Origin: Parapedobacter tibetensis
Lineage (GTDB): Bacteria > Bacteroidota > Bacteroidia > Sphingobacteriales > Sphingobacteriaceae
Direction: 5' to 3'
Length of the DNA stretch: 64,000 nucleotides
Assembly (NCBI RefSeq): GCF_024704835.1
Contig: NZ_JAMXBE010000010.1
Coordinates: 62,001 to 126,000 of the forward strand
Position numbers and translations under genes: made by a program. Shown one piece after another: positions 1 to 64,000 of this stretch. The notes under the pieces were generated by a model that was not told where the DNA came from, did not search any database, and saw only the letters and a list, made by a program, of their open reading frames with translations. Numbering within the stretch: position 1 is the stretch's first letter; each line of letters begins with the position of its first letter.

Positions 1-325
1 TTGGTATGCCTGAGTGCGGCACTTTGCCCAGCTTCTCCTTGAATCGCGCCCTGAATTCCTGATACACCTTTCCTGCGTCGGGCACCATCACGAGACAACC
101 GCTGTATTCATAGTTCACGGCTTCCATACCCCTGACACGTCCGAAATGCAATTCGGAACCGCCCCGTGCTACCACACCGTATTGATAGGGGCGGGTTTGT
201 TTATAAGTAATCTCAAATCCCAGCATTTCCCAGAAGGATAGCGTTTCCACTATGGATACACACGGCAGGATTGGGACGGTGGTCCATTCTTTTTTGTTCT
301 TTTCATCGGTCATTTCCATGATCAT
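1..325 (-). CDS. VOC (glyoxalase/bleomycin-resistance) family protein, 3' end outside window
   Basis: The minus strand is open from an ATG at 325 to the window edge, so about 108 residues are present and the C-terminus is missing. The N-terminus reads MIMEMTDEKN; after about 15 residues comes a strand-helix pattern (VPILPCVSIVETLSFWEMLG) typical of the first beta-alpha-beta unit of vicinal oxygen chelate proteins. It continues with FEITYKQTRPYQYGVV and a later ELHFGRV segment, the usual place of a metal or substrate ligand. The family includes glyoxalase I, bleomycin-binding proteins and dioxygenases; which applies cannot be told from this part. Starts at 325, 319 or 313 are possible. It lies downstream of the HxlR regulator on the same strand, and a TAGGTTTG promoter element (344 to 337) lies just upstream, so it probably has its own regulated promoter. 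Confidence 0.7.
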   Translation of the reverse strand, partial: MIMEMTDEKNKKEWTTVPILPCVSIVETLSFWEMLGFEITYKQTRPYQYGVVARGGSELHFGRVRGMEAVNYEYSGCLVMVPDAGKVYQEFRARFKEKLGKVPHSGIP

Positions 326-336
326 TTTATTTGATG

Positions 337-392
337 CAAACCTAGGCACTATGATTTACAAGGCCATTTTTATATACTTTTTTGTATATAAA
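337..392 (-). promoter_or_regulatory. Candidate promoter and 9-bp inverted repeat upstream of the VOC gene
   Basis: On the minus strand TAGGTTTG (344 to 337) matches the Bacteroidota -7 consensus TAnnTTTG, 12-24 bp before the possible start codons. About 25 bp further upstream is a perfect inverted repeat, TTTATATAC - TTTTTT - GTATATAAA (369-392). It sits between the HxlR regulator and the VOC gene. HxlR-type proteins bind short AT-rich inverted repeats, so this is a plausible operator; that link is inference. No good -33 TTTG was found at the normal spacing. Confidence 0.45.
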
Positions 393-412
393 GGAAAAAG
401 CAGGCAAAGCCC

Positions 413-766
413 TCAAGGCGTGTGATCAATTCCAGCTTCTTTCATTAGGGAAATACCATATTCGGCCAATTGGTCAATGACCGGCAAGGCCATTTCGGCC
501 TTCGCTGTCAGTTGGTACTCCACCCTTGGCGGCTTCTCTTGGAAAGTCTGCCTGGTAACCATGTTTTTTTCCTCCAATTCACGCAATTGGGTAATCAGCA
601 TTTTATGGGAGATGTGAGGTATGGATTTTTTCAAGTCGCCATACCGCAGTGCCCCGGTCCGTAGGCAATTTAATATCGGGATTTTCCACGTACCGCCTAT
701 ATGTGCCATGGCAAACTCAACGGGGCTGTAAAAAATCCGCTTGTTGTAAAGGAAATCGTTCATCAT
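413..766 (-). CDS. HxlR-family winged-helix transcriptional regulator
   Basis: A 117-residue protein of normal HxlR length. It has the family signature near residues 14-34 (SPVEFAMAHIGGTWKIPIL, compare the usual CPVE...IGGKWK.LIL), then the DNA-binding helix region (YGDLKKSIPHISHKMLITQL) and the wing (QTFQEKPPRVEYQLT). HxlR proteins are dimeric regulators, often of genes for electrophile or oxidant stress. The N-terminal Cys that acts as the redox sensor in YodB/HypR-like members is replaced by Ser here (FYSPVEF), so thiol sensing at that position is unlikely. It is on the same strand as the VOC gene, 87 bp away, and is transcribed away from the GntR gene at 1145. The pair is probably a small regulator-detoxification unit unrelated to the glycan genes. 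Confidence 0.85.
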   Translation of the reverse strand: MMNDFLYNKRIFYSPVEFAMAHIGGTWKIPILNCLRTGALRYGDLKKSIPHISHKMLITQLRELEEKNMVTRQTFQEKPPRVEYQLTAKAEMALPVIDQLAEYGISLMKEAGIDHTP

Positions 767-1144
767 ACTATTTTCAAAACAGGTTATCCGGTGTTGCCGG
801 ACTCACGCGCTACGAAATTATACAAATAACCAATGCCTCGCATTTCTTTAGCCTTGCAAAATGGATATGGTTTTATAAATTAGCCAACCCAACTGCGATG
901 ACCTAAGCTAGGAATACACCACTTGAGTATGGATTAACTGGATAAACCTTGATGAACACCAAATTGCGGTGGATACAGGAATATCCGTATAATTGGTGAA
1001 TGGGTAAGCGGTATATTTCCACAATGGGAGGCACAAAACACCGGATTTTCCGAGCTGATTTGGAGTATATTTTTCTTTTGTCCTACATATTCAAAAAAAA
1101 TATCCCATTTTTGCTGGCACTATGATTGTTTAACCCTAATTCAC
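767..1144. other. 378-bp divergent intergenic region
   Basis: No convincing gene is present. The region separates the minus-strand HxlR regulator from the plus-strand GntR gene and must hold both promoters. Towards the GntR gene there is a -7-like TATATTTT and a GT-N3-AC operator-like site (1066-1088, listed separately). A HxlR promoter could not be fixed by eye. Confidence 0.6.
1066..1088 (+). promoter_or_regulatory. Candidate promoter -7 element and operator of the first GntR gene
   Basis: TATATTTT (1066-1073) resembles the Bacteroidota -7 element and is followed after 4 bp by TTGTCCTACAT (1078-1088). That 11-mer fits the ATGT-N3-ACAT motif found at five other promoters in this window, with only the first base different, and keeps the TGT-N3-ACA core. 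This suggests autoregulation by the FadR-type product. The -33 box is poor (TTTTC rather than TTTG, short spacing). Confidence 0.4.
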
Positions 1145-1849
1145 ATGGCAAGCAAGAATTTAAGTAACGATATTGAAAAAATCGCCTCCACGACGATGGC
1201 CGACGTAGTCGAAACCCGATTGCGCGAGTACTTGAAGAAGAAAGCCTTCAAACCGGGCGATGCCCTGCCGAAAGAGCTTGAGCTGGCCGAGGCCTTGGAC
1301 GTGAGCCGGAATGTGGTGCGCGAAGCATTGAGCAGACTGCGCATGCTGGGCATGATCGAGTCACGGAAAAAGCGCGGCATGATTTTGGCCGAACCGGACA
1401 TCCTGGGCGGATTCGAGCGTGTAATGGATCCGCTCATCCTCGACCAGAAAACCCTGAAGGATCTGTTTGAATTGCGCCTGGTGCTGGAAATGGGGCTGGC
1501 GGATCTGCTTTATGCACGGATGACCGATAAGGACCTGAAGGAACTGGAGCAGATTGTGAATAAAGAGGTCAATAAAGTGCAAAAGCCTTTCAAGGTGAAA
1601 TATGAAATCGCTTTCCATGGCAAGCTCTACCAGATGACGGGCAACGAAACCTTCACCCGTTTCCAAAATATGCTCTTGCCGGTATTTGAGTATGTGGTAA
1701 ACGAAGAAGAAAAAATAAACGGTGCGGCCAAAGTGGGCAAAGTGACCCATCGGGATCTGCTCGACCTGCTGAAAAGCGGTAGCCCGGAGGATTTCCGGCA
1801 TGCCATGAAGGAGCACCTCAGTCCGCATTTTGAAAAATTAAGCCGCTAG
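1145..1849 (+). CDS. FadR-type (FCD) GntR transcriptional regulator 1
   Basis: A 234-residue protein with an N-terminal winged helix (about residues 18-82, recognition helix SRNVVREALSRLRM near 54-67, wing KKRGMIL) and a C-terminal all-helical FCD ligand domain (about 105-230). The three His residues that bind metal in FCD domains are visible at 158 (AFHGKLY), 202 (VTHRDLL) and 224 (KEHLSPHF). FCD regulators bind small carboxylates such as sugar acids and usually repress until the ligand arrives. The gene sits directly upstream of a glycan locus, and a paralog (2001-2699) follows. Both are candidate readers of the ATGT-N3-ACAT operators described below. Ligand and targets are inferred; the family call is firm. 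Confidence 0.93.
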   Translation: MASKNLSNDIEKIASTTMADVVETRLREYLKKKAFKPGDALPKELELAEALDVSRNVVREALSRLRMLGMIESRKKRGMILAEPDILGGFERVMDPLILDQKTLKDLFELRLVLEMGLADLLYARMTDKDLKELEQIVNKEVNKVQKPFKVKYEIAFHGKLYQMTGNETFTRFQNMLLPVFEYVVNEEEKINGAAKVGKVTHRDLLDLLKSGSPEDFRHAMKEHLSPHFEKLSR

Positions 1850-1966
1850 TAGCCCTTGCCACCACACACAAGGCAAGCCACCGTTAGGCTCGTACAGAAA
1901 ACCAAGGATAGGTATCCGGATGGGATGCAAGTACCATTGCACCCAGTCAATAGCATATTATAATCA

Positions 1967-1974
1967 TATCTTTG
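1967..1974 (+). promoter_or_regulatory. Promoter -7 element for the second GntR gene
   Basis: TATCTTTG matches TAnnTTTG exactly. It places the transcription start near 1980, about 20 bp before the ATG at 2001, and so argues against the in-frame ATG at 1920. No well-spaced -33 TTTG is present. Confidence 0.5.
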
Positions 1975-2000
1975 TAAGAAGAAGCACAAGGAAACCAAGC

Positions 2001-2699
2001 ATGAGTAAAACAGCAGGCAGCCCATTGAACCCGATTAGCAGTATCACGATGACTGACCAGGCCGAGCAACGGCTGAGGGAGTATTTTATAAGCCAAGGAT
2101 ACAAGATCGGAGATGCGTTGCCAAAAGAAATCGAGCTGGCAAGTGAATTGGGCGTAAGCCGCAGCGTCATCCGCGAAGCGCTAAGCCGCCTTCGGATGCT
2201 AGGCATGATCGATGTGAGAAAGCGGAGGGGAACCATCCTGACCGAGCCGGATGTGCTCAGTGGGATGGAACGTATCCTCGAACTGAATTTTCTGGGGAAG
2301 GAAACGCTGAAACGCCTATTTGAAGTGAGGTTGATGCTGGAGATGGGCCTGGGCGAATTCCTGTTTAATCGCATCGATGACCAACACCTGCAAAAGTTGG
2401 ACGGCATCGTGAAGGAAGAAGAGCTCACCGGCGACAAAGCAAGGCTAATCCAACTGGACATCACGTTTCACGCCACCTTATATGAAATAACGGGAAACCC
2501 CGTATTGATCCGTTTTCAGGAAATGCTACAACCCATCTTCCAATACGTACTGGACTACCGGGCCGAAATACATCAACCGGGTACCGCCCCCGAAGTGACC
2601 CATCAAGACCTGCTCGACATCTTGAAAAACGGAAACGCTGCATCATTCCGCGAAGCTATGAAAAATCACTTTGAGCATCATTTTCAGCTAATTACCTAG
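2001..2699 (+). CDS. FadR-type (FCD) GntR transcriptional regulator 2
   Basis: The frame is open from an ATG at 1920, but the first 27 codons look non-native and a TATCTTTG promoter element lies inside them. The ATG at 2001 (MSKTAGSPLN) is therefore chosen, giving 232 residues, the same size as the upstream paralog. The winged helix (REYFISQGYKIGDALPKEIE..., recognition helix SRSVIREALSRLRM) and the FCD domain align throughout with the 1145 gene product. The FCD metal His residues are at 157 (FHATLY), 201 (VTHQDLL) and 223 (KNHFEHHF). The recognition helices are nearly the same, so both may bind related operators while the ligand pockets differ. It is probably a tandem duplication. The next gene starts 214 bp downstream behind an operator-bearing promoter. 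Confidence 0.92.
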   Translation: MSKTAGSPLNPISSITMTDQAEQRLREYFISQGYKIGDALPKEIELASELGVSRSVIREALSRLRMLGMIDVRKRRGTILTEPDVLSGMERILELNFLGKETLKRLFEVRLMLEMGLGEFLFNRIDDQHLQKLDGIVKEEELTGDKARLIQLDITFHATLYEITGNPVLIRFQEMLQPIFQYVLDYRAEIHQPGTAPEVTHQDLLDILKNGNAASFREAMKNHFEHHFQLIT

Positions 2700-2714
2700 T
2701 AACTGAGAAATTTC

Positions 2715-2740
2715 TTTTAAAAAAATTTGCTTTTTTAAAA
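2715..2740. terminator. A/T-only inverted repeat after the GntR pair
   Basis: TTTTAAAAAA (2715-2724) and TTTTTTAAAA (2731-2740) form a perfect 10-bp inverted repeat around a 6-base loop, 15 bp after the stop of the second GntR gene. It could help end transcription but has no GC base pairs. It overlaps the -33 TTTG of the next promoter, so a regulatory role is as likely. Confidence 0.3.
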
Positions 2741-2775
2741 TACTCCTGTATATATTTGTTGAATATATCAGACAT
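2726..2775 (+). promoter_or_regulatory. Operator-bearing promoter of the first SusCD/sialidase locus
   Basis: TTTG (2726-2729), 21-bp spacer and TATATTTG (2751-2758) match the Bacteroidota housekeeping promoter consensus exactly. Six bases later comes ATATCAGACAT (2765-2775), which fits ATGT-N3-ACAT with one change. The operator lies on the predicted transcription start, the position for a repressor. Confidence 0.75.
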
Positions 2776-2851
2776 ATATGATGTGTTTGATTTGTATAAC
2801 TGAGAGTAACGAATTGTAGGCCTGTTTTTGGGTAATCAAGTGACTAAAAAC

Positions 2852-2862
2852 ATGTAGAACAT
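2852..2862 (+). promoter_or_regulatory. Perfect ATGT-N3-ACAT operator in the 5' leader
   Basis: ATGTAGAACAT is the exact reverse complement of the operators at 46195 and 49202. It lies about 90 bp downstream of the promoter and 52 bp before the ATG at 2914, so it could serve as a second, downstream repressor site. It is followed by AACCAATTATAAATT (2893-2907), a 15-mer also present after the operator at 49202. Confidence 0.6.
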
Positions 2863-2913
2863 AAGTATTTTAGGTTATATCAGTATAGCGACAACCAATT
2901 ATAAATTCAAGTT

Positions 2914-4056
2914 ATGATAACAGTAAAACAGCGTTTATTTGCCTTATCCGTAATCATACTCACTTTTCATATAGCCTGTATCGGTCAAAAAGCCGAATCC
3001 TCATCAGGCCTTGATACACTCAGCACCACGGATTTATCCAAAGATACCGCGAGGCACGTGATGGTGGCCCAAGGTACCGAAGAAATCTACCAAGGACACC
3101 CTACTACCGTTTTGCTCCCAGATGGAAAGACGATGTATTGCGTGTGGACTTATAACCACGGTGGGCCATGTGGCCCCTTGAAAAAGAGCCTGGATGGGGG
3201 GCTTACCTGGAGCCCGTTGCTCAATGTGCCGACCAACTGGCCGTCCGTGCGGAATTGCCCGACCATCTATCGTTTGCCAGATCCGGAGGGAAAGCACCAC
3301 TTATTCGTATTTGCGGGTACCGGTCCTGATGGGGGCATGTACCAATCCCATTCCCTCGATGAGGGCCAAACCTGGTCGCCCATGGAAAGCAATGGTGTCG
3401 GCCCAAGCGTGATGCCTTTTTGCACCATTGAACCCATCGATGGGGGAAAGAAACTGCTGGCGATGTCAAACATCCGGCGGCCCGGGGAAACCAAGGAGAA
3501 GCGATCCAACGTAGTTTCCCAAAGCATCTCAGAAGATGGGGGATTTACATGGAGCCCATGGCGTATTGTGCTTGACCTACCGGGCTTGAAACCTTGTGAG
3601 CCCGAAATCGTACGTTCGCCGGACGGCAGTGAGCTGCTCTGCCTGATCAGGGAAAATGATGAGCGCGTGGCGTTGTTTATGACCAGCAAGGATGAAGGCG
3701 AATCCTGGTCGGATGTACAGCCGTTGCCCTTTGCCTTGCATGGCGACCGCCACAAGGCGAAGTACACCTCCGATGGACGCTTGGTTGTGGTATTCCGTGA
3801 TACGGGAAATGGCAGTGAGACACGCAACCATTTTGTCGCCTGGATGGGGCATTATGAAGATATCATTCAAGGACGCCAGGGAAGTGGCCGCCTGAAGCTT
3901 TTGCATAGCTACAAGGGGGCAGATTGTGGCTATCCCGGTCTCGAAGTATTGCCGGATGATACGTTGGTGGCCACCACGTATGTCAAATACAGGCCAGGGC
4001 CGGAAAAAAATTCCGTGGTGAGTGTTCGGTTCACCTTGGATGATTTCGGCCAATAA
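2914..4056 (+). CDS. BNR/Asp-box sialidase-superfamily exported protein
   Basis: A 380-residue protein with an N-terminal signal ending in a lipobox-like HIAC (Cys22), so probably a lipoprotein. Four Asp boxes mark a six-bladed propeller: SLDGGLTW, SLDEGQTW, SEDGGFTW and SKDEGESW. The fold is that of sialidases (GH33 and relatives). The usual RIP-motif arginine is not evident at the first strand (GHPTTVLLPDG), and the C-terminal Tyr region reads GYPGLEVLPD instead of YSxL. It may therefore hydrolyse another bond or only bind glycan. It is the first gene after the operator-bearing promoter and precedes SusC by 85 bp, so it heads the locus and is likely induced with it. Confidence 0.8.
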   Translation: MITVKQRLFALSVIILTFHIACIGQKAESSSGLDTLSTTDLSKDTARHVMVAQGTEEIYQGHPTTVLLPDGKTMYCVWTYNHGGPCGPLKKSLDGGLTWSPLLNVPTNWPSVRNCPTIYRLPDPEGKHHLFVFAGTGPDGGMYQSHSLDEGQTWSPMESNGVGPSVMPFCTIEPIDGGKKLLAMSNIRRPGETKEKRSNVVSQSISEDGGFTWSPWRIVLDLPGLKPCEPEIVRSPDGSELLCLIRENDERVALFMTSKDEGESWSDVQPLPFALHGDRHKAKYTSDGRLVVVFRDTGNGSETRNHFVAWMGHYEDIIQGRQGSGRLKLLHSYKGADCGYPGLEVLPDDTLVATTYVKYRPGPEKNSVVSVRFTLDDFGQ

Positions 4057-4141
4057 ATCGAACCACAGGGGTATTGCTCCAGCAGCATATAAGTGGTTTT
4101 TTAATTAACTAACCAGTTTACAACTAACGAATGACCATGTT

Positions 4142-7100
4142 ATGATTAACCGAATTACATTTTTCTGTGCACTGCTTTATGGTGTCGTCCTGCATGTTCA
4201 GGTCGCACAAGGGCAGGAGGCCAATGCCAAGATGGTATCTGGCCGTGTTACAGCCGCCGATTCCGGAGAACCGCTGGCGGGTGTGAGTATCAAGTACGAA
4301 GGGTCTGCCGCTGGTACCGTAACCGGTGCCGATGGCAGGTACACACTAGCCATCATCGATCCCAATGGGGTGATTGTGGCTTCTTATGTCGGCTTCCAGA
4401 CCCTCCGGGTTGATATTGGAGGGCGCGATGAAATCAATATCAGGCTTGAGCCGGGCATGGAGGCGTTGGAGCAAGTCGTGGTAGTGGGCTATGGCACGCA
4501 ACGGCGTAAGGACATCACCGGCTCGATCGCCGAAGTATCCAGCGAGGACATCCAAAACCAGCCACTGGTGAGCATAGACCAGCTCTTGCAGGGAAAGGCT
4601 TCCGGTGTTCAGATATCAAATTCATCGGGTGCCCCCGGGGGCCGCGTGAATATTCGTATCCGTGGTGCAAGTTCGGTAAACGCGGGCAATGAGCCGCTGT
4701 TTGTGATAGACGGTATACCCGTTTACAACAGCAACATGGATCCAAGCGGCACTTCCTATGACACATTTACCCCCACGAACGCGTTGGCTTCGTTAAACCC
4801 GAATGACATCGAATCCGTAGCGATACTGAAAGATGCATCGGCGACCGCTATTTACGGTTCCAGGGGAAACAATGGCGTGGTGCTGATTACCACCAAAAGG
4901 GGGAGCGGCGAACAGGTCCAGATCGACTACAACGGGTACTATGGGACGCAAAGCCTCGTCCGGAAATTAGATTTGATGAACGGCAGCGAGCATGCAGCGT
5001 TTTTAAACGACTGGGCAACCGAAGGGGGGTTGCCCCAACCATTTCCCGACCCCAGCGCAATCGGAAATGGTACCGATTGGCAAAAGGAGGTATACCGTAC
5101 CGCCCCGATGCAGAACCATCAGCTATCGCTTTCCAGTGGAAGGGGCGATACACGCTATTTCATTTCGGCCAACTATTACAACCAGGATGGAATCGCGTTG
5201 AACTCGTCGATGGACCGCTATTCGCTGCGGATCAATACCGACCATAAAATAGGTAAGAAATTGACGTTTAGCCAATCCCTCACGTATAGCAAAACCATCA
5301 ACCAGGCGGTACCTACTAACAGTGCGGGCTCGGATAATATCCGGTCGGTTGCCGACAAGGTGTTCGCCACATCGCCTACCATCCCGGTGTTTGATGAAGA
5401 TGGAAATTATGTGACCGACTGGTATGGGGGGGGCAAGACCGAAAGCCCCGTGGCCTCCTTGTTGAGCATCCACAACCAGCTTACCGGAGACAACGTGTTG
5501 GGCAACCTTTCGCTGGGGTATGAAATCATCGAAGGGCTTACCTTCAAGACGCTTTGGGGAGTGAACCTCATGAACCGGAGCAATGAGGAGTATTACCCGG
5601 CGGAAACCACCTATCTGGGCGGTCTTTTGGGCGGATTGGGGCTGCTTTCGGAGCGGAAATCCACCAATGTGTTGAACGAAAATACCCTGCATTTTACCAG
5701 AAACTTCCATGAAACACACCAGCTCGATGTCCTTGGGGGATTCACCTGGCAAACGGAAAGCATCAAGCAATCGTCTACCCAGGCGTCCGATTTCCCGCAT
5801 GACCGCTTCGGTGTGGATAACATCGGGAGTGCATCCGGGGTTCCGGATGTCAGTTCATCCGTCAATGAATGGGGCCTCGCTTCTGTAATCGGTAGGGTAA
5901 ACTACGCGTATAAAAACAAATACTTGGTTACCACCACCCTCAGGGCCGATGGATCCACAAAGTTTGGAAGCGGCAACAAATGGGGGTACTTTCCTTCGTT
6001 TGCACTGGCCTACCGCCTATCCGCGGAGGAGTTCATGAAAGGCCAACAGGTCATCAATGATTTGAAAATCAGGACGAGCTACGGCATTACGGGCAACCAG
6101 GAGATTGGCAGTTACCAATCGCTGGCCCGCGTGACCACCAACGATATTTACATCATAGACGGGCAATTGGTTTCCGGCGCAAGCCAGGTCAGTTTGCCCA
6201 ATAGCGGGTTAAAATGGGAACGGGCCGCCCAATGGGATATCGGCTTGGATATTTCCCTGTTCGACAATGCGCTGAATGTGGTCTTTGATTACTACAGGAA
6301 GAAAACGCATGACTTGCTTTTCCAAGTGAATTTGCCAGCCTATTCAGGCTATAGCAGTGCGTTGTATAATACGGGCAACTTGGATAATACGGGTTTTGAG
6401 GTCAATATCGGGAGCGACATCCAGCTGGGTGCTTTCGCCTGGAACATCAATGCCAACTATTCGAGGAATAAAAGCGAAATGGTCTCCTTGGGCCGGTCGG
6501 CATCCACCTCGCTGTTTCTGGGGCACCCGCCCGGAGCCATCAGGGGATACACCTATGATGGGGTATTCCATAACCAGGCAGAAATAGATGCACAACAGGT
6601 ACAGCTGGGGGTGAAGCCCGGTGATGCGAGGTATCAGGATACGAATGGGGATGGCCAATTGAATGCGGATGACCTGGTGATACTGGGCAACCCGCTGCCC
6701 GACCACATCTTCGGCTTGAACAACAATTTTGCGTATAAGGGCTTTACGCTGGGCGTATTCCTGCAGGGGGAGCTTGGGATGGATGAAATGCATGGGGTTT
6801 CCATCTTGAATCCTGCTGCCGGAGGGAGCAATAAGCTCAGGACCTTGCTGGGCCGATGGACCCCGCAAAATACCGAAAGCAATATCCCGAGGGCCAATGT
6901 GGGCAACTGGCTGGGATCGTCGACCTATAACCTGGTCGATCGCTCCTATGTCAAAATCAGGAACATCCAGCTGGGCTATGACATCCCCGCCAGCCTTATC
7001 CCTCGCTTCAGGCGGTTAAATGTATATGTCTCGGGGCAAAATATGATTACATTCACAAAGGATTACCCGGGATATGACCCCGATGGGGGCAGGCACTATC

Positions 7101-7144
7101 CGACGGCCCGCACGGTCATATTTGGTGTTAATCTTGGACTTTAA
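4142..7144 (+). CDS. SusC/RagA-type TonB-linked outer membrane transporter (locus 1)
   Basis: A 1000-residue protein with a signal peptide (cut near VAQGQ), a CarboxypepD_reg-like domain (about 30-108: VSGRVTAADSGEPLAGVSI...GFQTLRV), the SusC signature VVVVGYGTQRRKDITGS (about 111-128) and a plug domain to about 240 (VNIRIRGASSVNAGNEPLFVIDG, ATAIYGSRGNNGVVLITTK). The rest is a 22-strand barrel ending in the aromatic-rich terminal strand (TVIFGVNLGL). SusC proteins import oligosaccharides across the outer membrane with a SusD lid, powered by TonB. The partner SusD follows after 20 bp. The position between a sialidase-like protein and sialate-type transporters suggests a nonulosonate-containing oligosaccharide as cargo; this is inferred. 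Confidence 0.95.
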   Translation: MINRITFFCALLYGVVLHVQVAQGQEANAKMVSGRVTAADSGEPLAGVSIKYEGSAAGTVTGADGRYTLAIIDPNGVIVASYVGFQTLRVDIGGRDEINIRLEPGMEALEQVVVVGYGTQRRKDITGSIAEVSSEDIQNQPLVSIDQLLQGKASGVQISNSSGAPGGRVNIRIRGASSVNAGNEPLFVIDGIPVYNSNMDPSGTSYDTFTPTNALASLNPNDIESVAILKDASATAIYGSRGNNGVVLITTKRGSGEQVQIDYNGYYGTQSLVRKLDLMNGSEHAAFLNDWATEGGLPQPFPDPSAIGNGTDWQKEVYRTAPMQNHQLSLSSGRGDTRYFISANYYNQDGIALNSSMDRYSLRINTDHKIGKKLTFSQSLTYSKTINQAVPTNSAGSDNIRSVADKVFATSPTIPVFDEDGNYVTDWYGGGKTESPVASLLSIHNQLTGDNVLGNLSLGYEIIEGLTFKTLWGVNLMNRSNEEYYPAETTYLGGLLGGLGLLSERKSTNVLNENTLHFTRNFHETHQLDVLGGFTWQTESIKQSSTQASDFPHDRFGVDNIGSASGVPDVSSSVNEWGLASVIGRVNYAYKNKYLVTTTLRADGSTKFGSGNKWGYFPSFALAYRLSAEEFMKGQQVINDLKIRTSYGITGNQEIGSYQSLARVTTNDIYIIDGQLVSGASQVSLPNSGLKWERAAQWDIGLDISLFDNALNVVFDYYRKKTHDLLFQVNLPAYSGYSSALYNTGNLDNTGFEVNIGSDIQLGAFAWNINANYSRNKSEMVSLGRSASTSLFLGHPPGAIRGYTYDGVFHNQAEIDAQQVQLGVKPGDARYQDTNGDGQLNADDLVILGNPLPDHIFGLNNNFAYKGFTLGVFLQGELGMDEMHGVSILNPAAGGSNKLRTLLGRWTPQNTESNIPRANVGNWLGSSTYNLVDRSYVKIRNIQLGYDIPASLIPRFRRLNVYVSGQNMITFTKDYPGYDPDGGRHYPTARTVIFGVNLGL

Positions 7145-7164
7145 CGATACTAAACGAATTTATC

Positions 7165-8685
7165 ATGAAACATATCGGTAAAACCACAATAGGATTTATT
7201 GCATTATTATTTTGCATGGTTACATCATCCTGTGAAAAATTTCTCGAGGAGGAACCGCGTGGTTTTCTCTCTCCCGATAATTTCTACGAGAACGAACAGG
7301 ATTTGTTCACCGCGTTGGTGGGGGTATATGATGGCTTGGGCGATAACGGCCAGAGTTTTTTGGCCAGAAGGCTGCATTACCTGACCTGGTTTACGGCTGG
7401 GGAAGCATTTTCCCCCTCGTTAGCCGAGCAGCGATTGCTCAGCAACTACACCTTTACGAATGACCACGGCGACATCAACCGGGTATGGACAAGCATGTAT
7501 GCGGGCATTGTAAGGGCCAATAACGTGATCAACCGGGGAGCAGGTGTACCTATGGATGAATCCCGCAAGCAGCAGTACATTGGCGAAGCCAGGTTTTTAC
7601 GCGCGCTCTTTTATTTTTACGGTGTTCGCCTATGGGGCGCCTTGCCGTTGATTACCGAAGAAGTGGCATCAATCGACGACGTCAATGTGCCTCGCAACCC
7701 GGTGCACGAGATATACCAGCAGATCATCACGGATTTGGAATTTTGCATACAAACGGTGCCGCCGACCAACCAGCAAGGACGCACTTCATTGGGAGCTGTA
7801 AAAGCATTGCTGGCGAAGGTATATTTGACCAGGGCTTCATCCGCGGCTGCTGGCGACAATGACTATCAGCTGTGTGCGGATTTATGCAAGGAAGTAATCG
7901 ATATGCCTGAACATCACCTGATGCCTGATTACCAGCAGGTTTTTGGTCCGCCGAATGAGTTTAACCCGGAGTCTTTATTTGAATGGCAGGGCGACAGAAA
8001 CCTGTCGCCCTTGGGCGAACTCAGTCCGCTCGGGGCCTTTTCCATGCCAAGGGGGATCAAACTGTTCGAAGAGCAGGGGCCTTCAGACGGGGGCGGGATT
8101 GTGAGCACCGTTGACTATTTTAATCTTTACCAAGAGGAAGATTACCGGAGGGAATCAACCTTTGTTACCGGAGGCGTTAATTTTGAGGGGGAATGGCTTA
8201 CCTGGCAGCAGTTTACCAATCCTTACCCGGCGCCCTGCCTGAAATATATAGATCGGACGGCCACTTCCCGCAACGGATTCGAATGGGGCGGTAATTTTAT
8301 CGTGTTACGCCTGGCTGATGTATATTTAATGCGGGCGGAGGCGATGAACGAAGTGGGTGGCCCCTCGGACGAAGCGTATGACATGATCAATGAAATACGG
8401 GGACGCGCCAGAAACCGGAATGGCCAACCTTCCGCATTTCCGGAAGACGTGGCCGACCTTAACCAAGACGAATTCAGGGACGCGGTATTGCACGAGAGAG
8501 CCATTGAATTGGGCTTTGAAGGGCATCGTTGGTTTGACTTGGTCAGGACATCACGATTGGTGGAAACCCTGAAAGCCATCGACCCTACCTTGCCGGTTAT
8601 GGATAAGCACCTGTTATTTCCGATACCTCCTGATGAATTGATTTTAAACCCTTTGCTAACACAAAACCCCGGATGGGGAAACTAA
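7165..8685 (+). CDS. SusD/RagB-type surface glycan-binding lipoprotein (locus 1)
   Basis: A 506-residue lipoprotein (lipobox TSSC, Cys23) with the SusD N-terminal region (EKFLEEEPRGFLSPDNFYENEQDL), the TPR-like helices (GEARFLRALFYFYGVRLWGALPLI) and the C-terminal motifs LRLADVYLMRAEAMNEVGG, ERAIELGFEGHRWFDLVR and LLFPIPPDEL. It caps the SusC barrel encoded just upstream and captures glycan at the cell surface. Length is normal and no defect is seen. Confidence 0.95.
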   Translation: MKHIGKTTIGFIALLFCMVTSSCEKFLEEEPRGFLSPDNFYENEQDLFTALVGVYDGLGDNGQSFLARRLHYLTWFTAGEAFSPSLAEQRLLSNYTFTNDHGDINRVWTSMYAGIVRANNVINRGAGVPMDESRKQQYIGEARFLRALFYFYGVRLWGALPLITEEVASIDDVNVPRNPVHEIYQQIITDLEFCIQTVPPTNQQGRTSLGAVKALLAKVYLTRASSAAAGDNDYQLCADLCKEVIDMPEHHLMPDYQQVFGPPNEFNPESLFEWQGDRNLSPLGELSPLGAFSMPRGIKLFEEQGPSDGGGIVSTVDYFNLYQEEDYRRESTFVTGGVNFEGEWLTWQQFTNPYPAPCLKYIDRTATSRNGFEWGGNFIVLRLADVYLMRAEAMNEVGGPSDEAYDMINEIRGRARNRNGQPSAFPEDVADLNQDEFRDAVLHERAIELGFEGHRWFDLVRTSRLVETLKAIDPTLPVMDKHLLFPIPPDELILNPLLTQNPGWGN

Positions 8686-8694
8686 ACAATAACT

Positions 8695-9624
8695 ATGCAA
8701 CATGTAATTGCCTTAGACCAAGGCTTAAGTAAATTCCAACCGCTTAAACACGTCATCTGTTATGACGATTTTGATCGGGGTATGTGCGGTTGGTTGGATT
8801 TACACCCCAATTATGTAGGAACCGATTTCAACACGCTCCGTTACAGCCATGTGGATAAAACGCAGTGGGGTCCCCTCATGCTCAGTTCGGCCAGCTTCCG
8901 TTTTGCGGGCACGCATGGTTCCTTGGATGGTACGTATTCGCTGAAACTATCCACCAGGCCCATAGCTAATCCCTACACCGAAGCGCCCGCACCGGGTAGC
9001 CTATCGCATGGCATCAAACGCATGACCACCCACTTGCCGAAAGGGCTCAAGCAGTTTGAAATGTGGTATGCCTATACTCCCGAGCAGGACCGGCAGGGCC
9101 TCAGCGAACAGGCCATGCGGGCATTCGGGTTTTTTTTCGATGTGCAGGACGATGACTACCGGTATTTTATCGGTGCCCGCTACCTCAACGCGGTGGATGG
9201 AAACATGGTGCGGAAATGGCAGATCTTCCAAGCGAAGGACGTGACCGACCTGGAGTGGGCCTATGGGGTGGAGAATGATTGGTGCAAGCACGGGGTAGAT
9301 GCCATGTGGTATGGAAAGCGCTATCCGGATGGTTCTACGGATGGCTTTGAATGGATAGACGGCGGTTACCAAGACCTCTGTTATAACGAAAGTGACGATA
9401 AAATCAACTGGAGCTACCTGCGCTTAACGATCGATACCGAGAAGCGGGAGTATGTGGCCCTCCAATCTGGCAATACCATCTTTGACCTGAGGGGGATGAA
9501 GCCTACCCTCACCGCTCCTTATGCGCGGATCAAGGGCTTGTTCAACCCCAGCATTTGGGTAGAGAACGATACGGATAGAAGGGTGTTTTTATATGTAGAT
9601 TCCATTGTTATATCAGGAGCGTAA
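8695..9624 (+). CDS. Uncharacterised beta-rich protein without signal peptide
   Basis: A 309-residue protein starting MQHVIALDQG with no signal peptide or membrane segment, so it should be cytoplasmic. It is rich in aromatic residues and beta strands, with an opening segment of the type seen in concanavalin-like jelly rolls (ICYDDFDRGMCGWLDLHPN), a central FGFFFDVQDDDYRYFIGARY and a closing strand VFLYVDSIVISGA. I think it may match a DUF family (perhaps DUF6772) but am not certain. It starts 9 bp after SusD and is followed after 6 bp by another small unknown gene and then a symporter, so it is translated within the locus. A role in handling an imported sugar is possible but has no direct support. 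Confidence 0.7.
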   Translation: MQHVIALDQGLSKFQPLKHVICYDDFDRGMCGWLDLHPNYVGTDFNTLRYSHVDKTQWGPLMLSSASFRFAGTHGSLDGTYSLKLSTRPIANPYTEAPAPGSLSHGIKRMTTHLPKGLKQFEMWYAYTPEQDRQGLSEQAMRAFGFFFDVQDDDYRYFIGARYLNAVDGNMVRKWQIFQAKDVTDLEWAYGVENDWCKHGVDAMWYGKRYPDGSTDGFEWIDGGYQDLCYNESDDKINWSYLRLTIDTEKREYVALQSGNTIFDLRGMKPTLTAPYARIKGLFNPSIWVENDTDRRVFLYVDSIVISGA

Positions 9625-9630
9625 AATTAG

Positions 9631-9966
9631 ATGAGACATTTTCATGCATCGGCGGTAGAGCGCCGCATTACAATAAACAATACCTTAGCATCCCATCCCA
9701 TGGAGACGGGATGGGCTGCAGAGGCCATTTTCTTTTTAATCGTAGAGGAGGTAGCGGGCATGGACACCCTGCTGGAAGCGGAAGTAGAAATTTCTGCCGA
9801 TGGGATCAACTGGATCCCGGAAGGAACGGTCTTTCCGGTAATCAGCAAACCGGGGCATTACCATGCCAAGGTATCCCATTTTGGCAATTGGCTTCGTGTA
9901 CGGGGCGAGCTGAAGGGAACGCATACATCCATGAAACTGTCTGTCCACTTGCACCTCAAGGCGTGA
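9631..9966 (+). CDS. Small hypothetical beta-strand protein
   Basis: A 111-residue protein, MRHFHASAVERR..., with no signal peptide and no recognised domain. The sequence alternates short strands (AEVEISADGINWIPEGTVFPV, GNWLRVRGELKG) in the manner of a single beta-sandwich. It lies 6 bp after the 8695 gene and its stop is almost directly followed by the symporter start at 9968, so it is part of the same transcript. It may be a partner of the preceding protein; function unknown. Confidence 0.6.
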   Translation: MRHFHASAVERRITINNTLASHPMETGWAAEAIFFLIVEEVAGMDTLLEAEVEISADGINWIPEGTVFPVISKPGHYHAKVSHFGNWLRVRGELKGTHTSMKLSVHLHLKA

Positions 9967-9967
9967 T

Positions 9968-11428
9968 ATGCACCAAATAGATTACATTATACTGGTCGTT
10001 TATTTTGTCGGCGTACTGACACTCGCGGGGATTTTCAGCAAATCGCAAAAATCCTTGAAGGACTTTTTCCTGGGTAGTGGCAATATCCCCTGGTGGGCGG
10101 CGGCTTTCTCCGGCATTGCCACGGTAGCCAGTGCCATTGCATACATCGGCGGGGTAGGGCTGGGGTTTAGCAGCGATTTTTCCTTTTTGCAATACCGGCT
10201 TGCCCTACCAATCGCCATCACGGTGATCTGTGTGGTTATTTTACCGTTTTTTTATAACTTGAAGCTGTACTCCATTTACGAATACCTCGAAAAGCGCTTT
10301 AATTTGACCATTAGGTTGCTGGGAAGCGCCCTCTTTATCCTCTTCAAAAGCTGCTTTTTGGCCATCGGCATTTATGCGCCGGCGATCATCCTCAGTACGC
10401 TGACCGGGATGGATATCATCTGGATCGTATTGATTACCGGTGTGTTGACCACGTTATATACCTTGATGGGCGGGATGAAGGCGGTCATCTGGACCGACGT
10501 ACCACAATTGATTATCATGCTGGGTGGCATATTTGTCATCATCGGTATTGGTATTGCGGGTGTGGACGGGGGCATTGCGGAAGTAATCAGTTTGGGCAAG
10601 GCGCATAACAAATTCGACTATTTCAATTTCTCCCCCAAGCTCACGGATACGTACACGGTTTGGAGCGGCATCATTGGCGGCACGTTTTTGATTATCTCGC
10701 AGTTTGGAGCCGACCAGTCGGAGATGCAACGTTTTCTAACGGTTAACTCGCTGCGGAAATCCAATTTTGCACTCATTACATCGGTTTTATTCGCTACCGT
10801 ATTGGGGTTTTTGATTTTCTTTGAGGGTGCCGTCCTCTTTGCTTTTTATGAGCAGCGAGGTAGGGCCGCCGATATCGGAACGAATGAGGTCTTCATCCGC
10901 TTTGTCATCGACGAGCTGCCCGTAGGTGTACGGGGGTTTTTGATTGCCGCGTTATTCGCCGCGGCGATGTCGACCATCAGTTCCGTACTGAACTCATTGA
11001 CCACCGTATTTCTCTCCGATTTCTACAATCGGTTTAAAGAGAAGGAAGCGACGGTTTCGCTGGCCCGGATGGTCACCTTGATCATCGGCTTTTTTTCGAC
11101 ATTATTGGCTTGCCTTGGCGGGTACCTGGGCAATATCTTGGAAGCCGCCACCACCGTCATCAACTTTTTTGGCGGCGCGCTTGTCGGCATATTCCTGCTG
11201 GGGATGCTCAGCAAAAGCACTGGCCCTAAGGGGGCATTGGTGGGTTTTATAGCCGGTTTCGCCGTCGTGTTGGCGATAGCGGGATTAACCGACGTATCCT
11301 ACATGTGGTATAGCGCCATCGGCGGGACAGTCACCTGTTTGTCCGGTATGCTAACCAGTTGGTTAACGAAAGACAGTCCACGTGAAGAGCAATTGCTATT
11401 GGTCTACCGGAGGAAAAGAAAAAGATAA
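9968..11428 (+). CDS. Sodium:solute symporter (SSS family)
   Basis: A 486-residue inner membrane protein with about 13 hydrophobic segments. SSS hallmarks include the N-terminal YFVGVLTLAGIFSKSQKSLKDFFLGSGNIPWW, the unwound TM1 region (SGIATVASAIAYIGG), the TLMGGMKAVIWTDVPQ segment and the TM8 sodium-site region AALFAAAMSTISSVLNSLTTVF. The family includes sialate (NanT/SiaT) and glucose symporters. It starts 1 bp after the preceding stop, and its own stop lies 4 bp before a second, propeller-fused symporter, so two SSS transporters are produced from one message. Sialic acid or a related sugar acid is a likely substrate by context only. Confidence 0.93.
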   Translation: MHQIDYIILVVYFVGVLTLAGIFSKSQKSLKDFFLGSGNIPWWAAAFSGIATVASAIAYIGGVGLGFSSDFSFLQYRLALPIAITVICVVILPFFYNLKLYSIYEYLEKRFNLTIRLLGSALFILFKSCFLAIGIYAPAIILSTLTGMDIIWIVLITGVLTTLYTLMGGMKAVIWTDVPQLIIMLGGIFVIIGIGIAGVDGGIAEVISLGKAHNKFDYFNFSPKLTDTYTVWSGIIGGTFLIISQFGADQSEMQRFLTVNSLRKSNFALITSVLFATVLGFLIFFEGAVLFAFYEQRGRAADIGTNEVFIRFVIDELPVGVRGFLIAALFAAAMSTISSVLNSLTTVFLSDFYNRFKEKEATVSLARMVTLIIGFFSTLLACLGGYLGNILEAATTVINFFGGALVGIFLLGMLSKSTGPKGALVGFIAGFAVVLAIAGLTDVSYMWYSAIGGTVTCLSGMLTSWLTKDSPREEQLLLVYRRKRKR

Positions 11429-11432
11429 ACCT

Positions 11433-14087
11433 ATGCGCTATTACTTCTTCTGTATTATCGCCTTTACGCTGCTCGCCTCACCGGTATGTGCCCAGGAAGA
11501 AAGACGGGTAATCTGGGATGAACTTCCACCAATCCCTTCCGAATCAAGCATGCGTGGTGAAGGATTGGCCGGTCACTTTGCTGGCGTGCATAATGACGTA
11601 ATGCTGGTAGCAGGCGGCACCTATTTTCGTGAAAAAGGCCGGCCTTGGAATGGAGATTCGCGGGTTTGGAATGAGTCCATTCGCGTACTGGAGCGTGGAA
11701 AAAGCGGGGAATACCAATGGCTTGATACGGTTTTTAAATTGCCCGCTGGCAGGGCCTACGGAGCTGCTGTTAGCACACCCAAGGGCGTGCTATGCATTGG
11801 AGGTATGGATTCATCCAGCTACCGTACGGATGTTTTTTTGATCAGTTGGAATCAATCCAAGCGAACGGTAGAAACAACAAACTTGCCGGAGCTACCCGTT
11901 CCGATGGCCTACATGGGGGCGGTGCTATTGGATGGATCCGTGTATATCGCAGGTGGTGTGGAAGCCCAGAATAAGGGGCGTGCCACGAAGTCTTTCTATC
12001 GACTTGATTTCGGAAAAGCCGGCGATGATGATTGGCAATGGGAAAAGCTACCCTCGTGGAACGGACCCAGCAGGATGATGCCGGTGGTGGCTGAACAAAA
12101 CAATGGAAAAGACCATAGTTTGTTCCTGTTTAGCGGAAGGAAGGGCGCCGCAGAAGGGGAAGAACTATTAGTTGATGCCCACGTATACGATGTGCATACC
12201 AACCAATGGAAGCAGCTTCAGGACATTCGGCTGGGCGACGGTTCGCTGCGGTGTTTAAGCGGTGCCTCGTCCGTAGCGGTTGGGTTAAATCATATATTGG
12301 TCTTTAGTGGAGCAGACAGCGAGGACCATCGGAAGTTTCGATCTGCTCAAAATCAATACAGGAATTCGAAAACGAGCGCGGAGCAGGACAGTCTGCGCGG
12401 GGTGCTCAACGGTATTGCCGATAACCACTCCGGTTTTTCACGTGATGTGCTCGCTTACCATACACTTACGGACAGTTGGATACGCGTTGGGGAATTTCCC
12501 AGAGCGGCTCCAGTAGTTACCCAAGCCGTATGGTGGCATAACGATATCGTTATCCCGGGCGGGGAGATCGCGCCGGCCTTGCGTTCGCCGACGATATGGA
12601 AGGCCAATCTGGCCACCAAAGAATCATCCGTATTGAATGCATGGGATTACCTGCTGATTCTGCTTTACTTTATCACGGTCCTATATATCGGATATCGATT
12701 CAAAAAGAATATAAAAACCACGAACGACTATTATAAAGCAGGCGGGCGGATCCCCGGATGGGCTTCTGGCGTGGCGATGTTTGGCACATTGCTTAGCGCA
12801 ATCACTTTCCTGACCACACCGGCTAAAACATACAACGAAAGTTGGATTTACTTTTTGCCCACCGTCAGCAGTTTGGTGGTTGCCCCGCTGGTGGTGTTTT
12901 ACATTATTCCCGAGTACTTCAAGATTAATGTCACAACGGCATATGAGTATCTCGAAAATCGATTCAGCGCAACGGTGCGAACGTTGGGAAGTTTGAGTTT
13001 TCTGTCGTTTCAGGTGGCGAAGTTCGGTGTGATGCTGTTGCTCCCTGCCTTGGCGATATCGGCTATAACTGGCATCGACGTGATGCTTTGTATTATCGTG
13101 ATCGGCTTGTTTTCGACGGTCTACGGCACATTAGGTGGAATCGAAGCAGTGGTCTGGACGGAAGTGTTGCAGGTGGCGGTGTTTCTGCTCGCCGCCGTCC
13201 TGAGCATCGTGGTCGTCGCAATGAAATTGGATGGTGGAATGAGCGGCATTATCGCTGCAAACCGTGATTTTGGAAAGTTCGATTTCGTCCATTGGGATTT
13301 CAGTTTTGCCGAGATTACCGTGTTCGTTGCGATTTCATATTGGGTGGGCGGTGGCTTGGTGCCGTACATCGCTGACCAAACGGTCATCCAAAAGTACCTG
13401 GTGACCAAGGATGCTAAAAGTGCGTCACGCGGGGTATGGATAAACGGCGTATTAATTGTCGTGTCTTCCATCTTGTTTTTTACGATTGGAAGCGCGCTTT
13501 TTGCCTATTATCATGCTTACCCCGAAAAGTTGAATCCTGTACTGCCGACGCAAGAGTCCATCTACCCTTGGTTTATCGTCAATGAGTTGCCATCAGGTGT
13601 CAGGGGTGTTGTGGTGGCCGGGATATTCGCTGTGGCTATGTCTACGATCAGCAGCACCATGAACAGCATGTCGGCGGCTGTAGTTACGGATTTTGTCCGT
13701 TTCAAGCCCATTGAGTCTGGGAAGCAATTGCTTATTGCAAAAATTGTCTCAGCGATGTTTGGGATCCTCGGCACGCTGATCGCTGCCATTATGTTCATTT
13801 ACGAAGTGGGCTCGTTGTGGGATATGATCAGACGCATTACCGGATTGCTTACCGGGGGCCTGGCGGGACTATTTCTTCTGGGGATTTTTACAAAGCGGGC
13901 CAATCCGTTGGGGGCGTTGGTCGGCTTCATTGGCAGCGCGGTTATACAATACGTTGTCAGCATGCATACGCCCATACATTTTATGGTGTACAGCCTTACA
14001 GGCATGTTATCATGCTTCATCATCGGCTACTTGGCAAGTATAGTTGCTCCGATGTCGACGAAAGTGGCCAATAGTGGTAATAAATGA
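11433..14087 (+). CDS. Periplasmic kelch (N-acetylneuraminate epimerase/mutarotase-like) domain fused to a sodium:solute symporter
   Basis: The ATG at 11433 (MRYYFFCIIAFTLLASPVCAQ) gives a clean signal peptide; an upstream in-frame ATG at 11382 lies inside the preceding symporter gene and is rejected. The product has 884 residues. About 25-395 form a kelch propeller of the cyclically permuted mutarotase/NanM type (FAGVHNDVMLVAGGTYF, AYGAAVSTPKGVLCIGG, MAYMGAVLLDGSVYIAGG, final blade IVIPGGEIAPALRSPTIW). From about 405 to the end runs a full SSS transporter (AWDYLLILLYFITVLYIGYRF..., FAVAMSTISSTMNSMSAAV). NanM converts alpha- to beta-sialic acid in the periplasm, so the fusion would place the epimerase on the mouth of its importer. 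Substrate is inferred. Confidence 0.88.
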   Translation: MRYYFFCIIAFTLLASPVCAQEERRVIWDELPPIPSESSMRGEGLAGHFAGVHNDVMLVAGGTYFREKGRPWNGDSRVWNESIRVLERGKSGEYQWLDTVFKLPAGRAYGAAVSTPKGVLCIGGMDSSSYRTDVFLISWNQSKRTVETTNLPELPVPMAYMGAVLLDGSVYIAGGVEAQNKGRATKSFYRLDFGKAGDDDWQWEKLPSWNGPSRMMPVVAEQNNGKDHSLFLFSGRKGAAEGEELLVDAHVYDVHTNQWKQLQDIRLGDGSLRCLSGASSVAVGLNHILVFSGADSEDHRKFRSAQNQYRNSKTSAEQDSLRGVLNGIADNHSGFSRDVLAYHTLTDSWIRVGEFPRAAPVVTQAVWWHNDIVIPGGEIAPALRSPTIWKANLATKESSVLNAWDYLLILLYFITVLYIGYRFKKNIKTTNDYYKAGGRIPGWASGVAMFGTLLSAITFLTTPAKTYNESWIYFLPTVSSLVVAPLVVFYIIPEYFKINVTTAYEYLENRFSATVRTLGSLSFLSFQVAKFGVMLLLPALAISAITGIDVMLCIIVIGLFSTVYGTLGGIEAVVWTEVLQVAVFLLAAVLSIVVVAMKLDGGMSGIIAANRDFGKFDFVHWDFSFAEITVFVAISYWVGGGLVPYIADQTVIQKYLVTKDAKSASRGVWINGVLIVVSSILFFTIGSALFAYYHAYPEKLNPVLPTQESIYPWFIVNELPSGVRGVVVAGIFAVAMSTISSTMNSMSAAVVTDFVRFKPIESGKQLLIAKIVSAMFGILGTLIAAIMFIYEVGSLWDMIRRITGLLTGGLAGLFLLGIFTKRANPLGALVGFIGSAVIQYVVSMHTPIHFMVYSLTGMLSCFIIGYLASIVAPMSTKVANSGNK

Positions 14088-14100
14088 GATTAAGAGCTAA

Positions 14101-15426
14101 ATGAAGAAGAAATTTATCCTAGAGCCAGCGCGCGAGATACCGGTTACAAGGGAAGCAGATGTCGTTGTCTGTGGTGGCGGACCTTCGGGATTTATAGCTG
14201 CTATCGCTGCAGCACGAAATGGGGCGAAGACATTGTTGTTGGAACACTATGGATTTCTGGGTGGAATGGCTACCGCAGGCTTGGTAGGACCCATCAGCAA
14301 ATTTAATTTCCGTGGAGAGCGTATTATTTCGGGTATTCCAGAAGAATTTGTCGGTGAGATGGCTGGACGAGGTGGGGCGATCATCGACCTCCAAAGCGGC
14401 AATGTGCCTTATGATCCCGAAACGTATAAGTACACGGCATTGAATATGGTGGAAGCGGCTGGCGTAGACATCCTGCTCCATGCCCACGTAGTGGGATGTG
14501 TCACGGATCCCTGTCAGGCGGGAACACTGACCCATGTGCTGATTGAAAACAAAAGTGGAAGGCAGGCTATTGCTGCAAAATATTTCATAGACTGCACGGG
14601 TACGGGTGACCTGGTCTCCCGTAGCCAGCTACCCTGGAAAATGCGCAATAAATATGATGGTGAACTTCAACCCATGTCACTTTATTTCCGGCTTGGCGGC
14701 GTGGATACAACGGCTTTTGATTTGCTGATGGCACAGGATGGAGTAAAATACACAAATGTAGCGTTGAAACGCTTGTTGATGGAGGAAGTTGACGCGGGAA
14801 GGCTTACCAATTTTGGAGGGCCATGGGCCGTACATGGTAGTACCCTGCGCGACGGGCAGCTTTCCGTAAATGCGACCAGGTTCCGGGGCAATGCCGCCGA
14901 TGGGGATGATGTGTCAACAGCTGAGCGGTCGTTGCGGGAGGATGTGATGCGAATCGTGAAAATCTTTACGGAAAAGGTGCCCGCAATGCGAGATGCTTAC
15001 CTGATAGATACCGCGACACAGGTAGGTATACGTGAGACAAGGGGGATCATTGGACTGTATACGATGACGCTTGAGGATATCCTGCAATCCAAGGGCTTCG
15101 ATGACACGGTTGCATATGGCGGGCATCCGGTGGATATTCATCGGGCAGCAAATAGCAAACAGGACGTCAGTTTCCTTCAGGAGCCATACGCGATTCCTTA
15201 CCGCTCACTCGTACCCAAGGGAGCCACCAATTTACTGGTGGCAGGAGGATGCCTTTCCGCCACACGCGAAGCATTTGCCTCGATACGGGTACAGGCTCAG
15301 TGCATGGCGTTAGGGCAAGCGGCGGGGACTGCGGCGGCATTATGTGCCAGAGCGGGCATCGGTGTTGCTGAACTCAATGGGAAATCATTGCGTGAAGAAT
15401 TAAAGGGACAGGGAGCGATTGTATGA
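14101..15426 (+). CDS. FAD-dependent oxidoreductase (FAD_oxidored family)
   Basis: A 441-residue protein without a signal peptide. The dinucleotide-binding fold is clear at about 19-48 (ADVVVCGGGPSGFIAAIAAARNGAKTLLLEHYGFLGGMATAGLV), the GGGPSG loop followed by the FAD-ribose-binding Glu. A second FAD contact lies at the C-terminus (LLVAGGCLSATREAFASIRVQAQCMALGQAAGTAAAL). A central IDCTGTGDLVSR segment is also typical. Members of this Pfam group are common in sugar-acid and glycan loci of Bacteroidota, but their substrates are mostly unknown. It is 13 bp after the fusion transporter and 29 bp before a sialidase, so it probably oxidises an imported or released sugar derivative. The exact reaction is not known. 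Confidence 0.9.
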   Translation: MKKKFILEPAREIPVTREADVVVCGGGPSGFIAAIAAARNGAKTLLLEHYGFLGGMATAGLVGPISKFNFRGERIISGIPEEFVGEMAGRGGAIIDLQSGNVPYDPETYKYTALNMVEAAGVDILLHAHVVGCVTDPCQAGTLTHVLIENKSGRQAIAAKYFIDCTGTGDLVSRSQLPWKMRNKYDGELQPMSLYFRLGGVDTTAFDLLMAQDGVKYTNVALKRLLMEEVDAGRLTNFGGPWAVHGSTLRDGQLSVNATRFRGNAADGDDVSTAERSLREDVMRIVKIFTEKVPAMRDAYLIDTATQVGIRETRGIIGLYTMTLEDILQSKGFDDTVAYGGHPVDIHRAANSKQDVSFLQEPYAIPYRSLVPKGATNLLVAGGCLSATREAFASIRVQAQCMALGQAAGTAAALCARAGIGVAELNGKSLREELKGQGAIV

Positions 15427-15455
15427 CTATGATGGCAGTTTAATTAAAGAAATGA

Positions 15456-16784
15456 ATGATGAACAGTATGAAAATAAAGGTGTTTTGTATGATCGTACTT
15501 TTTCTGGCGGGCAATAACATAGGCTTTTCGCAAGGAATTAAGCAACAAGAGGAAAAAACTCCTATGTCGGAGACGATGGTATGGATGGGCAATGAGCGTG
15601 GGATGAAAAACCACCGCATACTTGGGCTCACGCTGGGCAAAAAGGGGGCCATACTGGCTTTTACGGAAGCCAGGCTGGACGGCAGTGACGAAGGCCCGCA
15701 TGATTTGGTATGTAAACGTTCACTCGATAATGGAATCACTTGGTCATCAGATATTTTCATCGAAAAGGGCGACGGTGGTTTTTGGAAGGCCCAGGGAGTG
15801 CAGGGGAAACTGGAGTCGTGGGCAAATCCCGCCGCTCTGACGGATCTCACCAATGGACGCATATTCATTTTTTATGTACTGAACGAAGGGGAGTACAAGG
15901 GACGCAACACGCAGCGGATGACCCATGTCTTTTATCGATTCAGCGACGATGAAGGACTGACCTGGAGCAAACGGACGGAAATAACGGATGTGTTGAATAC
16001 GGGACCCGATGGGCGGCCCCACGTGGATATCAATGGGCAACCGATCAAGAACGCCAATGGGTTTGCTTGTGACTATTTGGGGCGCGCATTTCATATGCCC
16101 GGTCCCGGCCACGGCATTCAGCTGGACAACGGACGGCTGCTCGTACAATTTTGGCACCGGAGGCCAATCGGTAACGTACAAGCAGATGGCACAAGCGTTA
16201 GCACCCCGATAGCAGACCGGCTTTATAGTTCGTCGGCTATCTACAGCGATGACCATGGCCAAACCTGGACGAAGGGGAGCGATACGGGGCTTGGGCATCA
16301 TGCCACTGAAGCGCGTGTGGTGCAGTTGGCTGATGGAACGGTTATGATGAATGCCAGGATGCACAACAGGGGCAGGAGATGGGTAGCCCGGAGCAATGAC
16401 CAAGGAGTCACTTGGCAAGAAGGGTATGAAGAAGAAACCGTGATACCGTATACAGCTGTCGACTGCGGATTAATACGTGTGCAACCGTCTCATCAGGAAT
16501 CCCGGAAAACGGACTGGCTGCTTCATTCACATCCAAACAAAGTGGATAAACGGGAAGGGTTGACCGTAAGCTTAAGTACCGATGGCGGCAAGACCTGGCC
16601 TGTTAGCAAATTAGTGTACGCGTATGGCGCGCAGTATTCGGATCTCGTGCAGTTAAAAGACGGAACAATAGGCCTGATGTACGAAAAAAAGAACAACCAC
16701 CCGGAGAGTACACTTGTCGCTGGGATTTCATTTGTGCGGTTCGAACTTGATTGGTTGATGGAAAATATGGAACATGAAAAATAA
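15456..16784 (+). CDS. GH33-like exo-sialidase, exported
   Basis: A 442-residue protein with a signal peptide (start at 15456, or Met5 at 15468, MKIKVFCMIVLFLAG). The sialidase catalytic set is visible: first triad Arg54 in NHRILGL (RIP-like), the AFTEAR strand, second Arg301 in NARMHNRG, third Arg366 in KREGLTVSLSTDGG, nucleophile Tyr394 in YSDLVQLKDG, and the Glu of GLMYE. Asp boxes: SLDNGITW, SDDEGLTW, SDDHGQTW, SNDQGVTW and STDGGKTW. GH33 enzymes release terminal sialic acids and, in some members, other nonulosonic acids. It fits the epimerase-like and SSS genes upstream, which would take up the released acid. The periplasmic or surface location is inferred from the signal peptide. Confidence 0.85.
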   Translation: MMNSMKIKVFCMIVLFLAGNNIGFSQGIKQQEEKTPMSETMVWMGNERGMKNHRILGLTLGKKGAILAFTEARLDGSDEGPHDLVCKRSLDNGITWSSDIFIEKGDGGFWKAQGVQGKLESWANPAALTDLTNGRIFIFYVLNEGEYKGRNTQRMTHVFYRFSDDEGLTWSKRTEITDVLNTGPDGRPHVDINGQPIKNANGFACDYLGRAFHMPGPGHGIQLDNGRLLVQFWHRRPIGNVQADGTSVSTPIADRLYSSSAIYSDDHGQTWTKGSDTGLGHHATEARVVQLADGTVMMNARMHNRGRRWVARSNDQGVTWQEGYEEETVIPYTAVDCGLIRVQPSHQESRKTDWLLHSHPNKVDKREGLTVSLSTDGGKTWPVSKLVYAYGAQYSDLVQLKDGTIGLMYEKKNNHPESTLVAGISFVRFELDWLMENMEHEK

Positions 16785-16839
16785 AACGATCAACATATTG
16801 CTCTGCGGGAAATCTGGAACGAGTATCTAACTAATAATA

Positions 16840-18276
16840 GTGTATATGAAACAGGTAAATATCTTGATAACATTCATCCTGGGATGTCTGCTATTTTTTA
16901 TAGCTGAAACAAACGGCCAGGCTATCAGCAATGATGATTACGAAGGGGCTAAACAGGCTCCCAATATCCTGGTTCTTATCGCTGATGATTGGGGGTATCC
17001 AAATGCTGGTGCCTATGGAGACAACGTCGTTCAGACCCCCAACTTTGACAGAATTGCCAAGCAAGGAGTGCTGTTCACAAATGCATTTACTACACCATCA
17101 TGTTCTCCTTCACGAGCTTCTTTGCTTACCGGACAGTGGCCTCATCAGCTTGAGGAAGGCGTTCATCTAAAGGGTTTCTTAAATAAAGAGTTCCCCAATT
17201 ATGTGGAATTGTTGGCCAAGCAAGGGTATGCAACCGGGCTTTCTAAGAAAGGCTGGGGCCCGGGAAAATATCAACTTGGTGGCTACGAGCATAATCCGGC
17301 TGGACCAACATATCCAAATTTCGAAACGTTCTTTGAAAATAAGTCAACAGACCAACCTTTTTGCTTTTGGTTTGGAAGCCATGATCCACATCGGCCTTAT
17401 GAAAAGGATAGCGGGATTAAATCGGGAAGGTCAGCAGCGGATGTACAAGTTCCTGCTTTTTTGCCCGACAATTCAGTGGTAAGAGGCGATATACTGGATT
17501 ACTATCATGAAATAGAACGATTTGACCACGATGTTGGGGAAATTCTTGCGATTTTGGAAGCAGCGGGCGAACTTGATAACACATTGATTGTAGTAACCGG
17601 AGATAATGGTATGCCTTTCCCTCGGGCAAAGGCAAATCTGTACGATACGGGTACACACATACCATTAGCAATATCCTGGCCTGCCCGAATAAAACCGGCA
17701 CAGCTTCGTGCAGATTTTGTCAGCTTCGTTGATTTAGCACCTACTTTTTTAGCATCAGCGGGCATACAAGTCCCAGATGCGATGACGGGGACGAATTTGC
17801 TTTCATTAATGACAGGAGGAAAAGATGTTGTCAAACGCGACAAGATGTTTGTGGAACGCGAGCGACACGCATACGTCCGTGAAGGGAATGTTGGTTACCC
17901 TTCGCGAGGTATTCGTACAAAGGACTTTTTGTATATCCGGAATTTCAGATCGGATCGTTGGCCCGCGGGCGATCCGGAAATCGGTACCAGACGTTTTGGA
18001 GATATAGATAAATCACCAACCAAAGATTATATGATGATCCATAAAGATGATCCCGAAATTGCTCCGTTTTTTGAGCGGGCATTTATGAAAAGGCCTGCAG
18101 AAGAGCTTTACGATCTGACGGTTGACCCCGATCAGCTGACCAATGTTGTTGGAGAAAAGCAATATGCGGCAGTTCGCAAGCAGTTGAGCCACGAGTTAAA
18201 CCGCTGGATGCAGGAAACGAATGATCCTCGTTTGAATAATGGGGGCGACTATCTTGAGGACTACCCCTATCAGTAA
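16840..18276 (+). CDS. Type I sulfatase (S1 family)
   Basis: A 478-residue exported protein (signal MKQVNILITFILGCLLFFIAETNGQA; the start may be Met3 at 16846). It begins the sulfatase fold with NILVLIADDWGYPNAGAYG, where the two Asp bind calcium. The formylglycine motif is CSPSR at Cys88 (SCSPSRASLLTG). Further features are the HDPHRPYE segment and TGDNGMPFPRAKANLYD. Cys-type sulfatases need an anaerobic maturase (anSME) or FGE, neither of which is encoded here. It removes sulfate esters from a glycan. It looks richer in A+T and different in codon use from the genes before and after it, which may mean a separate origin. It ends locus 1; the next promoter starts 26 bp after its stop. Confidence 0.92.
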   Translation: MYMKQVNILITFILGCLLFFIAETNGQAISNDDYEGAKQAPNILVLIADDWGYPNAGAYGDNVVQTPNFDRIAKQGVLFTNAFTTPSCSPSRASLLTGQWPHQLEEGVHLKGFLNKEFPNYVELLAKQGYATGLSKKGWGPGKYQLGGYEHNPAGPTYPNFETFFENKSTDQPFCFWFGSHDPHRPYEKDSGIKSGRSAADVQVPAFLPDNSVVRGDILDYYHEIERFDHDVGEILAILEAAGELDNTLIVVTGDNGMPFPRAKANLYDTGTHIPLAISWPARIKPAQLRADFVSFVDLAPTFLASAGIQVPDAMTGTNLLSLMTGGKDVVKRDKMFVERERHAYVREGNVGYPSRGIRTKDFLYIRNFRSDRWPAGDPEIGTRRFGDIDKSPTKDYMMIHKDDPEIAPFFERAFMKRPAEELYDLTVDPDQLTNVVGEKQYAAVRKQLSHELNRWMQETNDPRLNNGGDYLEDYPYQ

Positions 18277-18301
18277 ATAGCCGTAAAAAAGACTGTGAAT
18301 T

Positions 18302-18348
18302 TTTGCAAATAACAATAACCCTAGTATAATTATCAATATGTAGATCAT
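18302..18348 (+). promoter_or_regulatory. Operator-bearing promoter of the second SusCD locus
   Basis: TTTG (18302-18305), 19-bp spacer and TATAATTA (18325-18332, weak fit to TAnnTTTG). Five bases later is ATGTAGATCAT (18338-18348), ATGT-N3-ACAT with one change. The surrounding 25 bp (ATCAATATGTAGrTCATAATA) are almost the same as at the promoter before 44325. Confidence 0.65.
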
Positions 18349-18405
18349 AATAACTTTAAATATTTTGATCCATTGGGATTGAAATAATAGCATTGCAACT
18401 GTTGT

Positions 18406-18436
18406 AACCAATTAATAACCAATTAATAACCAATTT
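18406..18436 (+). repeat. AACCAATTAAT direct repeat in the SusC leader
   Basis: Two exact 11-bp units (18406-18416, 18417-18427) and a third partial unit AACCAATTT (18428-18436) stand in tandem, ending 13 bp before the SusC start. Related AACCAATTA sequences occur in several other leaders here, so this may be a transcript leader element. It could also be simple AT-rich drift. Confidence 0.6.
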
Positions 18437-18449
18437 AACCTAATATAAT

Positions 18450-21400
18450 ATGTATGCAAAGATTATTTGCCTGTTTTTGGCAGGATTCCTTTTTTCCGTT
18501 TCATACGGAGCGAAGGTAGACCGTGATCGTTTACCGGAGGATTTGACTGGAGTGTATTTCGACGTCGGGGTGCGAGGAACTGTACGGGACACGGCTGGGA
18601 ATGCACTGCCCGGTGTCTCTGTCGTCGTAAAAGGTAGGACCACGATTGGCACGACAACGGATTTAAACGGAAAATATTTCCTTGAAGTGCCGGATGGTGC
18701 AACGCTGGTCTTTAGTCTTATTGGGTTTGAGATGCAGGAAATACCGGTAGACGGTAGGGAATTGATCGATGTTTCACTTACGGAAGCCACTTCCATGTTG
18801 GATGATGTGGTTGTCGTAGCTTTCGGAACCCAAAAGAAACAGGATGTGATCGGCGCCGTGACCAGTATCAACCCCTCGGAACTCAAAGTGCCTTCCAGTA
18901 ACCTGACGACAGCTCTTGCCGGCCGGTTGGCCGGAGTCATCGCCTACCAGCGTAGTGGCGAACCCGGGCAGGACAACGCTGACTTCTTTATCCGGGGGGT
19001 CACCACGTTTGGTTACAAGGTGGATCCCCTGATCCTCATCGATGGCGTGGAATTTTCGTCCAGGGATTTGGCTAGGGTGCAGCCGGATGATATTGCGAGT
19101 TTCTCCATCATGAAAGATGCCACGGCTACGGCATTGTATGGGGCGAGGGGCGCCAATGGGGTGATATTGGTGACCACCAAGGAGGGAAAAGAGGGGAAAG
19201 CCAAAATGTCGTTCCGTTTGGAAAACTCGATTTCCACCCCTACGAAGAATATCGAAATGGCGGATCCGATTACGTATATGTTGTTGCATAATGAAGCGAC
19301 GACCACCCGGAACCCAGCGGTTGAGCCGCTATATCACCAAAGCAAAATTGACAATACCATCGCCGGTACCAATCCCTACATGTATCCGGCTACCGACTGG
19401 CGGGAAGCGTTGTTCAAGGACTATACCATGAACCAGCGGGCGAATTTAAGCGTAAGCGGCGGCGGCCAGATCGCCCGCTATTACATTGCGGGTACCTACA
19501 ACCAGGACAACGGTGTGCTGAAAGTAGACGGACGCAATAATTTCAACAACAACATCGACCTGACGAGCTATTTGCTGCGGTCGAATGTCAATATCAATGT
19601 CACCAAAACCACCGAGGTAGGTGTGCGTTTGTATGGTTCATTTGACGATTACACCGGGCCGATTGACGGGGGCACGGGGCTGTACAGAAAGGTCATGCGT
19701 GCCGATCCCGTGATGTTCCCACCCTATTATCCGGTCATGTCGGGCTATGAGCATGTGCAACACATCATGTTTGGGGGCTCGGTGGAAGGGGGTATCAATC
19801 CATATGCCGACATGGTGAAAGGCTATAAAGACTATTCACGTTCGTTGATGCTGGCCCAGTTTGAGGTAAAGCAGGACCTGTCTTTCTTCACCGAAGGCTT
19901 GACGTTCAGGGCGCTGGGCAATACCAACAGGGAAGCTTACTTTGAGGTGTCCCGCTCGTACAATCCGTTTTTATATCAGGCCGCGGCATACAACAAGGCA
20001 AATGACACGTACCAATTAGAGCCCCTCAATGAAACTGAGGGTACAGATTATTTGGCTTATGACGCCCAGCCGGAAGATAATATTATCTCTGCCGCGTTTT
20101 ACTTAGAGTCAGCCCTTAACTATACCCGCACGTTCCGGGATAAGCATGGGCTAAGCGGCATGTTGGTGTACATCATGCGCCAAACGCTGAATGGCAACGC
20201 CGAGGACCTCCAGCGATCCCTCCCGTTCCGCAACCTGGGCCTTTCGGGCAGGGCTACCTACGCTTATGACAGCCGTTATTTTGCCGAATTCAACTTCGGA
20301 TACAACGGCTCTGAGCGCTTCCACTCCGATTACCGGTTTGGGTTTTTCCCTGCCGGCGGGGTGGCCTGGCATGTTTCCAATGAGAAATTCTGGCAACCAT
20401 TGGAGTCGGTCATGCCCTTATTCAAGCTGCGGGCCACCTACGGATTGGTAGGCAACGATGCCATTGGTGGTCCGGAGGATCGTTTCTTCTACCTATCCGA
20501 CGTTGATATGAACGTATCCGGTAGAGGCGCCACTTTTGGTACGGACAATGGACGATCCTTGTCGGGAGTGGAGATCAGGCGATATGACAATAAGGATATT
20601 ACCTGGGAAACTGCCGAAAAGGTCAACCTGGGGGTTGAGCTGAACTTGTTCAACAAGATTGGTGTCCAGGCGGATTTCTTTTCGGAGTATCGGCGCAACA
20701 TCCTGATGACACGGGCCTCCATTCCCCAATACATGGGGTTGTCTGCCGACGTGCGGGCCAATGTGGGCGAGGCGGCCGGCCGGGGCATGGACTTGTCCGT
20801 GGATTATAATCATCATTTTGGCCATGATTTTTGGATCACGGCACGGGGCAATTTCACGTATGCGACCAGCGAATACAAAGTATACGAGGAGCCCGAATAC
20901 GAAACCGAATGGTGGAAGTCGCGTGTGGGTTATTCGCTGCGCCAACAGTTCGGCTACATTGCCGAGCGCTTGTTTGTGGATGACCGCGAGGTGGCCAACT
21001 CGCCCACCCAGAGCTTTGGCAACATTGTGATGGGGGGCGATATTAAATACCGTGACGTCAACGGGGACGGGCAGATTACGGCATTGGATATGGTGCCAAT
21101 AGGCAACCCGACCGTCCCGGAGATCGTTTATGGCTTTGGCTTTTCGGCCGGGTTCAGGAAGTTTGACCTGTCTGCTTTCTTCCAGGGGCTTACCGGAGAG
21201 TCTTTCTGGATCAACGTGAGACCACGTTCTGCCACCAATTTGGATTCAACCATCCCATTCGTGAACAACAGCCAGTTGCTGAAAGCGTATGCCGATGACC
21301 ATTGGTCCGAAAGGGATGGCAATGTGATGGCCCTATGGCCGCGCCTGAGCACTGCGTCCAATCCGAACACCCAACAGACGAGCACCTGGTTTATGCGGGA

Positions 21401-21617
21401 TGGGACGTTCCTGCGCCTGAAGACCGCGGAATTTGGCTATACGTTCGATCAAAAACAATTGAGTAGGCTCGGCATGGAGAGCCTGCGGCTGTACCTGAGC
21501 GGCATCAACCTGCTGAGCTGGAGCCGGTTCAAACTGTGGGATGTGGAGATGGCCGGCAACGGGCTGGGATATCCTGTTCAGCGCGTGTTCAATATGGGCG
21601 TGCAGGTGTCATTTTAA
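18450..21617 (+). CDS. SusC/RagA-type TonB-linked outer membrane transporter (locus 2)
   Basis: A 1055-residue protein with a signal peptide (MYAKIICLFLAGFLFSVSYG), a short linker, a CarboxypepD_reg-like domain (about 40-113: VRGTVRDTAGNALPGVSVVVKG...LIGFEMQEI) and the signature VVVVAFGTQKKQDVIGAV. The plug follows (DFFIRGVTTFGYKVDPLILIDG, ATALYGARGANGVILVTTK), then the barrel, ending GVQVSF. It imports a glycan fragment with the SusD encoded 13 bp downstream. It differs strongly from the SusC at 4142 in the plug and barrel, so a different ligand is expected. Expression probably starts at the operator-bearing promoter 18302-18348. Confidence 0.95.
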   Translation: MYAKIICLFLAGFLFSVSYGAKVDRDRLPEDLTGVYFDVGVRGTVRDTAGNALPGVSVVVKGRTTIGTTTDLNGKYFLEVPDGATLVFSLIGFEMQEIPVDGRELIDVSLTEATSMLDDVVVVAFGTQKKQDVIGAVTSINPSELKVPSSNLTTALAGRLAGVIAYQRSGEPGQDNADFFIRGVTTFGYKVDPLILIDGVEFSSRDLARVQPDDIASFSIMKDATATALYGARGANGVILVTTKEGKEGKAKMSFRLENSISTPTKNIEMADPITYMLLHNEATTTRNPAVEPLYHQSKIDNTIAGTNPYMYPATDWREALFKDYTMNQRANLSVSGGGQIARYYIAGTYNQDNGVLKVDGRNNFNNNIDLTSYLLRSNVNINVTKTTEVGVRLYGSFDDYTGPIDGGTGLYRKVMRADPVMFPPYYPVMSGYEHVQHIMFGGSVEGGINPYADMVKGYKDYSRSLMLAQFEVKQDLSFFTEGLTFRALGNTNREAYFEVSRSYNPFLYQAAAYNKANDTYQLEPLNETEGTDYLAYDAQPEDNIISAAFYLESALNYTRTFRDKHGLSGMLVYIMRQTLNGNAEDLQRSLPFRNLGLSGRATYAYDSRYFAEFNFGYNGSERFHSDYRFGFFPAGGVAWHVSNEKFWQPLESVMPLFKLRATYGLVGNDAIGGPEDRFFYLSDVDMNVSGRGATFGTDNGRSLSGVEIRRYDNKDITWETAEKVNLGVELNLFNKIGVQADFFSEYRRNILMTRASIPQYMGLSADVRANVGEAAGRGMDLSVDYNHHFGHDFWITARGNFTYATSEYKVYEEPEYETEWWKSRVGYSLRQQFGYIAERLFVDDREVANSPTQSFGNIVMGGDIKYRDVNGDGQITALDMVPIGNPTVPEIVYGFGFSAGFRKFDLSAFFQGLTGESFWINVRPRSATNLDSTIPFVNNSQLLKAYADDHWSERDGNVMALWPRLSTASNPNTQQTSTWFMRDGTFLRLKTAEFGYTFDQKQLSRLGMESLRLYLSGINLLSWSRFKLWDVEMAGNGLGYPVQRVFNMGVQVSF

Positions 21618-21630
21618 AAATTAAAGAATC

Positions 21631-23511
21631 ATGAAACTGAAAATCATAATCCTTTCGATTGCAATATTTTGTGCTTCGTGCAACTACCTGGATGTCGTTC
21701 CGGATAACGTAGCCACACTCGACAATGCGTTCAACATGCGCAATGCTGCAGAGAAGTACCTGTTTACCTGTTACTCTTGGGTGCCGAATGATGGTCTGTA
21801 CTACGGGACTAATCCGGGCTTCACCGCTGGAGACGAAATGTGGTTTCTCACCAATATTACCGATCAGCAGTATGCCTGGCGCATCGCCACGGGCAACCAG
21901 AATGTGGTGAATCCATTGGTCAATTTCTGGAGTGGAGAACAGGGCGGAGTAAACCTGTACCGAGGCATCCGGGAGTGCAATATTTTCTTGGAGAATATCC
22001 AGTCCGTGCCTGATATGCCGGAATGGGAAAAGGCCCTATGGAGCGCGGAAGTCAAGTTCCTGAAGGCCTATTACCATTTCCATTTGTTGCGCATGTACGG
22101 GCCGATTCCGTTGATGCGGGAAAACATGCCGATTTCGGCTAGCGTGGCCGAGGTGAAATCGGTGCTGCGTAATCCGGTGGATGAATGTTTCGACTATGTC
22201 GTTGAGCTGCTCGATGAGGCGGCCGCCGTGCTGCCGAATACGGTACAGTTCGATATAGAGCAGGGTGGGCGGGCCACAAAGCCTATTGCATTGACGTTGA
22301 AAGCGTACGTACTCGTGACGGCGGCCAGCCCCTTATTCAATGGCAACACCGATTATGCCAATTACAAAGATCCTAATGGTCAGGTCTTTTTCAATCAGAC
22401 CGACCAACCTGAAAAATGGCAGCGGGCAGCCGATGCCTGCAGGGAGGCCATTGAGCTTTGTCATGACACTGGGCATGAGTTATACAAATTCCATTCAGGT
22501 TCCGGCCAAAATCTTTCTACGGAGACGATTAGGGAATTAAGTTTGCGGAACCCCTTGACCCAAAAGTGGAACAGCGAGCAGATATGGACCAACACACAGG
22601 CTACAGCCGGCATCATGCAAAGTGCAGCACAAGCCAAATTGGTAAGTGGTTCCTCTATGCCTGGATCAAGATTGGCTCCTCCGCTTAAAATTGCCGAAGT
22701 GTTCTACACCAAAAATGGGGTGCCCATCAATGAGGATACCGAATACGAATACAACAACCGATACACGCTGCGGCGCTCGGAAGAAAGTGACCGGCTGTAC
22801 CTGAAGCCCGGCGAAGACATTCCGGTGTTACACTTCGACCGTGAATCGCGCTTTTATGCCTTTTTGGGTTTTGATCAGGGCAGGTGGTACGGCGGGGCGT
22901 GGAACACTGACGACGAGATTATGTATGTAGACGCCAAAGCTGGTGGCATCGCCTCCAGTGCAGGCATCAACAACCGATCTGCCACAGGGTACTGGCCGAA
23001 GAAAATTGCGAATTACCTCAACACGATGACTTCGAGTACTTCTACCACTCAGAATTACCCCTGGCCGACGTTCCGTCTGGCCGACTTGTATCTCCTGTAT
23101 GCCGAGGCACTTAATGAGGTGGGTGGTCCCAGCGACGAGGTATACGAATACCTGGACTTGATTCGCGAGCGAGCGGGCTTGCCGACCGTGGAGGACGCTT
23201 GGACAAATCATTCCACCCAAGCGACCAAACATACCACGCAGCTGGGTTTACGGGAAATCATTCATCAGGAACGCATGATTGAACTGATGTTCGAAGGCAA
23301 ACGCTGGTGGGACCTGAAGCGTTGGAAAAAGGCACCCCAGGTGCTGAACCAACCCATTACGGGGTGGGACATCTACCAGGAAGAGGCGGTGACCTATTAC
23401 CGGGTACGAGTAGTGTTCAACCAGGAGTTTAGGCAGCGCGACTATTTCTGGCCCATCAAGGAATCCGAATTGCTGGTCAACCGGAACCTGGTGCAAAGCC
23501 CGGGATGGTAA
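21631..23511 (+). CDS. SusD/RagB-type surface lipoprotein (locus 2)
   Basis: A 626-residue lipoprotein (CASC, Cys17), longer than the usual 500-550 residues. It has the N-terminal SusD part (NYLDVVPDNVATLDNAFNMRNAAEKYLFTCYSW), the helices WSAEVKFLKAYYHFHLLRMYGPIPLM, and the C-terminal motifs FRLADLYLLYAEALNEVGG, ERMIELMFEGKRWWDLKRWKKA and YFWPIKESEL. The extra length is in the middle, between about 250 and 430, where SusD proteins carry ligand-binding loops. It pairs with the SusC immediately upstream. Confidence 0.95.
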   Translation: MKLKIIILSIAIFCASCNYLDVVPDNVATLDNAFNMRNAAEKYLFTCYSWVPNDGLYYGTNPGFTAGDEMWFLTNITDQQYAWRIATGNQNVVNPLVNFWSGEQGGVNLYRGIRECNIFLENIQSVPDMPEWEKALWSAEVKFLKAYYHFHLLRMYGPIPLMRENMPISASVAEVKSVLRNPVDECFDYVVELLDEAAAVLPNTVQFDIEQGGRATKPIALTLKAYVLVTAASPLFNGNTDYANYKDPNGQVFFNQTDQPEKWQRAADACREAIELCHDTGHELYKFHSGSGQNLSTETIRELSLRNPLTQKWNSEQIWTNTQATAGIMQSAAQAKLVSGSSMPGSRLAPPLKIAEVFYTKNGVPINEDTEYEYNNRYTLRRSEESDRLYLKPGEDIPVLHFDRESRFYAFLGFDQGRWYGGAWNTDDEIMYVDAKAGGIASSAGINNRSATGYWPKKIANYLNTMTSSTSTTQNYPWPTFRLADLYLLYAEALNEVGGPSDEVYEYLDLIRERAGLPTVEDAWTNHSTQATKHTTQLGLREIIHQERMIELMFEGKRWWDLKRWKKAPQVLNQPITGWDIYQEEAVTYYRVRVVFNQEFRQRDYFWPIKESELLVNRNLVQSPGW

Positions 23512-23555
23512 AGGTTATGAAAAAAATAACATTGGAACTTTAAAACACTCGTTTT

Positions 23556-24770
23556 ATGAACACGTATAAAACATTGATAATATTTGGAATAGCCCTATTG
23601 TTTCTGAGATGCTCGGAAGAACGGCTAAAGCCCGTTAATGATGATGACCATGTGCCGCCGCCCGTCTCCAACGTACAGGTAGAAAACATCCCGGGAGGCG
23701 CATCCATTGCCTATAACCTGCCGCCCGGAGGCAAAACGCTGTACGTCCTGGCCGAATGGGATCTGGCCAATGGCCAGGTAGCGACCGCACAGGCATCGTA
23801 CTATAGCAACTCGGTGCGGGTGGAAGGGTTTGGCGACACGCAGGCCCGTTCCATCCGGCTATACACCGTGGGCAGGAACCAGAAACGATCCACACTGGTG
23901 ACAGTACAAGTCAACCCCCTCACGCCACCGATCCAGCAAATTATCGAATCCTTCGACATACACGAGGACTTCGGTGGGCTGCGAATGGACTTTGCCAACA
24001 TCCACGAGGCAGATGTAGCCATCGAAGTGTCTACCGTGGATGATCTGGGCGACTGGGTATCGGTGGAGATTTTCTACACCAAACGCCTGGAAGGGCGGCT
24101 GTTTGTCCGTGGTTTCGATGCGGAAGAGCACCTGTTTGGGTTCACCGTCAGGGACCGGTGGGGAAATACGACGGACATGCGGACGAAAACGATTACTCCG
24201 TTGTTTGAAAAGGAATTGGACAAAAGCCTGTTCAGAACGATTCCCGCACTTCCAGGAGAAATGGGCGTGTATTCCGGTTCGGCGCTGAGCAATATATGGA
24301 GCGGCAACTACATGGGTGACAATAGCATTCCCTCCAATAGCTTTTTCCGTTCGGCCAATGCGCTGACCCTGCCCGCGCATTTGACGTTTGACCTGGGTGT
24401 CACCGCCAAGCTGGGCCGGTACGTCCTGTGGCAGCGCGGTGCTTATGTGTCGCCATATACATTTACATGGTCGGGAGGGGGGCCTCGCCGCTGGGAAGTG
24501 TGGGGAAGGGCCGACCTGCCTACAACCGGTAGCATGGACGGCTGGACCAAGCTGATGGACTGCGAGATCATTAAGCCATCTGGAACGCCCCCTGGGACGA
24601 CCCCTGTTCCCATTGAAGATGTCGAACTTGCCCAGGCCGGACATGAATTTTCATTCGACCCGGATTTGCCGACCGTGCGATACATCCGGATCCGGCTGCT
24701 GAGCAACTGGGGCGGGTTACAATATATCAACTTTGCCGAAGTGAGTTTCTTCGGGGATCCCGGTCAATAA
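23556..24770 (+). CDS. Surface glycan-binding lipoprotein, DUF4959/DUF5126/DUF5000 type
   Basis: A 404-residue lipoprotein (lipobox FLRC, Cys19). Domain order as I read it: an N-terminal fibronectin-like DUF4959 (PPPVSNVQVENIPGGASIAYNLPP, about 36-125), a central DUF5126-like sandwich (about 130-215) and a C-terminal DUF5000 discoidin-like domain (about 225-400: SLFRTIPALPG..., IWSGNYMGDN, PRRWEVWGRADLP, VRYIRIRLLSNWGG, FAEVSFFG). Such proteins sit next to SusCD pairs and bind glycan at the cell surface. It lies 44 bp after SusD and 24 bp before a protein with the same C-terminal domain, so the two probably act together. Names are from recall of the families; the three-domain layout is seen in the sequence. 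Confidence 0.8.
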   Translation: MNTYKTLIIFGIALLFLRCSEERLKPVNDDDHVPPPVSNVQVENIPGGASIAYNLPPGGKTLYVLAEWDLANGQVATAQASYYSNSVRVEGFGDTQARSIRLYTVGRNQKRSTLVTVQVNPLTPPIQQIIESFDIHEDFGGLRMDFANIHEADVAIEVSTVDDLGDWVSVEIFYTKRLEGRLFVRGFDAEEHLFGFTVRDRWGNTTDMRTKTITPLFEKELDKSLFRTIPALPGEMGVYSGSALSNIWSGNYMGDNSIPSNSFFRSANALTLPAHLTFDLGVTAKLGRYVLWQRGAYVSPYTFTWSGGGPRRWEVWGRADLPTTGSMDGWTKLMDCEIIKPSGTPPGTTPVPIEDVELAQAGHEFSFDPDLPTVRYIRIRLLSNWGGLQYINFAEVSFFGDPGQ

Positions 24771-24794
24771 GCATGAATCATTAAATGAACAATC

Positions 24795-26072
24795 ATGAAA
24801 AGAATTAATTACGGAATATATGGTTTCATCGTAGCGATAACCATATCCGGTTTTTTTGCCTGCCGCAAACAGGACGATACCTATCGGCAGTTTTTGGAAG
24901 GAGGGGAAATCGTGTATGTAGAGAAAGCCGACTCCTTGCGGGCATACTCGGGCAAAAACCGGGTGAAGCTTTCCTGGATTATTTTTTCGGACCCCGATGT
25001 GAGCCGTGCACGGATATTTTGGAATGATGGCGCGGATTCAACGGAGGTGGCCATTGCACGTACCACCGGTATCGATACGATTGAGGTCGTGTTGGATGAC
25101 CTGGCTGAGGGGTCATATACGTTCGATGTATACACCTATGACGATGCGGGCAATTCCTCCATCCAAGCCGATGTTTTTGCACAAGCGTATGGCGAAAACT
25201 ATGTTGCCTCGCTGCTCAACAGGGCGATACAACAGATTGGCTATAATAACGGTAAGTTGGAGCTAGCGTGGTACGGGGCAGATAACCAGGCCATCGGTAC
25301 GGAAGTGACCTATACGGATGTATCAGACATCCAACGGAAAGCTGATGTGCTTCCTGGCGATTCGGTTGCTGTACTGGCGGATTACAAGCCAAATAGCCCG
25401 TTTGAATATGTAACCTATTACAAGCCTGATTCGATGTCCATAGACACATTTTCTACCCACGCCAGCACGGTGGAGGTACAGATGCAGCACCATGAACATA
25501 TCGATTTGGATAAATCGCTGTTTTCACCGCTATACCTGCCGGGTGATGCACCGATCTGGGTGACCTCATCTTCAGAAGGTAATGACCTGTCTAACCTGTG
25601 GAGTGGGATATTTCTAGGCAGACAGGCTTCGAGCCGCGCCTGGTACCGTACCGCAGACGGTACCGGTATGCCCCAGCATTTCCAGTTTGATTTGGGGGTG
25701 AGCGCCAAGCTGAACAGCTTCAAATTGTTGCAACGGGGCGCGTTCGATCATGAGGCTTTAGTATACGCCAATGCCAACCCCCGCCGTTGGGAGGTTTGGG
25801 GAAGCAATGAACCAGCCGAGGACGGAAGCTATGATGGATGGGTCAAGTTAGCGGATTGTGAATCCCATAAGCCCTCCGGGACGCCCGTGGGGCAACGTAC
25901 ACCCGAAGATATCGCTTATGCGCAGGCCGGTGAAACGTTCCAGATTCCAGCCGACAAGCCACCTGTGCGATATATCCGGCTCCGGATACTGGAGACCTGG
26001 GGGAATACGACGGCGGTGTTTATCAGTGAGGTGTGGCTCAATGGTAGTTATTGGACGATTGTCCAGGAATGA
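24795..26072 (+). CDS. Surface glycan-binding lipoprotein, DUF4998/DUF5000 type
   Basis: A 425-residue lipoprotein (FFAC, Cys23). The N-terminal half (YSGKNRVKLSWIIFSDPDVSRARIFWNDG...GSYTFDVYTYDDAGNSS, about 48-130) looks like DUF4998. The C-terminal half (about 240-420) repeats the DUF5000 discoidin-like domain of the preceding gene product: LDKSLFSPLYLPGD, NLWSGIFLGRQ, FDLGVSAKLNSFKLLQRGA, PRRWEVWGSNEP and VRYIRLRILETWG. The two genes therefore arose in part by duplication of the C-terminal domain. It is the last clear glycan gene of locus 2; the next gene, 42 bp on, encodes an unrelated membrane protein. Confidence 0.8.
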   Translation: MKRINYGIYGFIVAITISGFFACRKQDDTYRQFLEGGEIVYVEKADSLRAYSGKNRVKLSWIIFSDPDVSRARIFWNDGADSTEVAIARTTGIDTIEVVLDDLAEGSYTFDVYTYDDAGNSSIQADVFAQAYGENYVASLLNRAIQQIGYNNGKLELAWYGADNQAIGTEVTYTDVSDIQRKADVLPGDSVAVLADYKPNSPFEYVTYYKPDSMSIDTFSTHASTVEVQMQHHEHIDLDKSLFSPLYLPGDAPIWVTSSSEGNDLSNLWSGIFLGRQASSRAWYRTADGTGMPQHFQFDLGVSAKLNSFKLLQRGAFDHEALVYANANPRRWEVWGSNEPAEDGSYDGWVKLADCESHKPSGTPVGQRTPEDIAYAQAGETFQIPADKPPVRYIRLRILETWGNTTAVFISEVWLNGSYWTIVQE

Positions 26073-26114
26073 GGGTGATCTAAATATGGTGGACACGTTA
26101 CCGATAATCAACGA

Positions 26115-27989
26115 ATGAACCCGATGATAAGGTTATTCAAAATATCGTTTGTTCTATTGTTGTTCAACGCTTTTTTGGTGAGCACAAAGCTTCCGAACGG
26201 TTTGTTCACAGCCAAAGAATTAGGCTTGTATTTTGTTGTGTCCATTGCGTCGTTGTGTGCAGCTGCATTGCTTTTCTGGCGGAAGAGTGAGCCGTTCCGC
26301 TTGGGGTTGCTGGATTTTCTGGTATTGGCCTACTTGCTTATTTTACCCGTTGTTCATTTATTGGCATTTAAATTCATTTCCTTTCCGGCTATATTGGTAC
26401 AGACGGCTTATGGGATGGCCTACCTAACCATCCGGACAATGGCCGCCGCACTGAGGCCAGCTGTCCTTGTAAATGCCGTGGCCGAGTGTGTAACTCTGGT
26501 ACTATGCTTCCACTTGGCCACTGCGTTGGCCCAGCATATCGGTATTATGCCTTCGTATTACCCGATGTTCGGGGCCACGGGTATGTTCTTCAACCCCGGT
26601 CCGTTTGCCATCTTCACCGTTGCGTTAATGGCTTGTGTTCTGGTGGCCTGCGGGGTGAATCTAATGGACAAACAATACGCTATCGCCCTGTTTCAGTTGG
26701 TGTTATTTGTCGTGGGCTGTTATTTCGTGGCTCTCTCGCTGTCTCGTTCGGCTTGGATTGGCCTACTGGGAGGAAGCATAGTGCCTTTGACTGCCTATCT
26801 TGCCGTCCGTTTTCAGTGCCGGCTGTACATGTATCGCAAATGGCTGTATGCCGGCGGCGCCATCGTACTGCTGCTGCTCATCCCCTTGGGTTATTGGCTC
26901 TATGGATTGAAAAAAGGCTCGGCTGACGGTAGGTTGCTGGTCTGGCGCACTACGGGCGGCATGGTGGGGGACTACTGGTATTCAGGGGTCGGAGTCGGTA
27001 ATTTCGCCCCTAACTATATCCATTACCAAGCTGCATATCTCCGGTCTTCCGCGCCTGCTTCCGAAGAGTTTGGCCGTTTGGCCGGCGATTCGCGATACGC
27101 GTTCAATGACCTACTCCAAACAGTTGCAGAAACGGGGTTGGTTGGTGGGATATTGCTGCTGTCGATCATCGGGTTGGCAATGTATTCCGCGTGGAAGGTC
27201 TTGCGGAAAGAGAGCTGCCGACGGTGGGTGGTACTGGGGAGTTGCGGTCTTGGGGGAGCAATGATTACAATCCTGGTTGCGGGATTGACAGCTTATCCGC
27301 TACAGATGACATCCATTGCATTGTTATTTTGGATGCTGGTCGTGTTATTGGCGTCTCTGTCGGGAAGAACAGGAAACAACTATTCCATGACCATGCGGTA
27401 TGCGCTGGCCATCCTGCTGATTTTGGGTGCGGCGGTTTATACGTACTATGGCACCAAACGTGTTGGGGCATATTTGGGTTGGTTGCAGGAGAAGACGGAA
27501 AGATCTGCAGGGATTACAGATACTTTGCCCGCAGCCCGCCTGATGCTTTGGGACGATGTGGCTTACCTCTCCCACCGGGCGGACCTACATAGGAAACGGG
27601 GTGACTACCGCAAAGCGGCCAGGTTGTTGGAGCGGGTAGTGCGTTTAAATCCGGCTCCGGCATTCCATTACGTGTTGGGCTCCTGCTACGAGCACTTGGC
27701 CGACACAGGCAAGGCACTGGCTAGTTACCGGCTGGTAGGTACGGCTATACCCAATCTGCTGGGGCCAAAGTATCGGGAGGCCATGTTGTACCACCGGCTG
27801 GGCGATATAGAGACGTTCAGGATAAAGGCCCAGGAGGCACTGATTTTTAAGCCTAAGGTAATGAACGGTGAAGTGGTAGAAATGCAAAGCGAATTGCGAG
27901 GCTTGCTCCGTGGCTTGGATCAAGATTTTCCAATCGTTGATGAAGCTATATTAGGTGAAAAAGGCAAAATGAAAAACGAACTCGAATAA
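26115..27989 (+). CDS. O-antigen ligase-like (Wzy/WaaL) membrane protein with C-terminal TPR
   Basis: A 624-residue protein with about 11-12 hydrophobic segments over residues 1-455. The O-antigen ligase signature region is at about 275-345 (LLVWRTTGGMVGDYWYSGVGVGNFAPNY, then FNDLLQTVAETGLVGGILLL, where many members have HNDYLQ). A TPR-like tail follows (about 480-600: HRADLHRKRGDYRKAARLLERVVRLNP, FHYVLGSCYEHLADTGKALASYRLVG). Family members transfer lipid-linked glycans to lipid A or proteins, or polymerise them. In this protein the His of HNDYLQ is Phe. Decayed copies of the same gene lie at 40379-40516, 40831-41094 and 41230-41390, inside the peptide/propeller region, which suggests this gene belongs functionally with that block rather than with SusCD. 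Confidence 0.82.
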   Translation: MNPMIRLFKISFVLLLFNAFLVSTKLPNGLFTAKELGLYFVVSIASLCAAALLFWRKSEPFRLGLLDFLVLAYLLILPVVHLLAFKFISFPAILVQTAYGMAYLTIRTMAAALRPAVLVNAVAECVTLVLCFHLATALAQHIGIMPSYYPMFGATGMFFNPGPFAIFTVALMACVLVACGVNLMDKQYAIALFQLVLFVVGCYFVALSLSRSAWIGLLGGSIVPLTAYLAVRFQCRLYMYRKWLYAGGAIVLLLLIPLGYWLYGLKKGSADGRLLVWRTTGGMVGDYWYSGVGVGNFAPNYIHYQAAYLRSSAPASEEFGRLAGDSRYAFNDLLQTVAETGLVGGILLLSIIGLAMYSAWKVLRKESCRRWVVLGSCGLGGAMITILVAGLTAYPLQMTSIALLFWMLVVLLASLSGRTGNNYSMTMRYALAILLILGAAVYTYYGTKRVGAYLGWLQEKTERSAGITDTLPAARLMLWDDVAYLSHRADLHRKRGDYRKAARLLERVVRLNPAPAFHYVLGSCYEHLADTGKALASYRLVGTAIPNLLGPKYREAMLYHRLGDIETFRIKAQEALIFKPKVMNGEVVEMQSELRGLLRGLDQDFPIVDEAILGEKGKMKNELE

Positions 27990-28310
27990 CAAATAAAATC
28001 CTATGAATACAAAATTGGGGGACGGGGTTGTCATTGTCAAAATACTAGTGGCGCTGTTGGAACCAGTCCATGCACTGTTTTCGATCAGATGCCGATATTC
28101 GCTTCGTAATATTTATGTATGGATTTACTCACAGAGAATTAAAAAATCAAAATGTCAAAGAGCAGGAAATATCGAACTTCTTCGATTTTAAAAGTTAACG
28201 TATTTGTGCCAATTATAAATCAATGAATTGTTGCTAAATTTATGACGCATTTTCGGTTTGCGAGAACCACATACGTATACCAATTTAGTTAAGAGCGAAA
28301 AACCAATTTT
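27990..28310. other. 321-bp gap before the efflux operon
   Basis: It contains a 62-codon open frame (28003-28191) without recognisable features, which I do not accept as a gene. It also contains CCAATTATAAAT (28209-28220), shared with the leaders at 2893 and 49222. It must carry the promoter of the efflux operon, but no TTTG / TAnnTTTG pair with normal spacing is clear. Confidence 0.5.
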
Positions 28311-29405
28311 ATGACAAAACACATCCAACGGTTTCCCTTGCATTGCTTGATAGCATTGGCACTCGCGGCCTGCAACCCCAGTGGTGCAAACGACGGGAGC
28401 AACAGCGAACAACCACCCGGAAACACCCCGACGTCGGAATCCACCACCGAAGTCGGGGTGTTCGTTTTGGAAACTGGCACATTTCACCAGGAACTGCTAG
28501 CAAACGGCAAACTGGGGTCAACCCGCAAGGCCGACCTGAAATTCCGTACGGACGGCACCATTGAGAACATCCATATAGCCGAGGGAAATCGGGTGCAGGC
28601 GGGCCAATTGCTGGCCACGCTCAACGACGAGGCACAGCGGCTGGCACGGCAACAGGCCGAACTTCGGCACCGGAAGGCCGTACTCGATTACGAAGACCAG
28701 TTGCTACGGCTGGGTTACCGGGCCGCAGACACGGCCAAGCTCGACGAACGGGTCAAGCGCATCGCCCGTCTGCGCAGTGGGCTGAGCGACGCCGGGCTCG
28801 AACTGGACAAAGCGGAAAAGGAACTCGGGCATACCCGCCTCCATGCCCCGTTTGCCGGCAAGGTGGCCAACGTGAAGGCCAGGGCGCACAACACCGCATC
28901 CTCGTTCGACTACGTATGTACGCTCGTGGACGACCGCGAGCTCCATGTGGAATTCGCCGTGCTGGAGCAGGAACTCGGTTTTATAAGGGCAAGCAAATCG
29001 GTAAGCATAACACCGTTCAGCGATAGCGACACCCGGTACAGCGGCACGGTCACGGGCATCAACCCACAGGTCGACAAGGCGGGGATGGTATCGGTGAAGG
29101 CGCTCGTCAGGAACAATGGCGATGGGCTGATCGACGGCATGGGGGTAAGCGTGACCATCTCACGCGAAATCGACGACCAGCTCACCGTGCGCAAGGAAGC
29201 CGTATTGGACCGCCAGGGGCGCAAGGTGGTCTTCACCGCCACGGAGGGGGGCACGGCGTACTGGAATTACGTCGAGATCGGCCACGAGAACAGCACCCAC
29301 TATACCATAAAAAGCGGCCTGGAGCCGGGGGACCGCGTCATCCACATGGGCAATTTCAACCTTGCCCACGATAAGCACATCACCGTACAGGAAGGAAGCA
29401 AGTAG
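28311..29405 (+). CDS. RND efflux periplasmic adaptor (membrane fusion protein), lipoprotein
   Basis: A 364-residue lipoprotein (LAAC, Cys21). Domain order is typical of AcrA/HlyD-type adaptors: first barrel-sandwich half (ADLKFRTDGTIENIHIAEGNRVQAGQLLATL, about 78-108), a short coiled-coil hairpin (about 110-165, RLARQQAELRHRKAVLDYEDQ), second half (LGHTRLHAPFAGKVANVKARAHN), a beta-barrel domain (LHVEFAVLEQELGFIRA) and a C-terminal membrane-proximal domain (DQLTVRKEAVLDRQGRKVVFTATEGG). It links an inner membrane RND pump to TolC. Genes for two RND permeases and a TolC follow in order, so the set is a complete tripartite system. Confidence 0.92.
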   Translation: MTKHIQRFPLHCLIALALAACNPSGANDGSNSEQPPGNTPTSESTTEVGVFVLETGTFHQELLANGKLGSTRKADLKFRTDGTIENIHIAEGNRVQAGQLLATLNDEAQRLARQQAELRHRKAVLDYEDQLLRLGYRAADTAKLDERVKRIARLRSGLSDAGLELDKAEKELGHTRLHAPFAGKVANVKARAHNTASSFDYVCTLVDDRELHVEFAVLEQELGFIRASKSVSITPFSDSDTRYSGTVTGINPQVDKAGMVSVKALVRNNGDGLIDGMGVSVTISREIDDQLTVRKEAVLDRQGRKVVFTATEGGTAYWNYVEIGHENSTHYTIKSGLEPGDRVIHMGNFNLAHDKHITVQEGSK

Positions 29406-29413
29406 TATCGGAT

Positions 29414-32400
29414 ATGGACAAGCATAAAACCCGAACCTTCCCTTCCTTCAGCATCCTCACCGTATCCCTGATGCTGGGCCTCGTGGGGCTGGCGCTCATC
29501 CCCATGCTGTCCATCCAACTGGTGCCCAGCCGGAGCCATGCCTCCGTCACGGTGAATTCATCCATGGGCGATGCCCCGCCGCAGGTGACCGACCTGGAAC
29601 TCACAGGCCCCATCGAACGGACCCTTTCGGGCCTCAGGGGCGTACGCCGTGTCCGTTCGACCTCGGGGCAGGGAACTTCAAGCGTACAGGTAGACCTGGA
29701 TAAGTGGACCGACCCGGCGATGTTCCGTTTCGAGGCGGCCACGGTTTTGCGGCAGCTCTATCCGCGCCTTCCCCCCACGGCCTCCTATCCCACCGTATAC
29801 CTGAACCGCCCGGCGGAAAGCAATACATTCGGTAGCGACATCATCGGTTATACGCTAAATGGCCCTGGCACGGTCAATGACGTGGCCCGTGTGGCCGAGC
29901 GTACCATACGGCCGGCACTGGCCGAAATCCATGGCATCCATACGGCAGGCATCACCGGTGCACGGCCCAACCGCATGGCTATTGACGTGGACCTTTCCCG
30001 GCTCCAGCAAATGGGGGTAACACTGAACGACTTCCAAAACCAACTACGCGAAGGGTTCGCCGCCAAAGGCCTCGGGGTGATACGGTCCGGAGAGGTAAAA
30101 ACGGACTTGGCCATCGAACGCTGCATCGCAAGCGTATATGACCTGCGGGCATTCCCCGTCAGGGGCGGGGATGGCCGGGTGTTTTACCTGCGTGACGCAG
30201 CCACGGTGGTTGCTGAGGAAATGACTCCCGTATCGCACTACCGGATCAACGGGGAAGAACTGGTGTACATCAACATTGCGCCGGAAGCACATATCAACAA
30301 CATTGCGCTGGCCGGGCGGGTAAAGGCACGCATGCTGGAAATCGATGGCCAGCTCGCCCGCGAGGGCTATCGGTTGGATATAGCCTACGACAATACCGAA
30401 TATATCCGGGAAGAGCTCGGGAAAATTTATTTCCGGACAATCCTGTCGGTAGCCATCCTGCTCCTATTCGTGCTGCTCATCACACGCAAGCCCCGGTACC
30501 TCCTCATTGTCATCCTCTCGTTAGCCGTGAACGTATCGGTATCACTCATCTTCTACTACCTGTTCCGGCTGGAGATCCATCTCTATTCCCTTGCTGGGAT
30601 CACGATATCGCTGGGCTTGGTCATCGACAATGTTATCGTCATCGTGGAGGACATCCGCCACACGGGTCGAAACCGGATATTTGCGGCCATCTTGGCGTCC
30701 ACGCTCACGGCGCTTGGAGCGTTGAGCGTGATTTTCCTGTTAGAGGAAAACGCACGGATCAACCTGCTTGACTTCGCCACGGCCATCATCATAAACCTGC
30801 TGGTGTCGCTGCCCGTGGCTTACTTGTTCATCCCGGCACTGTTGGAACGGCTACCCATCACCATCCGCCGGACCCGGATTCTGTACAGGCGTAAACGCCT
30901 GCTCGTAGGTTTTAGCCAGCTGTATCGGCGACAACTTGCTTTTATGCTGCGTTTCCGCTGGATGCTACTGCTTATTTTCCTGCTATGCTTCGGCCTTCCC
31001 CTGTTCATGCTCCCCGATAAGGTGGAGGGGGATACGCCATGGGCCAAAGCCTACAATGCGGTCTTTGGAAGTGATTTTTATAACCGTACGCTGCGCGAGA
31101 AGGTCAATAAATACGCAGGGGGTGTCCTATACCTGTATGTCAACAGCCGGACGCAACGGAACCAGGGTAGTGCCGATGAAGAACGGGTAAGGCTCAACGT
31201 CCAGATCAGCATGCCGAATGGAGCCACGTTGGAACAGATGGATGCTGTCACGAGGGAGTTCGAGGACTTTCTTGGGGGGTTTGATAGGGAGCTGGACGTG
31301 TTTACCGCCCGTGTTGCCAACGAAAACCGTGCCTACATCAGTATCAGCTTCAATCGGGGCTTCGAGGGGAGTTTCCCCCACAGGCTGAAGCACCTGCTGG
31401 AAAGCCGGTCCATCCTGTCCGGCGCCGCGGACTTCGGGGTGTATGGTGTGGGGAGGGGGTTCAACAACGCCATAAACCTGGATGATTTCGATTCAACCAT
31501 CGCACTGAAGGGATATAATTATGACCAATTGCAGGCTATCGGGATGTGGGTGCGCGACACGCTGCTGCGCAATCCTAGGGTACAGGATGTGCTCATCACC
31601 ACGCAAAACCGCTGGCAGCAACGACGATATGAGGAGTTCGTGGTGGGCATCACTCGGCCGGAACACTTGGTGGCGTACCGCATAGGGCGAAGGGATATGG
31701 GCAGCGCCCTGCAACGGATGGATGGACGCCCCGTCCGGGTAGGTGCTGTTGAAACGGATCCGGGTGTTTTCTCGCAGGTGGACGTCCGTGCGCATGCCGG
31801 CGACATGCCGCCCGTTTGGAAGGCCATGCACCACCCCATGGAGGTCGACGATTCCACCATGCTGCGCATGAAGGACGTTGCCGTCATCGAAAAGGTGCGC
31901 GTAGGCCACCATATCGTCCGTGAAAATCAGGAGTACCTGCTCAATGTGCACTACCGCTTCATCGGCACTTACCAATTGAACCGGGTCGTGCAGAAGCGGG
32001 TGGTGGGTAGCATTACCGATATCCTACCCTATGGGTACAGGGTTGAAGTGTCCGGCTCGGGCGGATGGTGGGGCGACAAAGACGATTATACTTACCTATG
32101 GCTCATCGGCTTGGTAATGCTCATCATCTATATGGTCTGCGCGATCCTGCTAGAATCTTTGCGGCAGCCGTTTGCGGTGTTGCTCATGATCCCGTTTTCA
32201 TTCATGGGGGTGTTCCTGGCTTTCCATTTCCTGGGCCTGCGGTTTGACCAAGGGGGGTACGCCTCCCTGCTCATGTTGAGTGGGTTGGTCACCAATTCCG
32301 CATTGTACATCATCAATGACTTGAATTACTTGTCGCATAGGCATGGGGTGCCTACCACGCCTTCACAAAGGCGGAAGGTTTTCATACAGGCATTCAACGC

Positions 32401-32641
32401 CAAGGCCATGCCCATCCTGATTACGACGTTGTCCGCCATACTCAGCCTGTTGCCATTCATGATCAGCGGCGAGGAAAAGGGGTTTTGGTTCACCCTGTCA
32501 GCAGGGACGATCGGCGGCTTGCTTTTCTCTCTATTGGGGGCTTTCCTGCTGCTACCGCTTTGCTTGTTGGGGAGGGGACGGCCAGGTATGGGACACCGCA
32601 TAATAAACCCCGGGCGTAGGGATAGACGAACCAGCAAATGA
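29414..32641 (+). CDS. RND-family efflux permease subunit 1
   Basis: A 1075-residue inner membrane protein of full RND length. Visible features are the N-terminal transmembrane helix, porter domain segments (LELTGPIERTLSGLRGVRRVRSTSGQGTSSVQVDL), the TM4 motif GLVIDNVIVIVEDI with one of the proton-relay acidic residues, and the second half repeat ending GLVTNSALYIINDL. TM4 has DN rather than the DD of AcrB, as in many Bacteroidota members. It is 8 bp after the adaptor and 24 bp before a second permease of the same family. The two could form a mixed trimer like MdtBC or act as separate pumps. No substrate is evident. Confidence 0.92.
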   Translation: MDKHKTRTFPSFSILTVSLMLGLVGLALIPMLSIQLVPSRSHASVTVNSSMGDAPPQVTDLELTGPIERTLSGLRGVRRVRSTSGQGTSSVQVDLDKWTDPAMFRFEAATVLRQLYPRLPPTASYPTVYLNRPAESNTFGSDIIGYTLNGPGTVNDVARVAERTIRPALAEIHGIHTAGITGARPNRMAIDVDLSRLQQMGVTLNDFQNQLREGFAAKGLGVIRSGEVKTDLAIERCIASVYDLRAFPVRGGDGRVFYLRDAATVVAEEMTPVSHYRINGEELVYINIAPEAHINNIALAGRVKARMLEIDGQLAREGYRLDIAYDNTEYIREELGKIYFRTILSVAILLLFVLLITRKPRYLLIVILSLAVNVSVSLIFYYLFRLEIHLYSLAGITISLGLVIDNVIVIVEDIRHTGRNRIFAAILASTLTALGALSVIFLLEENARINLLDFATAIIINLLVSLPVAYLFIPALLERLPITIRRTRILYRRKRLLVGFSQLYRRQLAFMLRFRWMLLLIFLLCFGLPLFMLPDKVEGDTPWAKAYNAVFGSDFYNRTLREKVNKYAGGVLYLYVNSRTQRNQGSADEERVRLNVQISMPNGATLEQMDAVTREFEDFLGGFDRELDVFTARVANENRAYISISFNRGFEGSFPHRLKHLLESRSILSGAADFGVYGVGRGFNNAINLDDFDSTIALKGYNYDQLQAIGMWVRDTLLRNPRVQDVLITTQNRWQQRRYEEFVVGITRPEHLVAYRIGRRDMGSALQRMDGRPVRVGAVETDPGVFSQVDVRAHAGDMPPVWKAMHHPMEVDDSTMLRMKDVAVIEKVRVGHHIVRENQEYLLNVHYRFIGTYQLNRVVQKRVVGSITDILPYGYRVEVSGSGGWWGDKDDYTYLWLIGLVMLIIYMVCAILLESLRQPFAVLLMIPFSFMGVFLAFHFLGLRFDQGGYASLLMLSGLVTNSALYIINDLNYLSHRHGVPTTPSQRRKVFIQAFNAKAMPILITTLSAILSLLPFMISGEEKGFWFTLSAGTIGGLLFSLLGAFLLLPLCLLGRGRPGMGHRIINPGRRDRRTSK

Positions 32642-32665
32642 ACAAACGAGCAAACAAATAAGCAA

Positions 32666-35600
32666 ATGATCCGATTTTTAGTCCATAGACCCATTGCTGT
32701 ACTGGTGAGTTTCGTTGCCCTGCTATTGCTTGGAACTACAGCTTATACGTTCCTGCCCACCTCGCTCCTGCCGGATTCGGACATCCCCCAAGTGTCCGTC
32801 CGTCTTATGGGCGAGCACCTTTCGACGGAGGAGGTGGAGGAACAAATGGCCACCCCTATCCGCAATGCCCTGCTGCAATTGCAAGGGCTCCAGCGAATCG
32901 AGAGCCGTTCCTCCGAGGGAGGGGCGAACATACATATCCGGTTTGAGCCCGGTTCGGACATCAGCCTACGGTTCATCGAGGTGAACGAAAAGGTGGACAT
33001 GGCCATGAACAGCCTTCCCAGGGAGGCGCAGCGTCCGTTGGTTACCAAGACGGGGGTGGATGACATACCCGTGTTCCAGCTCGATATCTCGCCGAAGGAT
33101 TCCATGACAACCCCGGAGAGGCTGGTCGAGGTCAGCACGTTCGTGCGTGAGACCATCCGCAGGCGCATCGAGCAGTTGCCCGAGGTGGCCATGGTGGATG
33201 CCACGGGCCTGATGCAGCCTCAGATACGCATTGAACCCAGGGATGGCTACCTGGAGTCCCTTGGGTTGGACGCACAGGTCTTGCTGCAGGCATTCCGGGA
33301 GAACCGGATCAGCTTGGGCAATATCCAGGTGAAGGACGGCCATTACCGGTATTTTCTCCGGTTTTCGGCGGACATCCAGTCGCTGGAAAGGCTGGCGGCT
33401 ACACCGATCAACATCAATGGTCGAGTATTCCGATTGGGCGACCTGGCCACGGCCTCGCTCACCCACGCCGAGGAAACCGGGGCATTCTACAGCAACGGGA
33501 AGCGTGCGATCAACCTGTCGGTCATCAAGCAGCCATCCGCCCGCATGGAAGACCTCCAACGGCATTTTTACGGGCTTTTGGACCGTATGCGGCGCGATTA
33601 CCCCGACCTGGTGTTCGAGCTGGCGCAGGATCAGACAATGCTGCTCGATTACGCCATCGGCAATCTCCGCCAGGACCTATGGATCGGGGGCATTCTGGCG
33701 GCCCTATTGATGCTGGTTTTCATCCGGCGGATAAAACCGGCCGTGCTCATCGGCATCACCATGCCCATGTCGCTGCTTATCAGCCAGCTTGGCTTTTACT
33801 TGCTCGGCATTTCCATCAATATTGTTTCGTTGGGGGGACTCATCCTTGGGCTTGGCATGATCGTAGATAATTCCATCGTGGTCATCGATAATATCAAGCG
33901 ATACCGGGACAGCGGGCTGGGGGTGGCCGAGGCGGCCATCCAGGGTACCGACGAAGTCATCCGGCCATTGATTACCTCGGTGCTGACCAACTGTGCCGTG
34001 TTCATCCCCTTGATCTTCATGAGCGGTCTGGCCGGAGCCATCTTCTTCGACCAGGCACTCTCGGTGACCGTGGGCGTAGTGGCCTCGCTCATCGTATCCA
34101 TATTACTACTGCCCCCGTTGTACAGCTTGGTCTATTTGGGTGGGGATAAGAAAGGCCGTAGGGAATTCGAGATCAGGGCGTATGTCAATGTCACGGCTTG
34201 GTATGAACGGGGATTGGGAATGGCTTTCCACCGCCCCGTCGCGACGTTCCTCATGGTAGCGGCCCTGCTTGCCGGTGGTGTGGGACTCTATACCATGCTG
34301 GACAAGACCCGCCTGCCGGAAACCACCCGCAGTGACTTCGAGGTATCCATAGACTGGAACGAGCCGATAGGCGTGGCCGAAAACTGGGACAGGGTGAAGC
34401 GGTTGCTCAATGGCATGGCGGATGGGATTGGTACGTCCGGCGCCTGGGTCGGCGAGCAGCAATACCTGCTTGACCGGGGGAATGACCGAGGCCAGACCCA
34501 GACCGGAATTTATATCCAATCATCGGCCGGGACGGATACGGACACCCTGCAACGGCATCTCCATGCGCTACAAGATTCTCTTTTCCCCACGGCCGTCATG
34601 GACATCATCCCAGCGAGGAATGCCTTTGAAGAAGTGTTCGCCGACCGCATAGCCCCCTTGCGGCTGCAGGTCGCGACCAAGGACAGCCGGAAGATGCCCC
34701 CGCCGGAAGAGACGCTCCGTCTGCTGGATACCCTGTGGGAGGCATTGCCGGATGCGCGGATCGACCCGGCCGCACTACATGGCAAGGTGCTTATACACAT
34801 CGACCCAGTGAAGGCCGCACGCTATGGCATCGGCCTCGGTGAAGTGACGGCAAGGATCGAGTCGGCATTCAGGCCCACTTTCGTCGACCATTACCAGGGC
34901 GGGCAGGAGCAGGTGCCCATCGTGCTGGTACCGGCTTCTCATCCGGACATCGGTGCCGTACTCGCTCATTCCTTTATCCGTAAACCCGACGGTTTCGAAG
35001 TGCCGCTGTCGGCGTTGGTGGAAACCCGGCACACGGACAGTTACCGGTATATCACGGCCGGCACGCAGGGACGATACTATCCGGTGGACATCCATACGGC
35101 CTGGGCAGGGAGCGACCTGGCGACCATCCGTGACCACATGGACAGGAACTTTCCAGAGCTGGAAGCCACCTATACCGGAGCCTATTTTGATAACCGCGCG
35201 CTCATCGGGGAGCTATCGCTGATCCTGCTCGTATCGGTACTGTTGCTGTATTTTATCCTGGCGGCGCAGTTTGAATCGCTGGTGCAACCGCTCTTCATTC
35301 TGGCCGAGCTGCCCGTGGCGATATCGGGTGCGCTACTGTTCCTGTACCTGGCTGGCAACGGGATCAACCTCATGTCGCTAATCGGCATCGTGGTCATGTC
35401 AGGCCTGATCATCAACGATTCCATCCTGAAGCTGGATGCGATCAACCGGTTGCGGAGGCAGGGGATGCCATTGAAGGAGGCGATTTACGAGGGCGGGCAT
35501 ATGCGGCTGAAACCCATCTTGATGATCACGCTCACCAGCATCGGCGCACTGGCGCCCACGTTGTTCATGCATGACCTGGGGTCGGAACTGCAACAGTCGC

Positions 35601-35725
35601 TGGCCCTTGCGCTCATCGGCGGGATGGTGGTGGGGCTATTGGTCAGCCTGTTTTTCGTGCCGCTGCTGTATTGGATGGTGTATAGGAAGTCGGGAAGTCG
35701 GGAAACCGGAAAGTTAGGTTCATAA
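32666..35725 (+). CDS. RND-family efflux permease subunit 2
   Basis: A 1019-residue RND permease (MIRFLVHRPIAVLVSFVALLLLGTTAYTFLPTSLLPDSDIPQVSVR) with the porter segment EEVEEQMATPIRNALLQLQGLQRIESRSSEGGANIHIRF. TM4 carries GLGMIVDNSIVVIDNI. TM10-12 has VVMSGLIINDSILKLDAINRLR...LKPILMITLTSIGALAPTL. It resembles the HAE-type pumps more closely than the permease before it, which has diverged in the same positions. It lies between permease 1 and TolC and is co-transcribed. Confidence 0.92.
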   Translation: MIRFLVHRPIAVLVSFVALLLLGTTAYTFLPTSLLPDSDIPQVSVRLMGEHLSTEEVEEQMATPIRNALLQLQGLQRIESRSSEGGANIHIRFEPGSDISLRFIEVNEKVDMAMNSLPREAQRPLVTKTGVDDIPVFQLDISPKDSMTTPERLVEVSTFVRETIRRRIEQLPEVAMVDATGLMQPQIRIEPRDGYLESLGLDAQVLLQAFRENRISLGNIQVKDGHYRYFLRFSADIQSLERLAATPININGRVFRLGDLATASLTHAEETGAFYSNGKRAINLSVIKQPSARMEDLQRHFYGLLDRMRRDYPDLVFELAQDQTMLLDYAIGNLRQDLWIGGILAALLMLVFIRRIKPAVLIGITMPMSLLISQLGFYLLGISINIVSLGGLILGLGMIVDNSIVVIDNIKRYRDSGLGVAEAAIQGTDEVIRPLITSVLTNCAVFIPLIFMSGLAGAIFFDQALSVTVGVVASLIVSILLLPPLYSLVYLGGDKKGRREFEIRAYVNVTAWYERGLGMAFHRPVATFLMVAALLAGGVGLYTMLDKTRLPETTRSDFEVSIDWNEPIGVAENWDRVKRLLNGMADGIGTSGAWVGEQQYLLDRGNDRGQTQTGIYIQSSAGTDTDTLQRHLHALQDSLFPTAVMDIIPARNAFEEVFADRIAPLRLQVATKDSRKMPPPEETLRLLDTLWEALPDARIDPAALHGKVLIHIDPVKAARYGIGLGEVTARIESAFRPTFVDHYQGGQEQVPIVLVPASHPDIGAVLAHSFIRKPDGFEVPLSALVETRHTDSYRYITAGTQGRYYPVDIHTAWAGSDLATIRDHMDRNFPELEATYTGAYFDNRALIGELSLILLVSVLLLYFILAAQFESLVQPLFILAELPVAISGALLFLYLAGNGINLMSLIGIVVMSGLIINDSILKLDAINRLRRQGMPLKEAIYEGGHMRLKPILMITLTSIGALAPTLFMHDLGSELQQSLALALIGGMVVGLLVSLFFVPLLYWMVYRKSGSRETGKLGS

Positions 35726-35758
35726 AATGGAAAAAAGTCATAAACGAAAAAAAAGGGC

Positions 35759-37252
35759 ATGAAACACCATATACACCATATAGCGACGATGTTGGCCTGC
35801 GCGATGGCGACGGGAATTTTACAGGCGCAGGAGCGTACGATCACGCTGGAAGAGGCGGTTCGGATGGCACAGCGGCAATCCTTTGCCTACAAAGTGGCAC
35901 TCAACAGCTACCAAAGCAGCGTGTGGAGCTATCGCAACTACCAGGCCTCGTTCAGGCCCATGCTCTATTTGGATGGCACCATTCCCAATTATAGCAGGGC
36001 CATCAACAGGATCACGCTCCCCTCTGGCGAGGATACCTTCGTGCAGCAGAACCAGGCTTACAGCACGCTGAACCTGGGCATCCGGCAGAACGTGGGATTG
36101 ACGGGTGGCGTAGTGTCCGTCAACTCATCGCTCAACCGCATCGATGTATTCGGTGACAACAGGCAGACCCGGTATTCGGCTATCCCGGCGTCTATCTCGT
36201 ATTTCCAGAACACCATAGGCTACAACCCCTTCAAATGGCGGAAGCGGATCGAGCCGCTCCGTTTCGAGTCGGCCGACCGAAATTTCGTGACCCGGATGGA
36301 GGAAATCGGTGGGCAGACGGTAGCGCACTACTTCGATATGCTGGCGGCCCAGGCCCGGCAGGGGCTTTCACGGCAGAACCTGGCCAATGCGGACACGCTT
36401 TACGGCATATCGCAGGAGCGGTTCAAGTTGGGCACAGTGGCCCAGAGCGAACTGTTGCAGCTACGCCTGAATGTGCTGAACGCGCGGAACCGGGTGACAC
36501 AGGATAGCGTGGATGCCGTGCTTGCCCGCCAGCGGTTTGCCCGTTACCTATTGCTTCCCCGGGGGGAGGATTGGCAACTGGCCGTGCCGGATAGTATGGC
36601 GTTCTTTGATGTCAAATTCGATGATGCCCTGGCACATGCCCAAACCAACAGCCAGCAGGTCATCGATTTCCGGCTGCAACGGCTTGAAGCGGAGCGGAAC
36701 TTGGCTGAAGCTAAAGCGGAGAACAGCTTGAAATTCAATGTGCAGGCGAACTTCGGGCTGTCCAATACCGCGGCCACCTTTCCCGGCCTGTTCAGCAACC
36801 TGGAAAACCAGCAGAACGTGCTCGTCGGGTTTTCCCTGCCCATCCTGGACTGGGGGCTGGCCAGGACCCAACGGCTGCGCGCCGGGGCCAACCTGGCCAT
36901 GGTGGAAGGCCAGGTGCAGCAGGGAGAGATGCAGCTGGAGCAGGACATCGCACTGCAGGTGGCCCGATGGAACCTCCACCGGCAGCAACTGGCTGTTGCG
37001 GCCGAAACGCGCGAGATTGCCGGCCAAAACTACGGATTGGAAGTGGAACGCTTCCTGCGGGGCACCATCGGCATCAACGACCTCAATGCCGCCCAGACGC
37101 AAAAAGACAATGCTACCAACGCCTACATCGATGCGGTGCGCACGTACTGGGAACTGTATTTTACACTTCGCAGGTTGACGCTGTATGATTTTGAAAACAG
37201 GGAAACCATCAAATTCCAGACGGGAGGAATGCTGGACGGACTTGATTCCTAA
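35759..37252 (+). CDS. TolC-family outer membrane channel protein
   Basis: A 497-residue protein with a signal peptide (MKHHIHHIATMLACAMATGILQAQE) and two outer-membrane-efflux-protein repeats. Family features are ERTITLEEAVRMAQRQSFAYKVALNSYQSS (about 25-55), the long helices LSRQNLANADTLYGISQERFKLGTVAQSELLQLRLNVLNARNRV, and in the second half QVIDFRLQRLEAERNLAEAKAENSLKFNVQANFGL and ERFLRGTIGINDLNAAQTQKDNA. It forms the outer membrane exit duct of the tripartite pump. It starts 33 bp after permease 2 and is followed after 16 bp by the LytTR regulator. Confidence 0.93.
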   Translation: MKHHIHHIATMLACAMATGILQAQERTITLEEAVRMAQRQSFAYKVALNSYQSSVWSYRNYQASFRPMLYLDGTIPNYSRAINRITLPSGEDTFVQQNQAYSTLNLGIRQNVGLTGGVVSVNSSLNRIDVFGDNRQTRYSAIPASISYFQNTIGYNPFKWRKRIEPLRFESADRNFVTRMEEIGGQTVAHYFDMLAAQARQGLSRQNLANADTLYGISQERFKLGTVAQSELLQLRLNVLNARNRVTQDSVDAVLARQRFARYLLLPRGEDWQLAVPDSMAFFDVKFDDALAHAQTNSQQVIDFRLQRLEAERNLAEAKAENSLKFNVQANFGLSNTAATFPGLFSNLENQQNVLVGFSLPILDWGLARTQRLRAGANLAMVEGQVQQGEMQLEQDIALQVARWNLHRQQLAVAAETREIAGQNYGLEVERFLRGTIGINDLNAAQTQKDNATNAYIDAVRTYWELYFTLRRLTLYDFENRETIKFQTGGMLDGLDS

Positions 37253-37268
37253 CCGATAATATACCGAT

Positions 37269-37655
37269 ATGAACACCAAGAAAATTATAATCACAACAGC
37301 TGGGAAGACTAGCATCCTGCCGTGCGCTGACATCGTTGTTTGCAAGGCGGACGGTTCTTACACCCATTTACAGTTCTTGGATGAAAATGAACGTTTATTG
37401 ATAAGCAAGTCTTTGAAACAGGTTATGGAAATGTTAGACGTACCCTACATCATCCGCATTAGCCAATCTATATCGGTCAACGCTGATTATGTTAAATATC
37501 TGCATCACCGAGAGAAAGAGGTGGAATTGGTCAATGGTGAAAAATTCCGGTATACGATCAATCTGAAAGAGTTGGAAAAGTCAATTCAAGATGCCTTGCA
37601 GCAAATGGGGGTTTCACGACAGGGTGAAGATAACGGAATAATAGGTGAAACATAG
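37269..37655 (+). CDS. Stand-alone LytTR DNA-binding regulator
   Basis: A 128-residue protein made almost wholly of a LytTR domain (about 8-112: ILPCADIVVCKADGSYTHLQFLDENERLLISKSLKQVMEML...YIIRISQSISVNADYVKYLHHREKEVELVNGEKFRYTIN). It has no response-regulator receiver domain, so it is either constitutive or controlled by a partner. LytTR proteins often govern secreted peptide genes. It lies between the efflux operon (16 bp) and the cysteine-rich peptide gene (117 bp), so both are candidate targets. Confidence 0.88.
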   Translation: MNTKKIIITTAGKTSILPCADIVVCKADGSYTHLQFLDENERLLISKSLKQVMEMLDVPYIIRISQSISVNADYVKYLHHREKEVELVNGEKFRYTINLKELEKSIQDALQQMGVSRQGEDNGIIGET

Positions 37656-37772
37656 GAAATAATAAATAAAACCCCCAGCATACAAAACGGTTCGGTCTAG
37701 CCCTTGCAGGGTAATCGGCTAGTTTGTACTATTGCATTGAAAATTATTTTAAACCAATAAAAAAACAAGAAA

Positions 37773-38138
37773 ATGAAACGAAAATTAAACAAAATCAGCA
37801 TGGTCGTGGTAGCCACGGTAATGTTTTGTGCAATAATGTTCTTGAGTATGGAAAAAAACGAACAGGACGAATGGGAGTTTGCGGCTGTGAGTGCGTCTGC
37901 GCAGGGTGGGGATGGAGAGAGTGGCGGAACACTTAAACAATACTATGATAACGACCCCCTACCGTGTGTAGGTACCGAAACCAGGCATTGCGATATTGCG
38001 ATCGTTATTCCGGGAACTGCCATTTATTGCAGTGTAGGGTTTGATTATACCGTTGAGTTTGACGGCACGCAAAACTACTGCGACTATACAGGTAATCCCC
38101 AAACCTACTGCAATTATCACACATGCCAGAGGAATTGA
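37773..38138 (+). CDS. Small cysteine-rich NVEALA-like secreted peptide
   Basis: A 121-residue protein. It has a basic start (MKRKLNK), a hydrophobic stretch (8-25), then an acidic linker leading to AAVSASAQGGDGESGG (37-52). That linker recalls the NVEALA-family pattern, in which a leader with an NVEALA-like motif precedes a mature Cys-rich part. The mature part has six cysteines (65, 73, 86, 103, 113, 118), an even number that would suit three disulfides. NVEALA proteins are small Bacteroidota proteins of unknown function, usually next to six-bladed propeller lipoproteins, as here: a propeller gene starts 17 bp downstream. The leader motif is degenerate, so the family call is tentative; a secreted Cys-rich peptide is the safer description. 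Confidence 0.65.
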   Translation: MKRKLNKISMVVVATVMFCAIMFLSMEKNEQDEWEFAAVSASAQGGDGESGGTLKQYYDNDPLPCVGTETRHCDIAIVIPGTAIYCSVGFDYTVEFDGTQNYCDYTGNPQTYCNYHTCQRN

Positions 38139-38155
38139 AGCTAAGGCATTATGGC

Positions 38156-39385
38156 ATGGCGTTTATTGATGTGAAGTTACTGGTTTTTCTGTTGCTGCTA
38201 TTGCAAGCTTGTGGATCTGGATCTTCAGGGGGAGGCCGGGGCCAGCCGGATGAGACGTTGTTGCGGACAGCGCAGCTCATCACGCTCAAACCGATAAAAG
38301 AGATCAATGCGGAGTATACGCAGGCAGCTTCGGGCATGGTGGATCTCCTAGAATATTATCCGCTCGAATCCCCTCAGGGTATTATCATCGGGAAGATTGA
38401 TGAGATGATCCACTATAACAGGCATATTTACATATTTGACCGGCTTGCGGGTGATATTTTTGTCTACACGAATAAAGGCGCTTTCGTGGGGAATATCGGG
38501 AAGAAAGGGAAAGGGCCGGACGAATATGCCGACATCAGTGCGTTCAGTATTGACGAAGATGGAAATGTCTGCATTTGGTCGCCCTATAACCGCAAGGTAT
38601 TTGTTTACTCGGTCAAGGGCGAATTGAAACACAGCCTTGACATCGGCCTTTTGATGATGGATGATTTTTACGTAAATGCCGATTCGACCATTGTCGGATA
38701 TGAAAAAAGGTCCGCAAACGAACGCCTATTTGAAGGGACCTATCCCCGTCAAGGCCGCATATTTCTTTTGGACGGGAAGGGGGGGCTTTTGGATCATGGA
38801 TTGACGTATAGGTATTCCGATGCCTTGAAAACGTATCCTTTCTCAAACGAATTTTATCGGTTCGGCGACTCTTTGTCCTTGATGGAGGACTTCGGAAACG
38901 TGGTCTACCGTATCCATGGCAGGGACATGAACCCCGTTCCGCGATATGTGTTCGATTTCACCGGTGCCAATGTGCCGTTGCACTATGAACAGGCTGAAGC
39001 AGTGCAGCGCAAATTGATAGACGAGTACCAGAAAGGGGGAAAGGACGAGTGGGCAAGCCTCTACCGCATATATGAGACGGACAATTACCTTGGTTTCAAA
39101 TATGGCTATGATAGATATGTGTATACCTCATTCTATTCCAAGAAATCGGGCAACCTGATTAATCTGGGTTTTTTCTGGATAAATGACAGGGACAATATTT
39201 CGATGCCCTCGGTTTCCGCAGCGGGGCCGAATGACACGTTCTACGGTTTCATTGAAGCACATGCACTGATCCGCATGGTTGACCGCAATGAAACGGGCGC
39301 ATCAGATCGCGTGGAACAGCTTCGGGCGAAGCTACGTGAGACGGATAATCCGGTATTAGTCTCTTTTACATTGAAAGATTTCTAA
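38156..39385 (+). CDS. Six-bladed beta-propeller lipoprotein (DUF5128/BF3164-like)
   Basis: The frame opens at 38123 inside the peptide gene, but the ATG at 38156 gives an immediate signal and lipobox (MAFIDVKLLVFLLLLLQACG, Cys19) and is preferred; the product has 409 residues. Family features: the strand YYPLESPQGIIIGKIDEMIHYNRHIYIFDRLAGDIFVYTNKG, the GNIGKKGKGPDEY motif and FSIDEDGNVCIWSPYNRKVFVYS. These lipoproteins are known as neighbours of NVEALA peptides; their role is unknown. The 17-bp spacing to the peptide gene and the downstream DUF1573 gene (11 bp) indicate one transcript. Confidence 0.85.
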   Translation: MAFIDVKLLVFLLLLLQACGSGSSGGGRGQPDETLLRTAQLITLKPIKEINAEYTQAASGMVDLLEYYPLESPQGIIIGKIDEMIHYNRHIYIFDRLAGDIFVYTNKGAFVGNIGKKGKGPDEYADISAFSIDEDGNVCIWSPYNRKVFVYSVKGELKHSLDIGLLMMDDFYVNADSTIVGYEKRSANERLFEGTYPRQGRIFLLDGKGGLLDHGLTYRYSDALKTYPFSNEFYRFGDSLSLMEDFGNVVYRIHGRDMNPVPRYVFDFTGANVPLHYEQAEAVQRKLIDEYQKGGKDEWASLYRIYETDNYLGFKYGYDRYVYTSFYSKKSGNLINLGFFWINDRDNISMPSVSAAGPNDTFYGFIEAHALIRMVDRNETGASDRVEQLRAKLRETDNPVLVSFTLKDF

Positions 39386-39396
39386 ATTTCTAAAAG

Positions 39397-40305
39397 ATGT
39401 TGGCATGTACGCGGTCGCTAATAAGTCTGCTGGTATTCCCCGGTGTTATAATCGGGTGTGCCCAAATCGGTAAGGATGATTCTCCTCAAGAAGCGCGTGA
39501 AATGACTAGGAAAGAACGGATTCTTTCTGGTACTTTAGAAGCCAACATCCTAGCCTCTGGGAGTTTTTATCTCGATGATACGTCTCCAATTTATGATGAA
39601 GAAGGTAAACGAGTGTTTCTTAGTGAATTAGTCAATGGGACAGGTAGTCTTGTATTGCGGTTTTCCCCATCGAACTGCATAGATTGTATCTTAGCCGAGA
39701 TGGAAAACATAAATTATGCTATGTCAGGAAGCATTGAGGACGATGTTGTTTTTCTTTCGTCCTTCCAGAATATTAACCAATTAAGGATATTTAAACGGGA
39801 CCACAACATACCGTATGCACTATACAATACCAGCGAGTTTGAAAATGATTTGCCTCGGTATCTTGAGGACCTACATGTCCCCTACTATTTCATTGCAGAT
39901 ACGACCCGGCTTTGTGACAATCTTTATGTGCCTGAAAAAGAGCTAGCATCGATGTCTACCTTTTATTTAAAGGAAGTCGCTGAAAAGCTCAAGCGGGAAA
40001 AGGAAAAAGGAATCGTGTTTAAAAACACAATGATAGAGCAAGATGGGAGCTCCGGGAAACCATTGTCCTTTGTGTTTTCATACAGAAATGAGATGGACAT
40101 TCCTTTGATTATCAAAGATGTCCGTGCCTCATGTAATTGTACTGCCGTCTCCTACGATAAACATCCTATCCAACCCGGTGAACGTGCGGAAATCCAGATA
40201 GAATATAATTCTGATATAGAAGGCTATTATTTCAAGAAAATCATAGTGGAAAGCAATTCTCCGAAAGGCAAGGTGTTGCTTACTATCAAAGGCAATCTTA
40301 CCTAA
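39397..40305 (+). CDS. Lipoprotein with thioredoxin-like and DUF1573 domains
   Basis: A 302-residue lipoprotein (IIGC, Cys21). Residues about 45-185 look like a thioredoxin/TlpA-type fold with a CIDC active-site pair (Cys94/Cys97, SPSNCIDCILAEM). Residues about 205-300 are a DUF1573 Ig-like domain (SFVFSYRNEMDIPLIIKDVRASCNCTAVSYDKHPIQPGERAEIQIEYNS...IIVESNSPKGKVLLTIKGN). With a six-cysteine peptide two genes upstream, a disulfide-forming or reducing role on that peptide is an attractive inference. It ends the intact part of the peptide operon; degraded genes follow. The gene looks noticeably richer in A+T than the efflux operon. Confidence 0.83.
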   Translation: MLACTRSLISLLVFPGVIIGCAQIGKDDSPQEAREMTRKERILSGTLEANILASGSFYLDDTSPIYDEEGKRVFLSELVNGTGSLVLRFSPSNCIDCILAEMENINYAMSGSIEDDVVFLSSFQNINQLRIFKRDHNIPYALYNTSEFENDLPRYLEDLHVPYYFIADTTRLCDNLYVPEKELASMSTFYLKEVAEKLKREKEKGIVFKNTMIEQDGSSGKPLSFVFSYRNEMDIPLIIKDVRASCNCTAVSYDKHPIQPGERAEIQIEYNSDIEGYYFKKIIVESNSPKGKVLLTIKGNLT

Positions 40306-40378
40306 TAAGTTTAGGCACACACAATAAAATAGTACATATATGATGAAGTGACAACGCTATACGAAAGGATAGGCTTTT

Positions 40379-40516
40379 ATGGTACGGCTGTTCAGAATAT
40401 TATTTATTCTACTCCTTTTCAAAGTCTTCCTGATGAGTACGTGTGCCTCAACGGGTTTATTTACAAGCTTAATAGCAGGTATTCTGGGGATAAACTCTTT
40501 GATAGACTGGTTGTGA
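40379..40516 (+). pseudogene. Remnant 1 of an O-antigen ligase-like gene (N-terminal part)
   Basis: A 45-codon frame, MVRLFRILFILLLFKVFLMSTCASTGLFTSLIAG..., lines up with the first 45 residues of the 26115 gene product (MIRLFKISFVLLLFNAFLVSTKLPNGLFTAKELG). It ends at a TGA and nothing of the rest follows. A longer overlapping frame (40348-40533) has no such match. It is best read as a decayed fragment of a paralog. Confidence 0.6.
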
Positions 40517-40544
40517 ATGTAACAGGTGCGTAAAGGGATAATCA

Positions 40545-40819
40545 GTGAATATTATACTTAAATATGATATGACAATTTCACCCTCACTTTCACAAATGCC
40601 CCTGCCTCACGGATTTATCGGCGTGCAGGAATTGATCCTGCTTGCGCTGCCGATACTGATTATTGCGCTCATCGTCTTCGCCATTTTCCGCAGCAATGCT
40701 TCCCGGTCATCGCAGATCGGGCAGCTGGTTGCCGAGCAGGAAAAAACGAATCGGTTATTAAACCAGATTTAGCCCGGCTGGAAAAACGGGAGCAGGGAAA
40801 GCCGGACGCGGAAGAATAA
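40545..40819 (+). pseudogene. Small single-membrane-span protein gene, probably frameshifted
   Basis: The frame 40545-40772 (GTG start; ATG alternative at 40569) encodes one membrane helix (LILLALPILIIALIVFAIF) and a short helix (QIGQLVAEQEKTNRLLNQI), then stops. Moving one frame at about 40770 continues the charged helix as ARLEKREQGKPDAEE up to a TAA at 40817-40819. Together they would make an ordinary single-span protein with a cytoplasmic coiled-coil tail. The break suggests a one- or two-base indel. Function unknown. Confidence 0.45.
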
Positions 40820-40830
40820 GCAATGGCGCT

Positions 40831-41094
40831 GTGGATGCCATGAATGGATCGATTTTGAAAGTATGGCTGCTTCGGGTGACGCTGATATGCCTCCTGTCCA
40901 ACGCCTTTCTGGTGAGCACGAAACTTCCGGACGGTTTGTTCACAGCCAAGGAGCTGGGGCTGTATTTCTCGGTTTCCATCGCTTCGCTATGCGCCGCCGT
41001 ATCGCTTTTCCTGCCCGGTGTCCACTTATTGGTATTTGAATCGGTATCCCTTCCGGCCGTGCCGGTACAGACGGCTTATGGGATGGCTCGTTAA
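40831..41094 (+). pseudogene. Remnant 2 of an O-antigen ligase-like gene (N-terminal part with internal deletion)
   Basis: The 87-residue product repeats the start of the 26115 gene product: LLSNAFLVSTKLPDGLFTAKELGLYFSVSIASLCAAVSLF, then LPGVHLLVFESVSLPAVPVQTAYGMA. About 20 residues found in the intact copy between these parts (the RKSEPFRLGLLDFLVLAYL region) are missing, and the similarity stops at QTAYGMA, where a fragment of another gene is joined. Identity to the intact copy is high enough to imply fairly recent duplication. Confidence 0.8.
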
Positions 41095-41220
41095 TTGCGA
41101 ATTACAAACTTGATCAATTCATTTACGATATTTCCATTAGTCCCGATGAACAATATTTGTATGGGACCGCAGTAGAAGCGGTGGGTGATTACCCACAATT
41201 AGTACGCTACAAACTCAAAT
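41085..41220 (+). pseudogene. C-terminal fragment of a six-bladed propeller (BF3164/TolB-like) gene
   Basis: Directly at the end of the QTAYGMA similarity, a different frame reads LIANYKLDQFIYDISISPDEQYLYG, then TAVEAVGDYPQLVRYKLK and a stop (TAG 41218-41220). This is the typical last blade of BF3164-type propeller lipoproteins. There is no start codon or N-terminal part, so it is a fragment fused to the O-antigen ligase remnant by deletion or recombination. Confidence 0.55.
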
Positions 41221-41229
41221 AGAAACGAT

Positions 41230-41390
41230 GTGTATTCTAAATTGATGACCATGGGGTATGTGCTGGCCATTTTGCTGATTTTTTGTGGGTTGGGTTATTC
41301 TTGCTTTGGCACTAGCGTATTGGCATATTTGAGTTGGTTGAAGGAGAAGTCGGAGAGATCCTCGGGCGAGATCAGGTGAAAAAGGCAAAA
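41230..41390 (+). pseudogene. Remnant 3 of an O-antigen ligase-like gene (middle part)
   Basis: The frame reads VYSKLMTMGYVLAILLIFCGL, then GYSCFGTSVLAYLSWLKEKSERSSGEIR and a stop. It matches the stretch NYSMTMRYALAILLILGAAVYTYYGTKRVGAYLGWLQEKTERSAGIT of the 26115 product. After the stop the DNA AGGTGAAAAAGGCAAAA also occurs at the 3' end of that gene (near 27955). The piece therefore jumps from the middle of the gene to its last codons, a deletion product. Confidence 0.75.
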
Positions 41391-41427
41391 GATAAACGAC
41401 CCCGAAAAGAATTAGATTTTTGTTTAT

Positions 41428-44058
41428 ATGGAAGGTCAAGTATTTCGTTTCTACTTATTATTTCTTGGTATCAGCTTACTTTCATGTGAGAGCAAGTACC
41501 ATCGTATTGAAAATAGCATAAAGCATTTGTCAATTTCCGAACCGGAAATCGCAATCCTTAAATGGAGAATAGTAGGGCCATTTGTAGATACTGCCCATGC
41601 ATCTACGTTTTTATCCTTTTCAACACCGTTGGAACCGCTATCTTCCAAAAGGATCGGAGCAGGAATAGAGGACACCCTGTATACACATCGTAAGGGACAT
41701 ATAGTTGATTTTGATGAACTATATGGTTCAACGGAAAAGCAGGTTGCCTACGCCCTTTCCGTCATTAAAGCCAGAGAACAAGGCGAGGTTGCATTCCTGA
41801 TTGGAACCACTGATGATGTTCGTCTTTGGGTGAACGATAAGCTATGTTTGGCGACTTCAGCTTTACCCGAGCCTAAAAAAACGCGGTTTATTAAAAAGAT
41901 ATATTTAGAAAAAGGGGATAACTTCGTTGTCGTCGAGATTGCAAATACAGATCGGGGAAAATGGGGGTTCAATATGGATGTTGCAACTATTGATCACGTT
42001 CGCTATAACGCGTTAGAACCAAACTATTACAACAGTTGCTTAAATCCGACGATCGCATTGAACGATAGCTTACACATTCATGTCTCAAATCCCGAGTTTA
42101 TTCCTGTTACGAAGCCTTGTTTACTGGAGATTTACGACCTGGATGAAAAATTAGTCTTAAGGAATCGTATTCAATTGGATAAAGAAGCCAACGTCTGTTT
42201 GGAAAAACTCACCCAAGGGGTGTATAAATACAACTTGTACACAGATTTGGATACGCTCCACGGCGTATTTAGTTACGGTTCGATTGATCAACTGTATAAT
42301 CGAAATGAATTAATTAAAAAGTGCCAAGGCGACTCTATCAGACTTAGGGTGATGGTGCCATATATGAAGAGACTGGATCATTTACTAAAAGTTACGCAAG
42401 CGAGAAATAGGATTAACCATGATTTGTCGAAAAAAATAGCCTTCTGTCTATACAGGATCCGTAAAATTGATCATGAGGCTGATATCGGTGAAGACGATAT
42501 CCGGAAGACGACGGGTCTGCAACTACGGACCTTCCGGTCGGCAATTGACAGTGCTGATGATTATTACCAATTATACATACCGGAAAAATCAAAACATGAA
42601 CCAGATGTAGGCATGCCATTGGTAGTAATGGTGCCATATGTGACCAATCGTCATGAATTTTATTATGGCAGTATTGTAGCTAATACCCCCCGAAATGAAT
42701 ATATAGCTAGTTTTGCCGAGCAACACGGAATGGCAGTCGTTTGGCCAAGCTCTAGGATTTATACCCGTTATAATATGACTCCGATTGTTACTAAGGCCAT
42801 TGAAGAGACACTGGCTGATGTTTTTAAGTTTTATAATATAGACCGACAAAACATCTTTTTCTATGGAAACTGTTCGGGAGGACTATTTGCGTTGTCGGCG
42901 GTTATACAAAAGCCAGAGTTGTGTTCTGCGATTGCACTGGAAGGCCCGGATTTTGTTCCGGCATATTTTGCGAACGGGGGTTACGATCCGTCAATTATTG
43001 CGAACGATATTTTCGGTCTGACAGACAACCTTGCCGATAAGCCAATGATGATCCTCCATTCAAAATATGATGCGAAGGCCCCGGTACAATTATCGGCAAT
43101 GTTGATTGACTCACTCAAGAAGAAGGGGCAACGAGTAAAATACGATGATCTGCGCGATGCATCAAAAAAAAGTGCTACTAAGAAAATGATGGCGGAATCA
43201 CAGGCGATGCGGAAAGTTTTCGACTTCTTTCACTTACAGCTTAAGGCAAAGGAAAGGCCACTCAAATTAAAGAGGTTTGTAAGTTATGCCGTTTATAGGG
43301 ATACCGTATACGGTGTGCTGATCAAAGAGAAAATTTCATCAGGAAAAGCATCGTTCGAGTATTCTATTTCTGATAATGTGTTGAAAATGGAAACACATAA
43401 TATCCGAAGTTTTTGTATGGATACTAAAGGTTTAGACATTCCCGACATCAGGGAGCTTCGGGTTGTGTTAAACGGACGGGCTTTAAAGCCCATCGATATG
43501 GTAATCCGTAATGACCTTTGGGAGGCTACCATGCCCGTACCACGTAGACAATCCAAAGGCACCGGTTATGAAAACTATATTCCATTGAATGCGATTTTTA
43601 AGCAGCATTTTGCTGTGGTTCGGCCTGAATCGGCTGATACGGTTGTTGACAGCATATTGCATGCGATAAGGTCAGTTTGGCGGGATGAGTATTTCAAAGA
43701 TATCAGAATAATTGACGAGGCAGAAATACAGCGAGCACTTGACGCTAATACAAACTTAATATATATTGATAATGCTGGGTTAGACTGTATACCGGATTCC
43801 ATCGCATCAGCGATGGGCTTAAGTTATGATGGCGATGCTATTGGTTTTAAAGGGAAAAGCTATAATGCCAATAACATTTCCTATGCTTTTGTTTCGGATA
43901 ATAAGACAGAGGGGCCACGTAGCTTAACAATTGGCACGACCAGTAATATGATTTCGAGAGAGTTTCTGCAGGAAATCATCCAACGAGGTTGGTTACCATT
44001 TATGGTTTGGAACAACCGTAGTGGACATTCATTGATAGACGTCAACTATAGGTATTAG
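41428..44058 (+). CDS. Large lipoprotein with alpha/beta-hydrolase (prolyl oligopeptidase-like) domain, Cys at the nucleophile position
   Basis: An 876-residue lipoprotein (LLSC, Cys20). Residues about 40-190 look like a PA14-type beta-sandwich (FLIGTTDDVRLWVNDKL...GDNFVVVEIANTDRGKWGF). About 385-620 form an alpha/beta hydrolase: YYQLYIPEK...MPLVVMVPY, the elbow FFYGNCSGGLFAL and the acid region ILHSKYDAKAPVQLS (Asp548). The elbow is G-N-C-S-G, so the nucleophile position holds Cys482, not Ser. A histidine is not seen at the usual place after the Asp. The C-terminal 230 residues are unassigned (SGKASFEYSISDN..., RGWLPFMVWNNRSGHSLIDV). A+T content looks high. It may be a peptidase or esterase of the peptide block, or a catalytically altered relative. 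Confidence 0.7.
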   Translation: MEGQVFRFYLLFLGISLLSCESKYHRIENSIKHLSISEPEIAILKWRIVGPFVDTAHASTFLSFSTPLEPLSSKRIGAGIEDTLYTHRKGHIVDFDELYGSTEKQVAYALSVIKAREQGEVAFLIGTTDDVRLWVNDKLCLATSALPEPKKTRFIKKIYLEKGDNFVVVEIANTDRGKWGFNMDVATIDHVRYNALEPNYYNSCLNPTIALNDSLHIHVSNPEFIPVTKPCLLEIYDLDEKLVLRNRIQLDKEANVCLEKLTQGVYKYNLYTDLDTLHGVFSYGSIDQLYNRNELIKKCQGDSIRLRVMVPYMKRLDHLLKVTQARNRINHDLSKKIAFCLYRIRKIDHEADIGEDDIRKTTGLQLRTFRSAIDSADDYYQLYIPEKSKHEPDVGMPLVVMVPYVTNRHEFYYGSIVANTPRNEYIASFAEQHGMAVVWPSSRIYTRYNMTPIVTKAIEETLADVFKFYNIDRQNIFFYGNCSGGLFALSAVIQKPELCSAIALEGPDFVPAYFANGGYDPSIIANDIFGLTDNLADKPMMILHSKYDAKAPVQLSAMLIDSLKKKGQRVKYDDLRDASKKSATKKMMAESQAMRKVFDFFHLQLKAKERPLKLKRFVSYAVYRDTVYGVLIKEKISSGKASFEYSISDNVLKMETHNIRSFCMDTKGLDIPDIRELRVVLNGRALKPIDMVIRNDLWEATMPVPRRQSKGTGYENYIPLNAIFKQHFAVVRPESADTVVDSILHAIRSVWRDEYFKDIRIIDEAEIQRALDANTNLIYIDNAGLDCIPDSIASAMGLSYDGDAIGFKGKSYNANNISYAFVSDNKTEGPRSLTIGTTSNMISREFLQEIIQRGWLPFMVWNNRSGHSLIDVNYRY

Positions 44059-44147
44059 TACTTGATTTCTATGTCATCCGTAGCTGAGTGATCAGAAACT
44101 GGAGAAGTGAACATCCGATGCGCCGGAATTCTGTAAAGAAAAAATAT

Positions 44148-44195
44148 TTTGGTATATAACAGTAAAGTGTTTATATTTATCAATATGTAGGTCAT
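44148..44195 (+). promoter_or_regulatory. Operator-bearing promoter before the 44325 BNR gene
   Basis: TTTG (44148-44151), 20-bp spacer, TATATTTA (44172-44179), 5 bp, then ATGTAGGTCAT (44185-44195), an ATGT-N3-ACAT site with one change. The sequence around it (ATCAATATGTAGGTCATAATA) is nearly identical to that of the promoter at 18302. It lies in a 266-bp gene-free gap (44059-44324). Confidence 0.7.
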
Positions 44196-44324
44196 AATAC
44201 TTTAATGGCCTAGTGCAGCGGACAAGATAATATAACCAATGAAACTAGTTAAGGATGGTGTAGTAGATTATTTACCTGTTTTGCACTGGATTTATTAATG
44301 CTGCGTCCACACTGATATCAAAAT

Positions 44325-46088
44325 ATGGCTTTTTTAAAAATATCCTGGTCTTTCCTCGCTTTGTATGGCATACTCGTTGTCGTGCCGGATGTTCATTCAC
44401 AAACGTTGGAAATATTCAATCCGCTGTCGGATCAGGTGTATAGTGACGATTTTGACGACGAAACGGAAGCGAGGAGCCCAAGCCATTGGATAGAAAACAA
44501 TAGGCACGATTACTGGTCTGTCGTCAGGGGTGATGCCAATAAAGCGTATCGTGTGAAGAGCAACGAAGTTTCGACCTATTCGTGGCTGCATGTATTCGAA
44601 AAGAACGTCACATTCGATGTCCGCTTCAAGGTCGTTGAAATTGCTGAAGAGGATGCTGAACTAAAGTTTGCGGTGCGGTTCAATGATTATGAAGCGCTGG
44701 TATACGTGGGATATGATTTCAAAACCGAAAAATGGTATATCGCCGAACAACGGGGTAAGGATTTTGAGCAGGTCAATTTTGAGCAGGTCATAGATGTCAG
44801 CCGCAATTTGGAGCCGTTGAAACGGGGCGATTGGCACAATATTCGGGTGCTTTCTAATAATGAGACAGTGACGGTTTATATTGACGACATGACGCGACCC
44901 AAATTATGGGCTACGGATATCAGGCACCAGTCTCCGGGGCGCGTGGCTTTGAGCGCATACAACGCTACCGTTGACTTTGATGATGTGGTGCTGAACCTCC
45001 GGAGTGGGCAAGGTCGGGTAAACGAGGGTGTATTGGAATACACGATAGGGGATGACGATCGCTTTAGGGAAGGCGCGTCGATTGTGGAAAAAAGCAACGG
45101 TGATCTCTTGCTATTGCATCGTGCAGAAGAATTCCACTCCTCGGATCAAGGCCAAACGTTCACAGGTCCATACCCGTTTAGTTGGCCAAAGAACGAGCAT
45201 GGGCATCATAGCGTCCTCCGGTTACAATCGGGGAAGCTGTTGAATATGGTAGCAGAGCGTTTCGGCCAAGGGGCACGATTTAGAGCCAAACTTTCAAGCG
45301 ATGATGGTGCTACCTGGGCGGATGGAGGGGTGACATGGGAAGCCTATCGCGAAGGGCTCCCCGGCAAATCCGAAGTGATTGTAATGAATGATAAATTGAC
45401 CCAGGTGCCCGGCGGACGGGTCTTCTTCGTGGTGCCAGCCAGAAAAGACGATGGAGAGAAAATAGTCGGTCATAAAACAGAAATCTATTATTCGGATGAC
45501 GAAGGTAAAACGTGGAACCAATCGAAGAACGACTCGGACGACTTCACGAAGCTCAGCCGGTATGCGGAAGGGAAAGTCATCCAAACCTCGGACGGGACAT
45601 TAAGATTGTATACCCCCTGGACCCACGCCCACAGCGTGCGGTATTCGGAATCCCACGACAACGGGGAGACCTGGAAGGGGGACTTTGCGTTGGATCAATT
45701 CAGGAACGCAAGGTCATCCTTTGCCTTGATACAGGACATGTATGCATCACGACCTACGTTTTACATGGTATGGGTATATAATAACATGTATGATACGGAC
45801 ATTGTGTTTTTACCTCGTTCGCGGTTGGGCTTAGCCAGAAGCTATGATGGTATCAATTGGGAGTACATGATGGATGTGGAGCGGTGGATAAGCCCAGCCA
45901 AGAAAGATAGACGGATAATCACCCAGATTCTTGATCCGAGCCTGACCGCCACAGACAAATATCTGTATGTGACCATCGGCCGGTCCGACCGGGCAGCCGA
46001 CAATGGCCACAATCATCAGCGGCTGCGGGTATACCGGATTGAGAAAGCGAAATTGCATCCCTACGCCACATGGCCTAACGAATTTTAA
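44325..46088 (+). CDS. Exported protein with LamG/ConA-like and BNR sialidase-superfamily domains
   Basis: A 587-residue protein with a signal peptide (MAFLKISWSFLALYGILVVVPDVHSQ). Residues about 37-225 form a concanavalin-like domain (YSDDFDDETEARSPSHWIENN..., ELKFAVRFNDYEALVYVGYDF, DWHNIRVLSNNETVTVYIDD, GRVALSAYNATVDFDDVVL). From about 235 a propeller begins with Asp boxes SSDQGQTF, SSDDGATW, SDDEGKTW and SHDNGETW. The sialidase RIP arginine and a YSxL tyrosine are not evident, so the catalytic class is uncertain; it may be another glycosidase or a binding protein. It is a single-gene unit between two operator-bearing promoters. Confidence 0.78.
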   Translation: MAFLKISWSFLALYGILVVVPDVHSQTLEIFNPLSDQVYSDDFDDETEARSPSHWIENNRHDYWSVVRGDANKAYRVKSNEVSTYSWLHVFEKNVTFDVRFKVVEIAEEDAELKFAVRFNDYEALVYVGYDFKTEKWYIAEQRGKDFEQVNFEQVIDVSRNLEPLKRGDWHNIRVLSNNETVTVYIDDMTRPKLWATDIRHQSPGRVALSAYNATVDFDDVVLNLRSGQGRVNEGVLEYTIGDDDRFREGASIVEKSNGDLLLLHRAEEFHSSDQGQTFTGPYPFSWPKNEHGHHSVLRLQSGKLLNMVAERFGQGARFRAKLSSDDGATWADGGVTWEAYREGLPGKSEVIVMNDKLTQVPGGRVFFVVPARKDDGEKIVGHKTEIYYSDDEGKTWNQSKNDSDDFTKLSRYAEGKVIQTSDGTLRLYTPWTHAHSVRYSESHDNGETWKGDFALDQFRNARSSFALIQDMYASRPTFYMVWVYNNMYDTDIVFLPRSRLGLARSYDGINWEYMMDVERWISPAKKDRRIITQILDPSLTATDKYLYVTIGRSDRAADNGHNHQRLRVYRIEKAKLHPYATWPNEF

Positions 46089-46156
46089 CCTAGCGATAAT
46101 CATAAGACACTCCTCGTGACAAGCAGTTGGTATTGCTCTGGCGATTTCCAGAATAA

Positions 46157-46205
46157 TTTGGAATTGTAAATATATTGTTTCTATATTTGTTGATATGTTC
46201 TACAT
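46157..46205 (+). promoter_or_regulatory. Operator-bearing promoter of the two-sulfatase operon
   Basis: TTTG (46157-46160), 21-bp spacer, TATATTTG (46182-46189), 5 bp, then the perfect inverted repeat ATGTTCTACAT (46195-46205). The first in-frame ATG of the downstream frame (46195) is inside this operator, at the predicted transcription start, so it cannot be the translation start. Confidence 0.8.
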
Positions 46206-46233
46206 AATAAAGTGGAGCCAATTATTGACCCAT

Positions 46234-47694
46234 ATGAAACGCCCAAGACCATTCACCGCGATTGTATTGTTATTACTGGTGACCCTATGCAACATCAGCA
46301 TGGCGGCTGCCCAGCCTCCGCAAAAACCGAATATCATTGTATTTCTTGTCGATGATCTGGGATATAGCGATGTGAGTTGCTACGGTAGTGATTACTATGA
46401 AACCCCTCATATCGATCAGCTGGCCGAATCGGGGATGCGGTTTACCGATGCATATGCCAGCAGCACGCTCTGCTCGCCGACACGGGCAAGCCTACTCACC
46501 GGCAAAAATCCCGCTCGTTTACACATTACCCATGCCATTCCCATTCAGGGATACAGACGTATCGATGGGGGAAAGGGTACCCCGTTGAAAGATGCGGACT
46601 ATGTGATGAACCTGCCACTGGAGGAAGTGACGATCGCCGAGGCGTTGAAGGTTGGTGGCTATGCCACTGCCAGTATCGGCAAATGGCATGTCTGCGATGA
46701 CTTAGCCTATTACCCCGAATACCAGGGTTTTGATGTCAACATCGGCGGCAACCACCATGGACATACGGGCGAACATTTCTATCCATACCACGGCCGGTGG
46801 CGGATGGCGGAGGGTCATCCCTGGGTAGAATGGAACACACTCCCTGATGGGGAACAGGGGGAGTATCTAACCGACCGGTTGACCGCTGAAGCGGTCGATT
46901 TTATAGCAGACAACAGCGATAGGCCTTTCTTTCTATATTTATCTCACTATGCCGTGCATACACCGATCCACGCGAAAAAGGACATTCAGGAGCGTTATGA
47001 ACAGAAGGCCCCGGATTCGCTGAAAGGGCATGTGAAACCGGCCTACGCCGCCATGATTGAAAGCGTTGATGCCAGCATGGGAGCCATCATGGAAAAACTA
47101 GCGGCCTCCGGGCTTGCGGAAAATACCATTGTGATCTTTGCCTCCGACAACGGGGGGCATGGTAGACAGACGTCGAATTATCCCTTCCGGGGCAACAAGG
47201 GCAACTTCTATGAAGGCGGAATCCGGGTGCCACTGATCGTCCGCTGGCCGGGGGTCACCAACCGGACGTCGGTTTCGGAAACGCCGGTGATCACGACTGA
47301 CCTCTATCCGAGTATACTGGACATGGTGGGCCTGCCCCTGATGCCCGATCAGCATCGGGACGGTGTCAGCTTGGTTCCTGTGCTCAAGCAGGAGGGGACG
47401 CTGGCACGGGAGGCGCTTTATTGGCATTTTCCGAATTATGTAGGTACCGGCCATCCCAATCCAGCTACTCCGCTAAGCGCAATCCGGTATCACGACTGGA
47501 AGCTGATCGAATCCCTCGAAGATGGCACGCTGGAGCTGTATGATTTGAAGACTGATCAGGAAGAATTGTATAATTTAGCCTCGTCAAATAGGAAAATGGC
47601 CAAATCCCTCCAGCAGATGCTGGAGATATGGAGAAACCAAATCGATGTACAGATGCCCGAGATCAATCCTGCATACCAAAAAACAGAAAAATGA
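46234..47694 (+). CDS. Type I sulfatase (S1 family, arylsulfatase-like)
   Basis: Start ATG 46234 (MKRPRPFTAIVLLLLVTLCNISMAAAQ) gives a signal peptide; the earlier ATG at 46195 lies in the operator. The product has 486 residues. Sulfatase features: NIIVFLVDDLGYSDVSCYGSDYYETPHIDQLAESG, the formylglycine motif CSPTR at Cys80 followed by ASLLTGK, GKWHVCDD, SHYAVHTPIHAKKD, SDNGGHGR and LIVRWPG. It acts outside the cytoplasm on sulfated glycans. It differs from the sulfatase at 16840 and from its partner at 47691, so at least three sulfate linkages may be addressed. Its stop overlaps the next start by four bases. Confidence 0.93.
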   Translation: MKRPRPFTAIVLLLLVTLCNISMAAAQPPQKPNIIVFLVDDLGYSDVSCYGSDYYETPHIDQLAESGMRFTDAYASSTLCSPTRASLLTGKNPARLHITHAIPIQGYRRIDGGKGTPLKDADYVMNLPLEEVTIAEALKVGGYATASIGKWHVCDDLAYYPEYQGFDVNIGGNHHGHTGEHFYPYHGRWRMAEGHPWVEWNTLPDGEQGEYLTDRLTAEAVDFIADNSDRPFFLYLSHYAVHTPIHAKKDIQERYEQKAPDSLKGHVKPAYAAMIESVDASMGAIMEKLAASGLAENTIVIFASDNGGHGRQTSNYPFRGNKGNFYEGGIRVPLIVRWPGVTNRTSVSETPVITTDLYPSILDMVGLPLMPDQHRDGVSLVPVLKQEGTLAREALYWHFPNYVGTGHPNPATPLSAIRYHDWKLIESLEDGTLELYDLKTDQEELYNLASSNRKMAKSLQQMLEIWRNQIDVQMPEINPAYQKTEK

Positions 47695-49145
47695 GATCCA
47701 TTCAATCCAAACTTTTCGTTGTGCTCTGCCTGGTGTTGAGTAGTCTGCAGGTGCTTGCCCAAGGGGACGAAAAACGTAAGAATGTCCTTTTCTTCCTGGT
47801 AGACGACCTTCGGCCGAACCTGAGGTGCTATGGTGATCAACGCGCGTTGACACCGAATATTGACAGATTAGCAAAGCAAGGCATCCTATTCAACAACGCC
47901 CATTGCCAACAAGCCGTGTGCAGTCCCTCGCGGACCTCCATGCTGACCGGATTGCGGCCGGATGAGACGGGCGTTTACGACCTGCAAAGCCATTTCAGGG
48001 ATCATGTGCCCCATGCCATAACACTTCCCCAGCGGTTTAAAAATCAGGGTTATTTCACGACAGGCGTCGGAAAAATCTTCCATAACTCAAAAAACACCCT
48101 CGATCCCATCTCGTGGACGAAGGAAGTATCGCCGGTGAGCGGCACCACCTATGTGCTCCCTGAAAACCGACATGGAGGCGGCAAGCAGCGCATTACGGAA
48201 ATGGCCGATGTGCCTGACACCGCATATGCCGACGGAATGATAGCCGAGGGTGCCATCTGCTTGCTGGAGGAGGCTAACCAGCTAGATGACCCTTTTTTTA
48301 TTGCGGTAGGCTTTAAGAAACCGCATGCGCCCTTTTGCGCACCAAGGAGGTATTGGGACCTGTACGACCGTTCGGCATTTCGTGCGACGGATAAGGCCCG
48401 ACCCATAGGCAGCCCGGATCTGGCATTTCATCAATGGCAGGAACTCAGGGGGTATAATGATATTCCGGATGAAGGCGGCATTTCGCCCGAACAGGAGCAA
48501 GAAATCATCCATGGATATTACGCCTGCATCAGCTATGTAGACACACAAATCGGAAAAGTAATGGATCGATTGGAAACACTTGGTTTGAGTGACAATACGG
48601 TTATTGTGCTTTGGGGTGACCATGGTTACCACCTGGGGGAGCAGGATTTATGGTGTAAATCCACCAATTTTGAGTTGGATACCCGGGTGCCGTTGATCGT
48701 TGCATCACCCGGTATGCGAGGAAATGGCAGCAAGACCGATGCCATGGTGGAATCCGTGGATATTTATCCCACGTTGAATGACTTGTGTGGCATTATGCCG
48801 ATGGATGGCTTGTCCGGAATCAGTTTACGGCCACTGTTGGACAATCCCTCGGCAGTATGGGGATACCCTGCTTTTAGTCAGTTTGTGCGGCCTTATCAGG
48901 CCATTCTCAAAAAAAACAGGCCAACACATATGGGGTACTCGGTTCGCCTAGCAGGGTGGCGGTGTACGTATTGGTATGATTTGGAAAAAAATGCCGTGGT
49001 TGAACGGGAGTTGTATCGGCTGGATGGTCACGGCCCTGAACGTGAAAACGTTACAGGCCAGCATGCGGTATCCGAGGTGGAAGCGCAGCTGGCTGTACTG
49101 ATCGATCAGTACAGCCATAATACGTACGTGAAATCAAGCCGGTAA
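47691..49145 (+). CDS. Sulfatase of the iduronate-2-sulfatase-like group
   Basis: The frame is open from 47628, but the ATG at 47691 (MRSIQSKLFVVLCLVLSSLQVLAQ) provides the signal peptide and overlaps the preceding stop as ATGA, a sign of translational coupling. The product has 484 residues. Features of the iduronate-2-sulfatase-like group: NVLFFLVDDLRPNLRCYGD, the CSPSR motif at Cys77 (CQQAVCSPSRTSMLTGLRPDETGVYDL), ITLPQRFKNQGYFTTGVGKIFH, GFKKPHAPFCAPRRY and WGDHGYHLGEQDLWCKSTNFE. Members remove 2-O-sulfate from uronates and related sites; the true substrate here is not fixed by sequence. Confidence 0.92.
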   Translation: MRSIQSKLFVVLCLVLSSLQVLAQGDEKRKNVLFFLVDDLRPNLRCYGDQRALTPNIDRLAKQGILFNNAHCQQAVCSPSRTSMLTGLRPDETGVYDLQSHFRDHVPHAITLPQRFKNQGYFTTGVGKIFHNSKNTLDPISWTKEVSPVSGTTYVLPENRHGGGKQRITEMADVPDTAYADGMIAEGAICLLEEANQLDDPFFIAVGFKKPHAPFCAPRRYWDLYDRSAFRATDKARPIGSPDLAFHQWQELRGYNDIPDEGGISPEQEQEIIHGYYACISYVDTQIGKVMDRLETLGLSDNTVIVLWGDHGYHLGEQDLWCKSTNFELDTRVPLIVASPGMRGNGSKTDAMVESVDIYPTLNDLCGIMPMDGLSGISLRPLLDNPSAVWGYPAFSQFVRPYQAILKKNRPTHMGYSVRLAGWRCTYWYDLEKNAVVERELYRLDGHGPERENVTGQHAVSEVEAQLAVLIDQYSHNTYVKSSR

Positions 49146-49164
49146 TTAAAAAAATCAACTTTAA

Positions 49165-49212
49165 TTTGCATCGGATAGTAGAACTCCATATATTTGTGAA
49201 TATGTTCTACAT
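49165..49212 (+). promoter_or_regulatory. Operator-bearing promoter of the PKD/sialidase/SusCD operon
   Basis: TTTG (49165-49168), 20-bp spacer, TATATTTG (49189-49196), 5 bp, then the perfect ATGTTCTACAT (49202-49212), identical to the operator at 46195. AACCAATTATAAATT follows at 49222-49236, as it does in the leader of the 2914 gene. The leader from here to the ATG at 49342 is about 130 nt. Confidence 0.8.
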
Positions 49213-49341
49213 AAGAACTAAAACCAATTATAAATTAGTGCCGTTATGTAATGTCAGGAAAAGCCAGAACCGTTAGTCAATGCAGGGAATAACATACCTG
49301 CAAAGCCATTGAAATTAACCCAATTTAAAAATGCCTAAAAT

Positions 49342-50850
49342 ATGATCAACAAATACACCGCTTTCACGTATTGCTTGCTCTTGATCCACTTGGTCATTTC
49401 ATGTTCAAGAGAGGACACGATGTTTTTGGATCCGCCATTGGAAGCAGCGATTGAAGCGGATCTCCGCGAAATTCAGGTGGGCGACACCGTGAGGTTCAGC
49501 GATATCTCAGCTGGTCTTCCTTCGCAGTGGAAATGGATTTTTGAGGGCGGGAGCCCCGGGGAAAGCGTGGTGCACAGTCCTATTGTGGTCTATGATACGG
49601 CGGGAACCTACCCCGTGACGTTGGAAGTACGGAGAGGGGATAAGGTTTCATCCATTACAATCCCAGACTTTATCGACGTCGGTTACCGGGCCTTGGCCGC
49701 GGATTTCACCACCGATACCACCACCGTTAACCTGGGGGAACAAGTGCAGTTTACCGATCTTTCGGTGGGCTTCCCCGCGTCTTGGCAATGGGAGTTTTAT
49801 GCAGCAAACGGAACGGTTGTCACATCTGAGGAGCAGCATCCGGAAATGACGTTTTCCAAGCCCGGCATTTATTCAGTGAAATTGACCGTATCACACCCGG
49901 GCGGAGAGGGCATGGTGGTCAAGGAGGAATACCTGACGGTTTTGAGTGCTAATCCACCGGAGGCCGAGTTTATGGCCAACAGCACCGGAGTAGCCGCAGG
50001 TGGCTCCATTACGTTTGAGAATAAGACTACGGGTGACGTTACCGGATGGACATGGACATTTGAAGGGGGGAGCCCCGCCACATCTACGGAGCTGAACCCT
50101 ACGGTTGCGTATCATACGCCGGGAAGATACCGTGTGGTATTGGAAGCGTATGACGAAATCAGCACATCTACGAAAACAAGGGAAGGTTTTGTATTGGTCG
50201 TACCTGCTGATGGCCTGGCGGCTTATTATCCGCTAGACGGGGACGGAAATGATATCGGGCCGATGGCGCAGCATGCGTCGATCATTGGCGACGTGGCTTT
50301 TGCTGATGCAAGCCGCTCCGATGTAGGAGCCGCAGCACAGTTCGAAGGTTCCGGCTTGCTGTTGGTTGCGGATGACCCGGCCTTCAACTTTGGCACCAAT
50401 GACTTCACCATCTCCTGTTGGTTGAATACCTCAAATACCAACCGGATGATGATCTGGGCTGAAAGCGGTGCAAATGGCGCCCGCGACAATCAAACGTGGC
50501 TGCGCTTAAACGACAATGCACAACGGCAAATCCGGTTCGCGGTGGAGGATGGCAGCGGCGGTACCATTCAGAACAGCGATCACACAGTCTCGGATGGCCA
50601 GTGGCACCACGTGGTGTGCGTGCGGGAAGGAAGGGTTTCTCGCGTCTACGTAGACGGTACATTGATCAAGGAAGGGACTGCGCCGGTTGTGAAGGACGTA
50701 TCTAACAGCCAGGATTTTAAGATCGGTGCGCAGGAAACCGATGGCGGTGGGACTTATAGCAATTATTTCAATGGAATGATCGACGACTTTTTGGTGTACG
50801 ACCGAGCACTGAGTGAGCAGGAAATTAGCAATTTGTTTGATTTGCAATGA
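49342..50850 (+). CDS. Surface lipoprotein with PKD repeats and a LamG-like domain
   Basis: A 502-residue lipoprotein (VISC, Cys21). Three PKD domains follow one another at about 32-115, 117-205 and 208-292; each has the signature pattern (VRFSDISAGLPSQWKWIFEGGSPGE, VQFTDLSVGFPASWQWEF, ITFENKTTGDVTGWTWTFEGGSPAT). A C-terminal laminin-G-like jelly roll runs from about 297 (LAAYYPLDGDGNDIGPMAQHAS..., NDFTISCWLNT, DGQWHHVVCVREGRVSRVYVDGT, GMIDDFLVYDRALSEQEISNLF). Such proteins bind glycans at the cell surface. Its stop overlaps the next start (ATGA at 50847-50850), coupling it to the sialidase gene. Confidence 0.88.
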   Translation: MINKYTAFTYCLLLIHLVISCSREDTMFLDPPLEAAIEADLREIQVGDTVRFSDISAGLPSQWKWIFEGGSPGESVVHSPIVVYDTAGTYPVTLEVRRGDKVSSITIPDFIDVGYRALAADFTTDTTTVNLGEQVQFTDLSVGFPASWQWEFYAANGTVVTSEEQHPEMTFSKPGIYSVKLTVSHPGGEGMVVKEEYLTVLSANPPEAEFMANSTGVAAGGSITFENKTTGDVTGWTWTFEGGSPATSTELNPTVAYHTPGRYRVVLEAYDEISTSTKTREGFVLVVPADGLAAYYPLDGDGNDIGPMAQHASIIGDVAFADASRSDVGAAAQFEGSGLLLVADDPAFNFGTNDFTISCWLNTSNTNRMMIWAESGANGARDNQTWLRLNDNAQRQIRFAVEDGSGGTIQNSDHTVSDGQWHHVVCVREGRVSRVYVDGTLIKEGTAPVVKDVSNSQDFKIGAQETDGGGTYSNYFNGMIDDFLVYDRALSEQEISNLFDLQ

Positions 50851-52550
50851 TGCTCGAATATAAACGGATAATGGCTAAACGAAAACAACATATGTACCGG
50901 ATGTGCAGCCTTCTTATGTTACTTTCATTCATAGTAGGCCAAGCGGTTGCCGATGGGAGCACTCCGCCGAAAGTGGTTCAAAGCCAGTTTCAGGTACCCG
51001 CATTGATCAATAAAACGGACAATCCGGTGCTAAAAATTAAGGTGACAATACCGGAGTCAGCAAAACGTGCGCAACTCGAAGCGATACAGCTGTCTACCGT
51101 AAGAACCACTGCCGTGAAGGATATCAAGGCAATCCGGGTCTATTATTACGGGAGTGATTCAATAGCCGGAGCGATGAATGAGGTTAAAAAGCAACTTTTT
51201 GGCCAATCAACCGCTAGGGGTGGGGAAGTCCGCATCACTGGCAATCAACCATTGGATCCGGGCGATCATTTCCTATGGGTGTCTTATGAGCTGTTCGATG
51301 ACACGAACTTGGATCATGTGATCTCGGCCAGTTGCCTCTCGCTGACGGTCGATGGGAAAACAACGGCTGTCGGCGCTATGGAGAGGCCCATCGGCCAACG
51401 GCTGGGGGTGGCCGTAAGGCGGCATCAGCAGGATGGCGTACATACGGCACGGATTCCGGGCTTGGCGAGGGCCAACGACGGAACCTTTTTGGCGATATTT
51501 GACGCACGGTATGAAAGCGCACGCGATTTACAGGGGCACATCGATATCGGATTGCACCGGAGTACGGACAATGGCCAGACCTGGGAACCCTTGCAGATTG
51601 CCATGGACATGGGAGAATGGGGTGGGCTACCGCAGAAATTCAACGGTGTATCTGATGCCTCTATTTTGGTAGACAAAAACTCAAACACCATGTATATCGC
51701 CGGTCTGTGGATGCATGGCATTATCAATGAACAGGGCAAATGGATAGCAGGGCTCCATGAAAACAGTGACGATTGGAATCACCAATGGCGGAACAAAGCC
51801 TCCCAATCGGGATTCGGCGAGCGTCAGACATCCCAATTCCTGATCGTGAAAAGTACCGATGGGGGAAAAACATGGAATGAACCGGTCAACCTAACCCGCA
51901 TGTGCAAGAAAGAAGAATGGTGGCTATGGGCGCCTGCTCCCGGCAATGGCATCACACTGGCCGACGGTACACTGGTGTTGCCCACGCAAGGAAGGGACGA
52001 AAAGGGGAGATCCTTTTCAAACATCACCTATAGCACCGATGGTGGAAATACTTGGAAGACCAGTAATCCGGCCTATTCGGGTACAACGGAATGTGCAGTT
52101 GTTCAACTGAGTGACAACAGCTTGATGCTGAATATGCGGTCCGGCAGGAACAAGGGTAAGCTGGGCGACGACAATGGTCGGGCCATTGCCGTGACCAACG
52201 ACTTAGGTACTTCCTGGCAAGCGCATCCATCGTCGTTTGGGGCACTTCCAGAACCGGTTTGTATGGCGAGTCTGTATAAGCACGAATATCAAGCCGACGG
52301 CGTAAGGCAGTCGATGCTGTTGTTTTCAAACCCAAATTCAAAACAATTCAGAGAAAATATGACCATTAAGATTAGTCACGACGATGGGAACACCTGGCCG
52401 GAGGATCATTGGATATTACTGGATGAGGGCCGTAGCCGGGGATATTCCTGTTTAACAACGGTAGACGAGCGTCATATGGGTATACTGTATGAGAGCAGCC
52501 AGGCGGACTTGGTTTTCCAGCGAATTGACGTTCGTGCCTATCAACGCTGA
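50847..52550 (+). CDS. GH33 exo-alpha-sialidase with N-terminal sialidase-associated domain
   Basis: Start ATG 50847 overlaps the previous stop (567 residues); Met16 or other nearby Met codons could also serve, before the signal (MCSLLMLLSFIVGQAVADG). Residues about 35-175 form the BNR-associated N-terminal sandwich. The catalytic propeller has the complete set: Arg202 in TARIPGL, the DARYE strand and DLQGHIDIGLHRSTDNGQTW, Arg431 in LNMRSGRNKG, Arg502 in RENMTIKISHDDGNTW, nucleophile Tyr533 in YSCLT, and the Glu of GILYESS. It closely follows the classical NanH layout, so release of terminal sialic acid is well supported. Asp boxes: STDNGQTW, STDGGKTW, STDGGNTW and SHDDGNTW. Confidence 0.93.
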   Translation: MMLEYKRIMAKRKQHMYRMCSLLMLLSFIVGQAVADGSTPPKVVQSQFQVPALINKTDNPVLKIKVTIPESAKRAQLEAIQLSTVRTTAVKDIKAIRVYYYGSDSIAGAMNEVKKQLFGQSTARGGEVRITGNQPLDPGDHFLWVSYELFDDTNLDHVISASCLSLTVDGKTTAVGAMERPIGQRLGVAVRRHQQDGVHTARIPGLARANDGTFLAIFDARYESARDLQGHIDIGLHRSTDNGQTWEPLQIAMDMGEWGGLPQKFNGVSDASILVDKNSNTMYIAGLWMHGIINEQGKWIAGLHENSDDWNHQWRNKASQSGFGERQTSQFLIVKSTDGGKTWNEPVNLTRMCKKEEWWLWAPAPGNGITLADGTLVLPTQGRDEKGRSFSNITYSTDGGNTWKTSNPAYSGTTECAVVQLSDNSLMLNMRSGRNKGKLGDDNGRAIAVTNDLGTSWQAHPSSFGALPEPVCMASLYKHEYQADGVRQSMLLFSNPNSKQFRENMTIKISHDDGNTWPEDHWILLDEGRSRGYSCLTTVDERHMGILYESSQADLVFQRIDVRAYQR

Positions 52551-52592
52551 TTAGATGACCTGTTTTAATATTACCCAATTATCATTCAAATT

Positions 52593-54539
52593 ATGATCAC
52601 GTATCAACGCTTGTTCGGTCTTTTTTATGGCACACTTACTTGCTTAATGCTGGGTGGATGCACAAAAAATTTAACCGAATACTACAATCCTGAAAGCACC
52701 TTGAATAAAAACATCATCGAGGTACTGGAAGAGGATGGACGGTTTTCGGCATTTGTAGGACTCATCGATCGACTAGATCTAAGAAGTACCTTAGGAGAAG
52801 CCGCTATCTATACTTGCCTGGCACCTTTGGATGAACACGTAATAGCTTATTTTTCTCAACAGGGATATGCTTCGCTGGATGCCGTGCCGGATGAGGAGCT
52901 GCGGAAGTTTGTCAACTACCATTTCATCAATGGTATGTACTACCAGTACGACGTGGAGCAGCGGTACGTGAATGCCAACACCGAGATTGACAAAAGCCGG
53001 GCCACGCAATACCGCTCCAGAGCAACAGGCAAGCTGCCCGGAAAACCGGTGAGGTTCTTTGCACCTTCTTTTTTTCAAACACGGGCAGCTGACTATATGG
53101 GGCTGTTCGGCGAACGTGAGGACATCGGCGGATTTACCGTGGAGAGTGCCCGCATTTCGGACACGGACCGGGACATTGGAGCGAGTAACGGAGTAATCCA
53201 TGTACTGGAAACCCCGCTCAATATATTGCCGAGGACGGACGAGGCGCTGATAAAAGACCCGGAGACAACACTGTTTAGTACTTGGCAGGAGAAGCACGCG
53301 GCGTATGTGCTGGGGGAAAAAGATGAGTTCGGTTGGGTAGATACCACGCTGTATAAGACGTATAGCACAGGCCGGAACCTAGCAGACGAAACGGTGCAGT
53401 CTACCTTGCTGGTCCCTACCAATGAAGCGATCATGGCATATTTTGAGCCTTACTTGCCCGATTTGGACAATACCATTGATTCGGTGCCACAGCGGGTAAT
53501 GGCGTCCCTAGTCCGGGCTTCCCAGATTGCCAACTTTTATTTTAAGAGTGATTTGGTGCGCAAGGAAGACGGGGGGCTTAGGGAGGGCAAAGCCTATGTG
53601 TACCTGGTACCCGACATTTCCAGTTTGATTACCGGGTCGGTATTGGCCAGTAACAGCGTCATCTATAAGACGAACCAGCTCATTGAGTCGGCCGAAATGA
53701 ATAGCGTCCAGGGCGGCATTTACATGAAACATAAGGTATACAGTCAATGGTACTGGATGTTTGAACGGACGAACCTGAACGCAGGTTTAACAGATGGACT
53801 GTCTTTCCAGCACCCTAAAAAGACCCTCCTTGTCCAGTCTGACGATGTCTGGGGATTCCCGTTGGCTTCTGATATGTTGCCGGAGGACCGTGTGTACCGG
53901 TACGAACAATGCCGATCGGGCGTGCTCAACCTCGATGTACGTGAAGATGGCGGCTTCCGCAAGCGTTTTTATGCAACCGATTTTGGTCATGTACTGTATG
54001 ACGACGGGCGGTTCTATGACTATACGGGCCATTCGGTACAGTTGCTGACCAATAGTCCGGTGTGGGAACGTGTAAACGGCGCGATTTTCGAAATCGACGG
54101 TTTCCTGACCCCCATAGAAAAGCTGGATGTTACCCAGACCATTTATACTAAAATATTCGCCGACCCGGAGTTTTCATTATTTGCCAATGCCATCGACAGG
54201 ACGGGGTTGGCTGCGCAGTTGCAGTTGACCGGTTTTTTCACCTTTACAATTTTCGCGCCTACTAATTCAGCTATCCAGGCCGCAGGGGTTGACCTAAATG
54301 CAATGGAAGAGGAAGAGTTGACCCAGTTCGTCAACACCTATATCATCCAGAATCGGTACATCTTTACAGACGGTGTATTCAACGGACAGATAGCCAATAA
54401 GAATGGCAGTCGTATGGGAATCAGCGGCGCTTGGGATTCGTTCCTAATCAGCGACACTAGCGGCAAAGTCATCCCCGTCCCATCGGGAAATGTACAAGGA
54501 AACAACGGAGTGGTTCACAAGATTAACCAACTATTCTAA
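52593..54539 (+). CDS. Fasciclin (FAS1) domain lipoprotein 1
   Basis: A 648-residue lipoprotein (LGGC, Cys23). At least three FAS1-like units can be seen: about 38-215 (NIIEVLEEDGRFSAFVGLIDRLDL...YTCLAPLDEHVIAYF...NGVIHVLETPLNIL), a middle unit around 240-390 (STLLVPTNEAIMAYF, NSVIYKTNQLIES) and a C-terminal one about 525-648 (IYTKIFADPEFSLFANAIDRTGLAAQL, FTIFAPTNSAIQAAGVDL, NNGVVHKINQLF). FAS1 lipoproteins are frequent partners of some SusCD pairs and probably sit in or on the transporter complex. It lies 42 bp after the sialidase and directly before a SusC. Confidence 0.85.
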   Translation: MITYQRLFGLFYGTLTCLMLGGCTKNLTEYYNPESTLNKNIIEVLEEDGRFSAFVGLIDRLDLRSTLGEAAIYTCLAPLDEHVIAYFSQQGYASLDAVPDEELRKFVNYHFINGMYYQYDVEQRYVNANTEIDKSRATQYRSRATGKLPGKPVRFFAPSFFQTRAADYMGLFGEREDIGGFTVESARISDTDRDIGASNGVIHVLETPLNILPRTDEALIKDPETTLFSTWQEKHAAYVLGEKDEFGWVDTTLYKTYSTGRNLADETVQSTLLVPTNEAIMAYFEPYLPDLDNTIDSVPQRVMASLVRASQIANFYFKSDLVRKEDGGLREGKAYVYLVPDISSLITGSVLASNSVIYKTNQLIESAEMNSVQGGIYMKHKVYSQWYWMFERTNLNAGLTDGLSFQHPKKTLLVQSDDVWGFPLASDMLPEDRVYRYEQCRSGVLNLDVREDGGFRKRFYATDFGHVLYDDGRFYDYTGHSVQLLTNSPVWERVNGAIFEIDGFLTPIEKLDVTQTIYTKIFADPEFSLFANAIDRTGLAAQLQLTGFFTFTIFAPTNSAIQAAGVDLNAMEEEELTQFVNTYIIQNRYIFTDGVFNGQIANKNGSRMGISGAWDSFLISDTSGKVIPVPSGNVQGNNGVVHKINQLF

Positions 54540-54555
54540 ACCTTTCAATCAAGAT

Positions 54556-57500
54556 ATGAAGAGAATATGTATCAAACTGACTGTACCGGCCATACTACTT
54601 GTTATAGGCCTGCTCAATGGCGTCTCTGCACAGGAGATGCTCCGGGGTAGGGTTTACATGGAGAAAGTAGGTACACCGCTTTCGGGTGTTTCGATAACCT
54701 TGGTGAATGCTAACAACCTGATATTGCGAGGAGGAAAGACACACGACGATGGTATTTTTGAAATCTCCCGGCATCCGGACGCTGTTAAGATCAGGTTCTC
54801 GAATGTGGGATACCAAAGCCAGGAGTTCCGGCTACAGACCGGTCAGAGCCGCACGTTTGAAGTGGTGATGGTATCGAACCGGCAGGAGCTGGACGTGGTT
54901 GAGATTACAGGACAACGTGAAAAACAAGCCGACCTGGGTTTTCTTTCCATCGACAGGCGAGAGCTTTCGAGTTCGATCGCTTCGGTTGACCTTACGGGGA
55001 TTGAAAACATGCCCGTGGCCTCGGTTGACCAATTGCTCCAGGGGATGGCGCCGGGTCTACAAGTGGTTGCTGCCAGTGGCGACCCCGGTGCATCGGCATC
55101 CATCCGTATCCGGGGTATTTCAAGTATTTCAGGTATCAACGATCCGCTCTGGATCGTGGATGGCTCGGAAGTAATTGGTAGCAACTACCAGGTGGCAAGC
55201 ATTTCGGATTTTGGATTCAGCCCAATCGGCGACTTGGATCCATCGGACATCGAGTCCATCGATATCCTGAAGGATGCTTCAGCTACCGCCTTGTATGGTT
55301 CCCGTGGTGCCAACGGGGTGATCGTCATCAAAACCAAACGCGGGAAACGCGGCACACCTCAGCTGACCTTCAATTCACGGTTTACCTTGACGGAAGTACC
55401 CGAGACGATTCCGATGCTTTCGGGTGATGAACAACGTATTTACTACATCGAGCGGTGGACAAGCGGAGCAGATGACGGAACGGTCCATCCGCAGCTCCGC
55501 GGAGATTTGACGCGTGACGACGCCTGGATATTCAACAACAACACGGACTGGGTAGACGCCATCACCCGCACAGGCGTTTACCAGCAATACAATACAGCAC
55601 TAAGCGGCGGCGGCGAGCGTATCAACTATTATTGGGGGCTGGGCTACACCAACCAGTACGGAACGACCAAAGGAACAGGGTATGACCGGTTCAATACGCG
55701 ATTCAACCTGAATTATACAGTTTCCGATAGGTTGAAGGTTTCAGCAGATTTGACCTATACCAATTCCTTGACCGACAAGCGGGGGCAGAACCATCCTATT
55801 AAAGTCGGAGAACAGGATATCAACCCGATTTTGTTCTCCCGCGAAACACCGGCTTATTTTCCCATCTATTCGAAAAACGGGCTGAATTACTTCGTAGATC
55901 GGAATGTCCCAGTGTCAAGCCATTCGCGATACAATCCGCTGGCGCTCATTGACTACTCCACATACCTCAGTCGCGCCAACCGGTTCATGGCGTCAACGGT
56001 TGTAGACTATAAAATACTTGATAACCTGGATTTCCGCACGCAGCTTTCCGCAGATTTCCGTGAGTCGGCCGACGAGTACTTTCTCCCGGGGTATGCGACA
56101 GATGCACGGCCCGGTGAGCCGCTTTATAACTCGGGACAGCAAACGGAGGGATACCAACTGATGATCAACAACAATAACCGGTTGACGTGGTTGGCTCTTC
56201 AGCAGGAGAATCATCGACTGACATTTACGGGCGTGTTCAATTTGAATATCGACCGGGATAATTCAATGCAAGTGTGGTACCACAACGGCGGTTCACCGCA
56301 GTTGCGGGCGGCCGATGCCTCGGCGGTGATTGCGGAAGCCAGAGGAAAGTTCGGAACGCGGAAATACCTCGGGATGTTCCTGCAGGGCCATTATGCCCTG
56401 CGCGACCGCTATTTCCTTACCGTAACCGGGAAAACGGAAGGTGACTCCCGATACGGTAGCGACAATCCGTATTCGGTTTTCCCGGCCATAGGTGGTGCAT
56501 GGGAAATGACCAAGGAGCCTTTTCTGGCCAATGTGGAGTGGGTCAATTCCATCAAGCCCCGCTTTGCTTATGGCGTTACCGGCAATCTGCCCAACGTGCT
56601 GAATCTTTATGATGTTGCATATAGTACAGGTGTAGGCTATATGGGTGAAACGTATATCTATCCGTCTAAATTTGCAAATGACAACATCCATGAAGAGCGG
56701 ACCACGGAATACAACCTCGGCGTAGACTGGAGTTTGTTCAACAACCGGCTCACCGGTCAATTCGATTATTATACGCGTACCACCAACGACCTGCTATTAC
56801 AGGAGCGCCTTTCGACCACATTGGGGTATGAAGACCAATACGTCAATTTCGGGCAGGTGCGTAATACGGGCCTGGAACTGGGTATAACCGCAGTGATTTT
56901 AAAAGGCGGCGAAAACCGCGTCAGGTGGAAGTCGTTCTTTAATATCGCAACCAACAAAAACGAGTTGCTGAGCCTGCCGGACCAGTTCAATGATGGCGCG
57001 GTTTCAGCGACCCGCAACGGGTTTTCCTCCAAGCTGCAGGAAGGTGACGTCATCGGTGGTTTTTACGCCTACCGGGCATTGGGAGTCTATGCGACCGACG
57101 CAGATGCTGTGCTGCGCGGACCCGACGGCAACATCATTTATGAAGCCGATGGCATTAACCCAAAATACATGCGCTATGGCTCCAATACAGGGCATCGATT
57201 CAAAGGCGGTGACATGATCTATGACGATGTCAATGGAGACGGCATCATCAATCAGCTGGATCGTGTACAGATCGGCGATGCGAACCCGCAGTTTTTCGGC
57301 GGGTGGAACAATACATTCAATTACGTAAACTGGGTGCTCACCGTCAACTTCCAGTACCAATACGGAAACGATGTCATCAATGGCACCCGGATACAAATGG
57401 AGCAGATGAGGTACTCCCACAACCAGTCCAGGTCGATCATGGCCCGTTGGCGGAGGCAGGGAGATATTACGGACATTCCGCGCGCACAATCGGACGGTAC

Positions 57501-57786
57501 CTGGAACCGCATCGCGTCATCACGCTGGGTGGAGGACGCTTCTTACCTGCGCTTGAAAACCGTATCGCTGACCTACAACGCGGATAAAGCATTTACCAAC
57601 CGCCTGGGACTCGGTATCCGCCAGCTGAGCGTGTTTGTTACCGGATACAACCTCTACACTTGGACAAATTACTTGGGTGTGGATCCAGAAATACCCATCA
57701 CAGGTGCTGTGACCTTATTCGGCATTGATAACAGTACAACCGCACCGGCCAGGCAATATACACTGGGCTTAAGGGCATCATTTTAA
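54556..57786 (+). CDS. SusC/RagA-type TonB-linked outer membrane transporter (locus 3)
   Basis: The frame opens at 54490 inside the fasciclin gene, but the ATG at 54556 (MKRICIKLTVPAILLVIGLLNGVSAQ) gives the signal peptide; the product has 1076 residues. Domain order: CarboxypepD_reg-like (about 29-105, LRGRVYMEKVGTPLSGVSITLVN), the VVEITGQREKQADLGF linker, the plug (SIRIRGISSISGINDPLWIVDG, ATALYGSRGANGVIVIKTKRG), and a barrel ending YTLGLRASF. The region after the N-domain lacks the usual VVVGYG motif. It has its SusD 22 bp downstream and fasciclin lipoproteins on both sides. Confidence 0.94.
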   Translation: MKRICIKLTVPAILLVIGLLNGVSAQEMLRGRVYMEKVGTPLSGVSITLVNANNLILRGGKTHDDGIFEISRHPDAVKIRFSNVGYQSQEFRLQTGQSRTFEVVMVSNRQELDVVEITGQREKQADLGFLSIDRRELSSSIASVDLTGIENMPVASVDQLLQGMAPGLQVVAASGDPGASASIRIRGISSISGINDPLWIVDGSEVIGSNYQVASISDFGFSPIGDLDPSDIESIDILKDASATALYGSRGANGVIVIKTKRGKRGTPQLTFNSRFTLTEVPETIPMLSGDEQRIYYIERWTSGADDGTVHPQLRGDLTRDDAWIFNNNTDWVDAITRTGVYQQYNTALSGGGERINYYWGLGYTNQYGTTKGTGYDRFNTRFNLNYTVSDRLKVSADLTYTNSLTDKRGQNHPIKVGEQDINPILFSRETPAYFPIYSKNGLNYFVDRNVPVSSHSRYNPLALIDYSTYLSRANRFMASTVVDYKILDNLDFRTQLSADFRESADEYFLPGYATDARPGEPLYNSGQQTEGYQLMINNNNRLTWLALQQENHRLTFTGVFNLNIDRDNSMQVWYHNGGSPQLRAADASAVIAEARGKFGTRKYLGMFLQGHYALRDRYFLTVTGKTEGDSRYGSDNPYSVFPAIGGAWEMTKEPFLANVEWVNSIKPRFAYGVTGNLPNVLNLYDVAYSTGVGYMGETYIYPSKFANDNIHEERTTEYNLGVDWSLFNNRLTGQFDYYTRTTNDLLLQERLSTTLGYEDQYVNFGQVRNTGLELGITAVILKGGENRVRWKSFFNIATNKNELLSLPDQFNDGAVSATRNGFSSKLQEGDVIGGFYAYRALGVYATDADAVLRGPDGNIIYEADGINPKYMRYGSNTGHRFKGGDMIYDDVNGDGIINQLDRVQIGDANPQFFGGWNNTFNYVNWVLTVNFQYQYGNDVINGTRIQMEQMRYSHNQSRSIMARWRRQGDITDIPRAQSDGTWNRIASSRWVEDASYLRLKTVSLTYNADKAFTNRLGLGIRQLSVFVTGYNLYTWTNYLGVDPEIPITGAVTLFGIDNSTTAPARQYTLGLRASF

Positions 57787-57808
57787 CTTGGTAATACAAC
57801 AAACGATT

Positions 57809-59347
57809 ATGACGGCTAATATAAAATATGGAATTCTAGGACTGTGCATGTTACTAACCGTCTCATGCGACAGCATCCTGGAGGTCGATGTGCCCGACAA
57901 TTTGGTGCACCACGAATTTTGGCAAAACCGGGACCAGGTGTATTCATCGTTGATTGGGCTGTACACCTCCCTGCACAACAACCTGGACAGTTACCACGCA
58001 TGGGGTGATTTGCGTTCGAGTTTCTATGCACCGGGAATCGGAGATGCATTTACGGGTGCGCATGCACAATTCCTATCGCATGATATCTACCAAAATAATG
58101 ACCTGCTTTCCTGGAAGTTCGTATACCGCTCCATTACCTGGATCAACTCATTCATTAAGAACGCACCCACTGCACTGGAGCACGATAACACGTTCAGTGC
58201 AGCGGAACTCCAGTCGATGGTGGGCGAGGCCCGTGCGCTCAGGGCGCTGAACTATTTTTACCTGGTGCGAGCCTTCAGGGAAGTGCCAGTTATCGACGAG
58301 CCATATGAGTCGGACAACCAGCAGTTTGATACCTCTCCATCGTCTGAAGAAGAGGTGCTGGATTTCATTGAGGCTGATTTGCAGCAGGCACTTGGGGATG
58401 CACCGGCCAGCTTTGACAATGTCGCCAATCGTTACGGAAGGGTGACAAAAAACATGGTAAGGGCGCTTTGGGCCGATGTGAAACTTTGGCGCAATGACTA
58501 TCAGGGGTGCATTGATCTTTGCGATCAGTTGGAAGCGCAATATGCTGGCTCTTTGGTAAGTCCGCTGGCTTGGTATACCATTTTCAATCCGGGTAACTCC
58601 GCGGAAAGCATCTTCGAGTTTCAATACGGCCAACTGGGGCCGGCGTCGCCCCTATACAATTGGTTTGCAATTTTTTCGAGGGCCAATTCCGATGGGGAGA
58701 GGTACCTCGCCAACGCGACGAATGTGTCAATCAATGCGCAGGAAATCTTATATCCGCCGGTATTGCCCGACTATGCGACATCCGATACCATCCGGCTCAG
58801 CTCATTTGCAATGTTCAACCCGATTGGGATTTCGAATGGTTATGGCGTAGCGCTGGAAGTCTACAAATTCCTCGGTACGGCGCCTTACCAGGTATCCTAT
58901 CGACCCGCTAACGCCCGCAACACCAACTACATTTTCTATCGGTACCGGGAGGTGCTGTTTATGAAGGCCGAAGCCTATGCTATGCTGAACCGGTATGCTG
59001 AAGCGGAACAGCTGATCAACATTATCCGCGAGCACTGCGACATCCCTCCGTTGGCACAGGGTGAAGGCGGTGAAGGAACGGAGTTTATATCCAGGCTGCT
59101 GATGGAGCGCGAATATGAGCTGGGCTTCGAAGGCAAGGAATGGTTTGCGGCGGTGCGCATCGCCCGTAGACCCGGTTATGAGGGTATATTGCAAGAGAAA
59201 GCTGCCATAAACAATTCCATGGGGAGGTCCTATCAGGTAATCCGCGCCAGATTGCTGGATCAGGAGAGTTGGTTTCTACCCTACCATTTGACGGAGGTGG
59301 AGAACAATCCGCAGCTCGACCAGAAGCCATATTATAGAAACAAATAA
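57809..59347 (+). CDS. SusD/RagB-type surface lipoprotein (locus 3)
   Basis: Start ATG 57809 (MTANIKYGILGLCMLLTVSC, Cys20) is preferred over the in-frame ATG at 57788, which would put seven extra residues before the signal; 512 residues. SusD features: SILEVDVPDNLVHHEFWQNRDQVYSSLIGLY, VGEARALRALNYFYLVRAFREVPVI, YRYREVLFMKAEAYAMLNRYAEAEQLINIIRE and REYELGFEGKEWFAAVRIARR. It ends with the typical LPYHLTEVENNPQLDQ segment. It pairs with the SusC at 54556. Confidence 0.94.
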   Translation: MTANIKYGILGLCMLLTVSCDSILEVDVPDNLVHHEFWQNRDQVYSSLIGLYTSLHNNLDSYHAWGDLRSSFYAPGIGDAFTGAHAQFLSHDIYQNNDLLSWKFVYRSITWINSFIKNAPTALEHDNTFSAAELQSMVGEARALRALNYFYLVRAFREVPVIDEPYESDNQQFDTSPSSEEEVLDFIEADLQQALGDAPASFDNVANRYGRVTKNMVRALWADVKLWRNDYQGCIDLCDQLEAQYAGSLVSPLAWYTIFNPGNSAESIFEFQYGQLGPASPLYNWFAIFSRANSDGERYLANATNVSINAQEILYPPVLPDYATSDTIRLSSFAMFNPIGISNGYGVALEVYKFLGTAPYQVSYRPANARNTNYIFYRYREVLFMKAEAYAMLNRYAEAEQLINIIREHCDIPPLAQGEGGEGTEFISRLLMEREYELGFEGKEWFAAVRIARRPGYEGILQEKAAINNSMGRSYQVIRARLLDQESWFLPYHLTEVENNPQLDQKPYYRNK

Positions 59348-59359
59348 ACGCACTAGACG

Positions 59360-60793
59360 ATGAAAAGCTTATATAGATTACTGGTACTGTGCCTGGTGGT
59401 GGGCATACAAGGTTGCGACAAGGAACTGTCCGGAGCGCGGTATGACAGCACCGATCAGCTCCAGATTATGGATTACGTCGACAGCCGCGAGGATTTGAGT
59501 ACATACCGGCAACTGGTAGAGCATGCGGGCCAGCGCAGTTTGCTGAAAACCGCCGGAACCTATACCGTGTTTATCCCTAACAATGCAGCGTTCGAGCGCT
59601 TGTTTGCCGAACTTAGCGAAGCGGGCGAAGCCATCAGGACGATCGGGGATGCGAGCCCCGAATTCTGGATTGACTATTTCAGGTACCACCTGTTGAATCG
59701 CAAGATCAATACCAATGAGTTTACACATGGTCCGCTGCCCTATCCGACGGTGTACAATGAAAAGTATGTTTTGGCCGACATCAGTGAATCGTTTGCTGCC
59801 GTCCGGCTGAACAATGTGGCCACCATCAAGGAATCCAACATTGAATTGAGCAATGGATATGTCAACATAATCGATGATGTACTACTCCCGCCCTCCAAGA
59901 GCATCTACGAGGCGTTGGAGGCTTCGGGTAAATACAGCATCATGCTCGACTTGATGCAGGATAACGGGTACGGAGATTATCTGCGGGACAGTACAGTCAC
60001 CCTGTTGATCGAAAGTGATGAGGCTTTGCAACGCAGTAATTTTTCGGTGGGAGCGGTAGAAAATATAGACGATTGGCTGAAATACCACATCATTCCGGAC
60101 TCCGGGTACTTCCTAAACCTCCTGACGGCACAACGGTTTTATTCCCTGTTTCCCGATGAATCATTGAATTTCCAAGCCGATGAATTCGGACAGTATTATG
60201 TGAATAATGACTACCGTTTCAATCAATCCCGCGACTTTGGGATCGACAAAGTCTCGCGAAACGGAATCTATCACACCTTGGACACGCTGCTCGATATTGT
60301 GGAAGCTCAGCCCACGACCATCCGGCTCAATCTGTATCCTCCGGGAAGTCCTTATGGGGAACAAAATGTATTTGCTGAGGCTCCGGCACGTATCTTACTA
60401 AATACGGGCACACGCAGCTATCATCAGAACCAGGAGTTCAGAATCACGCAATTTGATGCGACTCAAGTAGGTGATCACTTCTGGTTGACCGTGCCCGACG
60501 TTCCTAAAGGGAACTACCGAATCCGGGTCATGCACCGGGGTGGTGGTACGCGGGGAAAATACATCACGATTTATAACGATGAGATCGTGAAAGACGACAT
60601 CAACATGGCCAGGAACGAAGGCCCGTTTGAGGAGTGGGATTACCTGGTGTACAACCAATGCGGCGATATTACGGTGGAAGAGCGAGGAGATGTTACGGTG
60701 ATTTTCGCTTTTGCTGGATTCGGCTCGAATTCGAACCCGGGCTATTGCTGCGACCTGTTGATGGATATCGTAGAACTGATACCGATAAACTAA
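59360..60793 (+). CDS. Fasciclin (FAS1) domain lipoprotein 2
   Basis: A 477-residue lipoprotein (IQGC, Cys19). Two FAS1-like units: about 36-178 (LQIMDYVDSREDLSTYRQLVEHAGQRSLLKTAGTYTVFIPNNAAFERLF...VNIIDDVLLPP) and about 180-315 (SIYEALEASGKYSIMLDLMQDNGYGDYLRDSTVTLLIESDEAL...RNGIYHTLDTLLDIV). A C-terminal beta-sandwich (about 320-475, DHFWLTVPDVPKGNYRIRVMHRGGG...CCDLLMDIVELIPIN) may be a carbohydrate-binding module. It stands between SusD of locus 3 and SusC of locus 4 with 12-bp and 1-bp gaps, so all are on one message. Confidence 0.85.
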   Translation: MKSLYRLLVLCLVVGIQGCDKELSGARYDSTDQLQIMDYVDSREDLSTYRQLVEHAGQRSLLKTAGTYTVFIPNNAAFERLFAELSEAGEAIRTIGDASPEFWIDYFRYHLLNRKINTNEFTHGPLPYPTVYNEKYVLADISESFAAVRLNNVATIKESNIELSNGYVNIIDDVLLPPSKSIYEALEASGKYSIMLDLMQDNGYGDYLRDSTVTLLIESDEALQRSNFSVGAVENIDDWLKYHIIPDSGYFLNLLTAQRFYSLFPDESLNFQADEFGQYYVNNDYRFNQSRDFGIDKVSRNGIYHTLDTLLDIVEAQPTTIRLNLYPPGSPYGEQNVFAEAPARILLNTGTRSYHQNQEFRITQFDATQVGDHFWLTVPDVPKGNYRIRVMHRGGGTRGKYITIYNDEIVKDDINMARNEGPFEEWDYLVYNQCGDITVEERGDVTVIFAFAGFGSNSNPGYCCDLLMDIVELIPIN

Positions 60794-60794
60794 A

Positions 60795-63614
60795 ATGAAC
60801 ACCCAACAAATGGACATGTCAATGAAATATTTATATAAGAGTTTGGTGGTACTTGCTTCGCTTGGGTACGCTGCATGGCCAGCCTACGGTCAGGCAGAAC
60901 AGGATAGTTTATCCATGAATGCGCTGAAAGACAGTGTGATTGCTGCCACTACGCAGGTGCGGATACCCGTTCAAAGTGATGCGGTTTCCTTTGCCGAGGT
61001 ATTGGCTGGCAATGCAAAGATCCATGTAACGGAATCTGGAGTGGTCGGTTCGGCGCCCCAATTGATGATCAGGGGTATACACAGCGTCAATTTAAATGTG
61101 ACCCCGCAAGTGTTCATAGATGGGATATCCGTACGATACAATAGGGACCTGCCGTCTTTTCTATCGGTATTTGAGCCAACGCGCTTCGGTTTTATCAATC
61201 CACACGACATCGGAGCAATCTATATCGCCAATGGCGGAAAAGAATTGTCGGAAATCGGAGGGAGAGGCGCAAACGGAGCGATTTACCTGACCACGGATCG
61301 GGGCGAGTTCGGCGGTACCCAGATCGATTTCACCGCCAACTATGGATTGTCAGACGCAACGTATCAGGTGAGCCGTATGGGAGCTGATGGGTTTAAACGG
61401 TATCTACGGGAAGTGATGGAAGAAAACGGGGTTTCTAGTAGTGAATTGGCGAGTAACCCCATATTTGACCCTGCCTTGCCGCAATATGCGTATCAAACGG
61501 ATTGGGTAGATATGATTACAAGAAGGGCCTCCTTCAGCGACTATCATCTGAAATTAAAGGGCGGCGACGCCGATGCCAACTACTTATTCAGTGTGGGGTA
61601 TACCGATAAGGAGGGCACACTGATCGGTACCGATATGCAGCGCATCAGCATGCGTTTCAATCTAGACTATCAGCTTTCACAGAAGTTTAAAATCACAAAC
61701 AACTTGGCTTATGCCAATACAACGGCAGGCTATCTTGAACAAGGAAGCAACTGGGATGTGCATCCCATTTATACCGCTGCGACCAAGGCGCCTTTTATGG
61801 GACGCTACGCATACAATGACGAAAACCAGCTGACCGACTTGCTGGCGGATGTAGACGTGCTGGGTAAAAGCAATCCCTGGGCATTAGTAAACAATATGGC
61901 TAATGACAATGAGGAAAACCGGGTAGACGGTTCCATCAGCGCAACATGGCAAGCAGGTGAGCGCACGTCGTTGACCTCGGTCATGGCGGTGAATTATTTC
62001 AACCTGAAAGAGAAGCAATATCGGCCTGCGCTAGGTATCGTGAACGATCGGCACCGTATTCGTCAGAACGCACAACGGTCTTCCAGCGAATTTACGTTGC
62101 TGTGGAACTCCCATTTGGATCAGAACGGTGTATTGAGCGATTGGGCAAGTTATAAAGGACGTGTGGGTGCTTGGGTGGAACTATTTGAGGAGAAGACGGT
62201 TTATGCCCGAAAGATCAATGCCGGCACAGATGATTACGAAACGCTGGAGCAAGGGACGGCGGATAGTGCTTCTAACACCAAGTTCCAGTCGAACCTGATG
62301 CGGATTTACGCTAGTGGCGACATCCGCGTGTTGGACAGGGCAACCTTCTCGGCCAATGTGAGCTTGGAAGGTTCATCCAATTTCGGGTCCAAAGGACGAT
62401 GGAATGTTTATCCCGGGGTAAGCGCGGCGGTAGATTTGCTACAACCGAATAACCGGCATCAAATGCAGTTACGCGCATCCTGGGGGCTTAGCGGCAATCA
62501 TGACGTCCGCGGTTTTTATCATTATAACCTGTATTATCCCGTTGGATACTTCGGATACGGCGGGGCTTACTTAGGAAATGTTGCTAACACGGACATCGGT
62601 CCGGAGATCACCAATACCGCAGACGGCGGCCTGGCGGTCGCGCTGTTTGGAAATCGGGCCACCGTGGATCTGGGTTACTACTACAAACGGACACATGACC
62701 TCATTACCTCCAAGGCCGTTCCCATCGAAATCGGATTGGGCCCCCAATTTGAAAACCGGGGCGTGATGTATTCCCACGGGCTGGAACTGGCCTTGAATGT
62801 AAATCTTCTTCGTAACACCGATCGGTTTTCTTGGTCAGTCTTTGGCAACCTGTCGACACTGAATACCCGCTTGGAGTCTTTGGGCAACGGGGAGGTCATC
62901 AGGACACTCGGAAATGTCGATGGGGTGGCATTGGCTGGTGAGCAGATGGGTAGTTTTTATGGGTATCGCGTGCTCGGTGTATTTGGTTCAGAAGAAGATG
63001 TTTACCTGCGTAAAGCCGATGGCACCAACTATAGGCCCGGCGACTATATCATAGACGATGTAAACGGGGATTCGAAGATCAATGAATTGGATAGGCAGGT
63101 AATTGGTTCAGCATTGCCGACGCTCTTCGGCGGTTTTGGTACGACGGTCGGATGGGGACGGCTATCCATGAGCACGCAATTTGCCTATTCGTACGGACAG
63201 GAGATCTACAACAGCTTTAATCAACGCATGCAACTGATGAGCGATTATTCCAACCAATCCCCAGCCGTTGCAGGCCGATGGAAATCGGTCACCGAACAAG
63301 GTGACGGGCTGAGCAGGGCCGCCTTCGGTGATCCCTCTTTCAATGGCATCGCATCCGATATGTGGGTGGAGGACGGTGGATACCTGCGGTTGAAATACGT
63401 GACCGTGAGCTATGCGATCAACACCGAAACGCACCTGCGGTTTCTACGCGGGGTTAAGCTGTTCGTAACGGGCGAAAATTTGCTGACCATCTCCAATTAC
63501 AGTGGCATGGACCCGGAAGTGGTATCATACAGCGATCCGCTAATGAGGGGGATTGATTTTGGTGCATCGCCACTGCCCAAGACATTCGTGGTGGGTGTTA
63601 AATTATCCCTTTAA
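60795..63614 (+). CDS. SusC-like TonB-linked outer membrane protein without the N-terminal CarboxypepD-like domain (locus 4)
   Basis: Up to 939 residues. The start is 1 bp after the previous stop, but Met10 at 60822 (MKYLYKSLVVLASLGYAAWPAYGQA) gives the cleaner signal peptide. After the signal there is only a short linker (about 40 residues) before the plug (VTESGVVGSAPQLMIRGIHSVNLNVTPQVFIDGISV, ISEIGGRGANGAIYLTTDRGEFG-type end), so the roughly 80-residue CarboxypepD_reg-like domain of the other three SusC proteins is missing. The barrel is complete and ends KTFVVGVKLSL. It may interact with TonB differently or depend on the co-encoded SusC at 54556. The partner SusD starts 18 bp downstream. 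Confidence 0.9.
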   Translation: MNTQQMDMSMKYLYKSLVVLASLGYAAWPAYGQAEQDSLSMNALKDSVIAATTQVRIPVQSDAVSFAEVLAGNAKIHVTESGVVGSAPQLMIRGIHSVNLNVTPQVFIDGISVRYNRDLPSFLSVFEPTRFGFINPHDIGAIYIANGGKELSEIGGRGANGAIYLTTDRGEFGGTQIDFTANYGLSDATYQVSRMGADGFKRYLREVMEENGVSSSELASNPIFDPALPQYAYQTDWVDMITRRASFSDYHLKLKGGDADANYLFSVGYTDKEGTLIGTDMQRISMRFNLDYQLSQKFKITNNLAYANTTAGYLEQGSNWDVHPIYTAATKAPFMGRYAYNDENQLTDLLADVDVLGKSNPWALVNNMANDNEENRVDGSISATWQAGERTSLTSVMAVNYFNLKEKQYRPALGIVNDRHRIRQNAQRSSSEFTLLWNSHLDQNGVLSDWASYKGRVGAWVELFEEKTVYARKINAGTDDYETLEQGTADSASNTKFQSNLMRIYASGDIRVLDRATFSANVSLEGSSNFGSKGRWNVYPGVSAAVDLLQPNNRHQMQLRASWGLSGNHDVRGFYHYNLYYPVGYFGYGGAYLGNVANTDIGPEITNTADGGLAVALFGNRATVDLGYYYKRTHDLITSKAVPIEIGLGPQFENRGVMYSHGLELALNVNLLRNTDRFSWSVFGNLSTLNTRLESLGNGEVIRTLGNVDGVALAGEQMGSFYGYRVLGVFGSEEDVYLRKADGTNYRPGDYIIDDVNGDSKINELDRQVIGSALPTLFGGFGTTVGWGRLSMSTQFAYSYGQEIYNSFNQRMQLMSDYSNQSPAVAGRWKSVTEQGDGLSRAAFGDPSFNGIASDMWVEDGGYLRLKYVTVSYAINTETHLRFLRGVKLFVTGENLLTISNYSGMDPEVVSYSDPLMRGIDFGASPLPKTFVVGVKLSL

Positions 63615-63632
63615 CCTTAGATTAATGTTAGC

Positions 63633-64000
63633 ATGAAATCAATTATGAAGAAATTAATGTGGATTGGCTTTATTGCATTAGCTGGATGCACTGACTTTTT
63701 TGAGGTCACCCCCTACAATGCGGTAAAGGAAGATGAGTTTTATAAAAACCGGGAGGACCTGAACGCCGCTGCCATCGGAATGTATCAGTCCTTAACAAAA
63801 GAAGTGCATAAGTTCTTGCTATGGGGTGACGCCCGTGCAGATATGGTTACAACGGGGCAACCTGAGCCCGATCCCTATGTCAACGAGTTTGTGTTGAATA
63901 ATGTCACGGTGAATAACCCACATACCGATTATTCGGGTATTTATCGGACCATCGCCCGCTGTAACCGCCAGCTGGAGCGAGTGTATGACGTGATGGCGGT
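63633..64000 (+). CDS. SusD/RagB-type surface lipoprotein (locus 4), cut by window end
   Basis: Open from ATG 63633 to the window edge (122 codons). MKSIMKKLMWIGFIALAGC gives a lipobox (LAGC, Cys19). It continues with DFFEVTPYNAVKEDEFYKNREDLNAAAIGMYQSL, the standard SusD N-terminal region, and YSGIYRTIARCNRQLERV, the helix that introduces the TPR-like core. It pairs with the SusC-like gene just upstream. No claim can be made about its C-terminal half. Confidence 0.9.
   Translation, partial: MKSIMKKLMWIGFIALAGCTDFFEVTPYNAVKEDEFYKNREDLNAAAIGMYQSLTKEVHKFLLWGDARADMVTTGQPEPDPYVNEFVLNNVTVNNPHTDYSGIYRTIARCNRQLERVYDVMA

Follow-up and report, generated by a model that had tools for sequence, protein, structure and literature searches.

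A Predicted FCD-Type GntR Regulator and Its Conserved Putative Operator at Sialoglycan-Type Operons of Parapedobacter tibetensis

One DNA-binding protein, GntR1, appears to control many scattered sialic-acid-glycan genes of Parapedobacter tibetensis through one short site at the predicted transcription start. The motif, its distribution, its conservation and its linkage to the regulator gene were established computationally, starting from a stretch of 64,000 nucleotides (the window). A first-pass annotation of this DNA had described five similar promoters and bound them into one repressible unit under two GntR regulators; the operator and promoter pattern proved largely real, and the assignment of the regulators and the extent of the unit are corrected here.

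Promoter Architecture and Genome-Wide Distribution of the Motif

The five sites of the first-pass annotation were found at their assigned positions (2765, 18338, 44185, 46195 and 49202). At all five promoters, TTTG stands 19–21 bp ahead of the -7 box, which in turn lies 5–6 bp ahead of the site. The full box TATATTTG, attributed to all five, was present on the forward strand before 2765 (2751–2758, the -7 box of the 2914 operon), 46195 (46182–46189) and 49202 (49189–49196), whereas the boxes before 18338 and 44185 were poor: a weak -7-like TATAATTA at 18325–18332 and a -7-like TATATTTA at 44172–44179, both on the forward strand. Likewise, the exact palindrome ATGT-N3-ACAT held for 46195 and 49202; the 18338 and 44185 sites deviate in one arm (ATGT-AGA-TCAT and ATGT-AGG-TCAT), and the 2765 site reads ATAT-CAG-ACAT. 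The bare palindrome was weakly enriched in the window, with four matches against a shuffle mean of 1.07 (4 of 100 shuffles reached four). Two of these matches, 2852 and 3463, were absent from the earlier annotation. The exact match at 3463 lies inside an open reading frame (ORF), scored below 9 with the operator matrix described below and was taken as chance.

The full architecture yielded four exact matches genome-wide, all in one ~40 kb stretch, versus none with a reversed-pattern control, which is far beyond chance. The 13-mer ATATGTTCTACAT had five matches in the 5.98 Mb genome and none in the control; all lie on one strand within about 40 kb, three of them beyond the window, and in every copy (5/5) the 11-base core starts 5 bp after TATATTTG. 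Looser patterns were less specific: TTTG-N4-7-ATGT-N3-ACAT gave 14 matches versus 5 in the control, five of the 14 being sites of the locus, and WTGTNCTACAT gave 22 versus 28, so that this pattern alone is not enriched genome-wide. Seven of the 22 fell in the locus and one more ahead of another sialidase-like gene; among the remaining 14, 12 were inside ORFs and two were intergenic without a TAnnTTTG box. No link to glycans was seen at the two intergenic matches, C1:256060 (matrix score 20.6, flanked by genes for an amino acid permease and for a protein with a secretion-tail domain) and C4:192774 (score 15.6, 26 bp ahead of a gene read as AraC-type from its sequence), and both are probably chance. 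The counts against controls, together with the matrix scan, rule out a chance origin of the clustering, and, as far as unrelated promoters were covered, the motif was not equally common there, in line with the proposed specificity for the glycan locus.

Copied promoters offer another explanation for the identical box and constant 5 bp spacing seen at five same-strand promoters: the architecture would be a relic of gene modules duplicated with their upstream DNA, and the palindrome a promoter element, not an operator. We regard this as very improbable, since the DNA surrounding the motif differs from promoter to promoter and the motif also occurs ahead of the regulator gene, in both orientations and across genera.

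Two Regulators and Their Predicted Operators

Both regulators are encoded on the forward strand. GntR1 (1145–1849, 234 aa; Pfam FCD 1.2e-17, GntR 8.1e-17), whose relatives carry the operator, is the predicted regulator of the regulon; GntR2 (2001–2699; Pfam FCD 1.8e-19) is a paralogue about 50% identical to it, with a start codon inferred at 2001 in an ORF that opens at 1920. Both proteins combine an N-terminal GntR winged helix with an FCD domain, each above the Pfam cut-off, and by these matches the predicted fold is settled. The palindromic operator with its GT-N3-AC core is linked to the regulators by association.

An operator matrix was trained on 19 sites, all upstream of GntR1 relatives in other genomes. 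These came from 19 of 24 relatives; left out were the window's own locus, L057, L058 and L071, which show no clear site, and L069, whose site lies at another distance. In the 144 kb scanned, the matrix recovered sites at 1078, 2852, 18338, 44185, 46195, 49202, 71359, 77648 and 86472 with scores of 16.0–22.5, and no other site scored 11 or more. Four of the five sites of the first-pass annotation are thus recovered: 18338–18348 (ATGATCTACAT, reverse strand, score 16.9), 44185–44195 (ATGACCTACAT, reverse strand, 16.0), and 46195–46205 and 49202–49212 (both ATGTTCTACAT, forward strand, 20.6), the last two also matching the full architecture and the 13-mer. The others had been overlooked: three past the window end and two inside it, namely 1078–1088 (TTGTCCTACAT, forward strand, 22.5), upstream of gntR1 and suggestive of autoregulation, and 2852–2862 (ATGTTCTACAT, reverse strand, 17.2), which fits GntR1 and adds a second site to the predicted leader of operon 2914. 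Recovery of the locus sites by a matrix built from GntR1 relatives makes GntR1 their probable regulator, and the earlier link of a local operator to an FCD-type GntR protein gains support from this association.

The remaining site probably belongs elsewhere. At 2765–2780 (ATATCAGACATATATG, forward strand) there is no GntR1 matrix match, and a different sequence is conserved, so the view that all five sites are copies of one operator was rejected. It holds CAGACATATATG, which follows GntR2 in 4/4 genomes and occurs once in this genome, and is therefore probably the operator of GntR2; the sites do not look like one unit under both regulators. ATGTnnGACAT alone was discarded as a GntR2 motif because it is too loose and also matches inside genes. 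Only 4 of 201 family genomes encode a close GntR2 relative; those of three congeners are 75–76% identical. In these three congeners, GntR1 and GntR2 lie on separate contigs, each with its own gene set, and GntR1 still adjoins homologues of the same targets. A second GT-N3-AC site between GntR2 and the next gene is also found in all three.

Conservation among GntR1 Relatives

The site associated with GntR1 is the near-palindrome (A/T)TGTnCTACA(T/A), with a like site upstream in 21 of 24 relatives (the window's included) and downstream in 20 of 24. The 13-mer was present in 13/24 family genomes with a close GntR1 relative versus 25/177 others (Fisher p 3e-5). In a second collection of named genomes (63 of 64 loci used, L205 left out), a site scoring at least 14 was found in 18 of 20 loci of at least 60% identity, or in 15 of 17 once the three training congeners are removed, with relatedness and locus limits chosen after the data were seen and several Dyadobacter and Runella rows being near copies of each other; the shuffled-flank background was 1.3% over all 63 loci.

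Across the wider family, the operator spacer varies along with one helix residue, giving a natural series of regulators. Asn-helix loci had nCT spacers at 63 of 72 sites, Thr-helix loci nAT or ATT at 25 of 32, and GntR2 loci a G beside ACAT at 3 of 4. The rule is imperfect, both in these 63/72 spacers and in the departing Niastella group: no matrix match was found in nine Niastella/Longitalea relatives that share the helix residue, nor at L145, L159 and L161. A tree of 91 proteins left out L081, for which no protein was located, L156 and L202, whose frames are broken, L169, L142 and L143, which duplicate G045, G078 and G093, and L205 (Deinococcales, 31% identity); stretches L139, L140 and L141 lay outside the analysis.

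These data bear on the alternative that the operators are real but follow one loose ATGT-N3-ACAT code family-wide, with every one bound by GntR2 or another FCD paralogue and just a subset by GntR1. The GT-N3-AC frame is indeed common to the paralogue clades, 2852 fits GntR1 though it lies in a GntR2-linked leader, and 13 first-look GntR candidates exist in the genome, two passing 1e-30. The clade-specific spacers and the rarity of close GntR2 relatives, with the motif accompanying GntR1 in genera lacking them, nevertheless make this alternative unlikely.

Sialic-acid-type genes were found in the flanks (up to 4 kb per side) of only 9 of 32 Asn-helix relatives. Related regulators also occur in Flavobacteriaceae, where two loci carry BNR and GlcNAc-2-epimerase genes and one of them a NANM-SSF fusion as well.

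Predicted Target Operons and Proposed Mechanism

As earlier proposed, sialidase-like, sulfatase and SusCD operons carry the predicted operator where their transcription is predicted to start. By Pfam matches, the predicted forward-strand operons comprise 18450–26072 (SusC, SusD and two DUF5000 proteins), 44325–46088 (a BNR-repeat, sialidase-like protein), 46234–49145 (two sulfatases; the first start codon is inferred from the sequence, as the listed ORF opens inside the operator) and 49342–63614, predicted to run past the window end (a PKD/laminin-G protein, a BNR sialidase-like protein, two fasciclin proteins, SusC, SusD and one protein without a Pfam match). The GntR2-linked predicted operon (2914–18276, forward strand) encodes a BNR protein, SusC, SusD, DUF6772, an SSF symporter, a NANM-SSF fusion, an FAD oxidoreductase, a BNR sialidase-like protein and a sulfatase (Pfam); homologues of 2914, 8695, 9631 and 9968 follow GntR2 in 3/3 congeners, and those of the SusCD pair in 2/3. 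The unrelated block between target operons is present at 28311–40305. Beyond the window, operons 71427, 77694 and 86528 are predicted targets, the regulon extending ~22 kb past the window end with an outlier ~33.5 kb before the window. Overall, the predicted products (sialidase-like proteins, sulfatases, SusCD pairs, a sialate-esterase-type protein, an N-acetylneuraminate-lyase-like aldolase and a NANM-symporter fusion) look like a sialic acid or sulfated glycan system.

From these observations we infer binding, repression, operon structure and inducer as follows, in a model that we consider likely. GntR1, an FCD (FadR-type) GntR regulator and probably a dimeric repressor, would bind (A/T)TGTnCTACA(T/A) ahead of gntR1 itself and where at least seven operons (18450, 44325, 46234, 49342, 71427, 77694 and 86528) are predicted to start transcription, and would keep initiation blocked until a sialoglycan breakdown product binds. 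This inducer, most likely a sialic acid, would bind the FCD domain at its metal site. GntR2, a diverged paralogue, would have its own operator (2765–2780) at the promoter of the operon next to it (2914). Several observations weigh against the model: the altered arm and poor boxes at 18338 and 44185, the relatives in which the matrix found no match, the few Asn-helix relatives with sialic-acid-type genes nearby, the largely unconserved Neu5Ac pocket of E. coli NanR, and the failure of WTGTNCTACAT alone to show genome-wide enrichment, with two intergenic matches unlinked to glycans.

A signal from another part of the glycan, such as a uronic acid or a sulfated sugar, with sialic acid incidental, is possible but rather doubtful. 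Sulfatases and an alpha-galactosidase-type and a GH106-type gene in the same stretch would suit such a signal, as would the Neu5Ac pocket of E. coli NanR, mostly not conserved in GntR1; against it, sialidase-like, lyase-like aldolase and NANM-SSF genes are among the recurrent neighbours. This alternative overlaps with the GntR1 repressor model and changes the inducer only.

More broadly, we tentatively raise a reading that we hold to be on the improbable side: FCD GntR proteins, from Sphingobacteriaceae and Chitinophagaceae to Spirosomataceae and Flavobacteriaceae, may be the main sialic acid regulators of Bacteroidota outside Bacteroides, using one frame, ATGT-N3-ACAT, with middle bases that go with a single residue of the recognition helix (Asn: nCT; Thr: nAT; Ser: nnG). 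Two such regulators with different codes would here have been brought together, and the GntR2 promoter, with sites for both (2765, 2852), would act as a two-input switch.

Because the regulator is specific, the 11-base operator precise and the target promoters listed, one purified protein or one deletion strain would be enough for a test, and the prediction is easy to test because relatives in several families keep both regulator and site. Our literature searches found no description of this operator and, for sialic acid and polysaccharides, none of sialoglycan gene switching in Bacteroidota outside gut Bacteroides.

Comparison with Known Regulators

The best NCBIfam model for both regulators was NanR (NF003011; GntR1 2.9e-28, 99.1 bits; GntR2 1.8e-25, 89.9 bits), both far below its 260-bit cut-off. 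Like GntR1, E. coli NanR is an FCD-type GntR protein of sialic acid genes, and its operator is described, in the available text, as lying downstream of the RNA polymerase site (PMC8012715). NanR Arg128 and three metal-binding His residues align to the same residues in GntR1; the zinc ligands Asp172, His176, His222 and His244 align to Glu154, His158, His202 and His224, three being the same and Asp replaced by Glu. The Neu5Ac contacts Asn165, Arg203, His214, Asn215, Ser218 and Gln221 are not kept (Lys, Tyr, Ala, Ala, Gly and Thr in GntR1, where the alignment is uncertain), and the NanR operator consists of GGTATA direct repeats instead of the palindrome ATGT-N3-ACAT, conserved here as WTGTnCTACAW.

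In the available text on FadR-subfamily operators (FadR, LldR and PdhR), a GT-N3-AC core is reported, and A/T next to the centre accompanies Asn at helix position 39, as here (PMC4494728). The arm given there is TKGT with an Arg-linked G, whereas ours is ATGT; the FadR set, as it appears in that text, holds no Bacteroidetes protein.

Other regulators of sialic acid use are more distant. Bacteroides NanR (BT0433) likewise controls sialic acid genes in Bacteroidota, but is described in the text available as a ROK protein (PMC3878776). Bifidobacterium breve, of another phylum, has a GntR-type repressor of sialic acid use, judging from a title cited in PMC5512079.

The first-pass annotation knew of no description of this arrangement; AusR of Zobellia galactanivorans provides a precedent of its kind. 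According to the available portions of PMC8286568 and PMC7874173, it is a GntR repressor of alginate genes that acts at several promoters and is released by breakdown products. By that description it resembles GntR1 as a GntR repressor on several promoters of a Bacteroidota polysaccharide system, and differs in serving alginate rather than sialic acid. The GntR1 system is that of a FadR-type GntR regulator like E. coli NanR and Zobellia AusR, with an operator for which our searches found no description.

Operator-like sites around GntR1

All five sites listed by the first-pass annotation (2765, 18338, 44185, 46195 and 49202) are present at their positions, and TTTG and both spacings hold at all five, but the whole promoter formula is found only at 46195 and 49202. 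As read from the sequence, one arm is damaged at both 18338 and 44185, where the -7 box is weaker too, and 2765 reads ATAT-CAG-ACAT. Without promoter context, the palindrome was weakly enriched. With it, there were four full matches in the whole 5.98 Mb genome, all in one stretch of ~40 kb, and the 13-mer ATATGTTCTACAT gave five, on one strand of the same stretch; the control, a reversed pattern, gave 0 for both. The palindrome plus promoter context is therefore not due to chance. Three of the five 13-mer copies lie beyond the window end, at 71359, 77648 and 86472 when numbered from the window start.

A search of 201 family genomes with the FCD-type regulator GntR1 (1145-1849) gave close relatives, defined as at least 58% identity (a limit picked after the list was seen), in 24 genomes. 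A WTGTnCTACAW-type site lies at most 220 bp upstream of the regulator gene in 21 of these 24 and at most 450 bp downstream in 20. A matrix trained on 19 upstream sites, none from the genome under study, was used to scan 144 kb around the window and returned nine sites (1078, 2852, 18338, 44185, 46195, 49202, 71359, 77648 and 86472) scoring 16.0-22.5, with all else below 11. In a second collection of named genomes, which reaches outside the family (Runella, Dyadobacter, Niabella), the site was found in 18 of 20 loci with at least 60% identity (15 of 17 without the three training congeners), 21 of 32 at 50-60% and 6 of 11 below 50%; across all 63 loci, 1.3% of shuffled flanks contained it.

GntR2 and a probable site of its own

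The first-pass annotation tied the sites into one unit and pointed to two regulators, but it does not look like one unit under both: GntR2 (2001-2699), the GntR1 paralogue, is separate, with a predicted site of its own (2765) and, in three congeners, its own contig and gene set. At E ≤ 1e-70, just 4 of the 201 family genomes, all Parapedobacter, have a GntR2 relative; in the congeners P. pyrenivorans (G078), P. indicus (G093) and P. composti (G045), GntR2 and GntR1 are on different contigs. GntR2 is followed by homologues of 2914, 8695, 9631 and 9968 in all three; two of them also have homologues of the 4142/7165 SusCD pair after it. The site at 2765 is best read as a predicted GntR2 operator, because CAGACATATATG stands between GntR2 and the next gene in 4/4 genomes and occurs once in the genome under study. 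A second GT-N3-AC site follows 22 to 83 bp past it in all four (ATGTAGAACAT in the genome under study, ATGTAGGACAT in P. pyrenivorans, ATGTTTGACAT in P. composti and P. indicus).

In P. composti, homologues of 47628 onward come immediately after GntR1; in the other two congeners, those of 77694 onward do. Here, GntR1 and 47628 are ~46 kb apart, with the GntR2 gene set and an efflux block among the intervening DNA, and we infer that this DNA was inserted. The operator-free block between the regulon parts (28311-40305) encodes HlyD, an RND pump, LytTR, beta-propeller and DUF1573 proteins, a second RND pump assigned by position and size only, and an outer-membrane-factor candidate placed by position only.

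Predicted target genes

According to Pfam, products of the stretch include BNR sialidase-like proteins (BNR repeats by themselves being no proof of sialidase activity), sulfatases and a ROK protein. Within operon limits predicted from gene spacing, three SusC/SusD pairs stand behind GntR1-type sites (18450, 54490 and 77694). The stretch also encodes a protein of the sialate-acetylesterase type (72696), a NANM-symporter fusion (88916) and a lyase-like aldolase (87993), for which the best NCBIfam model is N-acetylneuraminate lyase, at 175 bits against a cut-off of 281.

Two fusions of an NANM-type (kelch) domain with a sodium:solute symporter were noted, at 11382-14087 and at 4916-7519 of L007, a stretch past the window end; the same fusion adjoins a related regulator in Arenibacter. 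The protein encoded at L007:8810-9802 combines DUF6695 with a TseH-like domain (PF25218, which its description likens to type VI effectors), and its homologues adjoin the same genes in three congeners. A 939 aa protein with no Pfam match (60795-63614) follows a fasciclin gene, an order kept in P. composti and two further genomes (G007, G111).

Specificity in the genome and the family

Genome-wide, WTGTnCTACAT has 22 matches versus 28 for the control: 12 fall within ORFs, seven belong to this locus, and the remaining three are intergenic, at C2:28516, C1:256060 and C4:192774. By this distribution, the motif does not seem equally common at unrelated promoters, the outcome that would have spoken against the regulon of the first-pass annotation. 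Eight matches cluster in ~120 kb, a stretch with bounds set post hoc, versus 0.56 expected from the control count (p ~1.5e-7). The isolated operator-like site (C2:28516-28526, ~33.5 kb upstream of the window, which covers 62001-126000 of contig C2) begins 2 bp past TTTG, directly before a BNR sialidase-like gene.

In the family sample, the 13-mer is present in 13 of the 24 genomes that have a close relative of GntR1 versus 25 of the 177 that have none (p 3e-5). Those 13 genomes hold 24 copies, 16 of them on the same contig within 100 kb of the regulator, five of these being the studied genome's own. Copies on other contigs stand before target homologues, three in G073 (sulfatase 46195, SusC 77694, sulfatase 82386) and two in G063 (SusC 77694), which suggests that the regulator acts in trans.

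Recognition helix and spacer

In a tree of 91 relatives, groups follow the recognition-helix residue that comes right behind VSR, which we take, from alignment with FadR, to be helix position 39. Thr-helix proteins (35 rows) occupy one side of a branch (94/86); the Ser group (4 rows, 100/100), which holds the GntR2 loci, is nested within the Asn group (the other 52), although, by the program's own warning, the GntR2 and Niastella branches may be joined falsely. WTGTNNNACAW lies near the gene in 39/52 Asn, 31/35 Thr and 4/4 Ser loci, and in 4/104, 1/70 and 0/8 of the respective shuffled segments. The spacer is nCT in 63 of 72 Asn-group cases and nAT or ATT in 25 of 32 Thr-group cases. A survey of FadR-type regulators correlates position 39 with the bases that flank the centre, with a preference of Asn for A/T (PMC4494728), in agreement with the present pattern.

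A sialic-acid-type gene was present in the examined flanks of 24/31 Thr-helix and 9/32 Asn-helix loci, and such a gene or SusC/D in 27/32 of the latter. Both Thr-type loci examined in detail carry BNR and GlcNAc-2-epimerase genes, and one an NANM-SSF fusion. The consensus site was not found at Niastella/Longitalea GntR1 relatives (L163-L168, L200, L201, L204). In the five of these with upstream DNA read, it contains AAGTATTACAT or AAGTCTTACAT, which may be another variant of the operator.

Proposed mechanism and known systems

Since the exact site begins 5 bp past TATATTTG at five promoters, the predicted operator would cover the transcription start, as placed from the published -7 box, TAnnTTTG (PMC4306948). 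A dimer on the operator would then block initiation, and the site upstream of gntR1 points to self-control. A sialic acid is the probable inducer, judging from gene content and from alignment with E. coli NanR, whose four metal ligands correspond to Glu, His, His and His; most of its Neu5Ac contacts, however, are not conserved.

Among the open-access titles and abstract openings searched, we found no description of a sialic acid regulon under a GntR regulator in Bacteroidota. GntR repressors do run polysaccharide systems in this phylum, as AusR shows. The same role is played in E. coli by NanR, with GGTATA repeats (PMC8012715). The NanR of Bacteroides belongs to the ROK family (PMC3878776).
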